DNA of 64,000 nucleotides from Xenophilus sp. Marseille-Q4582 (lineage in GTDB: Bacteria > Pseudomonadota > Gammaproteobacteria > Burkholderiales > Burkholderiaceae_C), in the NCBI RefSeq assembly GCF_916700565.1, contig NZ_CAKAKO010000002.1, positions 124,001 through 188,000 on the forward strand, in the 5' to 3' direction. Both the position numbers and the translations under genes were made by a program. Below the pieces are notes generated by a model. That model did no database searches. It was not told the DNA's origin and worked only from the letters and a program-made list of their open reading frames with translations. Each line of letters starts with the position of its first letter. Position 1 is the first letter of the stretch. This document shows positions 1-64,000 of this stretch, in pieces.

Positions 1-1
1 C

Positions 2-1240
2 TACGCCTACGGCACCCTCATTCATGAGATCGGCCATGCACTGGGGCTCAGCCATCCCTTCGAGGAGGCAGGACGGGAGCGCGCGACCAATCCCTTGCCG
101 GGGTGGGAGGATCACGTGTCGAACACCATCATGTCCTACGACTGGAGCGACTGGCTGGGCGGGCTGATGCCCGCCGTCACGCCCATGCCGTACGACATCC
201 TTGCGATCCAGCACCTCTATGGGCCCAACACGCGCTACGAAGCGCGCGACACGATCTGGAGCTACGACATCGGCACGGCGGCCGTGAGCACGCTGTGGGA
301 CGCGGGCGGCATCGACACCCTGAAGGTCATCAACACCCACAACGCGCCCTTTCCCGACCTGGAGAACTCGCAGTGGAGCCTGGTCGACCTGGCCGAAGGC
401 GCAGGGTCGATCATTGGCTTCGTGAATGGAAGCGTCTACGAAATGACCGAAATCCACAACGGTCAGATCGTGCGCCCGTACGGCTTCTCTCCCAACGTCT
501 TCATTGCCTACGGCACGGTCATCGAGAACGCCATTGGCAGCGCGGGGCCCGACATGCTCTACGGCAACGCCTACAACAACCGGCTGGACGGCGGCGGCGA
601 CGATCGGCAGGATCAGATCGACGGGCGGGATGGGCTGGACACGGCCGTCTACAGCGCACGTCGCAGTGACTACGAGCTCAAGCGCGCCACGCCTCCTGCA
701 AACCCCGACGATCCGTGGCTGGGGGACATCGAAGCCCGCAAGGAATACACCGTGACCCGCAAGGGCACCGACCCCAAACTGTCGCAGGACTGGCTGGTGA
801 ACATCGAACGGCTGGCGTTCAGCGACAAGAACGTGGCGCTGGACTTGCAGGTGGGCGAGGCCTCGGCGACGGCCGTGGGCCTGGTGACGGCGCTGTTGGG
901 CCGCCAAGCGCTGTCGGACGAGGCGCTGATGGGCGCATTGATCCACCATGCAGACTTCATGGATGCACGCAGCATGGCTGAGGTCCTGGTGAATTCGGGC
1001 ACCACCGCGATCCTGGCCGGCGGCGGCAGTGATGCGGATCTGGTGCAACTGCTCTATCGCAATGTGATCGGCCACGCGCCTTCCGCGCATGAACGGCAAG
1101 TGATCGTGGACGATGCCCATGCGCATGGTTTCTCGCAGGCCGACATCGTGTCGGTCATCGCCGGACTTCCCCAGACCTTCGCGCGCGCCGACCTGGTCGG
1201 GCTGCAGCAGCAGGGCCTGACGTACCTCGAGTACGCCTGA
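2..1240 (+). CDS. Serralysin-like M10 metallopeptidase, 5'-truncated
   Basis: The reading frame is already open at base 2, so the N-terminus lies outside the window; 412 codons are visible. Near the start is a zinc site of the HExxHxxGxxH type (HEIGHALGLSHP), followed by a Met-turn (IMSYDW), the signature of metzincin M10/serralysin peptidases. After the catalytic part comes a degenerate glycine/aspartate-rich RTX-like stretch (GSAGPDMLYGNAYNN, then LDGGGDD), the usual calcium-binding C-terminal region of type I secreted proteases. The last 100 or so residues (LLYRNVIGHAPSAHE and so on) resemble a DUF4214-type helical domain. No type I secretion genes are visible. It is probably secreted; the substrate is unknown. 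Confidence 0.85.
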   Translation, partial: YAYGTLIHEIGHALGLSHPFEEAGRERATNPLPGWEDHVSNTIMSYDWSDWLGGLMPAVTPMPYDILAIQHLYGPNTRYEARDTIWSYDIGTAAVSTLWDAGGIDTLKVINTHNAPFPDLENSQWSLVDLAEGAGSIIGFVNGSVYEMTEIHNGQIVRPYGFSPNVFIAYGTVIENAIGSAGPDMLYGNAYNNRLDGGGDDRQDQIDGRDGLDTAVYSARRSDYELKRATPPANPDDPWLGDIEARKEYTVTRKGTDPKLSQDWLVNIERLAFSDKNVALDLQVGEASATAVGLVTALLGRQALSDEALMGALIHHADFMDARSMAEVLVNSGTTAILAGGGSDADLVQLLYRNVIGHAPSAHERQVIVDDAHAHGFSQADIVSVIAGLPQTFARADLVGLQQQGLTYLEYA

Positions 1241-1264
1241 GGAGCTCGCGCGACCGGCGGCGGC

Positions 1265-2461
1265 TCAGCCGCCCAGCAGCCCCCGCCCCGCCAGGTTCCG
1301 CATCAACGCCGAGATGCCGAAGTGCCAGCGCGCCGCGGCCTGCGCATGCACCACCCGGTTGCCGAGCGCGCCCAGCTCCGGCGCCGAGATGCGCACCACG
1401 TCGCCCACCACGTGCGTGAAGCCCTGGCCCGGGCCGTGCCGGTCCTGCGTGGGGGCGAACATGGTGCCCAGGAAGAGCATCAGCCCGTCGGGGTAGTCGT
1501 GGTGCGCGCCGATGGCCTGGGCCACGAGCGCCAGCGGGTCCCGGCTGATCTGCGCGAGCGAGCTGCTGCCTTCCATCACGAAGCCTTCGGGCCCGGACAC
1601 GCGCAGCCCCACGGTGATGCGGCGCACGTCGTCGATCCCGAAATGCGCGTCGAACAGGCGGATGAAGGGCCCGATGGCGCAGGAAGCGTTGTTGTCCTTG
1701 GCCTTGCCCAGCAGCAGCGCACTGCGCCCCTCCACGTCGCGCAGGTTCACGTCGTTGCCCAGGCTCGCGCCCTGCACTTCGCTGCGGCTGTTAACGGCCA
1801 GCACCACCTCGGGCTCCGGGTTGTTCCACACCGAGTTCTCGTGGATGCCCACGTCGGCCCCCGTGCCCACGGCTGCGAGCACCGGCGCCTTGGTGAAGAT
1901 CTCGGCATCGGGGCCGATGCCCACTTCCAGGTACTGCGACCAGGCGCCCTGCGCGATCAGCAGTTCCTTGACCCGCGCCGCCTGCGGCGAGCCGGGCACG
2001 ATGCCCGCGAGGTTGTCGCCCAGCACCTGCGAGAGGCCGGCGCGGATGGCTTCGGCGCGCGAGGCATCGCCGCGTGCCTGCTCCTCGATCACGCGCTCCA
2101 GCAGGCTGGCCACGAAGGTGACGCCGCTGGCCTTCACGGCCTGCAGGTCGCACGGGGCCAGCAGCCAGGGCCGGTCCTCGTCGCGTGCCTCGGCCGCGCT
2201 GTTGGCCAGGGCCTGGGCCAGGTCCGCCACGCGCGGCGCCTGCCCGCTGGCCAGCGCGGTACGCACCGCCGCGGCCGGGGCCGGCTGTTCCAGCAGCTCG
2301 CTGGCGGTGGGGGCCAGGCAGCTCAGGTCGTGCAAGGCGTCGCCATGGACGGCCACCAGCGTGGGACCGACGCCGGGCAGCCAGGCGCGGCCGATCAACA
2401 GGGCGCGCTGGGCATCGTGCGGCAGCGACTGGGCGGGGGTGAGCGTGGTGAGCAATGGCAT
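1265..2461 (-). CDS. Fumarylacetoacetate hydrolase family protein
   Basis: A 398-aa protein starting MPLLTTLTPAQ. The frame stays open for 72 further codons upstream, but that stretch has no protein-like composition, so the ATG at 2461 was chosen. The C-terminal half carries the FAH fold signature, with a metal-binding acidic cluster in NNPEPEVVLAVNS and a second acidic patch in GNDVNLRDVEGRS. Family members hydrolyse C-C bonds or hydrate/dehydrate 2-keto acids using Mg2+ or Mn2+. The long N-terminal half is typical of the sugar-acid dehydratase-like (AraD1/2-keto-4-pentenoate hydratase-like) subgroup. It converges with the upstream protease and diverges from the acyltransferase. No pathway neighbours indicate its substrate. 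Confidence 0.8.
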   Translation of the reverse strand: MPLLTTLTPAQSLPHDAQRALLIGRAWLPGVGPTLVAVHGDALHDLSCLAPTASELLEQPAPAAAVRTALASGQAPRVADLAQALANSAAEARDEDRPWLLAPCDLQAVKASGVTFVASLLERVIEEQARGDASRAEAIRAGLSQVLGDNLAGIVPGSPQAARVKELLIAQGAWSQYLEVGIGPDAEIFTKAPVLAAVGTGADVGIHENSVWNNPEPEVVLAVNSRSEVQGASLGNDVNLRDVEGRSALLLGKAKDNNASCAIGPFIRLFDAHFGIDDVRRITVGLRVSGPEGFVMEGSSSLAQISRDPLALVAQAIGAHHDYPDGLMLFLGTMFAPTQDRHGPGQGFTHVVGDVVRISAPELGALGNRVVHAQAAARWHFGISALMRNLAGRGLLGG

Positions 2462-2679
2462 GGAAAAAAGGGGCGGACGGCAAGGGCCGGCTGGCGCGCT
2501 TGCAGGCGCCCCACCGGCCGGAAGGTTCAGGACTGAAACCGGATTCTGGCCGCGCGCGGGCCCGCCGCGCACGGGGCGAACCCGCCCCGGCGGCCGGCGT
2601 GGGCCAAGGCCCGGCCGGGCGGGCCGCAGTGGTCGCACAATGGCGGGCTCGTTGCGCGTTCGCTGCCTGCCTGCCACCC

Positions 2680-3633
2680 ATGCTCTTTTTCCTGCCCTCG
2701 CCCCTGCGCGGCCTCATTGCCGGCCTGCTGCTGGTCGTCAACACGCTCTTCTGGGCGGCCCCGCTGTTCCTGCTGGCGCTGCTCAAGCTGCTGTTGCCGG
2801 TGCGTGCGCTGCGCCGGCCGCTGGACCGCGCCCTCAATGCCTGCGCCAGCGGCTGGATCCAGTGCAACAACCTGTGGATCCGGCTGGTGCAGCGCGAGCG
2901 CTGGGACGTGCAGCGCCCCGCCGGGCTGGAGCGCCAGGGCTGGTACCTGGTCAACTGCAACCACCGCAGCTGGGTCGACATCTTCGTGCTGCAGCAGGCC
3001 TTCAGCGGCCGCATCCCGCTGCTCAAGTTCTTCCTCAAGCAGCAGCTGATCTGGGTGCCCGTGGTGGGCCTGGCCTGGTGGGCGCTGGAGTTCCCGTTCA
3101 TGAAGCGGCATTCGCGCGCCGCCCTGCGCCGCAACCCCCAGCTGCGCCATGAGGACCGCGAGACCACGCGCCGCGCCTGCGAGAAGTTCCGCCACGTCCC
3201 CACCAGCATCGCGAACTTCGCCGAGGGCACGCGCTTCACGCCCGCCAAACACCAGGCGCAGGGCCAGCCCTACCGGCACCTGCTCAAGCCCAAGGCCGGC
3301 GCGCTGGCGCTGGCCATGCATGCCATGGGCACCCAGTTCCGCTCGCTGATCGACGTGACGATCGCCTACCCCCGGGGCGTGCCCACCTTCTGGGACCTGC
3401 TGTGCGGCCGCGCCGGCCACGCCGTGCTGCGGGCGCGCACGCTGCCCATCCCGCTGGAGTTCAGCACCGGCAACTACGAGGAAGACAAGCCCTTCCGCGC
3501 GCGCTTCCACCGCTGGCTGGCCCAGCTGTGGACCGAGAAGGACGAACTGCTCGACGAGCTGATGGCGCCGGGCGCGCAGGCCAAGCCGCCGGCGGAGCAC
3601 GCGGCGACGGACGCGGCGCCCGTGGTGCGGTGA
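2680..3633 (+). CDS. YihG-like 1-acyl-glycerol-3-phosphate acyltransferase family protein
   Basis: A 317-aa membrane acyltransferase starting MLFFLPSPLRG. One or two hydrophobic segments lie at residues 9-40. The PlsC catalytic motif HX4D is seen at H95-D100 (NHRSWVD), and the phosphate-binding EGTR motif at 182-185. The length and the long spacing between motifs match the YihG subgroup rather than classic PlsC. It likely transfers acyl chains to lysophosphatidic acid or a related lysolipid at the inner membrane. It is a single gene, divergent from the FAH-family gene. Confidence 0.85.
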   Translation: MLFFLPSPLRGLIAGLLLVVNTLFWAAPLFLLALLKLLLPVRALRRPLDRALNACASGWIQCNNLWIRLVQRERWDVQRPAGLERQGWYLVNCNHRSWVDIFVLQQAFSGRIPLLKFFLKQQLIWVPVVGLAWWALEFPFMKRHSRAALRRNPQLRHEDRETTRRACEKFRHVPTSIANFAEGTRFTPAKHQAQGQPYRHLLKPKAGALALAMHAMGTQFRSLIDVTIAYPRGVPTFWDLLCGRAGHAVLRARTLPIPLEFSTGNYEEDKPFRARFHRWLAQLWTEKDELLDELMAPGAQAKPPAEHAATDAAPVVR

Positions 3634-3666
3634 GCGGCCCGCGCCACCTGCCCCGCCCGCGCCTTC

Positions 3667-4161
3667 TCAGAGTTCGGGATCGGGCTGGTTGACGAAGACC
3701 AGCACGCCCAGGATGGCCATGTAGAACTTGAAGGCCGCGTCCTGGCCGTTCCAGGTGCGCGACTGCCACATCAGGAACCATTCGCCGCCCACCACCATGA
3801 AGCCGAAGAACCAGACGCCGAAGCCCACGAGTGCGCCGGCCACCATGGCCTGCTTGGCGCGCGCGAAATCGGCGCTGGCGGCGCGGCGCGCGCGCCACAT
3901 GGCGAAGGCACCGCGCAACAGCAGCGCACAGGTCAGCGCCTCGCCCGCGATGATGAGCAGGTAGGCCCCGTGCCACAGCGCCGGCGTGGTGACGGCACGG
4001 TACATGGCGGCGTTGCCGGGGAAGGTGGTGTCCATGCTCAGCACGTGCTGCACGAAGGCGAAGTTCGAGCCGTAGTCCGTGACGTTGTTGAAGGTGACCA
4101 TGAAGGCGAACAGGCCCAGGGCCAGCGTCATCAGGATCTTGGCGAGGCGGGTGGTCGGCAT
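3667..4161 (-). CDS. DUF2165 family membrane protein
   Basis: A 164-aa protein starting MPTTRLAKILM, with about four hydrophobic segments (residues 8-30, 65-90, 105-130 and 145-160) and the N-terminal pattern of DUF2165 proteins (MVTFNNVTDYGSN). DUF2165 members are predicted small integral membrane proteins of unknown function. It is convergent with the acyltransferase and divergent from the small hypothetical gene at 4273. No function can be assigned. Confidence 0.75.
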   Translation of the reverse strand: MPTTRLAKILMTLALGLFAFMVTFNNVTDYGSNFAFVQHVLSMDTTFPGNAAMYRAVTTPALWHGAYLLIIAGEALTCALLLRGAFAMWRARRAASADFARAKQAMVAGALVGFGVWFFGFMVVGGEWFLMWQSRTWNGQDAAFKFYMAILGVLVFVNQPDPEL

Positions 4162-4272
4162 GGCGATGTCTCCGGACAATGGGGCGGACAAGCGGGCCCG
4201 CGGGCCCCTCCGATGATCGGATGGCGCGCCGGGCGCGCCGCCCTGAATTTGCCACACCGCCGGAGCACGCGC

Positions 4273-4518
4273 ATGCCCACCGTCACGCACTGGACCGCCA
4301 CCGCCCTCGACAGCGCCCGCCGCCACGGGCTGGAAGCCGCCCTGCGGGCGCTGGTGCTGCCGGCCGGGGCCTGCATCGACGACCACGTGGAACTGGCCGG
4401 GCCCGGCGGCGTGCTGACCTTCATCGTGCGCCGGCGCTGCTGGCAGGCCGCCGCCGATGGCACGCTGCGGCTGTGCATCGAGCTGGACCACCCGGCGCGG
4501 CCGAGCCAGCGCGGCTGA
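4273..4518 (+). CDS. Small hypothetical protein, 81 aa
   Basis: Begins MPTVTHWTATALDSARRH and ends HPARPSQRG. Nearly every codon ends in G or C, as in neighbouring real genes, and no other frame here is better, so I accept it as a gene. It has no signal peptide or membrane segment, and I recognise no family. It sits alone between the divergent DUF2165 gene and the convergent end of the molybdenum hydroxylase gene. Confidence 0.5.
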   Translation: MPTVTHWTATALDSARRHGLEAALRALVLPAGACIDDHVELAGPGGVLTFIVRRRCWQAAADGTLRLCIELDHPARPSQRG

Positions 4519-4519
4519 G

Positions 4520-4536
4520 CCGCAGGGGCCCTGCGG
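4520..4536. terminator. Perfect GC palindrome between convergent genes
   Basis: The sequence is CCGCAGGG-G-CCCTGCGG, with 8-bp perfect arms, two bases after the stop of the 81-aa gene and four bases before the stop of the convergent hydroxylase gene. There is no U-tract on either side. It could stop or stabilise both converging transcripts; this role is inferred from position and symmetry only. Confidence 0.35.
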
Positions 4537-4540
4537 CGCG

Positions 4541-7500
4541 TCAGCGCTGGGCGCGGGCCTGATGCGCCGCCGGCGCGCCATGCCCGGCCGCCGCGCGCAC
4601 GCGCGCCACCTGCGCGGGCAGGTCGGCCCAGGGCGCGGCCTGCGGCGCGAAGCGCGCGCGCATGTAGCCGGCCAGCTCGGCGATCTGCGCATCGCTGAGC
4701 GCGTCGCGGAAGGCCGGCATGTAGCCGATGTCGCGCGTGGCGGGCTCGCGCACGCCGTCGAGGATGGTGCGGATCAGGTTGTCGGGCCGCGCGCTGCTCA
4801 GCTGGCTGTTGAGCGCCAGCGGCGTGTTCACGCCCAGCAGCATGGGGCCGTCGCCGTCGTGGTGGCAGGCCGCGCAGGCGCTGTCGAACAGGCGCTGCGC
4901 GGGCCCCAGCAAGCGGCCCTGGTTCGCCGCGGCGGACTGCACCACGGCCCACGCCTGCTGCTGCCGGGCTTCCGGCGTGGTGGCTTCGGGCTTGGGCGCG
5001 GGATTGAAGCTGGCCAGGTAGGTGGCCATGGCGCGCACGTCGCTGTCGGGCAGCGCCTGCATCTCGCGCACCACCTCGGCCATGGGGCCGCCCGCCACGC
5101 CGTGGCGCGGTGAATGGCCGTGGCGCAGGTAGGCGTAGAGGCCCTCCGCGTCCCAGGGCACGGGGCTCTTCGACAGGGCGGTGAGCGCGGGCGCCTCCCA
5201 GCCGTCGATCATGGCGCCGGCCAGGAAGGAATCGCCCGTCTTCTCGGCCCCCAGCGCGTTGCGCGGCGAATGGCAGGCCGCGCAATGGCCCAGACCGTTG
5301 ACCAGGTAGGCGCCGCGGTTCCATTCGGCGCTCTGCGTGGGCACGTTCTGATACGGCGCGGGGTCGTGGAAGAGCGCGTTCCAGCCGGCCATGAGCGGGC
5401 GCAGGTTGAAGGGGAAGCGCAGGTCGTTGGCCGGCAGGACGGCCGGCGAGCCGTCCGCCCGGGCCCCGGCCTTCACGGGCGGCAGCGACATGAAGTACGC
5501 GTACAGCGCCTGCAGGTCGTCGTCGCTGGTCTTGGCGAAGGCGGTGTACGGGAAGGCGGGGTACAGGTGCCTGCCGTCGCGCGAGATGCCCTCGCGCATC
5601 GCGCGCTGGAAGGCGCTGAAGGACCAGGCGCCCAGGCCGGTCTCGGCATCGGGCGTGAGGTTGGTGGTGTGGATGGCGCCGAAGGGCGTCTGCATCGCCA
5701 GCCCGCCCGCATAGGGCAGGCCGCCGGGCGCGGTGTGGCAGACGATGCAGTCCCCCGCCGCGGCCAGCACGCGGCCGCGCTCGATGGTCTCGCTGCTGTA
5801 GGCCGGGGCGCTGAAGGACACCGGCGCGATGGCGGGCCGCCAGCCCATCAGGCCCGCAACGGCGCCCAGCCCGCCGATCACCAGCGCGGCGGCCGTGCTC
5901 CACAGCCCCTTGCGGCGCGGCGGCACGGCGGTTTCAGGCAGCGGGCGACCCGGGGCCGGTGCGCCCGCGCCGGCCGCTTCACCGAGGGGCGGCGGCCCCT
6001 TCGCAGGCGGCGGGCCGGCCGCAGCGCCATCGCCACCGGGCAGCGGGTTCAGCGCGGCCAGCACCTTCTCGGGCGTGAAGGGCGGCGCACGGAAGCGCAC
6101 GCCCGTGGCATCGAAGATGGCGTTGGCGATGGCGGCCGTGCCGGGCACCGAGGCCGACTCGCCCGCGCCCAGCGGCGACTCGCCAGGGCGCGGCATCTGC
6201 AGCACCTCGATCACCGGCACTTCACGGAAATTGATGATCGGGTAGCTGCCCCATTCGCGGCTCGCCACCACGCCGGTGGGCAGCACGCCGGGCAACTGTT
6301 CGCGCGTGGCCGCCTGCGCCGGCGCGGAGGCGGGCGCGAACTGCACCTCTTCCTTGAGCGCGCGGCTGGTGGTCTGGATCACGTTGCCGTGCACCTGGTG
6401 CTCGACGCCCGCCGGGTTGATGGTCAGGCCCGCGTCGTGGCCCACGACCACGCGGCGCACATGCACCTCGCCGGTCTTGCGGTTGACCTCCACGTCGGCC
6501 ACCCAGGCCGCCCAGGCGGCCCCGAAGCCCGGCCACTTGCTGTGCACGTAGCGGGCGTAGGCGAAGCCTTGCCCGAAAAGAATGTCGCCACCTGGCCCGA
6601 GGCCGCCGTCGCTGTTCTCCTGCGGCCCGGTGCGCCAGCGCCAGCCGGCCTTCTGCGCCGTGGCCTGAATCAGTTCGACGGCGCGCGGGTCTTCCAGGTG
6701 GCGCAGGCGGAACTGCACCGGGTCCACGCCCGCGGCGGTGGCCAGCTCGTCGATGAAGGATTCGTGCGCGAAGGCGTTGGGCAGCGCCGACACGCCGCGC
6801 AGCCACGAGGCGCGCACGATGGGCGCCATGTCGTGGACCTGCACGCGCAGGTTCTCGTACGCGTAGGGCGGGCGCGCCGTGCGGTCGCCCATCTCGTAGG
6901 CCTGCGCGAGCGGCTCCACGGTGCGCGTGAGCAGCAGCGCCAGCGTGGGCGCGCCGTTGCTCGGGTACGCGGTCTGGAAGTCGCAGGCCGCGAGCCCGCC
7001 CGACGCGGACAGTGCGCCGGCCACGGTCATGAGCTGGGCCGTGCCCTTGGGCTCCCACTGGTGTTCCTGCTCGCGCGTGAGCTGCACGCGCACCGGCTGG
7101 CCGACGGCGCGCGCCAGCAGCGCCGCGTCGGCCGCCACGTCGTCGGCGCCGTTGCGGCCGTAGCAGCCGGCCGCCTCCATGCGCACGATGTCGACCTCGA
7201 CGTCCGACAGACCCATGAGCTTGGCGAGGTCGGCGCGCAGCACATGCGGGTTCTGCGTGCCGGCCCAGCAACGCAGGCCCACGCCGTCTTCGGGGGCCCA
7301 GTGCGCCACCGCACAGGACGGGCCGATGGACGCATGCAGCTGATAAGGCCACAGGTACTCGCGCTGCAGCGCATGCGCGGCGCCGTCCAGCGCGGCCTGC
7401 ACGTCGCCCTCGTCCACCAGCCTGCGCGTGGTGGCGGCGTTGTCGCGGATGGCCTGCGCCACCTTGCCGGGCGCGTCCAGCTCCGGCATGCCGGGCCAGG

Positions 7501-8386
7501 GCTTCCAGCGCACGCGCAGTTCGCGCAGCGCCTGCTCGGCATGCTCCTCGCGTTCGGCCACGATGCCGACGAAGTCGCGGATCACCACCACCGCGCGGAT
7601 GCCCGGGATGTGGGCGATGGACGCCTCGTCCACCGATTCCAGCGTGTTGCCGATGAAGTCGCCATGGTCGGCGCCTGCATAGGGCGGGCGCACCACGCGG
7701 CCGTGCAGCATGCCGGGCAGGCGCATGTCGTGCACGAAGGCCAGCTCCCCCGCGAGCTTGGCCGGGATGTCCACGCGCGGCTGCGGCGTGCCCACGATGC
7801 GGTAGTCGGCCGCGGGCTTGACGGGCGTGTCGGCATCCAGCCGCAGCACCGTGCGCTGGCCGGCCACGAGCGCGCCGATGGGCAGGGCTTGCGCGGCGTC
7901 GCCTTCGCGCGCACGCACCACGCCCTGGTGCATCACCAGCGATCCAGGCGCCACGCCCAGCCGCTCGGCCGCGCGCGCCAGCAGCCAGTGGCGCGCCTGC
8001 GCGGCGGCCAGGCGCAGCGGCTGCGCATGGATCTGGATCGAGGCGCTCGCGATGGTGGCGCCCTGGTTGGGCACGCGCGCCGTGTGGCCCAGCTGCATGG
8101 CCACGCAGGCCAGGCCCAGGTCCAGTTCCTCGGCCACGATCTGCGACAGCGCGGTCTGGATGCCGGTGCCCAGGTCGACGTGGCCGTTGAGGGCGCTCAC
8201 GCTGCCGTCGTCCCACACGGCCAGCAGCACTTCATCGCCTTCGGCCGGGTTGGCGGGCACGGCCAGCGGCTGGCCCTTGGCCGGCGGCGGCGCGGGCGGC
8301 GGCGCGCGCACGATGACCAGCACGCCCTCCCCCTGCAGGAAGTCGGCGCGCGTGCGCGGCAGGTCGGCGCGGCGGGGCTGGCTCAC
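4541..8386 (-). CDS. NicB-like molybdopterin dehydrogenase fused to cytochrome c domains
   Basis: A 1281-aa protein. The GTG start at 8386 overlaps the stop of the small subunit gene as GTGA. Residues 1 to about 790 are a xanthine-oxidase-family molybdopterin domain (for example DLGTGIQTALSQIVAEEL and MEAAGCYGRNGADD). A hydrophobic helix at 827-849 follows, then three haem-c sites at C880-H884 (CIVCH), C1035-H1039 (CAACH) and C1171-H1175 (CAACH). This is the architecture of nicotinate dehydrogenase subunit B (NicB) and related isoquinoline/aldehyde oxidoreductases. I infer a cytoplasmic Mo domain and periplasmic cytochrome domains joined by the single helix, so electrons from substrate hydroxylation would reach the respiratory chain. 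Genes nearby make nicotinate to 6-hydroxynicotinate the best guess for the reaction. Confidence 0.85.
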   Translation of the reverse strand: MSQPRRADLPRTRADFLQGEGVLVIVRAPPPAPPPAKGQPLAVPANPAEGDEVLLAVWDDGSVSALNGHVDLGTGIQTALSQIVAEELDLGLACVAMQLGHTARVPNQGATIASASIQIHAQPLRLAAAQARHWLLARAAERLGVAPGSLVMHQGVVRAREGDAAQALPIGALVAGQRTVLRLDADTPVKPAADYRIVGTPQPRVDIPAKLAGELAFVHDMRLPGMLHGRVVRPPYAGADHGDFIGNTLESVDEASIAHIPGIRAVVVIRDFVGIVAEREEHAEQALRELRVRWKPWPGMPELDAPGKVAQAIRDNAATTRRLVDEGDVQAALDGAAHALQREYLWPYQLHASIGPSCAVAHWAPEDGVGLRCWAGTQNPHVLRADLAKLMGLSDVEVDIVRMEAAGCYGRNGADDVAADAALLARAVGQPVRVQLTREQEHQWEPKGTAQLMTVAGALSASGGLAACDFQTAYPSNGAPTLALLLTRTVEPLAQAYEMGDRTARPPYAYENLRVQVHDMAPIVRASWLRGVSALPNAFAHESFIDELATAAGVDPVQFRLRHLEDPRAVELIQATAQKAGWRWRTGPQENSDGGLGPGGDILFGQGFAYARYVHSKWPGFGAAWAAWVADVEVNRKTGEVHVRRVVVGHDAGLTINPAGVEHQVHGNVIQTTSRALKEEVQFAPASAPAQAATREQLPGVLPTGVVASREWGSYPIINFREVPVIEVLQMPRPGESPLGAGESASVPGTAAIANAIFDATGVRFRAPPFTPEKVLAALNPLPGGDGAAAGPPPAKGPPPLGEAAGAGAPAPGRPLPETAVPPRRKGLWSTAAALVIGGLGAVAGLMGWRPAIAPVSFSAPAYSSETIERGRVLAAAGDCIVCHTAPGGLPYAGGLAMQTPFGAIHTTNLTPDAETGLGAWSFSAFQRAMREGISRDGRHLYPAFPYTAFAKTSDDDLQALYAYFMSLPPVKAGARADGSPAVLPANDLRFPFNLRPLMAGWNALFHDPAPYQNVPTQSAEWNRGAYLVNGLGHCAACHSPRNALGAEKTGDSFLAGAMIDGWEAPALTALSKSPVPWDAEGLYAYLRHGHSPRHGVAGGPMAEVVREMQALPDSDVRAMATYLASFNPAPKPEATTPEARQQQAWAVVQSAAANQGRLLGPAQRLFDSACAACHHDGDGPMLLGVNTPLALNSQLSSARPDNLIRTILDGVREPATRDIGYMPAFRDALSDAQIAELAGYMRARFAPQAAPWADLPAQVARVRAAAGHGAPAAHQARAQR

Positions 8387-8946
8387 GGTGCCGGGGCCTC
8401 CGCCATGCGCTGCGCCGCCAGGGTGACGGCGCGCAGGATTTCCACATGCGTGCCGCAGCGGCACAGGTTGCCGGAGAGTTCTGCGCGGATGCGCGCCTCG
8501 CTGGGCTGCGGCTCGCGCGCCAGCAGCGCCGCGGCTTGCATCACCATGCCGTTGAGGCAGTAGCCGCACTGCGCGGCCTGCGCTTCTTCGAAGGCGGCCT
8601 GCACCGGGTGCCAGTCGCGCGCCGGGCCGGCGCCGGGCGCCGCGCAGGCGCGCACGAGCGAACCGGCCGCCGAGGCCTGGCCCGCCAGCCCTTCCAGCGT
8701 GGTGATGCGCCGCCCCGCCATGCCGTGCGCGGGAATCACGCAGGCGCGCGCGGCGGTGCCGTCCACGTGCACCGTGCAGGCCCCGCATTGCCCCAGCCCG
8801 CAGCCGTACTTCGGGCCGTTCAGGCCCAGGTCGTTGCGCAGCAGGTGCAGCAGCGAGGCCTGGCGCGAGGCCGCGACCGCCACGTCGCGGCCATTGACGT
8901 TCAGCCGCAGGGGTTCGGCGCGGCCGCTATCGCCGCAATTGGCCAT
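8383..8946 (-). CDS. NicA-like [2Fe-2S] small subunit
   Basis: A 187-aa protein starting MANCGDSGRAEPLRL. The plant-type [2Fe-2S] set is C49, C54, C57 and C69 (YGCGLGQCGACTVH), and the second, helical-domain set is C127, C130, C162 and C164 (QCGYC, LCRCG), exactly as in small subunits of the xanthine oxidase family. It passes electrons from the molybdenum site to the cytochrome domains of the partner. The start overlaps the end of the binding-protein gene by 20 bp and the stop overlaps the large-subunit start by 4 bp, indicating translational coupling. Confidence 0.9.
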   Translation of the reverse strand: MANCGDSGRAEPLRLNVNGRDVAVAASRQASLLHLLRNDLGLNGPKYGCGLGQCGACTVHVDGTAARACVIPAHGMAGRRITTLEGLAGQASAAGSLVRACAAPGAGPARDWHPVQAAFEEAQAAQCGYCLNGMVMQAAALLAREPQPSEARIRAELSGNLCRCGTHVEILRAVTLAAQRMAEAPAP

Positions 8947-10102
8947 CACTCGTGTACATCTCCAGGTCGACGAAATTGGAGCCGTTGTGGTTGCGCGCGC
9001 TGTACTCGACCGGGAAGCCGCCGAAGCTGGTGCGGCCGATGCTTTCCATGCCGGCGATGAAGCTGTCGCGCGTGAGCGCACGCCCGCCGCGCACCAGGCC
9101 TTCGACCATCACGCGGGCCACGATGTAGCCCTCCAGCGCGGTGTAGCTGTCGATCTTCTGGCCGAAGGCGGCGCGGTCCTGCTGGTAGTCGGCCACGATG
9201 GGCACGCGGATCGCCTTGGGCGGCGGCACGATGCTGGCCGTGACCAGGCCGGCCAGCTTGCCTTCCAGCCGCTTGGCCGAGCCGGCCGCGTCGGTGATGC
9301 CCACCGACAGCGTGTACAGCGGCGCGCCCGCGCCGCTGGCGCGGTAGTCGCGCATGAAGACCTCGACCTGGCGGCCGGCCATGAGCATGACCACGGCACC
9401 GGGTTTCAAGGTGATGAGCTCGGCCGCCTGCGCCTTGGCGTCTTCCGTCGCGATGGCCACCGGCAGCGCCTTCAGCACCTTTACCTTGTAGTCGGCGGCC
9501 AGTTCCTCGCAGGTGGCGAGGTTGGACTTGCCGAAGGGACTGTCCTGGTGCACCACCGCAATGGACTGGATGCCGATGGTCGACAGGTGGCTGATGATCT
9601 TGCGCAGCTCCAGGTCGTAGCCCGCGCGCACGTGGAACAGGTGGCGGTTGACCTTGGTGCGAAAGGACGTTGTGCCCACCAGCGGTGCGAACATGGGCAC
9701 GCCCGCCTTCTCGGCCAGCGGCATCGCCGCCGCCAGGTTGCCCGTGGCCACGTAGCCCACCAGCGCGAAGACCTTGTCCTCGTCGATCAGCTTCGCGGTG
9801 TTGGCCGCGGTCTTCGCGGGATCGTAGACATCGTCGTAGCTGACCAGCTCCAGGCGCCGGCCGTGCACGCCGCCGGCCTTGTTGACGCGCTCGAAGTACA
9901 GCTGGATGCCGGCCTGGTAGTCGACACCGAAGTCCTTGGCCGGCCCGCTGAACACGGCCGACTGGCCGAGGCGGATGGCCGCGTCGCTCACGCCCTGCGC
10001 CGCGGCCTGCCGGTGCAGCCCCAGCCCCGTGGCCAGCGCCGCGCCGGCCACCATCAGATCGCGTCTCCTCACTGCTTCCCGTCCGGTTCCATCCATCGCC
10101 AC
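8927..10102 (-). CDS. LIV-type ABC transporter substrate-binding protein (second copy)
   Basis: About 391 aa from a GTG at 10102, which has a GAGGGG ribosome site six bases upstream; an ATG at 10096 is the alternative. The N-terminus has a twin-arginine-like motif (RRRDLM) and an Ala-rich hydrophobic stretch ending QAAAQG, suggesting Tat export. The body is a type I periplasmic binding protein of the LivK class (IRLGQSAVFSGPAKDFG near the start of the mature protein). It is the second such protein in the island; the only permease in reach is LivHM at 12573-14564, so both probably feed that transporter. The ligand is probably a pyridine carboxylate or related compound, inferred from context only. 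Confidence 0.85.
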   Translation of the reverse strand: MAMDGTGREAVRRRDLMVAGAALATGLGLHRQAAAQGVSDAAIRLGQSAVFSGPAKDFGVDYQAGIQLYFERVNKAGGVHGRRLELVSYDDVYDPAKTAANTAKLIDEDKVFALVGYVATGNLAAAMPLAEKAGVPMFAPLVGTTSFRTKVNRHLFHVRAGYDLELRKIISHLSTIGIQSIAVVHQDSPFGKSNLATCEELAADYKVKVLKALPVAIATEDAKAQAAELITLKPGAVVMLMAGRQVEVFMRDYRASGAGAPLYTLSVGITDAAGSAKRLEGKLAGLVTASIVPPPKAIRVPIVADYQQDRAAFGQKIDSYTALEGYIVARVMVEGLVRGGRALTRDSFIAGMESIGRTSFGGFPVEYSARNHNGSNFVDLEMYTSDGQLRR

Positions 10103-10190
10103 TGAAAGCCCCTCGTGTGTTGGTTCTGACTTCTTGTTGTTCTGCTCTGGGCCGGAACGCCCGGCCCGCCCCGCCCCCTGAGGAATTCCG

Positions 10191-10922
10191 TCAACCCGCC
10201 GCGGCCGCGATGTCGCCCGACTGGATGCGCCGCACGCCCTGCGCGGCCATCTGCTTCCAGGCCGCGGCCAGCGAGCCGTTGAGGTCGATGGCGCGCGTGG
10301 CGTCCTCGATCACGTAGGCCTTGAAGCCGGCCTTGCGCGCGTCCAGCGCCGTCCAGGCGACGCAGAAGTCGGTGGCCAGGCCGGCCACGAACACGGTGTC
10401 GATGCCGCGCGCCTTCAGGTAGCCTGCCAGGCCGGTCACGGTCTTGCGGTCGGCCTCCTGGAAGGCCGAGTAGCTGTCCACGCCCTTGTTGAAACCCTTG
10501 CGGATGATCAGCTGCGCGGTGGGCAGCTGCAGGTCCTTGTGCAGGGCCGCATCGTCGGTGCCCTGCACGCAGTGGTCGGGCCACAGCACCTGGTCGCCAT
10601 AGTTCAGCCGGATGCTGGAAAAGGCCTTCTGCCCGCTGTGCGCGCTGGCGAAGGAGGCATGACCCGGCGTGTGCCAGTCCTGCGTGACCACGATGTTCTG
10701 GAACTTCGGCGCCAGCGCGTTGATGACGGGCACCACCTCGGCACCGCCCTTGACGGGCAGCGTGCCGCCCTCGACGAAGCAGTTCTGCACATCGACCACG
10801 ATGAGCGCCGCCTTGGCGCCTGGTTGGATGGGCGCGGCCGCCCACAGGGGCGCTGCGGCGCACCCCGCGCCCAGCGCGGCTGCAGCACCCAGGAAACGAC
10901 GACGAGAAGACAGAACGGTCAT
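10191..10922 (-). CDS. Tat-exported nicotinamidase-like isochorismatase-fold hydrolase
   Basis: A 243-aa protein starting MTVLSSRRRFLGAAAALG, a clear Tat signal (SRRRFLG) ending near LWAAA. The mature part has the nicotinamidase (PncA) layout: catalytic D44 in VVDVQN, K142 in IIRKGF and C187 in ATDFCV, with metal ligands D82, H84 and H88 in DWHTPGH. WPDHCVQGT is also a PncA-type motif. It should hydrolyse nicotinamide to nicotinate and ammonia, here in the periplasm; classical PncA is cytoplasmic. The ribosome site TGGAGG is well placed. It lies between livF and the second binding-protein gene, which fits supply of nicotinate to the importer. Confidence 0.85.
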   Translation of the reverse strand: MTVLSSRRRFLGAAAALGAGCAAAPLWAAAPIQPGAKAALIVVDVQNCFVEGGTLPVKGGAEVVPVINALAPKFQNIVVTQDWHTPGHASFASAHSGQKAFSSIRLNYGDQVLWPDHCVQGTDDAALHKDLQLPTAQLIIRKGFNKGVDSYSAFQEADRKTVTGLAGYLKARGIDTVFVAGLATDFCVAWTALDARKAGFKAYVIEDATRAIDLNGSLAAAWKQMAAQGVRRIQSGDIAAAAG

Positions 10923-11005
10923 GACAAGGCCCTCCAGTGAATGGAACGATGACGATGCACGGGGCGTGCCACGCAAACCGCCAGGCCGTGGCACGCCAGG
11001 GAGTG

Positions 11006-11755
11006 TCAGACCGAAAGGTAGGCGCGGCGCACGCCTTCGTTCGCGGCGAGTTCGGCCATGCTGCCCTCGAAGCGGATCTGGCCCTTCTCGAGCACGTAGG
11101 CGCGGTCGCTCACGAGTTCGGCGAAGTGCATGTTCTGTTCCGACAGCAGGATGGACACGCCCTGGGCCTTGAGCTCCAGGATCATGTGCGCCATCTGCTC
11201 GACGATCACGGGCGCCACGCCTTCGCTGGGCTCGTCCAGCAGCACCAGGTAGGGGTTGCCCATCAGCGTGCGCGCCACGGTCAGCATCTGCTGCTCGCCG
11301 CCGCTCATGCGGCCGCCCGGGCGGTTGGGCATCTCGCCCAGGTTGGGGAAGAGCTTGAACAGCTTCTCGGGCGTCCACTGCGGTGCCTCGCTGCCGTCGG
11401 CCCAGCGGCGCGCGGGCTGCCTGCCCACTTCGAGGTTCTCCATCACCGTGAGGTCGGTGAACACGCGCCGGTCCTCGGGCACGAAGCCCAGGCCCATCTT
11501 CGCGGCCTGGTGCGGCTCGGCGCGCGAGATGTCCTGGCCCAGAAAGTCGATCTGGCCGCGGCGCTTGGCCAGCATGCCGATCAGCGCCTTCAGCGTGGTG
11601 GACTTGCCGGCACCGTTGCGGCCCATCAGGGCCACCACCTCGCCGCGGCGCACTTCCAGACCCACGTCGTACAGGATCTGCGCGGCGCTGTACCAGGCGC
11701 ACAGGCTCTGCGCCTTCAGCAGGACGGGGCTGGCGGATGTCGTCGTGGCATTCAT
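11006..11755 (-). CDS. livF: LivF-type branched-chain ABC ATPase
   Basis: A 249-aa ATPase with Walker A GRNGAGKST, signature MSGGEQQ and Walker B YLVLLDEPSEGVAP, followed by LLSEQNMHFA, all typical of LivF. The start overlaps the livG stop by 4 bp (ATGA). It energises the HAAT-family importer with LivG and the LivHM permease. Its place in the nicotinate island suggests an aromatic acid or pyridine substrate rather than branched-chain amino acids, which is an inference. Confidence 0.9.
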   Translation of the reverse strand: MNATTTSASPVLLKAQSLCAWYSAAQILYDVGLEVRRGEVVALMGRNGAGKSTTLKALIGMLAKRRGQIDFLGQDISRAEPHQAAKMGLGFVPEDRRVFTDLTVMENLEVGRQPARRWADGSEAPQWTPEKLFKLFPNLGEMPNRPGGRMSGGEQQMLTVARTLMGNPYLVLLDEPSEGVAPVIVEQMAHMILELKAQGVSILLSEQNMHFAELVSDRAYVLEKGQIRFEGSMAELAANEGVRRAYLSV

Positions 11756-12576
11756 GCGTGGGCTCCCACCGCCGCGTTGACCTCGGCGGCCTCCTTGGCA
11801 ATCTTCTCGAAGGTCTTGCCGCTGCCGAAGTACACCTCCTGCACCTTCGGATGGTCGCGGATCTCGGCCGGCTTGCCTTCGGCGATGAGCCGGCCGCGGG
11901 CCAGCACGATGGAACGGTCGGCGTAGGCGAAGACCACGTCCATGCTGTGCTCGGTGAAGAGCACGGCCATGTTGCGGTCGATCACCAGCTGCTTGGTCAG
12001 GGCCATCAGCTCGTTGCGTTCCTTGGGCGCCATGCCGGCGGTGGGCTCGTCCATCAGCAGCAGCTTGGGGTCGTTGGCCATGGCGATGGCCAGCTCCACG
12101 CGCTTGACGTCGCCGTAGGCCAGTTCGCTGCAGGGGCGGTCGGCCTGCGCCTTCATGCCCACCTGGTCGAGCAGGGCCAGCGCCTTGTCGCGCTCGAAGT
12201 CGGCCGCGCGCCGCCACATCGAGAACAGCTTGTCGGCATGCGAGAGCAGTGCCATCTGCACGTTCTCCACCACCGTCAGCGAGGCAAAGGTCTCGGCGAT
12301 CTGGAAGGTGCGGCCCACGCCCAGGCGCCAGATGTCGCGCGGCGCCTTGCCGGTCAGCTCCACGCCGCCGAGGCGGATGGAGCCCTGGCTGGCCTTGAGC
12401 TGGCCGTTGACCATGTTGAAGGTGGTGGACTTGCCGGCGCCGTTGGGGCCGATGAAGGCCAGCAGTTCGCCGGCGTGCAGATCGAAGCTGATGCCGTCGA
12501 CGGCCTTCACGCCGCCGAAGGACTTGCCCAGGTCGCGCACCTGCAGCAGCACGTCGGAATGGGATGCGGGGCTCAT
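11752..12576 (-). CDS. livG: LivG-type branched-chain ABC ATPase
   Basis: A 274-aa ATPase starting MSPASHSDVLLQVRDLGKS. Walker A is GPNGAGKST, Walker B is LLLMDEPTAGMAPKE, and the LivG-typical TFNMVNGQLKASQGSI segment follows Walker A. The canonical signature LSGGQ is replaced by ELAYGDVKR, as is usual in LivG proteins. ATGA overlaps at both ends (with livHM upstream and livF downstream) show a tightly coupled transporter operon. Confidence 0.9.
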   Translation of the reverse strand: MSPASHSDVLLQVRDLGKSFGGVKAVDGISFDLHAGELLAFIGPNGAGKSTTFNMVNGQLKASQGSIRLGGVELTGKAPRDIWRLGVGRTFQIAETFASLTVVENVQMALLSHADKLFSMWRRAADFERDKALALLDQVGMKAQADRPCSELAYGDVKRVELAIAMANDPKLLLMDEPTAGMAPKERNELMALTKQLVIDRNMAVLFTEHSMDVVFAYADRSIVLARGRLIAEGKPAEIRDHPKVQEVYFGSGKTFEKIAKEAAEVNAAVGAHA

Positions 12577-14564
12577 GCGCGCACCTCCTTGGCGGTCATG
12601 GAGCCCGAACCGGCCGCCGGGGCGGGAGCTCCGGCGCCGGCCGCGAGGCCGTGGCCCGACGCCGCGGGCAGCGGCTCGGGCCGCCCGGGGCGCCAGCGGT
12701 CCACCACCTGCTTGACGAAGCCGGCGATGCCCTGCGGGAACAGCAGCACCAGCAGCAAGATGATGCCGCCCAGCATGGCGCGCCAGTAGTCGGTGGTGCG
12801 CGCCACGGTGTCGTGCAGCCAGGTGAAGGTGATGGCGCCCACCACCGGGCCGGCCAGCGTCTGGATGCCGCCCAGCAGCACCATCACCAGCCCGTCGATG
12901 GACTTGGTGACGTTCAGCGATTCGGGCGAGATGCTGCCCTTGGAGAAGGCGAACAGCGCGCCCGCCAGGCCGCCCACGGCGCCGGCGATGATGAAGGCCA
13001 CCCACTGCATGCGCTTGACGTGGATGCCGATGGCGTCGGCGCGCAGCACCGAGTCGCGGCCCGCGCGCAGCGCATAGCCGAAGGGCGAGAACAGCACGCG
13101 GCGCAGCCACCACACGCCCAGGCCCACCAGCACCAGCGTGAGCCAGTAGTACATGCGCTTGTCCGCAAAGGTGTCCGAGGGCCACACGCCGGTCAGGCCG
13201 TTGCTGCCGCCCGTGAAGGTGTCCCACTGGTAGGTGATGCCCCAGGTGATCTGCGCGAAGGCCAGCGTCAGCATGGCCAGGTACACGCCCGACAGCCGCA
13301 CCGCGAACCAGCCGAAGACGAAGGCCCCGGCCGCCGCGATCAGCGGCGCCACCACCAGGGCCAGCTCCATCGGCAGGCCGATGCTGCGCACCAGCAGCGC
13401 CGCGCCATAGGCGCCCAGGCCGAAGTAGGCCGCGTGGCCGAAGGAATGCAGCCCCGCCGGCCCCATGATGAAGTGCAGGCTGGTGGCGAACAGGGCCGCG
13501 ATCATCAGGTCGATCAGCAGCACCGTGGTGTACGACGAAGCCGAGGTCAGCAGCGGCGCCGCGGCCAGCGCCAGGGCCAGCGCGGCGGCGGCGGCCACGT
13601 ACAGGGTCGACGGCCGGCGCAGCGGCTCCTCGGGCATCCCGACGTAGCGGTTCGGCGCCTGGGCACGACCCATCAGGCCCCAGGGGCGCCACACCAGCAC
13701 GGCGGCCATGACCATCACGTCCACCATCAGCGTGAGCTTGGAAAACGAGACGCTGAGGCCGAAGACGTCGACCACGCCCAGCCAGATGCACAGCGCCTTG
13801 AGTTCGGCGATCAGCAGCGCGGCCACGTAGGCGCCGGGCAGCGACCCCAGCCCACCCACCACCACGACCACGAAGGCCGCGCCGATGGTGTGCATGTCCA
13901 TTTCCAGCGTGGCGGGCTCGCGCGGCAGCTGCAGCGCGCCGCCCAGGCCGGCCAGCAGGGCGCCCAGCGCGAACACGGCGGTGAAGAGCCAGGCCTGGTT
14001 GACGCCCAGCGCACTGACCATCTCGCGGTCCTGCGTGGCGGCGCGCACCAGCGTGCCGAAGCGCGTGCGTGTCAGCAGCAGCCACACGGCGCCCAGCACG
14101 ACGGGGCCGACGGCGATCAGGAACAGGTCATAGCTCGGGAACTGGCGGCCCAGGATCTCGACCGAGCCACGCAGGCCCGGCGCGCGCGGGCCCAGCAGCT
14201 CCTCGGGGCCCCAGATCCAGAGCGCGGCGTCCTTGATGACCAGCACCAGCGCGAAAGTGGCCAGCAGCTGGAAGAGTTCGGGCGCCTTGTAGATGCGGCG
14301 CAGCAGCAGCACCTCGACCAGCGCGCCCAGCACGCCTACGGCCACCGCAGCCAGTGCCAGCGAGGGCCAGAAGCCCAGCGTGTCGGCGAAGCGATCGGTG
14401 AGCGTGTAGGCGATGTAGATGCCCACCATGAAGAAGGAGCCGTGCGCGAAGTTGACGATGCGCGTGACGCCGAAGATCAGCGACAGCCCCGCTGCCACCA
14501 GGAACAGCGAAGAGGCGGAGGCCAGTCCATTGAGGAGCTGGACGATCAATCCCGAGAAACTCAT
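12573..14564 (-). CDS. LivH-LivM fused permease
   Basis: A 663-aa protein in which residues 1 to about 300 match LivH (RIVNFAHGSFFMVG, VVVVGGLGSLPGAYVA) and residues 320-630 match LivM (FGHAAYFGLGAYGAA, FAQITWGITYQWDTFTGGSNGLTG). Many membrane segments are present in both halves, and the Pro/Ala-rich tail is probably disordered. These permeases are usually two genes; here one polypeptide supplies the whole channel. No good ribosome site is visible ahead of the ATG. It is coupled to livG by a 4-bp overlap. Confidence 0.9.
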   Translation of the reverse strand: MSFSGLIVQLLNGLASASSLFLVAAGLSLIFGVTRIVNFAHGSFFMVGIYIAYTLTDRFADTLGFWPSLALAAVAVGVLGALVEVLLLRRIYKAPELFQLLATFALVLVIKDAALWIWGPEELLGPRAPGLRGSVEILGRQFPSYDLFLIAVGPVVLGAVWLLLTRTRFGTLVRAATQDREMVSALGVNQAWLFTAVFALGALLAGLGGALQLPREPATLEMDMHTIGAAFVVVVVGGLGSLPGAYVAALLIAELKALCIWLGVVDVFGLSVSFSKLTLMVDVMVMAAVLVWRPWGLMGRAQAPNRYVGMPEEPLRRPSTLYVAAAAALALALAAAPLLTSASSYTTVLLIDLMIAALFATSLHFIMGPAGLHSFGHAAYFGLGAYGAALLVRSIGLPMELALVVAPLIAAAGAFVFGWFAVRLSGVYLAMLTLAFAQITWGITYQWDTFTGGSNGLTGVWPSDTFADKRMYYWLTLVLVGLGVWWLRRVLFSPFGYALRAGRDSVLRADAIGIHVKRMQWVAFIIAGAVGGLAGALFAFSKGSISPESLNVTKSIDGLVMVLLGGIQTLAGPVVGAITFTWLHDTVARTTDYWRAMLGGIILLLVLLFPQGIAGFVKQVVDRWRPGRPEPLPAASGHGLAAGAGAPAPAAGSGSMTAKEVRA

Positions 14565-14690
14565 GGCGGTCTATCGTGGTCGGTGCGGAACGGCGTGGGG
14601 GCCGGCGAGGCGGGCCGAGGCCCGGTGGTCACGGCGCCTGGACGCCTGGCAGCTCGAAGCGCCTGCGGCCCTGCATGCGCAAGCTGGCGA

Positions 14691-14801
14691 GCGAAGCGAA
14701 GTCCTCAGGGCACCCGAGGAACCGGCTCCGCCGGGCCTCTGGGTGCACCCCCCTCCCGCCGAAGGCGAGAGAGGGGGAGCCGCGAAGCGGCCTGGGGGGT
14801 G
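14691..14801 (-). repeat. 3'-end GC hairpin repeat, copy A
   Basis: Read in gene sense it starts directly after the stop of the binding-protein gene: a run of C, a hairpin with a CTTCG-type loop (GGCCGCTTCGCGGC), CCCCC pairing with a later GGGGG, then a distal module (CCGGCGGAGCCGG, ending near CCTGAGGACTT). The distal module is shared with the copies at 52504 and 59113. The remaining bases between this and livHM (14565-14690) show nothing I can name. Confidence 0.6.
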
Positions 14802-16013
14802 TCAGTCTTCGGTTCTCGACTTCTTGATGGCGTCGGCCGTGGGCTGGAAGCGCGGGTCGGCGCCGTCCAGGTAGGTGTAGTTCACCATCACGCCCTTGCC
14901 GCCCTCGTTCTTGGTGCGGCCCACGTAGGCGCCCATGGTGGACTGGTGGTCGGACGCGCGGTAGCTGATCTTGCCGAAGGGCGACATCAGCTCCAGGCCG
15001 CGGAAGGCGGCGATCAGCTTCTCGGTGTCGGTGCTGCCGGCCTTGGCGATGCCGGCGGCGGCCGAGTGGATCATGCTGTAGCCCACCACCGAGCCCAGGC
15101 GCGGGTAGTCCTTGAACTTGGCCTGGTAGGCCTTCACCCAGGCGTCATGCTCGGGCGTCTTGATCGAGTACCAGGGGTAGCCGGTCACGATCCAGCCATC
15201 GGGCGCCTCGTCCTTCAGCGGGTCCAGGTACTCGGGCTCGCCGGTCAGCACGCTGACCACCTCACGGCCCTTGAACAGGCCGCGCGTGTTGCCTTCGCGC
15301 ACGAACTTCGACAGGTCGGCCGCGAACAGCACGTTGAAGATCGCGTCGGGCTTGGCATCGGCCAGCGCCTGCACCACGCTGCCGGCATCGACCTTGCCCA
15401 GCGGCGTGGCCTGCTCGGCGACGAATTCCACGTCGGGCTGCGCGGCCTTGAGCAGCTGCTTGAAGGCGGCCGAGGCCGACTGGCCGTACTCGTAGTTGGG
15501 ATAGACGATGGCCCAGCGCTTCTTGTTGAGCTTGGCCGCCTCGGGCACCAGCATGGCGGCCTGCATGTAGGTGCCCGGGCGCAGGCGGAAGGTGTAGCGG
15601 TTGCCGCCCTGCCAGGTCATCTTGTCGGTCAGCGGCTCGCCGGCCAGGTAGAAGAACTTCTTCTGCTTGGCGAAGTCGGCCAGCGCCAGGCCGGTGTTGG
15701 ACAGGAAGGCGCCGGTCAGGATCTCGACCTTCTCGCGCGAGACCAGCTCTTCGGCCATGCGCACGGTGTCGCCGGGGTTGCCGTTGTCGTCGCGCGTGAT
15801 CAGCTCGATCTTGCGGCCGTTGACGCCGCCCTTGGCGTTGATCTCCTCGACGGCCAGCTCCATGCCCTTCTTGTAGGGCTCGAGGAAGGCGGGCTGGGCC
15901 TTGTAGCTGTTGATCTCGCCGATCTTGAGCACGCCCTGGGCATGGGCAGGCACCAGCGTGGCGCTGAGGGCGGCCAGGGACAGGGCGCTGAGAGCGAAGG
16001 ACAGGGATTTCAT
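14802..16013 (-). CDS. LIV-type ABC transporter substrate-binding protein (first copy)
   Basis: A 403-aa protein starting MKSLSFALSALSLAALS, with a Sec signal peptide cleaved near AHAQG. The fold is a type I periplasmic binding protein (VLKIGEINSYKAQPAFLEPYKKGMEL at the mature start). A strong AAGGAG ribosome site lies upstream. It precedes the LivHM permease and ATPase genes on the same strand and is the obvious primary receptor. The ligand is not visible in sequence; nicotinate or 6-hydroxynicotinate is inferred from the surrounding catabolic genes. Confidence 0.88.
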   Translation of the reverse strand: MKSLSFALSALSLAALSATLVPAHAQGVLKIGEINSYKAQPAFLEPYKKGMELAVEEINAKGGVNGRKIELITRDDNGNPGDTVRMAEELVSREKVEILTGAFLSNTGLALADFAKQKKFFYLAGEPLTDKMTWQGGNRYTFRLRPGTYMQAAMLVPEAAKLNKKRWAIVYPNYEYGQSASAAFKQLLKAAQPDVEFVAEQATPLGKVDAGSVVQALADAKPDAIFNVLFAADLSKFVREGNTRGLFKGREVVSVLTGEPEYLDPLKDEAPDGWIVTGYPWYSIKTPEHDAWVKAYQAKFKDYPRLGSVVGYSMIHSAAAGIAKAGSTDTEKLIAAFRGLELMSPFGKISYRASDHQSTMGAYVGRTKNEGGKGVMVNYTYLDGADPRFQPTADAIKKSRTED

Positions 16014-16080
16014 GCGAAGACTCCTTGGATAGAGGGGGTCATGGGTGAATGGCAGCAAGAACGTTGTGGCTCAGGGCTCC

Positions 16081-16164
16081 CGTGGAGCGGGCTCTGCCCG
16101 GCCACCGGGAGCGCCCCCATCGCGAAGCAGAGGGGGGAGCGGCGAAGCCGCTTGGGGGGTGTTT
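16081..16164 (-). repeat. 3'-end GC hairpin repeat, copy B
   Basis: It begins right after the stop of the second AA_synth gene. In gene sense it shows AACACCCCCC, a hairpin AGCGGCTTCGCCGCT, then CCCCCC pairing with a later GGGGG. It shares the proximal module with copies A, C and D. Confidence 0.6.
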
Positions 16165-16749
16165 TCATCTCAACCCGTCCTTGCCCTCGATCTCGGACAC
16201 CTGCAGGCCGCCGATGCGCGGCAGCGGGCGGCCGCTGTCGGTCACGGCCACCGCGACCACGATCTCGCCGGCGCGCGGCGCGTCGCTCACACGGGCCTCG
16301 ACGGCGTCGAAATGGCTGCGCACGAACGCCGCATCCTTGTGGCCCAGGGGCACATCGATGGCGGTGCCCAGCGTGCCCCGCTTCTTGGCCGAGGGCACCA
16401 GCGCGGCGCCCTTCTCGACGGCCTGGCGCAGCGGCGCGCCCAGCTTGGGATGCAGGATGGCGGCGGCATGCTCCAGCTCGCCGCCCTCGCCAACGATCGC
16501 GGCCTTGCCATAGCTCTGCGCCTGGCCCGGCGCGATGCCCAGCGCCTTCACGGCCTTCTGGCCGAGCAGCGCGCCCAGTTCCTCGCCGATGGCGATCAGT
16601 TCGTCGAGGTTCTCGCTGTAGCGGCCCGCATAGGGGTTGGCGATCACGGCGATGGCCACGGCGCGGCGCGTGGGCGGGTCGATGGCCTGGCCCTGCTCCT
16701 GGCGGGTTTCGTCCACCTGGATCACGAGCTTGCGGATGTCTGCGGGCAT
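16165..16749 (-). CDS. AA_synth (DUF1185) family protein, copy 2
   Basis: A 194-aa protein starting MPADIRKLVIQVDETRQEQG. It shares motifs with its neighbour at 16786: VIANPYAGRYSENL, YGKAAIVGEGGELEHAA, DVPLGHKDAAFVRSHFDAVEARV and the C-terminal KDGLR. These are marks of the AA_synth family (PF06684), whose name is historical and whose reaction is, to my knowledge, not established. An AAGGA ribosome site is present. It is placed between the upstream copy and the transporter genes, so a role in ring catabolism is possible. Confidence 0.8.
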   Translation of the reverse strand: MPADIRKLVIQVDETRQEQGQAIDPPTRRAVAIAVIANPYAGRYSENLDELIAIGEELGALLGQKAVKALGIAPGQAQSYGKAAIVGEGGELEHAAAILHPKLGAPLRQAVEKGAALVPSAKKRGTLGTAIDVPLGHKDAAFVRSHFDAVEARVSDAPRAGEIVVAVAVTDSGRPLPRIGGLQVSEIEGKDGLR

Positions 16750-16785
16750 GGAGGATCCTTCTTTCTTGCTTGTGCGGGCGGCGCT

Positions 16786-17439
16786 TCAGCGCAGGCCATC
16801 CCATTTGCTGATGTCTTCGGCCCGCAGGCCGCCCACGCGCGCATGCACGCGGTAGCCGGTGCTCATGGCCAGGATGAAGACGATTTCGTCGGCGGCCGGC
16901 GCGCCGGGCACACGCACCTCGATGGCGTCGAACTGGCCGCGCACGTAGCTGGCGTTGATGTTGGTCAGCGGCACATCGAGCGCGGCGCCGGGCGGCCCGA
17001 CCTTCTTGGTCGAGGGCACGATGGACAGCGCGTTGCCGGGCTGGCCGCTTTTCTCTTCCGCCTTGCCGGCCGTGTAGGCCGCGCGGTCGCCCTTCCAGCC
17101 GAGCAGCTCGCGCATCGCGTAGCCGCCGGGCACGTGCCACAGCGCGCCGTGCTCCAGTTCGCCGGCCGCGCCGACGATGGCGCCCTTGCCGTAGGTGGCG
17201 ATCTGTTCCGTGGACACGTCCATGGCCGCGAGCAGCCGATGCGCCATGTCCACGCCCACGGGGTCGAGCTGGCCCATCATCGGCAGGATGTCGGGCTCGT
17301 AGCGGCCGGCGTAGGGGTTGGTCAACACCGCCCCGATGGCGCCCCGCACCAGCGGCGCGCCGGCACGCGGGCCGAACTCGTGGTGGATGTGTTCCACGTG
17401 GGTGAACACGCGGCGCACGTCGATCAGCGACGCGCTCAT
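16786..17439 (-). CDS. AA_synth (DUF1185) family protein, copy 1
   Basis: A 217-aa protein starting MSASLIDVRRVFTHVEH; an upstream in-frame extension lacks coding character. Shared family motifs are LTNPYAGRYEPDI, YGKGAIVGAAGELEHGA, DVPLTNINASYVRGQFDAIEVRV and KWDGLR. It is clearly paralogous to copy 2 but longer in the middle. Two divergent copies side by side suggest a heteromeric enzyme or two successive steps. The function is unknown; the position beside 6-hydroxynicotinate reductase points to processing of a cyclic amide or its product, as a hypothesis only. Confidence 0.8.
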   Translation of the reverse strand: MSASLIDVRRVFTHVEHIHHEFGPRAGAPLVRGAIGAVLTNPYAGRYEPDILPMMGQLDPVGVDMAHRLLAAMDVSTEQIATYGKGAIVGAAGELEHGALWHVPGGYAMRELLGWKGDRAAYTAGKAEEKSGQPGNALSIVPSTKKVGPPGAALDVPLTNINASYVRGQFDAIEVRVPGAPAADEIVFILAMSTGYRVHARVGGLRAEDISKWDGLR

Positions 17440-17533
17440 CGCGGTGCGCCTCGGCGGACGCGCATGCACCGCGAAGCGGCGTCGTGCGCAGAGGATGGAT
17501 GCGGGAACAACTTCATCATGAATCTGCCACTCG

Positions 17534-18499
17534 TTAAGCAAATACTGAACCAACCGCCACGCCGGCCGCGGCGTGATGGGCCGGATCCGGCAGGGGCGTC
17601 CGAGGCCCGGAAGGGGCCGCCGGCACCCCGTGAATCACCGAGCATAAGGGCTGCACGCTGCGCCATTGCCCCTGGCATACCAGCACCGCGGCATGGATGT
17701 GCCCGGCGGCCTGCAGCGCCTGCGCGCGCGCGGCACCGGCAGCCAGCGCCGCGGCCACCGCTGCCGCCGGCAGCGCGGGCACGTCGACCGTGACCGGCAG
17801 CGTGCCGAGGTCGCTGTCGTCCTTGCAGTCGCAGGCGGGCAGGCGCCGGATGGCGGGGTGCGGCGCATCGACCGCGTTGGCGATCACGGTGGCGGCTGCA
17901 TCGGCCTGCGCGGCCGTGGCCGCCAGCACCGTCACGCTGTCGGCGATGCCGCGCGAGAAGCTGCGGCCGCGCCAGCCGCTGGTGGCCACGCCACGCACGG
18001 GCATGCCGGCATGCACCGTGAACTGGCCGTCCGTGCGCAGCGCCTGCGCGGCGGCCGGATCGAAGCTCGCCAGGTCGGCGTACAAGCCCACGCGCGCCTG
18101 CTCACCCGGTGCCAGGTGCAGCGCGATGTCGCCGCCGTTGTTGGCCCAGGCGCGCGCGATGCCGGGCCGCGCGTAGCAGGCGATCAGCTCCTGCGCCACG
18201 GCCCCCGCCACCGCCGCCATGGGCGTGATGAATTCGGGTGCGTCGGCGACGGCGGCGGCGCAGGCCGCATGCATGCGGCGCGCCACCGCGCCGTGCAGCG
18301 GCGCCCGCGCAGTCACGGGCTGGCGCAAGGCGGGCAGCTCGGCGACCAGCTCGTCCAGCAGCGGCACGAAGCGCTGCCAGGCGGCCTCGTGCGCCGCAGC
18401 CACGGCCTGCGCCTCGCCCTCGGCCTGCAGCACGAGGTCCATCGGCCCGTGCTGGAAATGCCAGCGCGCGGCGTCGAGGCGGTGACGGGTGGCGGCCAT
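17534..18499 (-). CDS. UPF0280 family, ApbE-like protein
   Basis: A 321-aa protein starting MAATRHRLDAARWHFQHGPMD. The core WANNGGDIALHLAPGEQARVG carries the GGDI motif shared between UPF0280 proteins and the flavin transferase ApbE, and SGWRGRSFSRGIADSVTVLA is also UPF0280-like. ApbE proteins attach FMN covalently to Thr/Ser of flavoproteins. The gene follows 6-hydroxynicotinate reductase by 25 bp, and the Eubacterium barkeri enzyme of that name is reported to hold a covalent flavin. A maturation role is therefore a testable inference; UPF0280 members themselves are uncharacterised as far as I know. Confidence 0.75.
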   Translation of the reverse strand: MAATRHRLDAARWHFQHGPMDLVLQAEGEAQAVAAAHEAAWQRFVPLLDELVAELPALRQPVTARAPLHGAVARRMHAACAAAVADAPEFITPMAAVAGAVAQELIACYARPGIARAWANNGGDIALHLAPGEQARVGLYADLASFDPAAAQALRTDGQFTVHAGMPVRGVATSGWRGRSFSRGIADSVTVLAATAAQADAAATVIANAVDAPHPAIRRLPACDCKDDSDLGTLPVTVDVPALPAAAVAAALAAGAARAQALQAAGHIHAAVLVCQGQWRSVQPLCSVIHGVPAAPSGPRTPLPDPAHHAAAGVAVGSVFA

Positions 18500-18524
18500 G
18501 GCGAAGCGTCGGCGCGGGTGCCGC

Positions 18525-20147
18525 TCAGCCCAGCATGGGCCCATGGCCCAGCGGCCAGACGTTGTCGGCGCCCGGCGCGACCCAGCGGCGCGCGAGCGGC
18601 GCGCCGTCGTCCTGCCAGGCCCCGCGGCGCAGCGCCTGCTCCAGCGGCATCACGTGGTCCACATGGCCGCCGAGCGCCGCGAAGTCGGCCAGTCTCATGC
18701 TGAACTCGATGGGCGCGATGATGGCCGGCGTGGGCACGGTGCCGAAGGCGTTGTCGGGCATGCGCATGACGTCGGCCATCACCGTGATGCCGCCGCCCGG
18801 CCACACATAGGCCGGCGCGCCGCCGCAGGTGACGTTGACCAGCGCACGCTTGATGGCGCGCGTGAGCAGGATCGGGTTCTCGGTGACGCCGGCGCGCAGC
18901 GAGCCGCCGGCGCCGCCCAGGAACAGCACCGTGCACAGCGAGGGCTCGCAGTTCTCGCCGATGCGGTCCACCACTTTCTGCACCTCGGCCGGCATGTCCT
19001 GCCGCACGGGCCGCAGCTGCTCGTCGAGCACGTACCACTCGGCCTGCTCGCCGGTGGTGGAGGTCATGAGCAGGCGCAAGCCGGGCCGGGCCACGCCCTC
19101 TTCCCAGCCTTCGATGATGGCCAGCGGATCGGCGATGTCGGTGCCGCCCCAGCCGCTGCCGGGATTGGCGACCTGGAAGTAGCGCCCCGGGGTGGACTTG
19201 CGCCCGCGCATCTGGATGCCCGAAGGCGCCATCGACAGGCAGCGGCCGGCCTGGTGCTCGGTCAGCACGCCGGTGATGTGGTCGTCGACCACCACCACTT
19301 CGTCGGCCAGGCCCAGCAGCTGCTTGGCGAAGATGCCCACGGTGGCCGAGCCGCAGCCCACGCGCATGCGCTGCTCTTCCACGCCGTTGACGATGGGCGC
19401 CTTGCCGGCCTGGATGACCAGGCTGGCGCCGCCGTCGATGGCGCATTCGGCCGCCTGCTTGTTGCACAGGTTCTGCATGAGCTCCAGCGTCATGCGGCCT
19501 TCCTTCTTGCTGCCGCCCGTGAGGTGGTGCACGCCGCCCAGCGACAGCATCTGCGAGCCGTATTCGGCCGTGGTCACGTGGCCCACCACCTCACCCTTGT
19601 AGCGGATGTTGGCCTGCTCGGGGCCGAGGAAGCGGTCGGTGTCGATCTTCACCTTCACGCTGCAGTAGCTGAAGATGCCTTCGGTGACCACAGTGACCAT
19701 GTCCACGCCCTCGGCCTTGGAGGCGACGATGAAGGGCGCGGGCTTGTAGTCGGGGTAGGTGGTGGAGGCGCCGATGCCGGTGACGAAGACCTGGTCGGCC
19801 AGCAGCAGGTCGCCGTCCCAGTCGGGCGCGGCGTCCTCGGCGGCCGCGGGCTCGGCCCCGGCCCGCGCGAAGGGCACGAGGGCCGGCGCGTCGCTGGCCA
19901 GCTCGCGGCGCAGCAGCACGACCGGATCGACCCGCACCAGCACGCCGGCGCGGTTGGCGTAGCGGTCGCAGGCGCCGGTGCGCCCCTCGGAAATCTGGCA
20001 CAGCACCGGACAGGCGTTGCACTCCACCTTGGCCGTGCTCATGCGCTCGTTGCGCGGCGGCGCCTTGCCCAGGCCCAGCGCGGCGCTGTCGGGCAGCACG
20101 GGCAGATCCATGCCAGGCAGGCCGTCGGTCTTCGTGTGTTCAGTCAT
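18525..20147 (-). CDS. 6-hydroxynicotinate reductase
   Basis: A 540-aa protein starting MTEHTKTDGLPGMDLP; the ATG at 20147 was chosen over in-frame starts upstream. An N-terminal Fe-S motif CX2CX3CX9C is at C43, C46, C50 and C60 (CNACPVLC...GAC). Further cysteines (ENCEPSLC, NLCNKQAAEC, VGCGSAT) could hold more clusters. The overall pattern matches 6-hydroxynicotinate reductase, which reduces 6-hydroxynicotinate to 1,4,5,6-tetrahydro-6-oxonicotinate with low-potential electrons. It is first in a long minus-strand series and divergent from a ferredoxin-NADP reductase gene. Candidate flavin attachment sites, by loose likeness to ApbE targets, are GAST at 126-129 and the GSAT in VGCGSATVG. Confidence 0.85.
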   Translation of the reverse strand: MTEHTKTDGLPGMDLPVLPDSAALGLGKAPPRNERMSTAKVECNACPVLCQISEGRTGACDRYANRAGVLVRVDPVVLLRRELASDAPALVPFARAGAEPAAAEDAAPDWDGDLLLADQVFVTGIGASTTYPDYKPAPFIVASKAEGVDMVTVVTEGIFSYCSVKVKIDTDRFLGPEQANIRYKGEVVGHVTTAEYGSQMLSLGGVHHLTGGSKKEGRMTLELMQNLCNKQAAECAIDGGASLVIQAGKAPIVNGVEEQRMRVGCGSATVGIFAKQLLGLADEVVVVDDHITGVLTEHQAGRCLSMAPSGIQMRGRKSTPGRYFQVANPGSGWGGTDIADPLAIIEGWEEGVARPGLRLLMTSTTGEQAEWYVLDEQLRPVRQDMPAEVQKVVDRIGENCEPSLCTVLFLGGAGGSLRAGVTENPILLTRAIKRALVNVTCGGAPAYVWPGGGITVMADVMRMPDNAFGTVPTPAIIAPIEFSMRLADFAALGGHVDHVMPLEQALRRGAWQDDGAPLARRWVAPGADNVWPLGHGPMLG

Positions 20148-20255
20148 CGTGGCGTTCCGTTGATGCATCGGTCCGGTCTGCAACAAGCATGCCCGCATTC
20201 GGGTTTGTCTCGTGCTTGTGACGCCAGCACCCTTTGTGTAGCATCCGCTCCACTT

Positions 20256-20277
20256 TCATGTGGTGTTCGCTACATGA
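20256..20277. promoter_or_regulatory. Inverted repeat TCATGT-N10-ACATGA, likely TetR operator
   Basis: Perfect 6-bp arms separated by 10 bases in the divergent hnr/fpr intergenic region, 109 bp upstream of the reductase start. The size and symmetry suit a TetR-family dimer; the TetR gene at 21421 is the obvious candidate. A wider pair, GTAGC and GCTAC, flanks part of it. Confidence 0.45.
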
Positions 20278-20621
20278 ATGGGAAATTTAACCATGCGGCG
20301 CGATGCTTGCATGGGTGTTTTCCTGAGGATGCGGTCACCACCGTGGTGCGCCGCGAACGCAAAAGAGGTGCACGAGCCGATGAGACCGAAGTCCTGGTGC
20401 GCGGGGCCGCAGCGCGGCCGCGGCAAGCGCCCGTTGCGCACCGCCTGGGCGGTGCGGCCGCGGGCCGGCCGGCGCGCGGCCCCGCCTGCCGGGGCCCGCG
20501 GCCACGCCCGGGCCGCCCCGGCGGCATGCCCGACAATCGGGCGCCTTCAGCCGGTTGACGCCGCCAGCCCCGTTTGCAAGCCTCACGTCTCCGATCTCCT
20601 TCCACCTTTCCAAGCCTTGCC
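20278..20621. other. Non-coding stretch upstream of fpr
   Basis: About 340 bases of very GC-rich sequence without a convincing gene; one open frame starting near 20278 has poor codon use. It contains a small palindrome GCCCGA-CAA-TCGGGC at 20528-20542, whose centre resembles a -10 element for fpr. Nothing else is recognised. Confidence 0.4.
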
Positions 20622-21395
20622 ATGAGTGCTTTCAACGAAGAACGCGTCCTCTCCGTCCACCACTGGACCGACCGCCTGTTCAGCTTCAAGACCACGCGCG
20701 ACCCCGCGCTGCGCTTCTCCAACGGCCACTTCACCATGATCGGCCTGAAGATCAATGGCAAGCCGCTGCTGCGCGCCTACAGCATCGCCAGCGCCAACTA
20801 CGAGGAAGAGCTGGAGTTCCTGTCGATCAAGGTCGAGAACGGCCCGTTGACCTCGCACCTGCAGCACATCCAGGTGGGCGACACCATCATCGTCGGCCGC
20901 AAGCCCACGGGCACGCTGCTGATCGACTACACGCTGCCCGGCAAGCGCCTGTACCTGTTCGGCACCGGCACCGGCCTGGCGCCCTTCCTGAGCACGATCC
21001 GCGACCCCGACACCTACGACAAGTACGAGCAGGTGATCCTGGTGCACGGCGTGCGCGAAGTGGCCGAGCTGGCCTACCACGACTACATCACGAAGGAACT
21101 GCCGCAGCACGAGTTCCTGGGCGAGATGGTGAGCAAGCAGCTGCTGTACTACCCCACCGTGACGCGCGAGCCCTTCCGCAACCAGGGGCGCATCACCGAC
21201 CTGATCAAGAGCAACAAGCTCACCGACGACCTGGGCCTGCCGCCGATCAACCCGCTGGAAGACCGCGCCATGATGTGCGGCAGCCCGGCGCTGCTGGCCG
21301 ACCTGAAGGAAATCCTCGAGAAGCGCGACTTCGAGGAAGGCAACACCTCGACGCCCGGTGACTTCGTCGTCGAACGCGCCTTCGTCGAGAAGTAA
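20622..21395 (+). CDS. fpr: Ferredoxin-NADP(+) reductase
   Basis: A 257-aa flavoprotein starting MSAFNEERVLSVHHWTD. The FAD-binding motif RAYSIASANYEEE is near residue 50 and the NADP-binding motif GTGTGLAPFLST near residue 115, ending VVERAFVEK as in bacterial Fpr proteins. It interconverts NADPH and reduced ferredoxin or flavodoxin. It resembles the common housekeeping type, but its place divergent from 6-hydroxynicotinate reductase and ahead of TetR and enamidase suggests it feeds that reductase here. No ferredoxin gene is in the window. Confidence 0.92.
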   Translation: MSAFNEERVLSVHHWTDRLFSFKTTRDPALRFSNGHFTMIGLKINGKPLLRAYSIASANYEEELEFLSIKVENGPLTSHLQHIQVGDTIIVGRKPTGTLLIDYTLPGKRLYLFGTGTGLAPFLSTIRDPDTYDKYEQVILVHGVREVAELAYHDYITKELPQHEFLGEMVSKQLLYYPTVTREPFRNQGRITDLIKSNKLTDDLGLPPINPLEDRAMMCGSPALLADLKEILEKRDFEEGNTSTPGDFVVERAFVEK

Positions 21396-21420
21396 GCCCC
21401 ACTGAGGCCCTGACGCCCTG

Positions 21421-22185
21421 ATGGCCACGCGCAAGACCGTCGCCCGCCCGCAGCGCAAGACCGGCGTGCGCGAGGCGCAGGCGCAGGCCTCGAAGGACGC
21501 GATCCTGCGCGCGGCGACCAAGGTGTTCGCCAAATACGGTTACGAGGGCGGCAGCGTCGAGAAGATCTCGAAGGCGGCCAAGTCCTATGACCGGATGATC
21601 TACTACTATTTCGGCAACAAGGAAGGCCTGTTCGTCGCGGTGCTGGAGGGCATCTACCACCGCATGGACGAGGCCGAGGCCGCCATCGCGCTGGACATGG
21701 AGCGCCCCGTGGAGGCACTCGCCGAGGTGATCCGCTTCGTGCTGGGCTACTACCGCGCGAACCCCGACTTCGTCACGCTGCTCAACACCGAGAACCTGCA
21801 CAAGGGCCGGCACATCGCCAAGTCGCTGCGGGCACGCGAATACTCCTCGCGCGCCGTGGCCATCATTGCGCAGATCCTGGCCAGCGGCGGCGCGCAGGGC
21901 CTGTTCCGCACCGACCTGGCCGCGCGCGACCTGTACCTGCTGATCGCGGCCACCGGCTACTTCTACATGTCCAACCGCTACACGCTCACCAGCTTCCTGG
22001 GCGAGCCGCTGGAGTCGCCCGAGGCCGTGGCGCACTGGGAGGCCTTCGTCATCGAGACGGTGATGCGCACGGTGCGCCAGGACGACAGGAACAACGAGCT
22101 TTCCACCCCCACCCCTCACGAGGAATCGAAATGGCAGAAGTCGCAGCCGCCGGCAAGTCGGGCAAGGTCGTCATCCAGAACATAG
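21421..22185 (+). CDS. TetR/AcrR family transcriptional regulator
   Basis: A 254-aa protein starting MATRKTVARPQRKTGVREAQ. The N-terminal helix-turn-helix covers ILRAATKVFAKYGYEGGSVEKISKAAK and the typical YYYFGNKEGLF follows; the C-terminal half is a ligand-binding helical domain. The last 18 codons overlap the start of the enamidase gene by 55 bp, so the two are co-transcribed and probably translationally linked. It likely responds to a nicotinate pathway intermediate and binds the palindrome at 20256-20277, by inference. Confidence 0.88.
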   Translation: MATRKTVARPQRKTGVREAQAQASKDAILRAATKVFAKYGYEGGSVEKISKAAKSYDRMIYYYFGNKEGLFVAVLEGIYHRMDEAEAAIALDMERPVEALAEVIRFVLGYYRANPDFVTLLNTENLHKGRHIAKSLRAREYSSRAVAIIAQILASGGAQGLFRTDLAARDLYLLIAATGYFYMSNRYTLTSFLGEPLESPEAVAHWEAFVIETVMRTVRQDDRNNELSTPTPHEESKWQKSQPPASRARSSSRT

Positions 22186-23327
22186 GGCTGCTGCTCTCCG
22201 GCGACATCGACCACCCCATCCTGGACGCCGACACCCTCGTCGTGAACGACGGCCTGATCACGGCCGTCGGCAAGTTCAAGGACTGCGACACCGAAGGCGC
22301 GAAGACCGTCATCGACGCCCGGGGCGTGTGCGTGGCGCCGGGCCTGATCGACAGCCACGTGCATCCGGTGGCCGGCGACTGGACACCGCGCCAGAGTCAG
22401 CTCAACTGGATCGAGTCCAGCATGAACGGCGGCGTGACCACCATGATCTCGGCCGGCGAGGTGCACTACCCCGGCCGGCCCAAGGACATCGTGGGCCTGA
22501 AGGCGCTGGCCATCACGGCGCAGCGGGCCTTCGACGCCTTCCGCCCGGGCGGCGTGAAGGTGCTGGCCGGCGCGCCGGTGATCGAGAAGGGCATGGTCGA
22601 GAGCGACTTCAAGGAACTGGCCGAGGCCGGCGTGGGCCTGCTCGGCGAGGTGGGCCTGGGCACGGTGAAGGCCGGCTACGAGGCCAAGGAGATGGTGGCC
22701 TGGGCGCGCAAGTACGGCATCCAGAGCACGATCCACACGGGCGGGCCGTCGGTGCCGGGCTCGGGCTACATCGACAAGGACACGGTGCTGGAGGCCGACG
22801 CCGACATCATCGGCCACATCAACGGCGGCCACACCTCGCTGCCGCTCAAGCATGTGTGCGAGCTGTGCGAACAAAGCACGCGCGGCATCGAGATCGTGCA
22901 CAACGGTAACGAGCGTGTGGCCATCGGTGCGGCGCGCGCGGCCATCGAGCTCAAGTGCCCGCACCGCGTGATCCTGGGCACCGACGGGCCGGCCGGCTCG
23001 GGCGTGCAGCCGCTGGGCATCCTGCGCATGGTGTCGCTGATCTCGTCGATGGCCGACATCCCGGCCGAGGTCGTGTTCTGCTTCGCGACCGGCAACACGG
23101 CGCGCATGCGCAATCTCAACTGCGGCCTCATCGAGGTGGGCCGCGCGGCGGACTTCGTCTTCATGGACCGCGCGCAGCACACGGCCGGCAAGACGCTGCT
23201 GGAAAGCGTGCAGCTGGGCGACATCCCGGGCGTGGGCATGGTGATGATCGACGGCCTCGTGCGCGCCGGGCGCAGCCGCAACACGCCGCCGGCCACCGAA
23301 GTGCCCGTGGTGCTGGGCGCCCACTGA
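22131..23327 (+). CDS. Enamidase-type amidohydrolase
   Basis: A 398-aa metal-dependent amidohydrolase starting MAEVAAAGKSGKVVIQ, with a good ribosome site (GAGGAA). The metal motif HxH is at H76 and H78 (GLIDSHVHP), and later ligand regions are STIHTGG, GHINGGHTS and LGTDGPAGSGVQP. The overall sequence resembles Eubacterium barkeri enamidase, a binuclear Fe-Zn enzyme that opens 1,4,5,6-tetrahydro-6-oxonicotinate to 2-formylglutarate and ammonia. Co-occurrence with 6-hydroxynicotinate reductase strongly supports this reading over a general imidazolonase-like role. Confidence 0.82.
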   Translation: MAEVAAAGKSGKVVIQNIGLLLSGDIDHPILDADTLVVNDGLITAVGKFKDCDTEGAKTVIDARGVCVAPGLIDSHVHPVAGDWTPRQSQLNWIESSMNGGVTTMISAGEVHYPGRPKDIVGLKALAITAQRAFDAFRPGGVKVLAGAPVIEKGMVESDFKELAEAGVGLLGEVGLGTVKAGYEAKEMVAWARKYGIQSTIHTGGPSVPGSGYIDKDTVLEADADIIGHINGGHTSLPLKHVCELCEQSTRGIEIVHNGNERVAIGAARAAIELKCPHRVILGTDGPAGSGVQPLGILRMVSLISSMADIPAEVVFCFATGNTARMRNLNCGLIEVGRAADFVFMDRAQHTAGKTLLESVQLGDIPGVGMVMIDGLVRAGRSRNTPPATEVPVVLGAH

Positions 23328-23345
23328 GGGCGCGGGCGCCGGCCT

Positions 23346-25733
23346 TCAGAACAGGGTTTCGGCCCGCAGCGTCGTCGCCTCGTCGACCGCGAGCAGCGGC
23401 AGCGCGATGACGAAGCTGCTGCCCGCGCCGGGCGCGCTCCAGAGGTCGACCCAGCCGCCGTGGCGCTGCACCACGGCCCAGACCACCGCCAGGCCCAGGC
23501 CCCGGGCGCGCACGGGCGGCGCTGCAGCGCCCGCGGCGCCTGCGGACGCGCGGCCTTGCGCAGCGGCGGCCGGGCGACCGGGGGGCCAGGCACCGCCCGG
23601 CTCCAGCCAGCCGCGCAGCCGGCGCACCTGGGCCGCGCTCATGCCCTCGCCAGCGTCGCTCACCATCAGCAGCACCTCGCCGCCGTTCACGCCGATGCAC
23701 AGCCGCACCGCGCTGCCGGCCGCACTGTGGCGGATCGCGTTGTTCAGCAGGTTGACCACCGCCCGCACCAGCAGGCCCGCGTTGCCGCGCACGAAGGTCT
23801 CGGTCCCGGCGGGCGCACGCACCTCGATCCGCACGCCGCGCGACTCGGCATAGGCCCAGACTTGGTCCGCGGCGTCGCCGGCCGCCGCCTCGACCAGCAC
23901 CTCGCCCTGCGTGAAGTCGCCGGCTTCGGCCTGGCCCAGGTCCATGAAGCCCTCGGCCAGCGCCAGCGTGCGTTCGACCTCGCGCCGCACGGCGGCGGCG
24001 AGCTCGGCCCGTCCCGGCGCATCCGGATGCGCCCGCTCATCGAGCGCCACGCGGCTGAGGATGTTGACCTGCGGGCTGCGCAGGTCGTGCGACAGGAAGC
24101 GCAGCCACTGGGCCCGCTCGGCCTGCATGCGGTGCTCGGCCGTCAGGTCGTCGAGCACCACGGCCCAGCCGTGCGCGCGGCCACCCAGCGGCGTGCAGCG
24201 CACGCGGAACACGAAGCCTGCGCGCTGGTAGACCGCCCCCTGGTGCACCGTGGCCCAGTGGCCCTCGGGCGGCGGCGCAGCGCCGGCGGGCCGCAGGCGG
24301 TCGAGGATGGCCGGCAGGGCCATGCGCTGCAGGCGGCCGTGCGCATCGCGCCGCCGGTGCAGCCGCAGCAGCTGCCGCGCGGCCGGGTTGGCATGGCGCA
24401 CCGTGCCGTCGCGCCCGCACAGCAGCACGGCCACGGGCAGGTCGCGCAGGCCCTGGCGGAACAGCCGCTGCAGCGACTGGAGCCGCTGCACCGCATCGTC
24501 CAGCGCCAGCAGCTGCTGCTCGAGCGTCAGCGGGCCCTGCATGCGCGGGTCGAGGGGCGGCTCGCCCGCGCGCAGGCCGTCGTGCAGCCGGGCCAGCTGG
24601 CGGCGGAAGGCAGCGAGCATCAGCGACTGGCGCCGCCAGCGCCACAGCAGGCAGCCTGCCCACAGGCCGAGGACCGGGGCCACGGGTGAGAGCCACAGCC
24701 GCAGCGCCAGCAGCAGGCCCGCGCTGGCCAGCACGCACAGCGCGCCCAGGGCCAGGGCACCGAGCGCCGCCTGGCGTTCGCGCCGCGGGAAGAAGCACAG
24801 GCCCGCCAGCAGCGGCAGCACGATCCACAACCGCCGCGGCCAGCCCTGCACCGGCGCGACCGTGCGGCCGGCGCGCAGCGCGGCGATGGCCTGCGCATGC
24901 ACGGCCACGCCCGGCACGCGCAGCGACGACGGGTGCCCGGACGAGACGGCCCACAGGTCGCCCAGCCCGGCATCGGCCCCCAGGCCCACGAGCACGTCGC
25001 GCCCGCGCAGCTGCGCCGCCGGCACCTCGCCGCGCAGCACCTGCACGTAGGACAGCGTGGGCGCACGCCCCGCTTCGTTCGCCCTTGCAAAGCTGAACGG
25101 CCCCCGGCGCTGCCAGGCGCCCGCCGCGTCCTGCAGCGGAGCCGCTTCGGGCCGGTCCTCGGCCGGCCGCTGGTGGGCGAGCAGCCATCCCACATAGGGC
25201 ACGAGCCGGCCGGGACGCCCTTCCTGGGCGTACAGCGTGCGCACCACCCCGTCCGGCCCGGGCACGAGCCGCGCGTGGCCCACGCCCGCCGCGGCCGCGG
25301 CCAGCGCGGGGGGCAGGGGCAGCAGCTGCGGCTCGCTGGCGCCCACAGCCTCGCGCTGCACCAGATACACGGGCAGGCGCGACAGGGCCGCCGCGAGGGC
25401 GTCCGGCGCGTCGGCGGAGGCGGGCCCACCCAGGTCCACGTCGAGCAGCACGCTGCGGGGCTGGTGCGGGGCCAGCGCCTGCAGGAGTTGCGCGTGCGTC
25501 GCCTGCGGCCAGGGCCAGGGCCCCAGCGCGTCGAGGCTGGCACGGTCCACCACGACCCGCACCTGCCCGTCCGCAGGAGCCGCCGGCAACGCCTGCAGCA
25601 GCCGGTCCTGCACCCGACCGTCGAGCTGCTGCAACTCGGGCCGCTCGGCCAGCACCAGCATGAGGAGCGGCAGCAACCCGGCCAGCAGCAGCCATTCCAG
25701 CAACACCCGGCGCTTGGCGGTCCGTCTTCGCAT
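23346..25733 (-). CDS. Orphan CHASE2-domain sensor histidine kinase
   Basis: A 795-aa protein starting MRRRTAKRRVLLEWLLLAG. One N-terminal membrane helix is followed by a periplasmic CHASE2 domain (about 35-310), three further helices (about 318-390), a PAS-like region (about 430-540), the HisKA box with phospho-acceptor H549 (FLSHDLRSPQ) and a HATPase domain (NLLNNAIRHS, SDAGEGMS, GLGLAVVWAVVQRHGG). An Ala/Pro-rich insert sits between G1 and G2. It should autophosphorylate in response to an extracytoplasmic cue. No response regulator lies beside it, so the partner is elsewhere. It converges with the enamidase gene. Confidence 0.85.
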   Translation of the reverse strand: MRRRTAKRRVLLEWLLLAGLLPLLMLVLAERPELQQLDGRVQDRLLQALPAAPADGQVRVVVDRASLDALGPWPWPQATHAQLLQALAPHQPRSVLLDVDLGGPASADAPDALAAALSRLPVYLVQREAVGASEPQLLPLPPALAAAAAGVGHARLVPGPDGVVRTLYAQEGRPGRLVPYVGWLLAHQRPAEDRPEAAPLQDAAGAWQRRGPFSFARANEAGRAPTLSYVQVLRGEVPAAQLRGRDVLVGLGADAGLGDLWAVSSGHPSSLRVPGVAVHAQAIAALRAGRTVAPVQGWPRRLWIVLPLLAGLCFFPRRERQAALGALALGALCVLASAGLLLALRLWLSPVAPVLGLWAGCLLWRWRRQSLMLAAFRRQLARLHDGLRAGEPPLDPRMQGPLTLEQQLLALDDAVQRLQSLQRLFRQGLRDLPVAVLLCGRDGTVRHANPAARQLLRLHRRRDAHGRLQRMALPAILDRLRPAGAAPPPEGHWATVHQGAVYQRAGFVFRVRCTPLGGRAHGWAVVLDDLTAEHRMQAERAQWLRFLSHDLRSPQVNILSRVALDERAHPDAPGRAELAAAVRREVERTLALAEGFMDLGQAEAGDFTQGEVLVEAAAGDAADQVWAYAESRGVRIEVRAPAGTETFVRGNAGLLVRAVVNLLNNAIRHSAAGSAVRLCIGVNGGEVLLMVSDAGEGMSAAQVRRLRGWLEPGGAWPPGRPAAAAQGRASAGAAGAAAPPVRARGLGLAVVWAVVQRHGGWVDLWSAPGAGSSFVIALPLLAVDEATTLRAETLF

Positions 25734-25890
25734 CAATGGGCTTCGTGGGTCCGGCGGAAAGCGTCGATCCGCAGGCAGCCCCGGCCCGAGCGCCCGGCGG
25801 CCCGCGAAGGGGCCCGCCTCTGGCACCTGAACCGCCCGGTGTCACGCGGCGCTCACGGCGCCGTCATGCACAAGGCCTCCCTTGGAATCC

Positions 25891-25917
25891 GCATGGGTAA
25901 GACTTTTTTACCCATGC
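25891..25917. promoter_or_regulatory. 27-bp perfect inverted repeat upstream of the histidine kinase
   Basis: Arms GCATGGGTAA and TTACCCATGC are perfect over 10 bp, with a T-rich 7-base loop. It lies 158 bp upstream of the kinase start. There is no U-tract after the stem, so an operator is more likely than a terminator. Confidence 0.45.
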
Positions 25918-25950
25918 AACAGATTCTGCCCCACGACCTCGGGCGCAAAG

Positions 25951-25967
25951 GTGAACTGCCAGTTCAC
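25951..25967. promoter_or_regulatory. 17-bp perfect palindrome upstream of the histidine kinase
   Basis: GTGAACTG-C-CAGTTCAC has 8-bp arms around one central base, a classic dimeric regulator site. It lies 34 bp beyond the 25891 palindrome within the 346-bp gap between hutG and the kinase. The rest of this gap (25734-25890, 25968-26079) shows only a weak imperfect hairpin near 25993-26032. Confidence 0.45.
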
Positions 25968-26079
25968 GGTTGATGCGGCGCACGGCAAACGGGAAAAAGG
26001 CCGAGGCTGCGTCTCAGCCCGCCCTTTTCCAGTGCATGGTCCCCGGGGCGCCCGGGTGTCCCGCGCCCGGCGGCGCGGC

Positions 26080-26907
26080 TCAGGGCGGCCGATGCGCCTC
26101 AGCGAAGTCGAGCACGGCCTGCAGCAGGCGTTGCAGGTGCGGCTGCACGCCGGCCGCCACATCGGGCAGGTAGTGGAAGGGCAAGGCCTCCTGCATGTAG
26201 CTGCTTTGCGTCATCTCGAGTTGCACGGCGTGCTGGCCGTCCTGCGGCCGGCCGTGGTGGCGCGTGATGTAGCCGCCCGTGAAACGGCCGTTCAGCACGC
26301 TGGTGTAGCCCTCGGCCTGCTTGGCGATGGCCAGCAGGCGTTCGGCCAGGGCCGGGTCGCAGCTCGCGCCCTGGGCGGTGCCCAGGTTCAGGTCGGGCAG
26401 CTTGCCCTCGAAGAAGCGCGGCAGCACGGAGCGGATCGAGTGCGCGTCCCACAGCATGGCGATGCCGTGACTGGCCTTGATGCGCGCCAGCTCCTCGGCC
26501 AGCTTGGCATGGTACGGGTGCCAGATGGCGTCGCGGCGCGCGGCGATCTCGGCCGCGCCAGGCAGGTCGGCCGCATCCCGGTAGATGGGCGTGTCGTCGA
26601 AGGTGTCGACGGGGCACAGGCCTGTGACGCTCTGGCCCGGGTACAGGCTCGCGCCGTCCGGCGGGCGGTTCAGGTCGATCACGTAGCGCGAATGCGTGGC
26701 CACGAGCACCGAGGCGCCCAGCGCATCGGCGAAGCCGTACAGGCGCTCCAGGTGCCAGTCGGTGTCGGGCACCTGCCTTGCCTCGTCGGTGAAGCGCGCG
26801 GCCAGCGCGGGCGGTACATGTGTGCCCACATGCGGCATCGAGATCAGCAGCGGGCGCGTGCCGGGGCGAAAGCGGAAGGGCGGCTCGGTGGTGGTGAAGG
26901 CGGTCAT
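26080..26907 (-). CDS. hutG: N-formylglutamate deformylase
   Basis: A 275-aa protein starting MTAFTTTEPPFRFRPGTRP. Family marks are LLISMPHVGTHVPP, DTDWHLERLY, LWDAHSIRS and YSRYVIDLNRPPDG-like ATHSRYVIDLNRPPDG. It hydrolyses N-formylglutamate to glutamate and formate, the last step of the HutF/HutG branch. It is the last gene of the hut operon, 28 bp after hutF. Confidence 0.93.
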   Translation of the reverse strand: MTAFTTTEPPFRFRPGTRPLLISMPHVGTHVPPALAARFTDEARQVPDTDWHLERLYGFADALGASVLVATHSRYVIDLNRPPDGASLYPGQSVTGLCPVDTFDDTPIYRDAADLPGAAEIAARRDAIWHPYHAKLAEELARIKASHGIAMLWDAHSIRSVLPRFFEGKLPDLNLGTAQGASCDPALAERLLAIAKQAEGYTSVLNGRFTGGYITRHHGRPQDGQHAVQLEMTQSSYMQEALPFHYLPDVAAGVQPHLQRLLQAVLDFAEAHRPP

Positions 26908-26935
26908 GGTGAAACCCGGGATCAGGACGGATCGG

Positions 26936-28315
26936 TCAATCGGTGAGCAGTTGGCGGCGTGCCTGCACGAAGCCCGCCGCCGCCTGGGCCTGCTGCGCGT
27001 GACGACCGCCTTGAACGCGCAGCCGGCCGGCGACCCACACGCTGTCGATGGGGCGCTGCCGGCCGGCGGCAAACACATGGGCCGACAGCATCGCGGGTGC
27101 GTCAAGGCCGGCGAGCACCGGGTGCGCCGGGTCCAGCACCACGAAGTCGGCCTGCTGGCCCGGCGCCAGGCCGGCCAGCGCGCGGCCCGATGCTTGCGCG
27201 CCGCCGTGCACGGCCTCCCCCCACATGGCGGTGGCCACCTGCGGCTGCGCCGCCGTGGTCGCCACGTTGCGCTGGCGGCGCAGCAGGCGCTGGCCGTATT
27301 CGAGCATCTGCAGTTCCTCGGCGGCGTCCACGCAGGCATGGCTGTCGGAGCCCACGCCCCAGGTGCCACGGCCCGACGTCCACTGCGGCAGGTCAAAGAT
27401 GCCGTCGCCCAGGTTGGCCTCGGTGGTCGGGCACAGGCCGGCCACGGCGCCTGTCGCGGCCGCGCGGCGGTACTCGTCGGCGTCCATGTGCGTGGCGTGC
27501 ACCAGGCACCAGCGCGCGTCGACCGGTGCGTGGTCCAGCAGCCAGGCCACGGGGCGCTGGCCGCTCCAGGCGATGCAGTCGGCCACTTCCTTCACCTGTT
27601 CGGCGATGTGGATGTGGATGGGCGCCGTCGCGTCCTGCGCGCGCAGACCCTCCAGCACCTCGCGCAAGGCCTCGGGCGGCACGGCGCGCAGCGAATGGGG
27701 CGCCAGGCCCAGCCGTGCGCCCTGTGCGTCGCAATCCGGCCGCAGGGTGTCGAGCAGGCGCAGCATCGAATCGGTGCGGCGGATGAAGCGCCGTTGTCCT
27801 GGTGACGGCGCCGTGCCGCCGAAGCCGCTGGTCTGGTAGAGCACGGGCAGCAAGGTCAGGCCGATGCCCGCGCGCTGCGCGGCACGCATCAGCGCCCGCG
27901 CCAGTTCGGCATCGTCGGCATAGGGGCGGCCGTCCGTGTCGTGGTGCACGTAGTGGAACTCGCACACCGACGTGAAGCCGGCTTCCAGCATCTCCACGTA
28001 CAGGCCGAAGGCGATGCCTTCGAGCTGCGCGGGCGTGAGGCGCAGCGCGAAGCGGTACATCAGCTCGCGCCAGCTCCAGAAGGAATCTTCGGCCTCGGCC
28101 CGGTACTCGGTCAGGCCCGCCATGCCGCGCTGAAAGGCATGCGAATGCAGGTTGGGCAGGCCGGGCAGCAGCGGGCCGGCGGCCTGCGCCACGCCTTCGG
28201 GCCGCGCGGCGCCGGCCTGCACCTGCGTGAGACGGCCCTGGGTGTCCCAGCCCATCAGCACGTCCTTGGCCCAGCCCTCCGGCAGCAGCGCGTTGGCCGC
28301 GAACAGCGCGTTCAT
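26936..28315 (-). CDS. hutF: Formimidoylglutamate deiminase
   Basis: A 459-aa amidohydrolase-superfamily protein starting [15 protein letters not shown]. Zinc ligands are in [19 protein letters not shown] and [10 protein letters not shown], and CEFHYVHHD and CLVHATHMD are typical HutF stretches. It deiminates N-formimino-glutamate to N-formylglutamate plus ammonia. The ATG overlaps the hutI stop (ATGA). With hutG it defines the five-step histidine route rather than the HutE/formiminoglutamase one. Confidence 0.93.
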
Positions 28316-29529
28316 ACGGATCCGTCCGCGATGCGGCCCTGGCGCACCACGCAGCGCACCGGGCGCTGGCCGAACCAGTAGGCCAGCTCGGCCGCGTCCT
28401 TCAGGTCCCACAGGACGAAGTGGGCAGGGCGGCCCACCGCGATGGCGCCGTGCGTGTCCTGCAGGCCCAGCGCGCGCGCCGCATGCCGGGTGATGCCGTC
28501 CAGTGCCTCGGGCACGGTGAGCCGGAACAGCGTGCAGGCCATGTTGGCCATCAGCAGCAGGCTCAGCGCGGGCGAGGTGCCGGGGTTGTGGTCGGTGGAC
28601 ACGGCCATCGGCACGCCGGCCGCACGCAGCGCCGCGATGGGCGGCAAATGCGTGTCGCGCAACGTGTAGTAGGCGCCCGGCAGCAGCACCGCCACCGTGT
28701 CGGCAGCGGCCATGGCGTCGATGCCATCCTGCGACAGGTGCTCGATGTGGTCGCAGGACAGCGCACCGTAGCGCGCCGCGAGCGCCGCGCCGCCCATGTC
28801 CGAGAGCTGCTCGGCATGCAGCTTGACCGGGATGGAGAGGGCCTGCGCGGCGCGAAACACCTGCTCGGTCTCGGCCAGCGAGAACGCGATGCGCTCGCAG
28901 AACACGTCGACCGCATCGACCAGGCCTTCGGCATGCAGGGCCGGCAGCATCTCGCGGCAGACCAGGTCGATGTAGTCCTGGCTGCGCCCCGCGTACTCGG
29001 GCGGCAGCGCGTGCGCGCCCAGGAAGGTGGTGCGCACGGTCACGCCGTGGGCAGCCGCCAGGCGCCGCGCCACGCGCAGCTGCTTGCGCTCGTGCTCGAG
29101 CGCGAGGCCGTAGCCGGACTTGATCTCGATGGCGCAGACGCCCTCGGCCAGCAGGCTGCGCAGCCGCGCCGAAGCACTGTCGAAGAGTTCGTCCTCGCTG
29201 GCCGCGCGCGTGGCGCGCACGCTGGAGACGATGCCGCCGCCGGCGCGGGCCACCTCCTCGTAGCTCGCGCCGGCCAGGCGCATGGCGAATTCGTTGGCGC
29301 GCTGGCCGCCGTAGACCAGGTGCGTGTGGCAGTCCACCAGGCCGGGCGTGACGAGCGCGCCGCCGCCCGCGTGGCGCGGCGCGGCCGCATGTGCCGCCGG
29401 CACGGCGTCCGGCGCGCCGGTCCAGGCGATCTGTCCATCCACGACGGCGATGGCGAAAGGCTGGCCGTCGCGGTCACGCAGGTCGGTCCACAGGCCGTCG
29501 GCCGAAGGTAAGGTGTCGAATGAAGGCAT
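28312..29529 (-). CDS. hutI: Imidazolonepropionase
   Basis: A 405-aa amidohydrolase starting [17 protein letters not shown]. The motif [17 protein letters not shown] is diagnostic, followed by [18 protein letters not shown] and [10 protein letters not shown]. It opens imidazolone-5-propionate to N-formimino-glutamate. The stop overlaps hutF by 4 bp, and hutD lies 41 bp upstream. Confidence 0.95.
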
Positions 29530-29570
29530 GGGGGTCCTCTTCTGCGCGGGGGTCGGCTCGGCGCCCGCGG

Positions 29571-30164
29571 CTATTCAGTGCCGTGCCACAGCACGGCCAG
29601 CAAGGCGGCGTCGTCGCCAGCCGTGTCCAACCGCCATGCACGGGCGGTGGCGATGTCCGCGTCGGCCCACCACAGGCCCTGTCCCGCCGTCAGCGATGCG
29701 TCGTTGGCCTGCCAGTCGCCGCGCCAGGCCAGCAGCAGGCCATGCGGCGCAGCGGGTAACGCGGCGGCGCGGCGCAGCACGCGCAGTTCCGCGCGCAGGC
29801 GACCGCGCCGTGTCATCACGTTGAAGTCGCTGGAGGCGCCGCCCAGCAGCGCGCAGTCGATCGCCGCGTCGCCGCTGAAGGCGAAGGGCGCGAACGGCTC
29901 GGCCAGCCGGTGGTCGATGCCGTCGCCGCGCAATTGCACGCCGTCGCCTTCGAGCAGGGTGATGACGCGGTCCACGCCCGGAAAACGCGAGAAGGGCCCG
30001 CTCGCGGCGATGGTGGCGATGGACACGCGCCAGTCGAAGCCCTCGAAGCCCGCACCGGGCGGCCAGCTCGCCACCTCGCGCGTGCTGCCGCCGCCGTTCT
30101 TCCACGGCGTGGCCGGCAACGCGTCGATGGCGAAACGCCGCACCGAGGGAGGCAGAGGCGCCAC
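29571..30164 (-). CDS. hutD: HutD family protein
   Basis: A 197-aa cupin-like protein. The GTG start sits directly after the hutU stop codon. The motif [17 protein letters not shown] and the [20 protein letters not shown] region are typical of HutD, a small bicupin reported to help limit or tune histidine breakdown in Pseudomonas; its biochemistry is not settled. Context within the hut operon supports the call. Confidence 0.9.
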
Positions 30165-31883
<1,719 letters not shown>

Positions 31884-31912
31884 GGCGGAGCTCCTTGAAG
31901 GGCGGTTCGGGT

Positions 31913-33457
<1,545 letters not shown>

Positions 33458-33465
33458 GGTGGCAG

Positions 33466-33479
33466 CCTGTCTATACAAG
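33466..33479. promoter_or_regulatory. HutC-type operator ahead of hutH
   Basis: On the minus strand it reads CTTGTATAGACAGG, close to the known Pseudomonas HutC operator CTTGTATGTACAAG. It sits just before the hutH start, where bound HutC would block transcription until urocanate releases it. Confidence 0.7.
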
Positions 33480-33519
33480 TTGTGATCAGCGGAAACGAAG
33501 GGTCGGGGTGCCGCGTGCG

Positions 33520-34386
33520 TCAGTTGAAGGTCGGGTTGCCGTCGGCGCGGAAGCGGCTGCCCAGGCGGTAGCGCGAGGCCGGGTGCAGGCAGCGCACCAC
33601 CGTCACGGGCGTGCCGCGCGTCCAGGTACGGCGCGTGAGCAGCAGGCAGGGCTGGTCCTGCGGCATGTCCAGGCGCCGGGCCTGCTCGGCGCTGGGCAGC
33701 ACGGCATCGACCAGGTGCTCGATCTGGTCGAAGGGCACGTGGCGCACCAGGTATTCGCTGGGCGGCAGCTGGCGGAAGTCCTGCGCCAGGTAGTCGGGCA
33801 CCACGCGCGGGTTGACCCAGCGCTCTTCCAGCTGCACGGGCAGGCCGTTTTCCAGGTGCAGGCAGGTGCTGTGGAACACCGATTCGCCCGCGCGCAGGTC
33901 CAGCCAGGCCGCCACGTCGGGCGAGGCCGGCTGGCGCTCGGCCTCGATCAGCGCGAAGCCGTAGTCGTGGCCGCGCGCGCGGATCTCGCTGGCGATGTTG
34001 GCGATCTGCAGCAGCGTGGACTGCGGCTTGTCCTCCGCCACGAAGCTGCCCACGCCGGCCACGCGCACGATGCGGCCTTCGTCCACCAGCTCGCGCAGCG
34101 CGCGGTTGACGGTCATGCGCGAAATGCCGAACTGCGCCACGAGCTCGTTCTCCGAGGGCAGGCGGTGCCCGGCCGGCCACTCGCCGCGCTGGATGCGGCG
34201 CGTGATGTGTTCCTTGATCTGCGCGTAGAGGGCCAGCGCGGGGGCCTGCGGTGCGGCCGCCTTGACACCCTCGCCTCGGGTGCGCACAGGCACGGCGGCC
34301 GCTGCGCCCGTCGCCGACGGGGACGCAGCGCGCACCGCCTCCTTCCGGCGAGGGGCGGATGCCAGAGCGCGGGCCGGCTTGTTCAT
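33520..34386 (-). CDS. hutC: Histidine utilization repressor
   Basis: A 288-aa GntR-family regulator of the HutC subgroup. An Ala/Arg-rich extension of about 45 residues precedes the winged helix ([42 protein letters not shown]), and the UTRA effector domain covers about 125-280. The effector in characterised HutC proteins is urocanate. It follows the transporter ATPase gene with a 4-bp gap, so it is made with the transporter and probably autoregulated through the sites at 37241 and 37312. Confidence 0.92.
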
Positions 34387-34390
34387 GGCT

Positions 34391-35173
34391 TCAGTGGTGG
34401 GCCGCCGCCATCGACTCGGCGCGGATCTCTTCCGTCAGCCTTGCCTTCAGTGCCATGAACTCGGGCGAGGTCTTGATCGTGTAGTGGCGCGGGTGTGGCA
34501 GGTCGACCGCAATCTCGCTCTTGATGCGGCCCGGGCGCGCGCTGAACACGGCCACGCGGCTGGCCATGAAGATGGCCTCGTCGATGTCGTGGGTCACGAA
34601 CAGCACGGTCTTCTGCTCGGCCTCCCAAATGCCCAGCAGCAGCTCCTGCATGAGCACGCGGGTCTGGTTGTCCAGCGCACCGAAGGGCTCGTCCATCAGC
34701 AGGATCTTGGGGTCGTTGGCCAGCGCGCGCGCGATCGCCGTGCGCTGCTGCATGCCGCCCGAGAGCTGCTTGGGAAAGTGCTGCTCGAAGCCGCGCAGGC
34801 CCACCTTGGCGATGAAGTAGTCGGCGCGCTCCTTCTGCTGCGCCTCGGGCAGGCCGCGCTCGCGCAGGCCGAAGCGGATGTTCTGCTCGATGTTGAGCCA
34901 GGGAAAGAGCGTGTAGCTCTGGAACACCATGCCGCGGTCGGCGCCGGGGCCTTCGATGGTCTGGCCGTCCAGCAGCACTTCGCCGCTGCTCGGATGGTCC
35001 AGCCCCGCGACGATGCGCAGCAAGGTGGACTTGCCGCAGCCCGAGGGGCCGAGGATGGTGACGAAATCGTTCTTCTGGACTTCGAAATCGACCGGCTGCA
35101 AGGCTTGCGTGGACTTGCCACCCGGACTGGTGAAGGTGCGCGAGACGCCGCGGATGGAGAGTTGGCTGCTCAT
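34391..35173 (-). CDS. NitT/TauT-type ABC transporter ATPase of the hut locus
   Basis: A 260-aa ATPase starting MSSQLSIRGVSRTFTSPGG. Walker A is GPSGCGKST, the signature LSGGMQQR and Walker B ILLMDEPFGALD, with the SsuB/TauB-like FVTHDIDEA. It drives import with the permease at 35188 and the receptor at 36142. The locus suggests histidine, urocanate or a related imidazole as substrate. It is immediately followed by hutC. Confidence 0.88.
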   Translation of the reverse strand: MSSQLSIRGVSRTFTSPGGKSTQALQPVDFEVQKNDFVTILGPSGCGKSTLLRIVAGLDHPSSGEVLLDGQTIEGPGADRGMVFQSYTLFPWLNIEQNIRFGLRERGLPEAQQKERADYFIAKVGLRGFEQHFPKQLSGGMQQRTAIARALANDPKILLMDEPFGALDNQTRVLMQELLLGIWEAEQKTVLFVTHDIDEAIFMASRVAVFSARPGRIKSEIAVDLPHPRHYTIKTSPEFMALKARLTEEIRAESMAAAHH

Positions 35174-35187
35174 GGTCTGTTGCTGCT

Positions 35188-35994
35188 TCACAGGCTGGCC
35201 CAGCCGAACAACTTGCGGTTGATGGCCTTGAACACGAAGTCCGACACCAGCCCGATCAGGCCGATGACGATGATGCCGAAGATGATCTGGCCCGTGTTCA
35301 AGAGCGCCTGGCTGTCGGTGATCATGTGGCCGATGCCCGAGGACGAGCCGATCAGCTCGGCCACGATCACATAGGTCCAGGCCCAGCCCAGCACCAGGCG
35401 CAGCGTCTCGGCAATGCCCGGCGCGGCGCCGGGAATGAGCACGCGGCGCACGATGCCCTGGCTGTTGGCGCCCAGCGTGTAGGCGGCTTCCACCAGGTCC
35501 TTGCGCGCGCCGCCCACCGTGACGGCCACCATCAGGATGATCTGGAACACCGAGCCGATGAAGATCACCAGCAGCTTCTGCGTCTCGCCGATGCCGGCCC
35601 ACAGGATGAGCAAGGGAATGAAGGCGGACGCAGGCAAATAGCGGCAGAAGGAAACGAAGGGCTCCAGGAAGGCCTCGACCGGCTTGTACGCCCCCATGGC
35701 GATGCCCAGCGGCACGGCGATCACCGCGGCCAGCAGGAAGCCGCCGAACACGCGCCACACGGTCATGCCGATGTCGTGGATGAAGTTGTATTCGGTGAAG
35801 AGAAGAATGGCTTCCTGCACCATCGTGATCGGGCTGGCCAGGAAGGTGGGCGAGACGTACCCGCCCAGCGTGAAGAAGGCCCACACGAGCACGAAGAGCA
35901 CGAAGAAGGCCAGCCCTAGCACCCAGCGCGCGGTGGGCGAGACGGGTTCCAGGGGCTTCATGGCGCGACGCCGCGGCGTCGAAGGTTGAGTCAT
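35188..35994 (-). CDS. NitT/TauT-type ABC transporter permease of the hut locus
   Basis: A 268-aa inner-membrane protein, taken from MTQPSTPRRRAMKPLEP, with about six membrane helices and a BPD_transp_1 EAA-like loop (EAAYTLGANSQGIVRRVLIPGAAPGI). An ATG at 36024 is also in frame and would start exactly at the edge of the large palindrome; neither start has a clear ribosome site, so the N-terminus is uncertain. It forms the channel for the hut-linked transporter. Confidence 0.85.
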   Translation of the reverse strand: MTQPSTPRRRAMKPLEPVSPTARWVLGLAFFVLFVLVWAFFTLGGYVSPTFLASPITMVQEAILLFTEYNFIHDIGMTVWRVFGGFLLAAVIAVPLGIAMGAYKPVEAFLEPFVSFCRYLPASAFIPLLILWAGIGETQKLLVIFIGSVFQIILMVAVTVGGARKDLVEAAYTLGANSQGIVRRVLIPGAAPGIAETLRLVLGWAWTYVIVAELIGSSSGIGHMITDSQALLNTGQIIFGIIVIGLIGLVSDFVFKAINRKLFGWASL

Positions 35995-36023
35995 GGCAGA
36001 AAGGAAGCGAACAGGACACGCCA

Positions 36024-36144
36024 TAAGACGGCGAGATTGCGTAGCGAGCGGCCCGAGGTCGGGTCGAGCACCACAGCCGTACTGACGTACGGCGAGGAGC
36101 GCAGGCCCGAGATCGGGCCGCGCAGTAGCAATATCGGCGTCTTA
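36024..36144. repeat. 121-bp intercistronic near-palindrome
   Basis: It fills the gap between the binding-protein gene and the permease gene. The outer arms TAAGACGGCGAGATTGC and, on the other strand, TAAGACGCCGATATTGC match at 15 of 17 bases. Inner arms carry GCGGCCCGA and TCGGGC elements, and the centre is CCGTAC-TGAC-GTACGG. The right end includes the stop codon of the binding-protein gene. As RNA it would form one long hairpin, able to protect or separate the upstream message. Confidence 0.65.
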
Positions 36145-37125
36145 TTTGATGAAGGAGGCGTCATACATGACGCTGTAGTTGTCCGGCAGCTTGCGGATCA
36201 CGCCCGCCTCCAGCAGGATCGCCGCGGCGTCCTTCATGAAGGTCTCGATCTCGCCGGCGAAGAACTTCTGGTTCGCCGCCTTGTCCTGCCAGCGCAGGAA
36301 GCTGGCGGACTTGGCAAAGGCCTCGCCGGTCTGCTTGACGGCCGCGCCCATGGTTTCGTGCGACTTGGCGGTGTCGTTCTTGATGAGTTCCAGCGCCTCG
36401 AAGTACGAATCGGCCAGGGCCTTGGCGGCCGCCGGATTGGCCTTGAGCCAGTCGGGCGCGCAGCCCACCGTGTCCTGGATGTGCGGGAAGTCCAGCGTGG
36501 TCGCCAGGATCTTGCCGGCGCTGGGATTCGCACGCACGGTCGACAGGTAGGGCTCGTAGGTCACGGCGGCGTCGTTCTGGCCGGTCACGAAGGACTGGGC
36601 CGCCGGCTGCGGCGCCAAGGTGACGGTCTTGACGTCCTTCACGCTCATGCCGTTCTTGGAGAGCAGCCAGGCCAGCGTGAAGTACGGCGCCGTGCCCGGC
36701 GCGTCCACGGCCACGGTCTTGCCCTTGAGGTCGGCGAAGCTCTTGATGTCGTTGCGCACGGCGATGCCGTCGGCGCCGTAGGACTTGTCGAGCTGGAAGA
36801 TCTGCACGATGGGCACGCCGTTCGTGTTCCAGGCCACATGCGTTTCCACCGTGGTGGCCGCGCACTGGATGGCCTTGGAGGCCAGCGCCAGGTGGCGGTC
36901 CTTCTGCGGGATCATCTTGATCTCCACGTCCAGCCCGTTCTTCTTGAAGATGCCGGCCTTGTCGGCCAGCGTCAGCGGCGCGAAGCCCGTCCAGCCGGAC
37001 ATGCCGAGCACGATCTTGGTCTGGGCGCTGGCGCCGGAAGCGGCGGCCCACAGGCAGGCGCCGGCGGCCAGGGCCAGTGCAGTGCTGCGCGAAAGGCGAC
37101 GACGGGTGGCGGGGGTGCAGGACAT
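36142..37125 (-). CDS. NitT/TauT-type substrate-binding protein of the hut locus
   Basis: A 327-aa protein starting MSCTPATRRRLSRSTALALAA, with a signal peptide ending near GASAQT. The body is an NMT1/SsuA-like binding protein (KIVLGMSGWTGFAPLTLADKAGIFKKNGL is the mature start region). A GAGGAG ribosome site lies upstream. It is the first gene of the transporter operon and carries two HutC-type sites in front, so it should be induced with histidine catabolism. The ligand is inferred, not shown. Confidence 0.88.
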   Translation of the reverse strand: MSCTPATRRRLSRSTALALAAGACLWAAASGASAQTKIVLGMSGWTGFAPLTLADKAGIFKKNGLDVEIKMIPQKDRHLALASKAIQCAATTVETHVAWNTNGVPIVQIFQLDKSYGADGIAVRNDIKSFADLKGKTVAVDAPGTAPYFTLAWLLSKNGMSVKDVKTVTLAPQPAAQSFVTGQNDAAVTYEPYLSTVRANPSAGKILATTLDFPHIQDTVGCAPDWLKANPAAAKALADSYFEALELIKNDTAKSHETMGAAVKQTGEAFAKSASFLRWQDKAANQKFFAGEIETFMKDAAAILLEAGVIRKLPDNYSVMYDASFIK

Positions 37126-37240
37126 GGACTCTCCTCGTGAAGGCAGGGGTGGGGTGGAAGTGGAACAACGGCAGGGGTCCTGCCCGACTCAGCCGCCGCG
37201 ACATCGGGTCGCGACGGGCGCAGTCTAGGGGGCTTGGGAA

Positions 37241-37254
37241 CCTGTCTATACAGG
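37241..37254. promoter_or_regulatory. HutC-type operator, transporter promoter, site 1
   Basis: CCTGTCTATACAGG is nearly symmetric and nearly identical to the site before hutH. It lies 116 bp upstream of the transporter receptor gene, so HutC probably controls the transporter and its own gene from here. Confidence 0.65.
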
Positions 37255-37281
37255 GTCAACACCAATAGAGTGTCTCATCCT

Positions 37282-37306
37282 GGTGCATGGAAAGTCGCCA
37301 TGCACC
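37282..37306. other. Perfect 9-bp hairpin between two HutC-type sites
   Basis: GGTGCATGG and CCATGCACC are separated by 7 bases and followed on the plus strand by CTTTTGC. It lies between the two operators. It could be another regulator site or a weak terminator facing recQ. Confidence 0.4.
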
Positions 37307-37311
37307 CTTTT

Positions 37312-37325
37312 GCTGTCTATACAGG
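37312..37325. promoter_or_regulatory. HutC-type operator, transporter promoter, site 2
   Basis: GCTGTCTATACAGG shares CTGTCTATACAG with site 1, 71 bp away. Two sites at this spacing would allow cooperative or looped HutC binding. Confidence 0.6.
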
Positions 37326-37452
37326 ATCAACCAGGCCCACCCGCGGTGACGGATGCAAGCCATGTGCCAGCCTTCGGCCATCCCGCGCGACGCGGCGGCG
37401 ACAATGCAGGCCCGCGCGGACCGAGAAGGCCGGCGCCTCCTTCCTGCCCGAC

Positions 37453-39348
<1,896 letters not shown>

Positions 39349-39390
39349 CGCTTGCGCACGGCCTGCGTTACGGCCGCGCGGCGTGGCGCC

Positions 39391-41387
39391 TCAGCGCGTG
39401 ACGATCGGAAAATTGCCCGGCCCGCGCTCCAGCAGGCCCAGCAGCCGATGCAGCGCCTGGGCGTCGCCCTCGATGCGCACGCCCGGCGCCTGCAGGACCT
39501 CGGTGGGCCGCGCGGCGCCGGACATCAGCCGCAGGAAGGCCGCGCGCGGCATCGACAGGTTCACCTGCGCTTCGCCGGGCACCGTGCCGCGCCGGTGGTG
39601 CAGCACGGCGTTCTCCAGCCACAGGCCCCAGCGTCCACCGGCGTCGGTCAGTTCCAGGTTCACGCCGATGGCCAGGCCGTCGGCGGCCGGGCCGTCGAGG
39701 TACGCGGCCATCGTTTCCAGGAAGCGCTCGGTGGGCACGTGCGGCAGCATGTTGGCCATCGCGCCACCGGGCGGGCGCGGGGGCGGCGGGCCTTTGCGCA
39801 GCTCCAGCGCCCCGCTGAGGTAGAAGTTGCGCCAGGGCGCCGACTCGGCCTGGTAGCCCATCTGCTCGAAGGCCCTGGCCTGCAGCTCGCGCGCGGCGCG
39901 GTTGTTGCCGTCGGCCAGCACCACGTGCTTGAGCAGCTCGGCAGCCCAGCGGTAGTTCCCCTGGTCGTAGGCCTGCTGCGCGGCCCGGATCGCCGCGTCG
40001 GCGCCGCCGGCCAGCTGCACGTACTTCTTCGCGCCCTGCACCGGCGGCAGCGGGTCCAGATTGGCGGGGTTGGCGTCGAACCAGCCCATGTAGTACTGGT
40101 AGATGGCCCGCACGTTGTGCTTCACGGTGCCGTAGTAGCCGTGCAGCGACAGCTGCGCGTCCAGGCTCCTGGGCAGGCGCATCGTTTCGGCGATCTCGGG
40201 CGCCGTGAGGCCGGCGTTGATGCCGCGCACCGTCTGGTCGTGCATGTAGCGGTAGGCGTCGCGCTGGGACTGCAGGTACTTCACGATGCGATCGTGCCCC
40301 CACACCGGCCAGTTGTGCTGGCCGAAGATCACTTCGGCGCCCTGCAACTGACCGATGGCGGCGTCGATGTAGCCGGCCCAGGCCAGCGCATCGCGCACCT
40401 TGGCGCCGCGCAGGGTGTACAGGTTGTGCAGCGTGTGCGACACCAGCTCGGCCGCGCCGAAGCCTTCTTCTCGGGCACGGCGAAGACCATCTCGGCCGGC
40501 GCCTCGGAATGGGGCGCGTTGTGGAAGACGAAGCGCACGCCGTCCAGGACGATCTCCTGCGTCGGCCTGTCGACCAGCACCGTGGGCGCGAGGATGCCGA
40601 TGCGCCCCTGCGCCAGCGCCTTGCCCAGGCCCGTGTCGATGGCGCCCCGGGCATGGCGCGGCAGCAGGTTGCCGTACATGTAGGCCGCGCGCCGGCCCAT
40701 GGCGGTGCCCACGAGCAGGTTCTCGCTCGTGGCCTCTTCCATGAAGCCCGCCGGGGCCACCACTGGCACCTGGCGTGCCTTCACCTCCTCGGCCGAGATC
40801 ACGCCCAGCGCGCCGCCGAAGTGGTCGATGTGGCTGTGGGTGAAGACCACGGCCGAGACCGGCTTGTCGCCCAGGTGCTGGCGGGCAAAGGCCATCGCGG
40901 CTGCGGCCGTCTCGCGCGTGGTCAGCGTGTCCACCACGATCCAGCCGGTGCGCCCCTCCACCAGCGTGAGGTTGGCCAGGTCGAAGCCACGCACCTGCCA
41001 GATGCCCTCGGTCACCTGGAACAGGCCGACGCTGTTGTTCAGCAGCGCCTGGCGCCACAGGCTGGGGTTGACGGTGGGGGGCGCGGCGCCCGTCTCGAAG
41101 GCGAAGGCATCGAAGTCCCACACCACGCGGCCGTCGGCGGCGCGGATCTGGCCGGTGGGCGCGGCGATGAAGCCGCGCCGTGCGTCCTGGCCGTCGGCGC
41201 CGGGCGCCAGGTCATAGGCACGCGCGACCTGGGCCTGGTGGCGCAGGGTGGCGGGGGACGCGGCCCCCGTGTCGGCGGGCGCGGCGGTGTGGGCAGGTGC
41301 GGTGTTGGCCGGCGCCGTGCTGCAGGCGGAGACGGCGCAGGCCAGCACCGCCGCCAGGGCGGCGGGCAGCAAAGAGGAGGAACGCAT
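39391..41387 (-). pseudogene. SdsA-like alkylsulfatase lipoprotein with a frameshift
   Basis: Two overlapping frames together make one protein of about 665 aa. The first part starts MRSSSLLPAALAAVLACAVS, a lipoprotein signal with the modified cysteine at 22, and carries the metallo-beta-lactamase motif H184-S-H-I-D-H189. After K308, at 40461/40462, one base appears to be missing; the frame one base over continues FGAAELVSHTLHNLYTLRGA through the dimerisation and SCP2-like C-terminal domains of SDS hydrolases. With one added base the gene is intact, so either it is a recent pseudogene or this is a sequencing error. The intact enzyme would cleave alkyl sulfates. Confidence 0.8.
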
Positions 41388-41428
41388 GCGGGGGATCCTG
41401 AAAAGGGCGCGCTCGGGGCGGCAGTGGC

Positions 41429-42419
41429 TCAGATCGGCTCCAGCCCGACCTTCTTCATCATGGCGCTGGTCAGGCGCATCTCCTGCTCGATGCTGCGCAC
41501 GAAGGTCGCGGCGTCCTGCATCTGCACGCGGCCGCCCTGCTCTTCGAGCTTGGCGACCACCTCGGGCCTTTTCATCGCCTGCTCGAAGGCGCTGCGCAGG
41601 CGTTCGACCACGGCATCGGGCGTGCCGGCCGGCACCGAGAAACCGCCCCACGAGGTCAGCTCCACGCCCTTCACGCCCAGCTCCGCGAGCGTGGGCACAT
41701 CGGGCGCCGTGGGGTTGCGCTGGGCGCCGGTGACGGCCAGCGCACGCAGCTTGCCCGCCTTGATCATCGGATAGGCCGCCGGGTAGATGGGCATGCCGAA
41801 GACCACCTGCTTGCCTAGCACCGCATGCACCAGCTCCGACGCGCCCTTGTAGGACACGTGCATGGCCCGCGTGCCGGTGGCGCTGAGGAACAGTTCCATG
41901 CCCAGGTGCGAGGGCGTGCCGACGCCGCCGGAGGCATAGTCCACCTGGCCCGGGGCGGCCTTGAGCCGCGCCAGCAGTTCGTCCAGCGTTCGGATGTCGG
42001 AATCGGCGCTCACCACCAGCGCCACTTCGGAGCTCGTCAGGCCCATGACGTGGCGGAAGTCCTTCAGCGCGTCATAGCCCGGCGCCTTGTAGATGTGCAT
42101 GTTGGCCGCGATGGGCGCCGCCGGTGTACAGCAGCGTGTAGCCATCGGCCGGCGCCGCGGCCGCCAGGCGCGTGCCGATGTTGCCGGCCGCGCCGGCGCG
42201 GTTCTCGATCACCACCGGCTGGCCCAGGATCGGGCCCACGGCTTCGGCCAGGATGCGCGCGCCCGTGTCCGGCCCCGTGGCGGGCAGGTAGGGCACGATC
42301 CACTTGAGCGGCCGGCTCGGGTAGGGGTTCTGCGCGAGCGCGGAAGCGCCCGCGGCCCAGGGCAGTGCAGCGGCCGCCAATGTGCGGCCGATCAGCTGTC
42401 GGCGGTTGAGGGGGTTCAT
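41429..42419 (-). pseudogene. Bug/TctC family binding protein with a frameshift
   Basis: The first frame starts MNPLNRRQLIGRTLAAAALPW (Tat/Sec-like signal) and reads through GYTLLYTGGA; the next frame continues IAANMHIYKAPGYDALKDFRH to MMKKVGLEPI. Removing one C from the GCCC run at about 42113-42115 joins them into a normal tripartite-tricarboxylate receptor of 329 aa. Bug proteins bind small carboxylates or related molecules in the periplasm. It is directly upstream of the frameshifted alkylsulfatase on the same strand. Confidence 0.8.
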
Positions 42420-42469
42420 GTCTGTCTCCGTCATTGTTTTGAGAGAAAGCGCGGCGGGCGCCCGTCGGG

Positions 42470-43693
42470 TCAGGCCAGCAGTTCCTTGGCGATGGCGTTG
42501 CGCTGGATCTCGCTGGTGCCGGTGAGCACGCGGTACATGCGCAGCAGGCGGAACAGGAACTCCACGCGCCGGCCCTGCACGATGCCTTCGCCGCCATGGA
42601 TCTGCACCGCGCGGTCGGCGATGCGGAAGGCCGTTTCGGAGCAGAACAGCTTGGCCATCGAGCTTTCGGCCCGGCCCTCGGCGCCGGCGTCGAGCTGGCG
42701 CGCGGTATGGATCATCAGCGCGCGCGCCGCGGCCAGCTCGGTCGCCATGTCGGCCAGCATGTGCTGGATGGCCTGGAACTGGCCGATGGCGCGGCCGAAC
42801 TGCTGGCGCGACAGCGCGTAGTCGCGCGCATCGCGCAGCGCCACCTGCGCCAGGCCCAGCATGCCGGGGCAGTGCAGCAGCCGGTTGACTGCGATGCGGC
42901 CCAGCGCCAGGCCCAGCCCCCGGCCGCGTTCGCCGATCAGGCAGGCCGCCGGCACGCGCGCGTTCTCGAACACGATGTTGCCTGTGCTGGACTGCCCGGC
43001 CATCGTTTTGTAGCCCGATTCCACGCGCACGCCGGGCGCCTTCAGGTCGACGAAGAAGGCCGAGACCTCGCGCTGCCTCGGGTCGGCGCTGGGCGTGGCG
43101 GCCGTGGAGCAGACCAGCACCGCGAAGTCCGCGAACGGCGCGCCGGAAATGAAGCGCTTGCGGCCATTGACCACGAACGCGTCGCCCTCCTGCACCGCGT
43201 GCGTCTGCACCGCGCCGGCGTCGGAGCCGGCCTGTTCCTCGGTCAGCGCGAAGCAGATGGCCTTCTCGGCCTGCGCCACGGGCAGGATGAACTGCTGCAT
43301 CTGCCAGGGCGTGGCAAAGCGCGCCAGCGCACCCACGCGGGGCGGGCCGCTGAGCTCGCCGAACACATGCGGCGCGAAGGGCGAGCCGCTGCTGTAGATC
43401 GCTTCCTTGACCAGCGCATGGTCCAGCACCGACAGGCCCAGGCCGCCCATCTTCTCAGGCAGCGTCATGCGGTAGAAGCCCAGCGCATGCGAACGCTGCC
43501 ACACCTGCTGCAGCAGTTCGCGGCTGGCCCCGTCCTCGTGGTTCACGTGGTGCGCGCGCGCCAGCTCGGCCAACTCGCCGTTCAGGAATTCCTGCAGGCG
43601 CGGGATGAGCGCCGCGGCGCGCTCGGAGCCTTCGAAGGGGCCGGTGAAGATCGGCGCCGAGGCGGCGGTGGTCGGATCGGTCATGGCATCCAT
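42470..43693 (-). CDS. Acyl-CoA dehydrogenase family protein
   Basis: A 407-aa flavoprotein starting MDAMTDPTTAASAPIF; a second ATG at 43684 is possible. Typical sequences are CFALTEEQAGSDAGAVQT, VNGRKRFISGA, QIHGGEGIVQG and the C-terminal YRVLTGTSEIQRN. It should oxidise an acyl-CoA to the enoyl-CoA using FAD. It lies between a CoA ligase gene and the Bug receptor gene, consistent with uptake, activation and beta-oxidation of a carboxylate. Confidence 0.88.
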   Translation of the reverse strand: MDAMTDPTTAASAPIFTGPFEGSERAAALIPRLQEFLNGELAELARAHHVNHEDGASRELLQQVWQRSHALGFYRMTLPEKMGGLGLSVLDHALVKEAIYSSGSPFAPHVFGELSGPPRVGALARFATPWQMQQFILPVAQAEKAICFALTEEQAGSDAGAVQTHAVQEGDAFVVNGRKRFISGAPFADFAVLVCSTAATPSADPRQREVSAFFVDLKAPGVRVESGYKTMAGQSSTGNIVFENARVPAACLIGERGRGLGLALGRIAVNRLLHCPGMLGLAQVALRDARDYALSRQQFGRAIGQFQAIQHMLADMATELAAARALMIHTARQLDAGAEGRAESSMAKLFCSETAFRIADRAVQIHGGEGIVQGRRVEFLFRLLRMYRVLTGTSEIQRNAIAKELLA

Positions 43694-43720
43694 GTCAGTG
43701 ACGCCCGGCCGTCCGAAGGC

Positions 43721-43785
43721 ACTGGCGCACCCCCTCGGGGGGCAGCGGACCGCGCGAAGCGGGGAAGCGTGGGGGTCGTTTCATC
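43721..43785 (-). repeat. 3'-end GC hairpin repeat, copy C
   Basis: It starts right after the ligase gene stop. In gene sense: GATGAAACGACCCCCACGC, a CGCTTCGCG hairpin, then CCCCCC pairing with GGGGG. Only the proximal module is present. The TGAGATGAAA lead-in at the stop is shared with copy B. Confidence 0.55.
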
Positions 43786-45318
43786 TCAGTTCACCTTTCT
43801 GTCGTGGCCGGCCCAGTACGGCGCCTGCACCGCCTTGCGCATCACCTTGCCGTTGGGGTTCTTGGGCAGCTCGGCCACGAACGCGATGTGCCGCGGGCGC
43901 TTGAAGCCCGCGAGCCGCTCGTGGCAGAAGGCGTCGAGCAGCGCGCGGTCGGGCGCATGGCCGGCCTTGAGCACCACATGCGCCGCCACGGCCTCGCCCC
44001 ACTTGTCGTCGGGGATGGCGATCACGCAGGCGTCCTGCACGGCCTCGTGCTGGTAGAGCACGGCCTCCACCTCGGACGGGTAGACGTTGAAACCGCCGCT
44101 GATCACCATGTCCTTCTTGCGATCGACGATGTAGACATAGCCCTCCTCGTCCATGCGCGCGAGGTCACCGGTGTGGTAGCGGCCGTTCTTGAGCACCTCG
44201 GCCGTCAGCTCGGGCGCGCGCCAGTAGCCGGCGAACACGTCCTCGCCGCCGACCACGATCTCGCCGATCTCGCCCGTCGCCACGGGCTGGCCTTCGTCGT
44301 CCACGATCTGCACGTCGCACTCCAGCAGCGGCCGCCCGCAGGAGGCCAGGCGCTCCGGCCGCGCGGCGCGCGCATGCAGGTGGTCTTCCACGCTCAGCGC
44401 GCACACGCCCGAAGTGGTCTCGCCGGCGCCGTAGCCCTGCGCCAGCACCGGGCCGAACACGTCCATCGCCCGGAGAATGCGCGCCGGCGCCATCGGCGCG
44501 GCGCCATAGCCCAGGCGCAGCAGGTCGGGCAGCGGGCGGTACTGGCCTTCCAGCTCGGCCAGCAGCATGCTGATCATGGTCGGCACCATGAAAGTGTGGG
44601 TGATGCGCTCGGCCCGCATGTCGGCCAGGAAGCGCGCCGGCTCGAAGCCCGAGAACAGGCGGATGGTCATGCCGCTGCACAGCGCCGGCACGATCTGCAT
44701 GCCCGAGGCGTGCGTGATCGGCCCCACCAGCCCCAGCGAATGGCCCTCGCCCGATTCCGAGCGCATCAGGAACTTGCGCAGCTGCGCCAGCCGGTTGCCG
44801 AAGGTCTGCATCGCGGCCTTGAGCACACCCGAGGAACCCGAGGTGTAGTGCAGCACCGCCAGTTCGTCGGCATGCACCGCCACCGGCGTGAACTGGTCGC
44901 TGGCGCGCGCCAGCGCTTCTTCGTACGACAGCTCGCCCGTGCCGTCGAGCAGCAACAGCCGCGGCGGCGCGCCGCGCAGGTGCGGGCGGAAGCTCTCGGC
45001 GCGCTCGGCGGTGGTCACGACCACCGCGGCCTCGCTGTTGGCCGCGATCTCGCCCACTTCCGAAGGCGACAGGCGAGCGTTGAAGGGCGCCTTGACCAGC
45101 CCGGCCTTGTAGCAGGCCAGTTCGATCTCGACGATTTCGACGCAGTTGGGCAGGTAGATGCCGACGCGGTCGCCGCGCGCCAGGCCCAGCCCCAGCAGGG
45201 CATGGGCCAGCCGGTTGGAGCGCTGCTCCAGTTCGGCATAGGTGAGGCTGCGCGCCGGGCTCCTGACGGCGATGCGCTGCGCATGGGCGCGCGCGCTGCG
45301 CGCCACCAGGGCGCCCAC
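43786..45318 (-). CDS. AMP-dependent acyl-CoA synthetase/ligase
   Basis: A 510-aa protein from the GTG at 45318. The adenylation motifs are LHYTSGSSGVLKAAMQT, GYGAGETTSG, YHTGDLARMDEEGY and the C-terminal PKNPNGKVMRKAV. It activates a carboxylic acid to its CoA thioester. There is no in-frame ATG between the preceding in-frame stop and this GTG. However, an ATC at 45361-45363, 15 codons upstream, has an AGGAGA ribosome site at ideal distance, so the natural start may be that codon. It is first of the ligase, dehydrogenase, receptor and sulfatase series. Confidence 0.85.
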   Translation of the reverse strand: MGALVARSARAHAQRIAVRSPARSLTYAELEQRSNRLAHALLGLGLARGDRVGIYLPNCVEIVEIELACYKAGLVKAPFNARLSPSEVGEIAANSEAAVVVTTAERAESFRPHLRGAPPRLLLLDGTGELSYEEALARASDQFTPVAVHADELAVLHYTSGSSGVLKAAMQTFGNRLAQLRKFLMRSESGEGHSLGLVGPITHASGMQIVPALCSGMTIRLFSGFEPARFLADMRAERITHTFMVPTMISMLLAELEGQYRPLPDLLRLGYGAAPMAPARILRAMDVFGPVLAQGYGAGETTSGVCALSVEDHLHARAARPERLASCGRPLLECDVQIVDDEGQPVATGEIGEIVVGGEDVFAGYWRAPELTAEVLKNGRYHTGDLARMDEEGYVYIVDRKKDMVISGGFNVYPSEVEAVLYQHEAVQDACVIAIPDDKWGEAVAAHVVLKAGHAPDRALLDAFCHERLAGFKRPRHIAFVAELPKNPNGKVMRKAVQAPYWAGHDRKVN

Positions 45319-45518
45319 GTTGGCGACCGGGCTCGGGCAGGGGGAAGGGGATGCGGGGTTGATGGCTGTCTCCTGGAATCACTGCGCCGCGCCGGGCGGG
45401 CATGCGTTGGCACTGTTCCAGAAGAGGGCCAGCTGCAGGAAATACCGTTTGCTGATGCGTGTGGATCACCGGAAGTGATGGCCCACGCCAGCGGGCCGAT
45501 CCACGTCCGGACCGAGCG

Positions 45519-46175
45519 TCAGCCGGCCGCTTCGCCGCCGCCCGAAGCCCCGCCAAGCCAGCGCGCCTGCCACTGGCCGCGCTCGATCATGGCGCGCGCC
45601 TCGCGGGCCAGGGTCTGCAGCACCACCTGCGGTCGCAGCAGCGGCGCCACGTCGCCCTGCACGTCCTTGCCACAGAAGAACATCGCCTCGCGCGCAAAGG
45701 GCCGTGCGTTCAGTTCGTCCGCCGCCGGCGTGTCCACCAGGATGCCGATGTCGGCCCGCCGCTCCAGCATGGCCTGCTTGACCATCAGGCTCAGGTCGTC
45801 CAGCACGAAGACGCGGATGCGCGGGTGCGTGCGCTTGAGCGAGGCCAGCACCGGCCCCATGAGCAGCGACACGAGCAGCAGCGGCAGCGCGACGGTGACG
45901 GAGCCTTCGGGGCCCTTGGGCAGGCGCAGCACGCGGTCGCGCACGGCGTCCGCGTCGCTGAGCAGGCGCCGTGCATCCTCGTACAGCTGCAGGCCGGCGG
46001 GCGTGGGCGTCACGCCGGCGTGCGAACGCTCGAAGAGCTGGGCGCCCAGTTCGCCTTCCAGCTTCTTGATCTGCGCCGTGAGCGCGGGCTGGGCGATGTA
46101 GAGCGAGCCGGCGGCACGCGAAAGGCTGCCGGCTTCCAGCACGGCGATGAAGTAGCGCAGGGTCCGCAGTTCCAT
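45519..46175 (-). CDS. LysR family regulator, apparently internally deleted
   Basis: A 218-aa protein starting MELRTLRYFIAVLEAGSLSRAA. The helix-turn-helix (residues 1-60) and the first part of the effector domain (to about 178) look normal, but LysR proteins are near 300 aa. After FFCGKDVQGD the sequence jumps to a typical C-terminal end (VLQTLAREARAMIERGQW). About 80 residues of the effector domain seem missing in frame. It may still bind DNA. It lies upstream of the ligase operon on the same strand. Confidence 0.75.
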   Translation of the reverse strand: MELRTLRYFIAVLEAGSLSRAAGSLYIAQPALTAQIKKLEGELGAQLFERSHAGVTPTPAGLQLYEDARRLLSDADAVRDRVLRLPKGPEGSVTVALPLLLVSLLMGPVLASLKRTHPRIRVFVLDDLSLMVKQAMLERRADIGILVDTPAADELNARPFAREAMFFCGKDVQGDVAPLLRPQVVLQTLAREARAMIERGQWQARWLGGASGGGEAAG

Positions 46176-46220
46176 GGGTGCGGCCAGCATAGCGCGTGGC
46201 CGCCCGAGCGCGGCCGCGCT

Positions 46221-48548
46221 TCAGTGCACGAAGCCCATGCCCCGCGCCTCGCGCACCTCGGGCTTGAGGCGGTGTTCCGCTTCCAACTGATCCAGGAATT
46301 CTTCGGGGGTGAACGCGGCGGCCAGGATCTCGACCTGCCGCTTCACGGCCGCGAAGTCGCCCGGACACAGCTGCTCCAGGCGCGACAGCCGCGCCGCCAG
46401 CGCGGGCGTGAGGGCGGCCGCGTCACCGGCCAGCGCCTCGGTGACAAACATGCGTTCGCGCTGCTCGGCGGTGAGCGGCTTGAACTGGATCTTGAAGGTG
46501 AAACGGCGCAGCGCGGCCTGGTCCAGGCGGTCGATCAGGTTGGTGGTGCAGATGAACACGCCCTGGTAGCGCTCCATGCCCTGCAGCATCTCGTTGACCT
46601 CGGTCACTTCATAGGTGCGCTGCGCGCCGCGCCGGTCCTGCAGGAAGGAGTCGGCCTCGTCCAGCAGCAGCACGGCCTTTTCGGCTTCGGCCTCGCGGAA
46701 CATGGCGGCCATGGCCTGCTCGGTCTCGCCCACGTACTTGCTCATGAGGTCGCTGGCCTGCTTGATGATCAGCGGGCGGCCGATGGCCTTGGCGATGTGT
46801 TCGGCCAGCGCGGTCTTGCCGGTGCCGGGCGCGCCGTAGAAGCACAGGGTGCCGTGGCCGCGCGCGCGCAGCGCCTCCACGATGCGCGGCAGCTCGAAGC
46901 GCGTCTCAACGTTGAGCATGTCCAGGTCCCAGGTCGTGACCTGCAGGCGTTCGCCGCGGCTCGCGCCGCCATTGCCCAGCGCCTGGTCGGCGTTGCGCAG
47001 CTGGCGCTCGATCAGCGCCTCGGCGCTCATGCCCTCGTGCGCGGCCAGACCTGCGAAGCGCACCGCCGTGCGGATCTGCGCCGGCGTGAGGCCCTTGCGT
47101 TCGGCCAGGCGCGCGGTGAAGGCCTCGGACACCGGCACGTCGGCCAGCGCCTTGCGCACGATCTGCTCGCGCGCGCCGGGCGGCGGCGATTTCAATTCCA
47201 GGTGATAGGCGAAGCGGCGCCGGAAAGCGGGGTCGATCTGCTCGATGCGGTTGGTGACCCACAGCGTGGGCACGGGGTTGGATTCGAGGATCTGGTTGAC
47301 CCAGGCCTTGCCGCTCACGCTGCCGCTGGCGGCGGGCGAAGGGATCTGCTCGGCCCGCGCCATGAACTGCGCGGCCTCGGTGCTCAGGGGCGGGAACACG
47401 TCCTCCACCTCGTCGAACAGCAGCGCCGCCTGCGCGCTGCCCTTGAGGAAGACCTGCGCGATCTGCAGCGAGCGGTAGCGGTCGCGGCCGCTGAGGGAAT
47501 TGCCGTCGCGGTCGGCGTATTCGACCTCGAACAGCTCCAGCCCCGCGGCCTGCGCCACCACCTTGGCCAATTCGGTCTTGCCGGTGCCGGGCGGGCCGTA
47601 GAGCAGCACGTTCACGCCCGGTTCCTTGCGCGCGATGGCCGCGCGCAGCAGCGTGACCAGCATCTGCGCGTCCTCGGCCACGAAGTCGAAGTCGGTGAGC
47701 GCGAGCGCGCTCTTGCCGCAGGGCCGGGTGAACACGGCCATGAGCTCGGCCTGATCGCGGTATTCGCGCATCAGCACGGGCGGCAGCTTCTCGCTGACCT
47801 TCATGAGGTCGGCCAGGTCGGTGATGTTGTGCTCGGAGATCAGGTTCTCGACCAGGCCGATGCGCTCCAGGCGCGAGCCCGCGCGCAGCGCCTCGCCCAC
47901 TTCGCTGGCGCTCACGCCGGCCACCTCGGCGAGGGCGGCATAGGCCTCGGGCGCGTTGTTGACCTTGAACTCCACCAGCAGCGAGCGCAGGTCGCGCTGG
48001 TAGCGCGCCAGGGTGCCGTAGAGCAGCAGCGCGCGCTCGGCCTTGTTCAGCTGCAGCAGGCCGGCGAGCGCGTCGATGTTCTTTTCCACCAGCGTGCTCT
48101 GCTTGCGCAGCGCCTGCGTGAGCCAGTCGCGCGTGACCGACAGCACCGTGAGCAGGTCCTTGGGCTGGTCCTTGACGTATTCGTCGAGGTAGAAGAAGAG
48201 CGTGCCTTCCTCGTACGGGCCGCGCCACACGCCGTGCCGCTCGAGCAGGCTGCGGTTGTCCAGGCGCTCCACGCCCTTCCACACCTCGTTGCCCGCGCAG
48301 CGGCGCGCCAGGAATTCGCGCAAACGCTGCAGCACCGAGGCCGGCCACACCAGGTGCCGGCCCGACAGCGAGAGCAGGCCGTTGAGGTCGCGCCGCACGT
48401 TGAAGCGCGGACCCTGCTTGGCGGCCAGCGTGAGCACGAAATGCGAGCACATCAGCTCCAGCACCGGCGCCTCGCGCAGGCCAGGCGAGGGCAAGGCCTG
48501 CCCGCGCGGCAGCACCGCCAGGGCGTCGACACCGGATCGTTTGGGCAT
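46221..48548 (-). CDS. Tandem AAA+ ATPase
   Basis: A 775-aa protein starting MPKRSGVDALAVLPRGQ, with an AAGGAG ribosome site eight bases upstream; earlier in-frame starts were rejected for that reason. The N-terminal 310 residues have no family I recognise. Two AAA+ modules follow: the first with GPPGTGKTE and LLFDEVED, the second with GAPGTGKTA and LLLDEADS plus a sensor-like CTTNLIDRLD. The VAT/CDC48-like tandem layout suggests a protein remodeller; the substrate is unknown. It stands alone, divergent from the threonine dehydratase gene. Confidence 0.82.
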   Translation of the reverse strand: MPKRSGVDALAVLPRGQALPSPGLREAPVLELMCSHFVLTLAAKQGPRFNVRRDLNGLLSLSGRHLVWPASVLQRLREFLARRCAGNEVWKGVERLDNRSLLERHGVWRGPYEEGTLFFYLDEYVKDQPKDLLTVLSVTRDWLTQALRKQSTLVEKNIDALAGLLQLNKAERALLLYGTLARYQRDLRSLLVEFKVNNAPEAYAALAEVAGVSASEVGEALRAGSRLERIGLVENLISEHNITDLADLMKVSEKLPPVLMREYRDQAELMAVFTRPCGKSALALTDFDFVAEDAQMLVTLLRAAIARKEPGVNVLLYGPPGTGKTELAKVVAQAAGLELFEVEYADRDGNSLSGRDRYRSLQIAQVFLKGSAQAALLFDEVEDVFPPLSTEAAQFMARAEQIPSPAASGSVSGKAWVNQILESNPVPTLWVTNRIEQIDPAFRRRFAYHLELKSPPPGAREQIVRKALADVPVSEAFTARLAERKGLTPAQIRTAVRFAGLAAHEGMSAEALIERQLRNADQALGNGGASRGERLQVTTWDLDMLNVETRFELPRIVEALRARGHGTLCFYGAPGTGKTALAEHIAKAIGRPLIIKQASDLMSKYVGETEQAMAAMFREAEAEKAVLLLDEADSFLQDRRGAQRTYEVTEVNEMLQGMERYQGVFICTTNLIDRLDQAALRRFTFKIQFKPLTAEQRERMFVTEALAGDAAALTPALAARLSRLEQLCPGDFAAVKRQVEILAAAFTPEEFLDQLEAEHRLKPEVREARGMGFVH

Positions 48549-48862
48549 GGGCAGGGCTCCTTCGGAAAAGTCGGGCGGTTCGGCAGCCATCGCCCCGTCT
48601 TGGCGGGCCTTTCTCTGTTTCACTGCGCTGGCGCGGTTTCGCCGGAACTCGGCGCCACCATAACGCAGAGCGTGAAAGGGGGGAAGACAGGGCCAGAGGA
48701 AAAACCCTTAAGACGAATGACCCCTCGAGCCCGCCCGTCCGCAGGGGCGCCGCACGGGAGAGGGCGCCGCCTGCGGGGCGGCCGGCCCGCGCCGGCGCGC
48801 GAGCGCGCTCGGCCGCCGCCCGCGCCGGCATGCCGCGTGCCCGCCAGGCGCCACAATGGCCC
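48549..48862. other. Divergent intergenic region
   Basis: 314 bases between the AAA+ gene and the dehydratase gene. It should hold both promoters. The only AT-richer patch is around 48696-48722; the rest is a long GC-rich tract without clear repeats or a gene. Confidence 0.35.
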
Positions 48863-50071
48863 ATGGTCCAGATCGACGACATCGAAAACGCGGCCGCCCG
48901 CCTGCGCGGCCAGGTGCTGCGCACGCCCTGCGTGGAATCGCGCACGCTCTCCGAGATCGTGGGCGCGCAGGTCTTCCTGAAGTTCGAGAACCTGCAGTTC
49001 ACGGCGTCGTTCAAGGAGCGCGGCGCCTGCAACAAGATGGCCGAACTCACGCGCGCGGGGGCGCCGCCGCTGGCGGGCGTGATCGCCATGTCGGCCGGCA
49101 ACCATGCGCAGGGCGTGGCCTACCATGCGCAGCGCCTGGGCATCCCGGCCACCATCGTCATGCCCGGCTTCACGCCGGGCGTGAAGATCGAGCGCACCCG
49201 CGGCTTCGGCGCCCAGGTGGTGCTGCACGGCGATTCGCTGGACGCCGCGCGCGCCCATGCCTTGCAGCTGGCCGAGGCGCGGGGCCTGGTCTTCGTCCAT
49301 CCCTACGATGACGACGCCATCATCGCGGGCCAGGGCACGGTGGCGCTGGAGATGCTGGAGGACGTGCCCGATCTCGATACGCTGGTGGTCTCGGTGGGCG
49401 GCGGCGGACTGATCGCCGGCATGGCGGTGGCGGCGCGCGCGCGCCGGCCGGGCATCGGCATCGTGGGCGTGCAGACGGCGCGCTTTCCGGCCATGGTCAA
49501 TGCGGTGCAGGGCACATCGCACGTGGGCGGCACCAGCACCATCGCTGAAGGCATTGCCGTGGGCACGCCGGGCGTGCGCACCCAGGCCATCGTGCGCCAG
49601 CTGGTGGACGACCTGCTGCTGGTGGAGGAAGGCGACATCGAGCAGGGCGTGCTGATGCTGCTGGAGATCGAGAAGACCCTGGTCGAGGGCGCGGGCGCCG
49701 CCGGCCTGGCCGCGCTGCTGCGCCACCGCGCGCGTTTCGAAGGCCAGCGCGTGGGGCTGGTGCTCTCGGGCGGGAACATCGACCCGCTGCTGCTGGCCGC
49801 CATCATCGAGCGCGGCATGGTGCGCGCCGGCCGCTTGGCGCGGCTGACGGTGAGCACGCGCGACGTGCCGGGCTCGCTGGCGCGCATCACGGCGACGGTG
49901 GCCGAAGCGGGCGCCAACATCGACGAAGTGCACCACCAGCGCGCCTTCACCCTGCTCGCGGCGCAGAACGTGGAGATCGAGCTGGTGCTGCAAACGCGCG
50001 GGCGCGAACACCTGGCGGCGGTCATCGGCGCGTTGCAGGCCGCCGGTTTCGACGCCCGCGAGATGCGCTGA
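48863..50071 (+). CDS. Threonine ammonia-lyase with C-terminal ACT domain
   Basis: A 402-aa PLP enzyme starting MVQIDDIENAAARLRGQ. The PLP lysine is K51 in TASFKERGACNKM, the phosphate-binding loop is SVGGGGLIAG, and MSAGNHAQGVAYHA is typical of threonine/serine dehydratases. Residues about 325-402 form an ACT-like domain (VSTRDVPGSLARITATVAE), as in catabolic/biosynthetic single-ACT enzymes near 400 aa. It deaminates threonine to 2-oxobutyrate. Confidence 0.9.
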   Translation: MVQIDDIENAAARLRGQVLRTPCVESRTLSEIVGAQVFLKFENLQFTASFKERGACNKMAELTRAGAPPLAGVIAMSAGNHAQGVAYHAQRLGIPATIVMPGFTPGVKIERTRGFGAQVVLHGDSLDAARAHALQLAEARGLVFVHPYDDDAIIAGQGTVALEMLEDVPDLDTLVVSVGGGGLIAGMAVAARARRPGIGIVGVQTARFPAMVNAVQGTSHVGGTSTIAEGIAVGTPGVRTQAIVRQLVDDLLLVEEGDIEQGVLMLLEIEKTLVEGAGAAGLAALLRHRARFEGQRVGLVLSGGNIDPLLLAAIIERGMVRAGRLARLTVSTRDVPGSLARITATVAEAGANIDEVHHQRAFTLLAAQNVEIELVLQTRGREHLAAVIGALQAAGFDAREMR

Positions 50072-50184
50072 GCCTGCAGGCCCGCCAAGGGAGACCTTTT
50101 CTTTTGAGGGCAAACGCCGACAAGGGCTTGCGCGGGGGTGCCGGTAAAATCGGCGCCCAGTTTGAGATGTAGAGGTCCGAAGGA

Positions 50185-50337
50185 ATGTCCCACCCCACGC
50201 CCGCAGATCCCGCCCAGAACGCCCAGCTGGAGCAGGACGTCGTCGAGAGCATCGTTCCCCTCATGCCCATCGTGCTGCCCATCGCCGGCGGCGTGCTGAT
50301 GCTGTTGCTGGCCTCCATCGCCGTGTTCATGGCCTGA
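50185..50337 (+). CDS. 50-aa single-pass membrane peptide
   Basis: Starts [18 protein letters not shown] and ends SIAVFMA, with an AAGGA ribosome site five bases ahead. The N-terminal half is polar and acidic; residues 23-50 are one hydrophobic helix. Codons are GC-ending throughout. It is too short for a known family assignment. It lies 149 bp upstream of pckG on the same strand and may share its transcript. Confidence 0.65.
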
Positions 50338-50405
50338 CGGGCGGCCGGAGGCTGCGGCCTCCCTGCCAGGCGGGCGCCGGCCCGCCGCCCTCCTCCCGAC
50401 TGAAG

Positions 50406-50470
50406 ACGTTTTCTCCAACGGCGCTTGCGCACCCCGCGCGAGCGCCGTTCGAAAAGACGACGTTTTTTCT
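50406..50470 (+). terminator. Leader hairpin between the 50-aa gene and pckG
   Basis: The stem AACGGCGCT/AGCGCCGTT (50417-50425 with 50441-50449) is extended by TTTTC/GAAAA outside it, and a TTTTTT tract follows at about 50464. It may be a terminator of the small gene or an attenuator ahead of pckG, whose start is 17 bases after the T-tract. Confidence 0.45.
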
Positions 50471-50486
50471 TTCTGGAGTTTTTTCG

Positions 50487-52379
50487 ATGAACGCAACCGT
50501 GGCTCAAGGCCGGGCCGCCCCGGCCATTCAGGCCCCCGACTACGTCAAGAATCCCCGCCTGATCGCCTGGATCGCCGAGATCGCCGCGCTGACCCAGCCC
50601 GACCGCATCTACTGGTGCGACGGCAGCGACGAGGAATACCAGCGCCTGTGCCAGCAGCTGGTCGACGCCGGCACCTTCAAGAAGCTGAACCCGGCCAAGC
50701 GCCCGAATTCCTTCCTGGCGCTGTCCGATCCGTCGGACGTGGCGCGCGTGGAAGACCGCACCTTCATCTGCAGCCAGAAGAAGGAAGACGCCGGCCCGAC
50801 CAACAACTGGACCGCCCCGGCCGAGATGCGTGCCCTGCTGCAGACGGGCGAGAACGCCCTCTTCAAGGGCAGCATGAAGGGCCGCACCATGTACGTGGTG
50901 CCCTTCAGCATGGGCCCGCTGGGTTCGGACATCGCCCACATCGGCATCGAACTGTCCGACAGCCCCTACGTGGCCGTGAACATGAAGATCATGACCCGCA
51001 TGGGCAAGGCCGTTTACGACGTGCTGGGCACCGATGGCGACTTCGTGCCCTGCGTGCACACCGTGGGCGCCCCGCTGGAGCCGGGCCAGGCCGACGTGAA
51101 ATGGCCTTGCAACAAGACCAAGTACATCGTGCACTACCCGGAAACGCGCGAGATCTGGTCCTACGGTTCGGGCTACGGCGGCAACGCGCTCTTGGGCAAG
51201 AAGTGCTTCGCGCTGCGCATCGCCTCCACCATGGGCCGCGACCAGGGCTGGCTGGCCGAACACATGCTGATCCTGGGCGTGACCAAGCCCGACGGCCAGA
51301 AGTACCACGTGGCCGCCGCCTTTCCGAGCGCCTGCGGCAAGACCAACTTCTCCATGCTGGTGCCGCCCGCCGGCTTCGAAGGCTGGAAGGTCACGACCAT
51401 CGGCGACGACATCGCCTGGATCAAGCCCCAGGCCGACGGCTCCCTGCGCGCGATCAACCCCGAAGCCGGCTACTTCGGCGTGGCCCCGGGCACGAACCAC
51501 AAGACCAACCCCAACTGCATGCGCAGCCTGGACAAGAACGTGATCTTCACGAACGTGGCGCTCACGGACGACGGCGACGTCTGGTGGGAAGGCATGGAAG
51601 ACGACGTGCCGGGCAAGCAACTGCCCGCGCACCTGATCGACTGGCAGGGCAAGGACTGGACGCCGCAGATCGCCAAGGAAACCGGCGCCAAGGCCGCCCA
51701 CCCGAACGCCCGCTTCACGGTGGCCGCCACCAACAACCCCGCGCTGGACCCGGCCTGGGACGATCCCAAGGGCGTGAAGATCGACGCCTTCATCTTCGGC
51801 GGCCGCCGCTCGACCACGGTGCCGCTCGTGACCGAGGCGCGCAACTGGAACGAAGGCGTCTACATGGCCGCCACCATGGGCTCGGAAACCACGGCAGCCG
51901 CCTTCGGCCAGCAGGGCGTGGTGCGCCGCGACCCGTTCGCCATGCTGCCGTTCATGGGCTACAACATGAGCGACTACTTCCAGCACTGGCTGGACCTGGG
52001 CGCCAGGCTGCAGCAATCCGGCGCCACGCTGCCGCGCATCTACACCACCAACTGGTTCCGCAAGGGCGCCGACGGCAAGTTCGTCTGGCCCGGCTACGGC
52101 GAGAACATGCGCGTGCTCAAGTGGATGATCGACCGCCTGGAAGGCCAGGCCCAGGGCGGCCAGGAGCACGTGTTCGGCGTGAGCCCGTCGTATGAGCAAC
52201 TCAACTGGACCGGCCTCGACTTCAGCGCCGAGCAGTTCCAGACCGTCACCAGCATCGACAAGGCCGCCTGGCAGGCCGAGCTCAAGCTGCACGAGGAGCT
52301 GTTCACGCAGCTGGCCTACCACCTGCCCAAGGAGATGGGCGAGATCAAGCAGCAGATCGAGACGCGCCTGGCGGCCTGA
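50487..52379 (+). CDS. pckG: Phosphoenolpyruvate carboxykinase (GTP)
   Basis: A 630-aa protein starting [19 protein letters not shown], the usual length of GTP-type enzymes. The nucleotide-binding P-loop is [13 protein letters not shown]; other marks are [19 protein letters not shown] and [12 protein letters not shown]. It converts oxaloacetate to phosphoenolpyruvate for gluconeogenesis, as expected in an organism living on amino acids and aromatic acids. A strong terminator follows. Confidence 0.97.
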
Positions 52380-52398
52380 GCCACCCGCCGGCGCCCAT

Positions 52399-52429
52399 GA
52401 AAAAACCACCGCGACGCGGTGGTTTTTTT
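52399..52429 (+). terminator. Rho-independent terminator after pckG
   Basis: AAAAAA, stem CCACCGC/GCGGTGG (52406-52412 with 52416-52422), then seven T. It is symmetric enough to work in both directions. It is the clearest intrinsic terminator in the window. Confidence 0.92.
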
Positions 52430-52503
52430 GTGCCCCGCTGCATGCGACGCCCCAACGCAAGAGCCGCCCGAAGGCGGCTCTCGAAAGCGGGGCCCGTCCC
52501 AAC

Positions 52504-52675
52504 TCAGGGCACCCACGGGGCCGGCTTCGCCGGACCGTCGGGGAGGTCTTGCAGACCGCGCGAGGCCAGCGGCCTCGCTCTTCGCCAGTCACAAAAGGTC
52601 CACTGGACCTTCTGTGTACCGGCTCAGCCCCCTTCCGCAGCAGAAGGGGGAGGCGCGAAGCGCCCTGGGGGATGC
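52504..52675 (-). repeat. 3'-end GC hairpin repeat, copy D
   Basis: It abuts the stop of the 179-aa gene. Proximal module: CATCCCCCAGGGCGCTTCGCG and CCCCCTTCTGC pairing with GGGGG. Distal module: CCGGCGAAGCCGG next to GTGGGTGCCCTGAG, shared with copies A and E. An extra hairpin, AAAGGTCCACTGGACCTTC-like, lies between the two modules. Confidence 0.6.
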
Positions 52676-53215
52676 TTAGTAATACCGGCTGCTGTTCAGG
52701 CGGCGCATGGCTTCGTAGACCGTGGGCATGCGCACCGCAGGCACTTCCAGCGCTGCGGCCGGGGTGGTTTCAGCAGCAGCCAGGGGCGCCGGCGTCCAGG
52801 CGTCGTCGCGGGTCATGGCGGCTTGGAGGTCGCTCATCACGCGCGGATCCCGGCGCGCGGCTTCCATCAGCTGGGCATCGGCACGGGCGGCGGCCATCTT
52901 GCGGGCTGCGCCTTGCCAGGCCTGCAGGCCACGGGCCGCGGCACCGCGCGCAGCGCCGGCGAACAGCGCCAGGCCCAGGAAGGCCACCAGCCACATCACC
53001 ATCCAGGCGGCCAGCAGGCTGCCGTCGGTCCAGTGGGTGACGAACTTGTCGGCCACGGCCACCAGCGCGGCCACGATGGCGGCCAGCCGCACGGCGCTCA
53101 GGCCGCGCGCGCCCTGGAACTGGCGGCTTTGTTCTTGCACATAGCCGAACACTTGCTCGGCGCGGGCCACTCCGGGGTGGCTCAGGGGTTGGTCAACGTG
53201 AACGAAGGAAGACAT
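52676..53215 (-). CDS. Hypothetical two-helix membrane protein, 179 aa
   Basis: Starts MSSFVHVDQPLSHPGVARAEQ, with AGGAA-like sequence upstream. Two hydrophobic segments lie at about 44-62 and 70-90, followed by an Ala-rich, likely helical cytoplasmic tail (AAARGLQAWQGAARKMAAARADAQ). I recognise no family. It is divergent from a LysR gene and shares with it the intergenic AGGG-N4-CCCT motif, so it may be a target of that regulator. Confidence 0.65.
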   Translation of the reverse strand: MSSFVHVDQPLSHPGVARAEQVFGYVQEQSRQFQGARGLSAVRLAAIVAALVAVADKFVTHWTDGSLLAAWMVMWLVAFLGLALFAGAARGAAARGLQAWQGAARKMAAARADAQLMEAARRDPRVMSDLQAAMTRDDAWTPAPLAAAETTPAAALEVPAVRMPTVYEAMRRLNSSRYY

Positions 53216-53269
53216 GGTGGGTCCCTCCATGGGACTGTGAGAGGGCTCGTGGCCCGATGGAACGAATAT

Positions 53270-53283
53270 TAGGGTTTGCCCTA
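53270..53283. promoter_or_regulatory. Near-palindrome AGGGTTTGCCCT, site 1
   Basis: TAGGG-TTTG-CCCTA lies midway between the divergent 179-aa gene (55 bp) and lysR gene (47 bp). The same pattern recurs before the 57-aa gene at 54606. It is probably the binding site of the adjacent LysR protein. Confidence 0.5.
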
Positions 53284-53329
53284 GTGTTGTTCAAGTTTAT
53301 ATTTGTGATGCCAGTCATTCATCACACTT

Positions 53330-54313
53330 ATGGATGTCAACTTCCGCACGCTCGACCTGAACCTGCTGCGCGTCTTCGACGAGGTGATGGCGGAGCGCAG
53401 CCTGACGCGCGCCGCACGCAACCTCTCTCTCACGCAACCGGCCGTGAGCAACGCGCTGCGGCGCCTGCGTGAATCGCTGGGCGACGAGTTGGTGCGCCGC
53501 GCGGGCGCCGGCGTGGAGCCCACGCCGCGCGCCCTGGCCCTGTGGCCCGTGGTGCGCGACACGCTGCGCCACCTGGAACACGCGCTGGTGCCCGCCGCCT
53601 TCGATGCGTCGCTGGCCGACCACAGCTTCACCCTCGCCATGGCCGACGCCACCGCCGCCGAAGTGCTGCCGCGCACCGTGCGCATCCTCGAAGCCGAGGC
53701 GCGCGGCCTGTCGCTGCGGCTGGTGCCGCTGACCACGCGCGATCCGCGCCGCCTGCTGGAAGACGAGAGCATCGATCTGGCCGTGGGCTACTTCCCGGCC
53801 GTGATGACCGACCTGACCTCGCGCGCGCAGGCGGGCGAGGCATTGGCCTTCGAAACCCATCGGCTCTATGTGGGCCAGTACGTGTGCGTGATGCGCAGCG
53901 GCCATCCACTGGCCGGCCGCCCGCTGACGCTGGACGCGTACTGCGAGGCGCGGCACGTGCTGGTGAGCTTCTCGGGCCGGCCCTGGGGCTTCGTGGACGA
54001 GGCGCTGCAGAGTCTGGGGCGCGAACGCCGCATCGTGCTGACGGTGAACCAGTTCTTCACCGCCGCGCGGGTGGCGGCCGAGTCGGACCTGTTGTCCGTG
54101 ATGCCGCGCCATTTCATCCATTCGATGGGCGTGGCCGAGGGCCTGGTCGAGCGCGAACTGCCCATGAGCGTACCGCTGGTGCACGTCGATGCGCTGTGGC
54201 ACCGGCGCCAGCAGGGCGCGCCGGCCCACGGCTGGCTGCGCGACACGCTGGTGCGCGCCGCAGCCGATGCCTATGCGCGCTCACTGCGCGAGTATGCGCT
54301 TCCTTACGGATGA
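53330..54313 (+). CDS. LysR family transcriptional regulator
   Basis: A 327-aa protein starting MDVNFRTLDLNLLRVFDEVM, full length for the family. The helix-turn-helix is SLTRAARNLSLTQPAVSNALRRL, and the NodD/PcpR-like effector domain covers about 95-305 (VGYFPAVMTDLTSRAQ). It lies between two small genes that carry the same operator-like motif, which suggests local autoregulation. The inducer is unknown. Confidence 0.88.
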   Translation: MDVNFRTLDLNLLRVFDEVMAERSLTRAARNLSLTQPAVSNALRRLRESLGDELVRRAGAGVEPTPRALALWPVVRDTLRHLEHALVPAAFDASLADHSFTLAMADATAAEVLPRTVRILEAEARGLSLRLVPLTTRDPRRLLEDESIDLAVGYFPAVMTDLTSRAQAGEALAFETHRLYVGQYVCVMRSGHPLAGRPLTLDAYCEARHVLVSFSGRPWGFVDEALQSLGRERRIVLTVNQFFTAARVAAESDLLSVMPRHFIHSMGVAEGLVERELPMSVPLVHVDALWHRRQQGAPAHGWLRDTLVRAAADAYARSLREYALPYG

Positions 54314-54380
54314 AGGCCGACAAGCCTTGAAAGGAGCCGGCAAGGCTGCCGCTCGAGCGACAGCCTGATCGTCGAGATCT

Positions 54381-54554
54381 TCAGCGGACCACGCGCAGCC
54401 AAGCGCTGGCGGCTTCGCGCAGCTCCTGGGCGTGGCGAGGGTTGCGGCCCACGCTGGACTCGGCGCGCTCCATCAGCACCGATGCCGGGCTGTTGGCGTT
54501 CTGACCCGCCAGGGGACGGAACGAGCGGACGATCAGGGAAATCAGACTGAACAT
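54381..54554 (-). CDS. Small conserved-looking protein, 57 aa
   Basis: Starts MFSLISLIVRSFRPLAGQN and ends ASAWLRVVR. The first 13 residues are amphipathic and membrane-seeking; the rest is charged and probably helical (HAQELREAASAWLR). Codon use is GC-ending. The AGGG-N4-CCCT motif lies 54 bp upstream. It is convergent with the LysR gene. The size and design recall small stress or envelope proteins, but no family is claimed. Confidence 0.55.
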   Translation of the reverse strand: MFSLISLIVRSFRPLAGQNANSPASVLMERAESSVGRNPRHAQELREAASAWLRVVR

Positions 54555-54605
54555 GGCGGTGCGGGCTATCGAGCCACGCCCTGGTTGGTTGCGATGGAAG
54601 AAGAA

Positions 54606-54622
54606 TAAGGGTTATCCCTATA
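54606..54622. promoter_or_regulatory. Near-palindrome AGGGTTATCCCT, site 2
   Basis: TAAGGG-TTAT-CCCTATA upstream of the 57-aa gene, matching site 1 at 53270 at AGGGTT and CCCTA. The distance to the start codon is almost the same as for site 1. Confidence 0.5.
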
Positions 54623-54765
54623 TAAACCAAGCCCCGAGCCATGCATTGGACGCATAACCTTGGCTTGCGCGCACATGGAAGGGCTCTTTTGCACATTCGC
54701 TGTGCATTTGACGGCGCGGTGGCGCTGCGCGTGCGGCCCGTGCACCCTCCTACACTGGCGCTCCC

Positions 54766-55575
54766 ATGAAGATTCAGCTGCTGTCCGACCTGCACCTGGA
54801 AAGCCAGCCGCAGGTGCGCATCGCCCCCGCGCCAGGTGCCGACCTGCTGGTGCTGGCCGGCGACATCGGCTCCTACCAGCCCGGCTCGCGCCTGCCCGAC
54901 GAGGATTACGGCCTGGGCCGCTTCTCGCCGCGCCACGGCTGGCCCACGCCGGTGCTCTACGTGCCGGGCAACCATGAGTACGACGGCGCCGACTTCGACG
55001 CCGTGCATGCCCGGCTGCGCGCGCTGTGCGAGGCGCTGGACATCCAGTGGCTGGACCGCGAAAGCCGCGTGATCGATGGCGTGCGCTTCGTCGGCTGCAC
55101 GCTGTGGGCCGATTTCGACGCGCTGGTGCCGCCCGGCGCCAGTGCGGCAGAAACCGAGCGCCAGCGCGGCAAGGCCTTTCGCGCCGCCAACTTCTACCTG
55201 GAGAAGATGGCCGGCATGCGCCACGGCGCGCCCATGCTGGCGGCCCAGGTGCGCGAAGAGGCGCTGCGCCACCAGGCCTGGCTGCGTGCCGCGCTGGCGG
55301 CGCCCTTCGACGGCCCCACCGTGGCCGTGACCCATTTCGCGCCCACACTGGCCAGCGCCGACCCGCGCTACGGCCTCGTGCCCGGCACGGCGGGCTTTTG
55401 CAATGCGCTGGACGCGCTGCTGCCACTGGCCGATGTCTGGCTGCACGGCCACCTGCACTGCGCCTTCGACTACGTGAAGGACGGCTGCCGCGTGATCGCG
55501 AATCCGCTGGGCTATGCGGACAAGGGCGAGCAGGCCGGCTTCGCGCCCCAGCGGCTGATCGAGGTCCGCGCCTGA
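54766..55575 (+). CDS. Calcineurin-like metallophosphoesterase
   Basis: A 269-aa protein starting MKIQLLSDLHLESQPQVRI. The five metallophosphoesterase blocks are all visible: SDLHLE, LAGDIGS, VPGNHEYD, VTHFAPT and LHGHLH. It is a binuclear-metal phosphoesterase without a signal peptide, hence cytoplasmic; the substrate is not predictable. It is followed by a convergent acetyltransferase gene. Confidence 0.88.
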   Translation: MKIQLLSDLHLESQPQVRIAPAPGADLLVLAGDIGSYQPGSRLPDEDYGLGRFSPRHGWPTPVLYVPGNHEYDGADFDAVHARLRALCEALDIQWLDRESRVIDGVRFVGCTLWADFDALVPPGASAAETERQRGKAFRAANFYLEKMAGMRHGAPMLAAQVREEALRHQAWLRAALAAPFDGPTVAVTHFAPTLASADPRYGLVPGTAGFCNALDALLPLADVWLHGHLHCAFDYVKDGCRVIANPLGYADKGEQAGFAPQRLIEVRA

Positions 55576-55606
55576 ACCCAGGTCCGGCCGCCGGGCCGCG
55601 CCGGGC

Positions 55607-56134
55607 TCAGGCGCGGAAATCCGCGCGCCGGCAGCGCATGAGCAGCGCCGGCCCGTCCGGCGTCTGCACCGGCCCCACGTCGACGAAGCCGGCCGCGCGG
55701 TAGCAGCGGATCGCCCGCGCGTTGGCCGGGTGCGGGTCGGTCTGCACCACGGTCACCGCCGGGTCCGAGAACAGCCGCGCCAGGAAGGCCCGGATCATGG
55801 CGCGCCCCAGGCCGCGGCCCAGTGCCGCCTCGTCGGCCAGGAACTGGTCGATGCCGCGCGCGCCGGGGTCCGTTTCGTCGGGCCACCAGCCCCCGCCCGC
55901 GCTCATGACGCGGTAGCTCTGGATGAAGCCGATCGCCCGACCGGCCTGGTGCACGATGAAGGCATGCGTGCCGTCGGCGTGCGCAGGCAGCAGGTAGTCC
56001 TCGCGCAGCTCGTCGACCGTGGGCGTGGGTTGCCACCACTGCGCCGCATGCGGGCGGGTGAGCCATTCCTGCAGCAGCGGCAGGTGGGCTTCGCCCAGCG
56101 GCTCGAAGTCGAAGCCCTGCGGGCCCGCGCTCAT
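55607..56134 (-). CDS. GNAT acetyltransferase resembling AAC(6')-Ib
   Basis: A 175-aa protein starting MSAGPQGFDFEPLGEAHLP. From residue 22 on it follows AAC(6')-Ib closely: EWLTRPHAAQWW, IGFIQSYRV, GGWWPDETDPGARGIDQFLA (81-100), the acetyl-CoA loop LGRGLGRAM (105-113), QTDPHPANARAIRCYRAAGF and TPDGPALLM. The tryptophan pair (83-84) and the aspartate of GID (96), equivalents of substrate-site residues in AAC(6')-Ib, are kept. It may acetylate aminoglycosides or a natural amine; activity is not shown. It overlaps the DUF4256 gene by 4 bp, with no mobile element nearby. Confidence 0.85.
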   Translation of the reverse strand: MSAGPQGFDFEPLGEAHLPLLQEWLTRPHAAQWWQPTPTVDELREDYLLPAHADGTHAFIVHQAGRAIGFIQSYRVMSAGGGWWPDETDPGARGIDQFLADEAALGRGLGRAMIRAFLARLFSDPAVTVVQTDPHPANARAIRCYRAAGFVDVGPVQTPDGPALLMRCRRADFRA

Positions 56135-56676
56135 ACCTTCAGCACGCCGCGAAAGCCGCGCACCGCGTAATAGGACTGCGCGCCGTTGTGGTACGTGAAG
56201 ACCTGGCCGTAGCGCCGGTCGCCGAACAGTGCCCCGCCCTGCGCGCGCATGGCCGCGGGCGTGCGCAGCCAGCTCGAGGTCTTGGTGTCGAACTCGCCCA
56301 GCGCCTGCAGCGCGCGGTACTGCGCTTCGTCGAGCAGTTCGATGCCCATGTCGGCCGCCAGCTCGGTGGCGCAGGCGGCCGGCCGATGTTCCTTGCGCGA
56401 TTCCAGCCCTTCGCGGTCGTAGCAGCAGCTGCGGCGGCCCGCGGGGCTCTGGGCGGCGCAATCGACGAACAGGAACTCGCCCGTCGCCGGATCCTGCGCC
56501 ACCACGTCGGGCTCGCCGCCGGTGGCTTCCATCTGCGCCAGCGAGACCAGCCGGGCCGGCCGCGCGGCCAGCCGGGCCTGCACGGCCGGCCATGCCAGCC
56601 CGGGGTGGCGGTGCATGTGCTGCGCAAAACGCTGCGCGAGCGTCTGCAGCAACTCGGAGTGCGAATCGCTGTCCAT
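56131..56676 (-). CDS. DUF4256 family protein
   Basis: A 181-aa protein starting MDSDSHSELLQTLAQRFAQH. Typical DUF4256 sequence includes MEATGGEPDVVAQD, FVDCAAQSPAGRRSCCYD, EFDTKTSSWLRTPA and FTYHNGAQSYYAVRGFRG. The family has no established function that I know of. It is translationally coupled (ATGA) to the acetyltransferase gene. Confidence 0.8.
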   Translation of the reverse strand: MDSDSHSELLQTLAQRFAQHMHRHPGLAWPAVQARLAARPARLVSLAQMEATGGEPDVVAQDPATGEFLFVDCAAQSPAGRRSCCYDREGLESRKEHRPAACATELAADMGIELLDEAQYRALQALGEFDTKTSSWLRTPAAMRAQGGALFGDRRYGQVFTYHNGAQSYYAVRGFRGVLKV

Positions 56677-56719
56677 CGGGTCTCCTGAAATCGGTCGATG
56701 CATGGATGCGGGCGCACGC

Positions 56720-57151
56720 TCAATCGTCGCTCAGGTAGCCGCGCGCCAGCTGCTGCGCAGGATTCTCGAAGATCGCCATCGCGGTCTTCATGCGCAGGAA
56801 GCCGAAGCGGCGGTAGAAGCCTTCCTTGCCCGGCACGGCATACAGCAGGATCTTCTTGTGGCCGCGCGAAGCCTGCACCAGCCGCTGCACCACCTGCTGG
56901 CCCAGGCCCGTGCCCTGGTGGCTGGGCAGCACGGCGATGTCGCACAGGTAGGCACAGTCCGCGCCATCGGCCAGCGCACGGCCCGCGGCCACCAGCCGGC
57001 CGGCGTCGCGCACGAAGCATTTGAAGAGGCTGTTGCCGAAGGTCTTGCGCAGCAGTTCGGGCTTCTTGTCGCCCAGCGGCGCCGCACGGTAGAGGGCCGA
57101 CAGCTCGTCCCAGTCGATGTCCGCGTCGCTGTCGGTCCAGGCCAGGGTCAT
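56720..57151 (-). CDS. GNAT family N-acetyltransferase
   Basis: A 143-aa protein starting MTLAWTDSDADIDWDELSA. The acetyl-CoA binding segment is IAVLPSHQGTGLGQQVVQRL and the C-terminal YAVPGKEGFYRRFGFLRMKTAMA is typical of small YvbK/PhnO-like GNATs. The substrate is unknown. It is divergent from the SpmA/B-like gene. Confidence 0.85.
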   Translation of the reverse strand: MTLAWTDSDADIDWDELSALYRAAPLGDKKPELLRKTFGNSLFKCFVRDAGRLVAAGRALADGADCAYLCDIAVLPSHQGTGLGQQVVQRLVQASRGHKKILLYAVPGKEGFYRRFGFLRMKTAMAIFENPAQQLARGYLSDD

Positions 57152-57260
57152 GGAGGTCTCCGGTGTCTGCAGGTGCGGGATCGTCGCACAGGCGGCGCGG
57201 GCCCCGGGGCCCGCCGCGCCGGCGCGCGTCGGCGAGACTCGCTCCATCTGCATTGCTTGA

Positions 57261-58502
57261 ATGGGTTCCGACGTGCTCAACGCCCTGTGGCTGTCCTTTT
57301 TCCTGATCGCGGCCGCCACCGGGCTGGGCCGCTGGCTGGTCGGCGGCGACGCCACGGCCTTCGCGGCCATGGTGGAGGCGCTGTTCGGCATGGCCAAGCT
57401 GTCGGTGGAGATCATGGTGCTGCTCTTCGGCACGCTCACGCTGTGGCTGGGCTTTCTGCGCATCGCCGAGGTTGCGGGGCTGGTGGGCGCCTTGGCCCGG
57501 CTGCTGGGGCCGCTGTTCGCGCGGCTGATGCCCGAGGTGCCGCGCGGCCACCCGGCGCTGGGGCTGATCACCATGAACTTCGCGGCCAACGCGCTGGGGC
57601 TGGACAACGCGGCCACGCCCATCGGGCTGAAGGCCATGCGCGAACTGCAGACGCTGAACCCGCGGCCCGACGAGGCCAGCAACGCACAGATCCTGTTCCT
57701 GGTACTCAACACCGGCGCGCTCACGCTGCTGCCGGTCAGCATCTTCATGTACCGCGCGCAGCAGGGCGCGGCCGATCCGACGCTGGTGTTCCTGCCGATC
57801 CTGATCGCCACCGCGATCTCGGCGCTGGTCGCGCTGCTCACGGTGGCGGTGGTGCAGCGCCTGAGGCTGTGGGACCCGGTGGTGCTGGCCTGGCTGCTGC
57901 CCATGGCGGCGGCGCTGGGCGCTTTCATGCTGCTGCTGGCCTCGCTGTCGGCCGCGGCGCTGGCGGCGCTCAGCTCGCTGCTGGGCAACCTGGTGCTGTT
58001 CGGCGTGATCGTGCTCTTCCTCGGGGTCGGCGCGCTGCGCCGCGTGCCGGTGTACGACAGCTTCGTCGAGGGCGCCAAGGAAGGCTTCGAGGTGGCGAAG
58101 AACCTGCTGCCTTACCTGGTTGCCATGCTGTGCGCGATCGGCGTGCTGCGCGCCTCGGGCGCGCTCGATGCGGCACTCGACGGCATCCGCTGGCTGGTGG
58201 GCCACACGGGCTGGGACACGCGCTTCGTCGACGCGCTGCCCACCGGCCTGGTCAAGCCCTTCTCCGGCTCGGCGGCCCGCGCGCTGCTGATCGAGACCAT
58301 GCAGAGCCAGGGCGTGGACAGCTTCGCCGCGCGCACCGCCGCCGTGATCCAGGGCAGCACCGAGACCACCTTCTACGTGCTGGCCGTGTACTTCGGCGCC
58401 GTGGGCATCCGCCGCGCGCGGCATGCGGTGGGCTGCGCGCTCTTCGCCGACCTGGTCGGGCTGGTGACGGCGATCGGCGTGAGCTACTGGTTCTTCGGCT
58501 GA
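57261..58502 (+). CDS. SpmA-SpmB fused nucleoside-recognition-domain protein
   Basis: A 413-aa polytopic membrane protein starting MGSDVLNALWLSFFLIAA. The first half (about 1-205) matches SpmA-type Gate domains (MNFAANALGLDNAATPIGLKA) and the second half (about 215-413) SpmB-type (GSTETTFYVLAVYFGAVG). In spore formers the two are separate proteins of spore dehydration; in Gram-negatives the fused form is common but its role is unknown, probably transport. Confidence 0.85.
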   Translation: MGSDVLNALWLSFFLIAAATGLGRWLVGGDATAFAAMVEALFGMAKLSVEIMVLLFGTLTLWLGFLRIAEVAGLVGALARLLGPLFARLMPEVPRGHPALGLITMNFAANALGLDNAATPIGLKAMRELQTLNPRPDEASNAQILFLVLNTGALTLLPVSIFMYRAQQGAADPTLVFLPILIATAISALVALLTVAVVQRLRLWDPVVLAWLLPMAAALGAFMLLLASLSAAALAALSSLLGNLVLFGVIVLFLGVGALRRVPVYDSFVEGAKEGFEVAKNLLPYLVAMLCAIGVLRASGALDAALDGIRWLVGHTGWDTRFVDALPTGLVKPFSGSAARALLIETMQSQGVDSFAARTAAVIQGSTETTFYVLAVYFGAVGIRRARHAVGCALFADLVGLVTAIGVSYWFFG

Positions 58503-58602
58503 GGCAGGGCACCGCCGGCCGGAACCATCCGCACAGCAGGGCCGGGGCGCATCGGCCAGAATAGGCGGCCTCCGTTCATGCCGCCTGCCGGCTTTCTGCC
58601 CC

Positions 58603-59112
58603 GTGTCTCCACCCCGCCGTGCCCAGGCGCCCGATTTTTCCGCTCCCGAATTCCGCGCCGCGCTGGGCATGTTCGCCACGGGTGTGACCATCGTCACCGC
58701 GCGCGCCGCCGACGGCGCCCTGGTGGGGCTCACGGCCAATTCGTTCAATTCGGTCTCGCTCGATCCGCCGCTGGTGCTGTGGAGCCTGGCGCGCCGCGCG
58801 GGCTCGATGCCGCACTTCAGCACCGGCTCGCACTACGCGATCAACATCCTCGCGGCCGACCAGAAGGCACTGGCCGAGCGTTTTGCCGCGCGCGACGTGG
58901 ACCGCTGGCGCGACGTGGCATACACCGAGGGCGTGGGCGGCGCGCCGCTGCTGGCCGGCACCGTCGCCTGCTTCGAATGCTTCAACCGCAGCCGCTACGA
59001 CGAAGGCGACCACGTGATCTTCGTCGGCGAGGTGGAGCGCTGCAGCCACCGCGAAGGCACGCCGCCCTTGCTCTTTCACGGCGGCCGCTTCTACACCGAA
59101 CACCCGCTCTGA
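58603..59112 (+). CDS. Flavin reductase family protein
   Basis: A 169-aa protein from a GTG start (MSPPRRAQAPDFSAPE). FMN-binding motifs GMFATGVTIVTA and GLTANSFNSVSLDPPLVLW and the C-terminal HGGRFYTE are typical of HpaC-type reductases. These supply reduced flavin to two-component monooxygenases. No oxygenase partner is adjacent. Confidence 0.86.
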   Translation: MSPPRRAQAPDFSAPEFRAALGMFATGVTIVTARAADGALVGLTANSFNSVSLDPPLVLWSLARRAGSMPHFSTGSHYAINILAADQKALAERFAARDVDRWRDVAYTEGVGGAPLLAGTVACFECFNRSRYDEGDHVIFVGEVERCSHREGTPPLLFHGGRFYTEHPL

Positions 59113-59224
59113 GGGCTTCCCCGCCAGGCAGCCTCGCCGCGCCCCCGCTGCTGCGCGAGAAGGGTACACCCCGGCGGTCCGGCGAAGCCGGTCCCGTGGG
59201 TGCCCGAGGACTTCGCTGCGCGCG
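59113..59224 (+). repeat. 3'-end GC hairpin repeat, copy E
   Basis: It starts immediately after the flavin reductase stop. The proximal module is diverged; the distal module GGTCCGGCGAAGCCGG followed by GTGGGTGCCCGAGGACTT is nearly identical to copies A and D. It is the only copy here behind a plus-strand gene, and it is inverted accordingly. Confidence 0.6.
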
Positions 59225-59270
59225 CCGGCTGACGCGCGACGCTCGCGCTGTGCCACCATCACCGACCTCT

Positions 59271-59819
59271 ATGCGCCACGAACTCGAAATGCCTGTGAAC
59301 CCGCCGCTGGAACCGCTGAATGTGATCGCCGCCCGCATCGGCGGGACGCTGCGCGCGCGCGGCCAGACGGTGGCCGTGGCCGAATCGTCGGCGGGCGGCC
59401 TGGTCTCGGCCGCGCTGCTGGCCATCCCGGGCGCGTCGGCCTTCTTTCTGGGCGGGGCGGTCGTCTATTCGCGCCGCGCGGGCAAGGCGCTCATGGGCCT
59501 CACGGCCGCCGACATGGAAGGCCTGCGCGCCGAGACCGAGCCCTATGCCCGCATGATGGCCGCGCGCGTGCGCGACATGCACCGCGCCACCTGGGGCCTG
59601 TGCGAAAGCGGGGCCGCCGGCCCGTCGGGCAGCCCGTATGGCGACGCGGCCGGCCATGTGTGCGTGGCCGTCGCAGGCGATCCTGAGCGCGACGCCGTGC
59701 ACAGCCGCACGCTCGCCACGGGCCAGTCCGATCGCGCCATCAACATGGACCTGTTCGCGCGCGAGCTGCTGCGGCAGTTCGACGAGGTGCTGCAGCGCGG
59801 ATCCGCCGCAGCACTCTGA
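59271..59819 (+). CDS. CinA C-terminal domain (nicotinamide-nucleotide amidohydrolase-like) protein
   Basis: A 182-aa protein starting MRHELEMPVNPPLEPLNV (a second ATG is at 59289). It consists only of the CinA C-terminal domain: AESSAGGLVSAALL, the serine/glycine loop, and ESGAAGPSGSPYGDAAGH. Such stand-alone domains (PncC type) deamidate NMN to nicotinate mononucleotide in NAD recycling. Activity of this diverged member is inferred. Confidence 0.8.
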   Translation: MRHELEMPVNPPLEPLNVIAARIGGTLRARGQTVAVAESSAGGLVSAALLAIPGASAFFLGGAVVYSRRAGKALMGLTAADMEGLRAETEPYARMMAARVRDMHRATWGLCESGAAGPSGSPYGDAAGHVCVAVAGDPERDAVHSRTLATGQSDRAINMDLFARELLRQFDEVLQRGSAAAL

Positions 59820-59841
59820 GTCCCGCGCGGGCCCGCTGCCT

Positions 59842-60762
59842 TCAAGCCTTGCCGTAGGTCGCGTCGAAGCGCGACTGCAGGTAAGCCTGCGTGGTCACCG
59901 GCGCGTGGCGCGGTGCCTCGCCGGGCGGCACGCAGCTCGGGATCGCGCTGACCAGGGCATCCGGATTGGGGTCGAGGAAGAGCGCGATCGAGTAGCGCTC
60001 GCGCGCCGGCCGCAGCACGCGGTGCGGGGTCGACAGGTACACATCGTTGGTCCAGCGCATCAGGCAGTCGCCGATGTTGCAGACGAAGGCGCCCGGCAGC
60101 GGCGGTACGTCGATCCACTGGTCGCGCCCGCGGCCCTGGACCTGCAGGCCCGAGACGCCGTCGGTGGCGAGCAGCGTGACGTTGCCGTAGTCGGTGTGGG
60201 CGCCGGCACCGATGCCGTCGTCCTGCGCGGCGTTCGCGCTCGCCGGATAGTGCAGCAGGCGCAGCGTCGCCAGGGGCCGGTCGATCTTGTCGTCGAAGAA
60301 GTCCTCGGGCAGGCCGAGGTCGAGCGCAAAGGCGTGGTGCAGCCGGCCCGCTGCCGCCAGCGTGGCATCGAAATACGCCTGCACCTGCTCGCGCCAGCCG
60401 GGCAGCGCCGGCCAAGCATTGGGCGGGCGCGTGGCCTCGTCGGTCCAGATGAGGTTGAAGGCTTCCTTCTGGTCGGCGCCGCGGTGCTCGTCCAGCGCCT
60501 CGACACCGGTGCCGACATAACCGCGGTTGTGGCTCAGGCTCGCATAGGCCAGTGCCTGCTTGGCGGCCATCGGCTGGGCGAAGAACGCGGCGCTGGCGGC
60601 GAAGGTGCCGTCCACGACGGCGGCCGGCACGCCATGGCCGGTGATGGCGAAGAAGCCGATGTCGCGGCAGGCGGCGCCGACCTGGACCGCGACGGCGCGG
60701 CGGGCGGCGGCATCGTCGCCCGCGAGGGGCGACACGTCGATGAGGGGAATGGTATGGGACAT
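59842..60762 (-). CDS. Isopenicillin N synthase-like Fe(II) oxygenase
   Basis: A 306-aa protein starting MSHTIPLIDVSPLAGDDAA. The N-terminal DIOX_N-like part ends with GFFAITGHGVP; the iron facial triad is H189, D191 (GAHTDYG) and H247 (STPHRVL), with the 2-oxoglutarate-type RxS at R256-S258 (RYS). It probably oxidises a small molecule using 2-oxoglutarate and O2. It is 18 bp downstream of a GntR gene and near Bug, exporter and amidohydrolase genes. Confidence 0.85.
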   Translation of the reverse strand: MSHTIPLIDVSPLAGDDAAARRAVAVQVGAACRDIGFFAITGHGVPAAVVDGTFAASAAFFAQPMAAKQALAYASLSHNRGYVGTGVEALDEHRGADQKEAFNLIWTDEATRPPNAWPALPGWREQVQAYFDATLAAAGRLHHAFALDLGLPEDFFDDKIDRPLATLRLLHYPASANAAQDDGIGAGAHTDYGNVTLLATDGVSGLQVQGRGRDQWIDVPPLPGAFVCNIGDCLMRWTNDVYLSTPHRVLRPARERYSIALFLDPNPDALVSAIPSCVPPGEAPRHAPVTTQAYLQSRFDATYGKA

Positions 60763-60780
60763 GGTGCGGTTCGGTTGCAA

Positions 60781-61500
60781 TCAGCGCGCCAGCGCCAGCC
60801 GGTAGCGAAAGGTGTCGGCGCGGTACACCGCCGTCTCGACATGCACCGGCTCGCCGGAGTCGCTGTAGACGATGCGCTGCACTTCCAGCACCGGCGCGCC
60901 GGGCGCGATCTGCAGCAGCTTCGCATCGGCCGGCCGGGCCACGCCGGCGCCGATCTCGAGGTCGGCGCGGCCGATGGCCAGGCCCCCTTCGTGCTCGAAG
61001 ACTTCGATCAGGTCGCGGCGCGAGAAATCCACGCGAATCAACTTCTCGCCCAGCGCCGGGCGCAGCCAGGAGGTGTTGACCGAGAGCGGCTCGCGGTCCA
61101 GATAGCGCAGCGTCTGCAGCTGGTAGACCGGATCGCCGGTGCGCAACTGCAGCTGAGCCGCGACGGCCGCCGTCGCCTTGAGCTGGCGCCAGGCCAGGCG
61201 CCGGTTGCTCACGGCATGCGCCTCGGTGCCGATCGCCTCGTGCAGGCCCTGCAGGCGGTTGAGGCTCTGCGACGCCTTGGAATGGGACACGAACGCCCCT
61301 TTTCCGTGCAGCTTGACGATCAGCCCGTCGGCCTGCAGCGCCGCCAGCGCCTGCCGCACGGTGATGCGGCTGACGCCGTGCTCGGCCTGCATCTCGGATT
61401 CGGAAGGCAGCTTGTCCCCCGGGCGCAGGCGCCCTTCGAGGATGTCGGCGCGCAGCGCGTCGCGCAGCCGCGCATGGAGCGACTGCGGCAGATCAGCCAT
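60781..61500 (-). CDS. GntR/HutC-type transcriptional regulator
   Basis: A 239-aa protein starting MADLPQSLHARLRDALRAD. The winged helix is LPSESEMQAEHGVSRITVRQALAAL, and the UTRA domain covers about 85-235. It probably controls both the oxygenase gene downstream and the divergent Bug-exporter-amidohydrolase genes, through the repeat at 61541. The effector is unknown. Confidence 0.88.
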   Translation of the reverse strand: MADLPQSLHARLRDALRADILEGRLRPGDKLPSESEMQAEHGVSRITVRQALAALQADGLIVKLHGKGAFVSHSKASQSLNRLQGLHEAIGTEAHAVSNRRLAWRQLKATAAVAAQLQLRTGDPVYQLQTLRYLDREPLSVNTSWLRPALGEKLIRVDFSRRDLIEVFEHEGGLAIGRADLEIGAGVARPADAKLLQIAPGAPVLEVQRIVYSDSGEPVHVETAVYRADTFRYRLALAR

Positions 61501-61540
61501 GCGCCCGGCCACCCGCCGCGCTGGCACGGCGTTTGCATCG

Positions 61541-61561
61541 CTTGTTATAACTTGTCATAAC
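61541..61561. promoter_or_regulatory. Tandem CTTGTTATAA/CTTGTCATAA operator-like repeat
   Basis: Two 10-bp direct repeats matching at 9 of 10 bases, with a perfect GTTATAAC palindrome at 61544-61551 and an outer GTTAT/ATAAC pair. It lies in the divergent region 40 bp from the GntR start and 69 bp from the Bug gene start, a likely GntR binding site. Confidence 0.55.
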
Positions 61562-61629
61562 GAGTAGATTCTCGCACCGTCCGGGTGCTTTCTCTGGTCC
61601 GTCCGTCCAACCGTTCGAGGAAACCTGCC

Positions 61630-62643
61630 ATGCCCCGCTTCCATCTTCTTCTGCCTTCGTCGTCGCGCCGCGCCTTCGCTGCCGCGCTCGGTGCCAGCCT
61701 CGCGCTGGGCCTCGGCGCGCCGGCTGCCATCGCGCAGTCGTACCCGGCCAAGCCGATCACTTTGATTGTGCCGTTCGCGGCCGGCGGCGGCGTCGACGCC
61801 ACCGCGCGCCTGGTCAACACCAAGCTGGGCGAGGTGCTCAAGCAGCCGGTGGTGATCGACAACGTGGCGGGCGCAGCCGGCACCATCGGCACGCAGAAGG
61901 CGGCGCGCGCGCCGGCCGACGGCTACACGCTGCTCTTCGCCGTGGCCAGCCCGCTCAACGTGGCGCCGCTGGTGGCACCCTCGGCCGTGCGCTACGACAC
62001 CTTCAAGGACTTCGCGCCCATCGCCACCATCGGCGTCTCGCCCTTCGTGCTGATCGGCAAGAGCAGCCTGCCGGCCGCCAACATGGCCGAACTGATCGCG
62101 CTGACGAAGAAAGAGCCGGGCAAGCTCAACTTCGGCACCGACGGCGTGGGCACCTCGCTGCACGTCACGGCCGAGCTGATCAAGCAGCGCGCCGCGATGG
62201 ACATCGTGCATGTGCCCTACAAGTCCGGCCCGCAGGTGCTGACCGACGTGGCCGGCAGCCAGCTCGACCTGGCGGTGCTGCCGCTGTCGCTGGCCCAGCC
62301 CTTCATCAAGGACGGCAAGGTCAAGGCCTTCGGTGTGACTTCCAAGCAGCGCGCGGGCATCGCGCCCAATGTGCCGGCGCTGGCCGAGACCGCGGCGCTG
62401 AAGGACTTCGAGGTCGACTCCTGGCTTGGCATCCTGGCGCCCGCCGGTGTGCCCGCCCCGGTCGCGCAGCAACTCATGCAGGCCGTCGAGACCACCATGA
62501 AGGACCCCGAGGTCGTGCGCCGCCTCGCCGAGATCGCGGTGCGCCCGGTGGTGATGACCGGCCCGGCCTTTGCCGATTACCTGAGCAAGGAACGCCGCAC
62601 CGTCCAGGAGGTGGTGGCCACGGCCAACATCAAGGCCGAGTAG
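61630..62643 (+). CDS. Bug/TctC family tripartite substrate-binding protein
   Basis: A 337-aa protein starting MPRFHLLLPSSSRRAFAAA, with a signal peptide (SSRRAF, ending IAQSYP). Bug motifs: YPAKPITLIVPFAAGGGVDATAR, VVIDNVAGAAGTIGT and APADGYTLLF. It binds a small carboxylate or similar ligand in the periplasm. No TctA/TctB membrane genes are here. It probably senses or captures the substrate of the adjacent catabolic genes. Confidence 0.9.
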   Translation: MPRFHLLLPSSSRRAFAAALGASLALGLGAPAAIAQSYPAKPITLIVPFAAGGGVDATARLVNTKLGEVLKQPVVIDNVAGAAGTIGTQKAARAPADGYTLLFAVASPLNVAPLVAPSAVRYDTFKDFAPIATIGVSPFVLIGKSSLPAANMAELIALTKKEPGKLNFGTDGVGTSLHVTAELIKQRAAMDIVHVPYKSGPQVLTDVAGSQLDLAVLPLSLAQPFIKDGKVKAFGVTSKQRAGIAPNVPALAETAALKDFEVDSWLGILAPAGVPAPVAQQLMQAVETTMKDPEVVRRLAEIAVRPVVMTGPAFADYLSKERRTVQEVVATANIKAE

Positions 62644-62665
62644 GCCCCCTCTGCCCACCCCCCGG

Positions 62666-63412
62666 ATGACCCTGCTCGCCCACGCCTGGATCCTGCTGCC
62701 TGCGGTGCTGCTCGCGGGCGGGCTGATCGGCGCGACCGGCATCGGCGGTGTGCTGCTGGTGCCGGTGCTCACGCGCTTCGGCGAGGTGCCGCCGCCGCAG
62801 GCCATCGCCGCCGCCTCGCTGGCCTTCGCGCTGCCGGCGCTGGTCGCGCTGCGGCCGCTGGCGCGCGAGCCGGCGCTGGCGCGGCGCACCGTGCCGCTGC
62901 TGGCCGGTGCGCTGGCCGGTGCGGCCGGCGGTGCGCTGCTGGCGCAGGCGCTGCCTGCGCGCGTGCTGCTGGGCGGGGTGACGGCCCTGGTGCTCTTCGC
63001 CGGGGTGCGCGGCTTCATGGCGCGGGACCGGCATGCCGACGCCGCGCCGCTGCTGCCGGCACCGGTGCTCGCGGGCCTGGGCCTGCTGGTGGGCATCGGC
63101 TCCGCGCTCACCGGCACCGGCGGCCCGGTGCTGCTGCTGCCGCTGCTGATGCTGTGCCGCCAGCGCGTGGATTTCGCGGTGATCGCGGCGCAGGCCGTGC
63201 AGTTGCCCGTGGCGCTGACGAGCAGCGCCGTGCACGCGGCCGCGCACCGGCTCGACTGGGACCTGGCCGCCGTCTGCGGCGTGCTGATGCTGGTCGGCTC
63301 GCTGGCCGGCCAGCGCCTGGCCCGCGGCCTGGACCGGCAGCGGCTGCAGCGCTTCGTCAGCGGCCTGCTGCTGCTGGTCGGGGCCTGGTTCGTCTCTCTG
63401 CTCTTCGCCTAG
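62666..63412 (+). CDS. TauE/SafE (TSUP) family transporter
   Basis: A 248-aa polytopic membrane protein starting MTLLAHAWILLPAVLLAGG, with about eight helices. The two TSUP repeats show GGLIGATGIGGVLLVPVL and VGIGSALTGTGGPVLLLPLL. Members move sulfite, sulfonates or organic anions. The gene lies between the Bug gene (22 bp) and the amidohydrolase gene (8 bp), so it may import or export the pathway compound. Confidence 0.87.
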   Translation: MTLLAHAWILLPAVLLAGGLIGATGIGGVLLVPVLTRFGEVPPPQAIAAASLAFALPALVALRPLAREPALARRTVPLLAGALAGAAGGALLAQALPARVLLGGVTALVLFAGVRGFMARDRHADAAPLLPAPVLAGLGLLVGIGSALTGTGGPVLLLPLLMLCRQRVDFAVIAAQAVQLPVALTSSAVHAAAHRLDWDLAAVCGVLMLVGSLAGQRLARGLDRQRLQRFVSGLLLLVGAWFVSLLFA

Positions 63413-63420
63413 GACTTCGC

Positions 63421-64000
63421 ATGCTCTCCTCGTCCGACCTCACGCCCGCCGACGGCGGCCCGCTGCTGCTGGCACCCGAATGGCTCATGCGCCCTGACGG
63501 TGCGCAGCGCGGCTGGGCCGCGGCCGTGCAAGGCGGGCGCTTCACCCACGTGGGGCCGCGCGACGAGGTGCAGGCCGCCCACCCCGGTCGTGCGATGGTC
63601 GATCTGCCGCAGCAGTTGCTGATGCCCGGCCTCGTCGACACCCACACGCACCTCACGCAGGCCTTCGGCAAGTCGCTGGCCTTCGGTGAACCCTCGGAGA
63701 TCTTCAAGCGCATCTGGGTGCCGATGGAGGGTGTGCTCGACACCCACGCGGCGTACCTCTCGGCCAAGCTCGCGGCCTGGGAATCGCTGCGCGGCGGCTT
63801 CACCACCGTGGTCGACGCCGGCACGCGCTCCGAGGAAGGCCTGGCCGGCGTGGCGCAGGCCGCGCGCGACACCGGCATCCGCTGTGTGCTGGGCCTGATC
63901 TGCAACGACGCACACAACACCGACGGCGAGACCGGCGCGCGCCGCATCCTCGACCGTGCCGCGGGCTTCCTGGCTGAGTACGAACACGACCCGCTGGTGC
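63421..64000 (+). CDS. Amidohydrolase family protein, 3'-truncated by window
   Basis: The visible 193 codons start MLSSSDLTPADGGPLLLAP. The metal motif is MPGLVDTHTHLTQAFGKS, followed by ESLRGGFTTVVDAG. This resembles cytosine/guanine deaminase and AtzB/TrzN-type hydrolases. Later metal ligands lie beyond the window. It is eight bases after the TSUP gene, in the GntR-linked group; it likely deaminates or dechlorinates a ring or opens a cyclic amide. Confidence 0.82.
   Translation, partial: MLSSSDLTPADGGPLLLAPEWLMRPDGAQRGWAAAVQGGRFTHVGPRDEVQAAHPGRAMVDLPQQLLMPGLVDTHTHLTQAFGKSLAFGEPSEIFKRIWVPMEGVLDTHAAYLSAKLAAWESLRGGFTTVVDAGTRSEEGLAGVAQAARDTGIRCVLGLICNDAHNTDGETGARRILDRAAGFLAEYEHDPLV

Follow-up and report, generated by a model that had tools for sequence, protein, structure and literature searches.

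A conserved Xenophilus gene cluster for probable aerobic, reductive catabolism of nicotinamide and nicotinate, with a UPF0280 gene linked to 6-hydroxynicotinate reductase

The window analysed here is a 64,000-nt stretch of DNA from Xenophilus sp. Marseille-Q4582, and all coordinates are positions in it. It holds an island that carries a NicAB-type hydroxylase, a LIV-type importer, a nicotinamidase with a Tat-like N-terminus, a 6-hydroxynicotinate reductase (Hnr), a ferredoxin-NADP reductase, a TetR regulator and an enamidase (Ena). The gene classes named in the original prediction were all recovered in place, most by Pfam, NCBIfam and PDB searches and Hnr by its annotated homologues, together with three genes overlooked earlier: a UPF0280 gene and two AA_synth (PF06684) genes, on the same strand between Hnr and the importer.

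4541..8386, minus strand: NicB-type nicotinate hydroxylase large subunit, with a molybdopterin part, a hydrophobic stretch and three c-type haem sites
8383..8946, minus strand: NicA-type 2Fe-2S subunit (Fer2 and Fer2_2 domains)
8927..10102, minus strand: second periplasmic binding protein (PF13458, E=9.7e-55)
10191..10922, minus strand: nicotinamidase (NF008623 and PDB 2wt9)
11006..11755, minus strand: LivF-type ATPase of the importer, named by likeness, in a conserved place
11752..12576, minus strand: LivG-type ATPase of the importer, in a conserved place
12573..14564, minus strand: LivH-LivM fused permease, an open reading frame in a conserved place
14802..16058, minus strand: importer periplasmic binding protein (PF13458, E=3.1e-73)
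16165..16749, minus strand: AAs1, AA_synth/DUF1185 protein (PF06684), candidate for the 2-formylglutarate step
16786..17439, minus strand: AAs2, second AA_synth/DUF1185 protein (PF06684), probable partner of AAs1; its start codon was chosen among possible starts
17534..18499, minus strand: UPF0280 protein (NF003322)
18525..20147, minus strand: Hnr, 6-hydroxynicotinate reductase (annotated homologues; C-x2-C-x3-C-x9-C motif)
20258..20275, minus strand: candidate operator ATGTAG-N6-CCACAT in the divergent promoter region
20574..21395, plus strand: ferredoxin-NADP reductase (FAD_binding_6 and NAD_binding_1)
21421..22185, plus strand: TetR-family regulator (TetR_N and TetR_C_29)
22131..23327, plus strand: Ena, enamidase (PDB 2vun, E=1.1e-109)

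The block is kept across Comamonadaceae relatives (80 loci retained out of 210), so the island is real and its clustering is far beyond chance. Gene families, linkage and co-occurrence are read directly from the DNA.

The front part of NicB matches the 8gy3_C large subunit and the nicotinate dehydrogenase 3hrd in the PDB, and residues 834–1267 match 8gy3_A, the cytochrome c subunit of aldehyde dehydrogenase. The CxxCH sites lie at residues 880, 1035 and 1171, and a hydrophobic stretch at residue 828 possibly spans the membrane. NicA and the start of NicB overlap by 4 bases. The nicotinamidase barely passes the curated cut-off of NF008623 (175.3 bits versus 174) and aligns with the nicotinamidase structure 2wt9 at E=1.5e-84. 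Its N-terminus contains a twin-arginine-like SRRRFL, which we take to be the signal motif, and the enzyme is likely exported, the type of signal being predicted from sequence. A plasmid homologue of the LivF-type ATPase is annotated as an ABC transporter ATP-binding protein, and the second binding protein is a variable member of the cluster, found in 34 of the 80 relatives.

Hnr has no Pfam or NCBIfam match at E≤0.001 and no PDB match at E≤1. The annotation "6-hydroxynicotinate reductase" is carried by 17 of 26 plasmid homologues (55–84% identity); the remaining nine are either labelled hypothetical or come from stretches without annotation. The C-x2-C-x3-C-x9-C motif is invariant, as are seven Cys in 43 of 43 aligned rows. 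The structure model is unusable (pLDDT 44.6), and we therefore make no claim about the fold. No viral contig with Hnr was confirmed. The ferredoxin-NADP reductase is present in all 80 relatives; its best NCBIfam model, NF008178, scores 133 of 390 bits, under the cut-off. It is the presumed point of electron entry to Hnr. The candidate operator is the sole match in the window, with 0.06 expected at up to one mismatch; across 33 aligned upstream regions, ATGTAG and C-n-ACAT are conserved at 90% or more.

The UPF0280 protein passes the curated cut-off of NF003322 comfortably (382.5 bits versus 290). UPF0280 above this cut-off and a strong Hnr mark an identical set of 32 out of 398 Pseudomonadota genomes, and UPF0280 is found on all 26 Hnr plasmids; one plasmid has UPF0280 without Hnr. 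The protein model is similar to DVU1097 (2o34) and has a weaker likeness, one of fold only, to ApbE flavin transferases; the protein falls under the Pfam ApbE cut-off (13.5 versus 25.6 bits). UPF0280 is probably dedicated to Hnr, as a partner or a maturation factor, and so strict a link suggests that this ring-reducing iron-sulfur enzyme has a partner or undergoes a maturation step that has gone unrecognised. UPF0280 presumably corresponds to COG2122. A study of homocysteine synthesis in Desulfovibrio describes a COG2122 protein, distantly ApbE-like, that is required along with a second enzyme, DUF39 (PMC5764234). The two systems would share the protein family and the reliance on a second enzyme, but the partner is Hnr here and DUF39 there. 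Kinship between Hnr and DUF39 would have accounted for the shared COG2122-type partner; this idea was rejected, as Hnr has no DUF39-like match in Pfam or NCBIfam at E up to 10.

Ena aligns over residues 11–391 with the enamidase of Eubacterium barkeri, 2vun (E=1.1e-109). The HxH, HTGG, HINGG and D motifs, which we take to be metal ligand positions, align between the two proteins. More divergent Ena-like genes (37–45%) may not be enamidases and are usable only as weak support, because KpiC, reportedly an extradiol dioxygenase, is 28% identical to enamidase (PMC7356986).

Taken as a whole, the cluster is best explained as breaking down nicotinamide and nicotinate aerobically through an Azorhizobium-type reductive route (probability about 0.8). 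From the gene content we infer the substrates and the electron path as follows. The nicotinamidase, probably exported, would release nicotinate from nicotinamide, and the LIV-type importer would take the nicotinate up. NicAB would convert it to 6-hydroxynicotinate, its c-type haems handing the electrons on to the respiratory chain. Hnr would then reduce 6-hydroxynicotinate to 1,4,5,6-tetrahydro-6-oxonicotinate (THON) with electrons that the ferredoxin-NADP reductase draws from NADPH, and Ena would open the THON ring to yield 2-formylglutarate and ammonia. Less certainly, AAs1, probably as a mixed oligomer with AAs2, might decarboxylate or tautomerise 2-formylglutarate to give glutarate semialdehyde, and an SSADH-like dehydrogenase, a class III CoA-transferase and glutaryl-CoA dehydrogenase would finish the conversion to crotonyl-CoA. 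The predicted order of oxidation, then reduction, then ring opening is supported.

The Azorhizobium nicotinate route was reportedly described by Kitts in 1989 and 1992, the nicotinate fermentation of E. barkeri by Alhapel in 2006, and the nic pathway of Pseudomonas putida by Jimenez in 2008. The Hnr and Ena steps are shared with E. barkeri, the enamidase here being of the 2vun kind, but here NicAB with its c-type haems takes the role that nicotinate dehydrogenase has in E. barkeri, and no gene for the 2-(hydroxymethyl)glutarate branch was noticed among the island proteins. With P. putida the NicAB-type first step is shared, whereas the second step is reductive here and an oxidative decarboxylation there; no NicC-like (6-hydroxynicotinate 3-monooxygenase) or NicX-like (dioxygenase) gene was noticed among the island genes. 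The combination had been regarded as an unusual hybrid, but it is not novel, since both the route and the cluster are already in print for aerobes. Reduction to THON is stated to have been discovered in E. barkeri before being reported in the aerobe Azorhizobium caulinodans, with oxidation, reduction and ring opening under aerobic conditions, and a cluster of this kind was shown in 2012; the legend of its Figure 4 places it in Azorhizobium, Bradyrhizobium, Rhodopseudomonas and strain SG-6C (PMC3511419). According to a further study, Azorhizobium catabolised nicotinate in aerobic culture, whereas under microaerobic conditions no catabolism could be measured (PMC3357923). Importer genes within the cluster, aerobic hydroxylation and, by prediction, the reduction to THON are shared with Azorhizobium and SG-6C. 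In Xenophilus, a hydroxylase, Hnr, a ring opener and an importer stand together in one conserved cluster, the composition of an Azorhizobium-type aerobic reductive nicotinate cluster, and this gene set is thus widespread among Comamonadaceae. Alphaproteobacterial loci other than the Azorhizobium cluster itself (e.g. L125, L136 and L138) differ in having MarR where TetR is found here, and one AA_synth gene where the present island has two together with a nicotinamidase.

The same genes might instead degrade another pyridine, such as a substituted nicotinate or 6-chloronicotinate, with nicotinate as a secondary substrate. Relatives of the Hnr core are found alongside different hydroxylases and ring-opening enzymes, and several 2-pyridones may therefore be substrates of the core. 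The joint presence of NicAB, a nicotinamidase and a 2vun-type enamidase nevertheless indicates nicotinate, and Bradyrhizobiaceae strain SG-6C, which bears such a cluster, reportedly grows on nicotinate (PMC3511419); we regard the alternative substrate as unlikely. That the island is decayed or silent is very improbable, given its open reading frames, its conserved order and the likeness to its relatives (Hnr 76–94%, UPF0280 60–69%, AAs1 up to 97%).

The fate of 2-formylglutarate is less firmly placed. The original prediction saw no gene for its metabolism and left the lower pathway open. The AA_synth pair, a candidate for this step, makes the first statement doubtful, and genes in other parts of the genome weaken the case for a missing lower pathway. 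Glutaryl-CoA dehydrogenase (GcdH; like 3gnc, E=8.5e-230) and a class III CoA-transferase lie on the same contig 12–15 kb beyond the window, and an SSADH above cut-off lies elsewhere. Genes for a lower route via glutarate, as in the Azorhizobium type, are thus present, with a candidate role in this pathway, and that route is not necessarily open.

Both AA_synth proteins far exceed the PF06684 curated cut-off of 27 bits (AAs1, 239.6; AAs2, 208.3), and their nearest structures are 2qtp (E=5.7e-86) and 3byq (E=3.1e-45), respectively. Two structures of this family have been solved and published without a function. Lys82, His94 and Arg178 (numbered as in AAs1) are invariant residues. Among the 32 Hnr genomes, the AAs1 subfamily follows Ena, being present in 18 of 18 with a strong Ena and in 1 of 14 without (Fisher p=4e-8, kinship of genomes ignored). 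Of nine plasmids with a divergent Ena-like gene, five have AA_synth immediately upstream of that gene, two of these clusters also having SSADH; the other four stretches lack AA_synth. AAs1 is not tied to Ena alone, as it is also found with HyuAB replacing Ena, on seven plasmids and in genome G386; genome G139 has Hnr, UPF0280 and HyuA and no AA_synth. Our tentative proposal is that 2-formylglutarate is the substrate of AAs1, which would decarboxylate it to glutarate semialdehyde.

The pathway could also run as described with 2-formylglutarate decarboxylating without an enzyme and the AA_synth pair serving Hnr, for instance by preparing the 2-pyridone ring through a tautomerase or double-bond isomerase activity. 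The E-2AMS hydrolase reportedly gives succinic semialdehyde and CO2 by itself, with no need of a separate decarboxylase (PMC3538738); by analogy, a 2-formyl acid may decarboxylate unaided, which counts against the proposed role of AAs1. Gene order points the same way, the AA_synth genes coming after Hnr-UPF0280 in 32 of 33 loci outside the Comamonadaceae scan. Also in favour is HcdD, a PF06684 protein whose gene shares an operon with that of the enzyme initiating 7-hydroxycoumarin breakdown and which was proposed to aid dihydrocoumarin formation; that HcdD had no effect in its authors' tests counts against the role proposed for AAs1 (PMC7913881). Service to Hnr is at odds, however, with 28 of 366 Hnr-less genomes that have AA_synth, with two loci where AAs1 and AAs2 stand beside Ena without Hnr (the order AAs2-AAs1-Ena-MarR is seen in two genomes with no Hnr nearby), and with clusters L125, L136 and L138 (genus g110), which do without AAs2. 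On balance a role with Hnr seems less likely than not. Should AAs1 act on 2-formylglutarate, the decarboxylation step of aerobic nicotinate catabolism would have its gene, and the structures 2qtp and 3byq would acquire a function. UPF0280 and PF06684, two families with no assigned reaction, gain a concrete, testable role.

It is conceivable, though doubtful, that PF06684 as a family comprises enzymes acting on 2-formyl dicarboxylates, with AAs1 (and AAs2) decarboxylating 2-formylglutarate in aerobic nicotinate breakdown and tgn-like and Ena-linked members decarboxylating 2-formylsuccinate in other routes of ring cleavage. The trigonelline (tgn) route follows the succinate branch instead of the glutarate one, and AA_synth clusters with a luciferase-like monooxygenase and a flavin reductase are presumably of the tgn and related ring-cleavage type. 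Common to tgn clusters are AA_synth, a hydrolase, these two enzymes and an aldehyde dehydrogenase. At 20 AA_synth loci of Hnr-less genomes, the neighbours include aldehyde dehydrogenase (17), hydrolase (13), flavin reductase (12) and luciferase-like monooxygenase (11), and three loci wholly lack trigonelline-like neighbours. Stimulation of TgnE by TgnF is reported (PMC7913881). In our tree, AAs1 falls in a clade apart from that of the tgn-like AA_synth proteins.

Every gene that the original prediction placed in the island (window positions 4541-23327) was found there with an open frame, together with a UPF0280 gene and two AA_synth (PF06684) genes that it had not listed. Outward from the divergent promoter, the minus-strand genes are hnr, UPF0280, AAs2, AAs1 and that of a periplasmic binding protein, followed by fused LivHM, LivG, LivF, nicotinamidase and another binding protein, with nicA and nicB at the far end. 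On the plus strand are ferredoxin-NADP reductase (FNR), a TetR regulator, and ena. The main features are:

10191-10922, minus strand: nicotinamidase
16165-16749, minus strand: AAs1, AA_synth protein
16786-17439, minus strand: AAs2, AA_synth protein
17534-18499, minus strand: UPF0280 protein
18525-20147, minus strand: Hnr, 6-hydroxynicotinate reductase
20258-20275: inverted repeat ATGTAG-N6-CCACAT
22131-23327, plus strand: Ena, enamidase

The repeat is the single conserved one in the divergent region and is a candidate TetR site. The oxidise-then-reduce combination had been thought surprising but is an established route. According to PMC3511419, the conversion of 6-hydroxynicotinate to 1,4,5,6-tetrahydro-6-oxonicotinate (THON) was discovered in E. 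barkeri, and an aerobe, A. caulinodans, was subsequently reported to do the same; PMC9304392 likewise places Azorhizobium with E. barkeri. We conclude that the island is a strongly conserved representative of a known pathway type. The points worth pursuing are a strict UPF0280–Hnr link and an AAs1–Ena link; our search of the open-licence literature found no paper assigning UPF0280 or AA_synth a role in the nicotinate route.

A pattern-based scan of 84,980 genomes, one per species, gave 210 Hnr relatives, of which the best 80 were retained. The closest named relatives among these 80 belong to Xenophilus, Pseudacidovorax, and Variovorax, with Hnr 94% to Xenophilus arseniciresistens, which suggests a member of the Comamonadaceae as the source of the window. 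In these best 80 of 210 loci, UPF0280 was present in 79, AAs2 in 79, AAs1 in 78, FNR in 80, TetR in 79, and Ena in 78, and every locus missing UPF0280, AAs1, AAs2, Ena, or TetR is just 5 to 13 kb long. The same 80 contain the importer binding protein (SBP1) in 77, LivHM in 75, LivG in 72, LivF in 71, the second binding protein in 34, nicotinamidase in 68, NicA in 70, and NicB, which frequently falls past the end of the compared stretch, in 58. Nicotinamidase is absent from three loci in which the genes on either side are visible (L058, L082, and L085). The enzyme bears a twin-arginine-like signal, suggesting that nicotinamide would be cleaved outside the cytoplasm and taken up afterwards. Histidine-use genes adjoin the island at 26936-34386 (hutF, hutI, hutU, and further along hutC), and a small gene between them (29571-30164) had no match in an NCBIfam search at E<=1e-40.

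In a draw of 398 Pseudomonadota genomes that, judging by the genome labels, was shared by both searches, Hnr matches occur in 33, including one (G383, E=7e-4) that we count as noise, and UPF0280 (NF003322) scores above its cut-off in exactly the other 32; two extra UPF0280 matches, at about 20 bits, fall far under it. UPF0280 was also present in all 33 further Hnr loci compared (L116-L139, L283, L284, L299-L305). The 27 plasmid records with UPF0280 include 26/26 Hnr records. The lone exception is a Hydrogenophaga plasmid (L293:8920-9852) with UPF0280 between IS1071 copies, at four places in the record, and no Hnr match anywhere on it.

The AlphaFold model of UPF0280 (pLDDT 82) resembles DVU1097 (2o34, E=5.4e-10). 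Its resemblance to ApbE flavin transferases is weaker, and against Pfam ApbE the protein scores under the cut-off. We take UPF0280 to be COG2122, and the match to the Desulfovibrio structure is consistent with this. According to PMC5764234, the Desulfovibrio COG2122 protein and DUF39 are both needed for homocysteine synthesis, and the likeness of COG2122 to ApbE is said to leave out the flavin site. The simplest reading is that UPF0280 matures or assists Hnr. The Hnr of G016 occupies two overlapping frames (L124:8511-10273), which may reflect a split gene, a frameshift, or a sequencing error. The Cys-rich N-terminus of Hnr (residues 36-61) has a weak likeness (E 0.03-0.06) to the AmmeMemoRadiSam radical SAM N-terminal region, seen in 5/6 Hnr proteins scanned, which may be chance or a common iron-sulfur motif.

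Other modules are exchanged among the 33 further Hnr loci. Nine of these carry Ena as ring opener and 18 carry hydantoinase/oxoprolinase (HyuA/HyuAB) instead (L116-L119, L124, L126, L128-L130, L134, L283, L284, L300-L305); neither is visible in 6, of which G339 has Ena just beyond the stretch and G123 has it on another contig. None of the 27 loci with a visible opener has both. HyuAB may be an ATP-dependent replacement of enamidase on the same ring, or a sign of another substrate. The hydroxylase is NicAB in 12 and none was seen in 3; in 18 a two-gene xanthine-dehydrogenase-like pair takes NicAB's place, beside or near Hnr (L116, L117, L123, L124, L128, L130-L135, L137, L139, L283, L284, L299, L302, and L303). 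AAs1 accompanies NicAB in 12/12 loci and the other hydroxylase in 6/18, and FNR is visible in 15/33.

AA_synth occurs in 59 of the 398 genomes, comprising 31 of the 32 Hnr genomes and 28 without Hnr; AAs1 and AAs2 are the only PF06684 genes in our genome. We examined 25 of the 28 Hnr-less genomes (L201-L220, L289-L291, L285, and L286). Among the 20 loci L201-L220, 17 have a neighbouring aldehyde dehydrogenase, 13 a hydrolase, 12 a flavin reductase, 11 a luciferase-like monooxygenase, 10 GntR, 8 DUF1330, and 7 CMD, a setting that we presumptively label trigonelline-like. Oxygenase, flavin reductase, and aldehyde dehydrogenase occur together in 10 of the 20 and are all absent from L201, L202, and L205; L289-L291 have the same trigonelline-like set. 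In L285 and L286 AA_synth is paired with an Ena-like gene (40-41%). Among plasmids, a divergent gene resembling ena (37-45%) was found on nine records, with AA_synth directly upstream in 5, two of which have an annotated succinate-semialdehyde dehydrogenase nearby, and no AA_synth in the other 4 stretches.

In a tree of 111 AA_synth sequences, where the placement of some long branches is unsure, AAs1 (support 99/93, containing PDB 2qtp) and AAs2 (100/100, containing 3byq) form separate clades, and the remaining sequences, trigonelline-like ones among them, fall outside both; the Hnr-less L215 is a long branch placed within AAs1. AAs1 is present in all 18 Hnr genomes with a strong Ena (60-100% identity) and in one of the 14 without (G386, which has NicAB and HyuAB), giving a Fisher p=4e-8 that ignores kinship among genomes. 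Two genomes have a stand-alone AAs2–AAs1–Ena–MarR locus (L221:8944-11926 and L222:8617-12111) with no Hnr nearby and Hnr on another contig.

Many AA_synth settings seem to have in common that ring opening would yield a 2-formyl dicarboxylate, free or masked, which then leads to a semialdehyde, and we therefore tentatively propose, at roughly one chance in three, that AAs1 is a 2-formyl-dicarboxylate decarboxylase or tautomerase, acting here on 2-formylglutarate. Twelve positions are invariant in 111/111 sequences, including Lys82, Glu93, His94, Arg108, Glu162, and Arg178 (AAs1 numbering). The crystal paper (PMC2954203) describes conserved Glu-Arg bridges and histidines lining a cavity between two protomers, and a mixed AAs1–AAs2 dimer is therefore plausible. 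According to PMC7913881, the homologue TgnF boosts TgnE-dependent succinic semialdehyde oxidation; against our proposal, another homologue, HcdD, gave no detectable effect when tried. Also against it, decarboxylation of a 2-formyl acid may be non-enzymatic, AAs1 is found with HyuAB too (seven plasmids and G386), and AA_synth is missing from G139, alone among the 32 Hnr genomes.

The lower route in Azorhizobium includes decarboxylation and CoA transfer. It runs via glutarate, according to PMC3511419. Our genome encodes a GcdH-type acyl-CoA dehydrogenase (ORF residues 102-496 vs 3gnc, glutaryl-CoA dehydrogenase, E=8.5e-230), whose gene is grouped with those of a class III CoA-transferase and a LysR regulator at about C2:200.3-203.9 kb; the genes of both enzymes are 12-15 kb beyond the window end and >50 kb from the island. 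An SSADH scoring above its cut-off is encoded on another contig of the same genome, C4.
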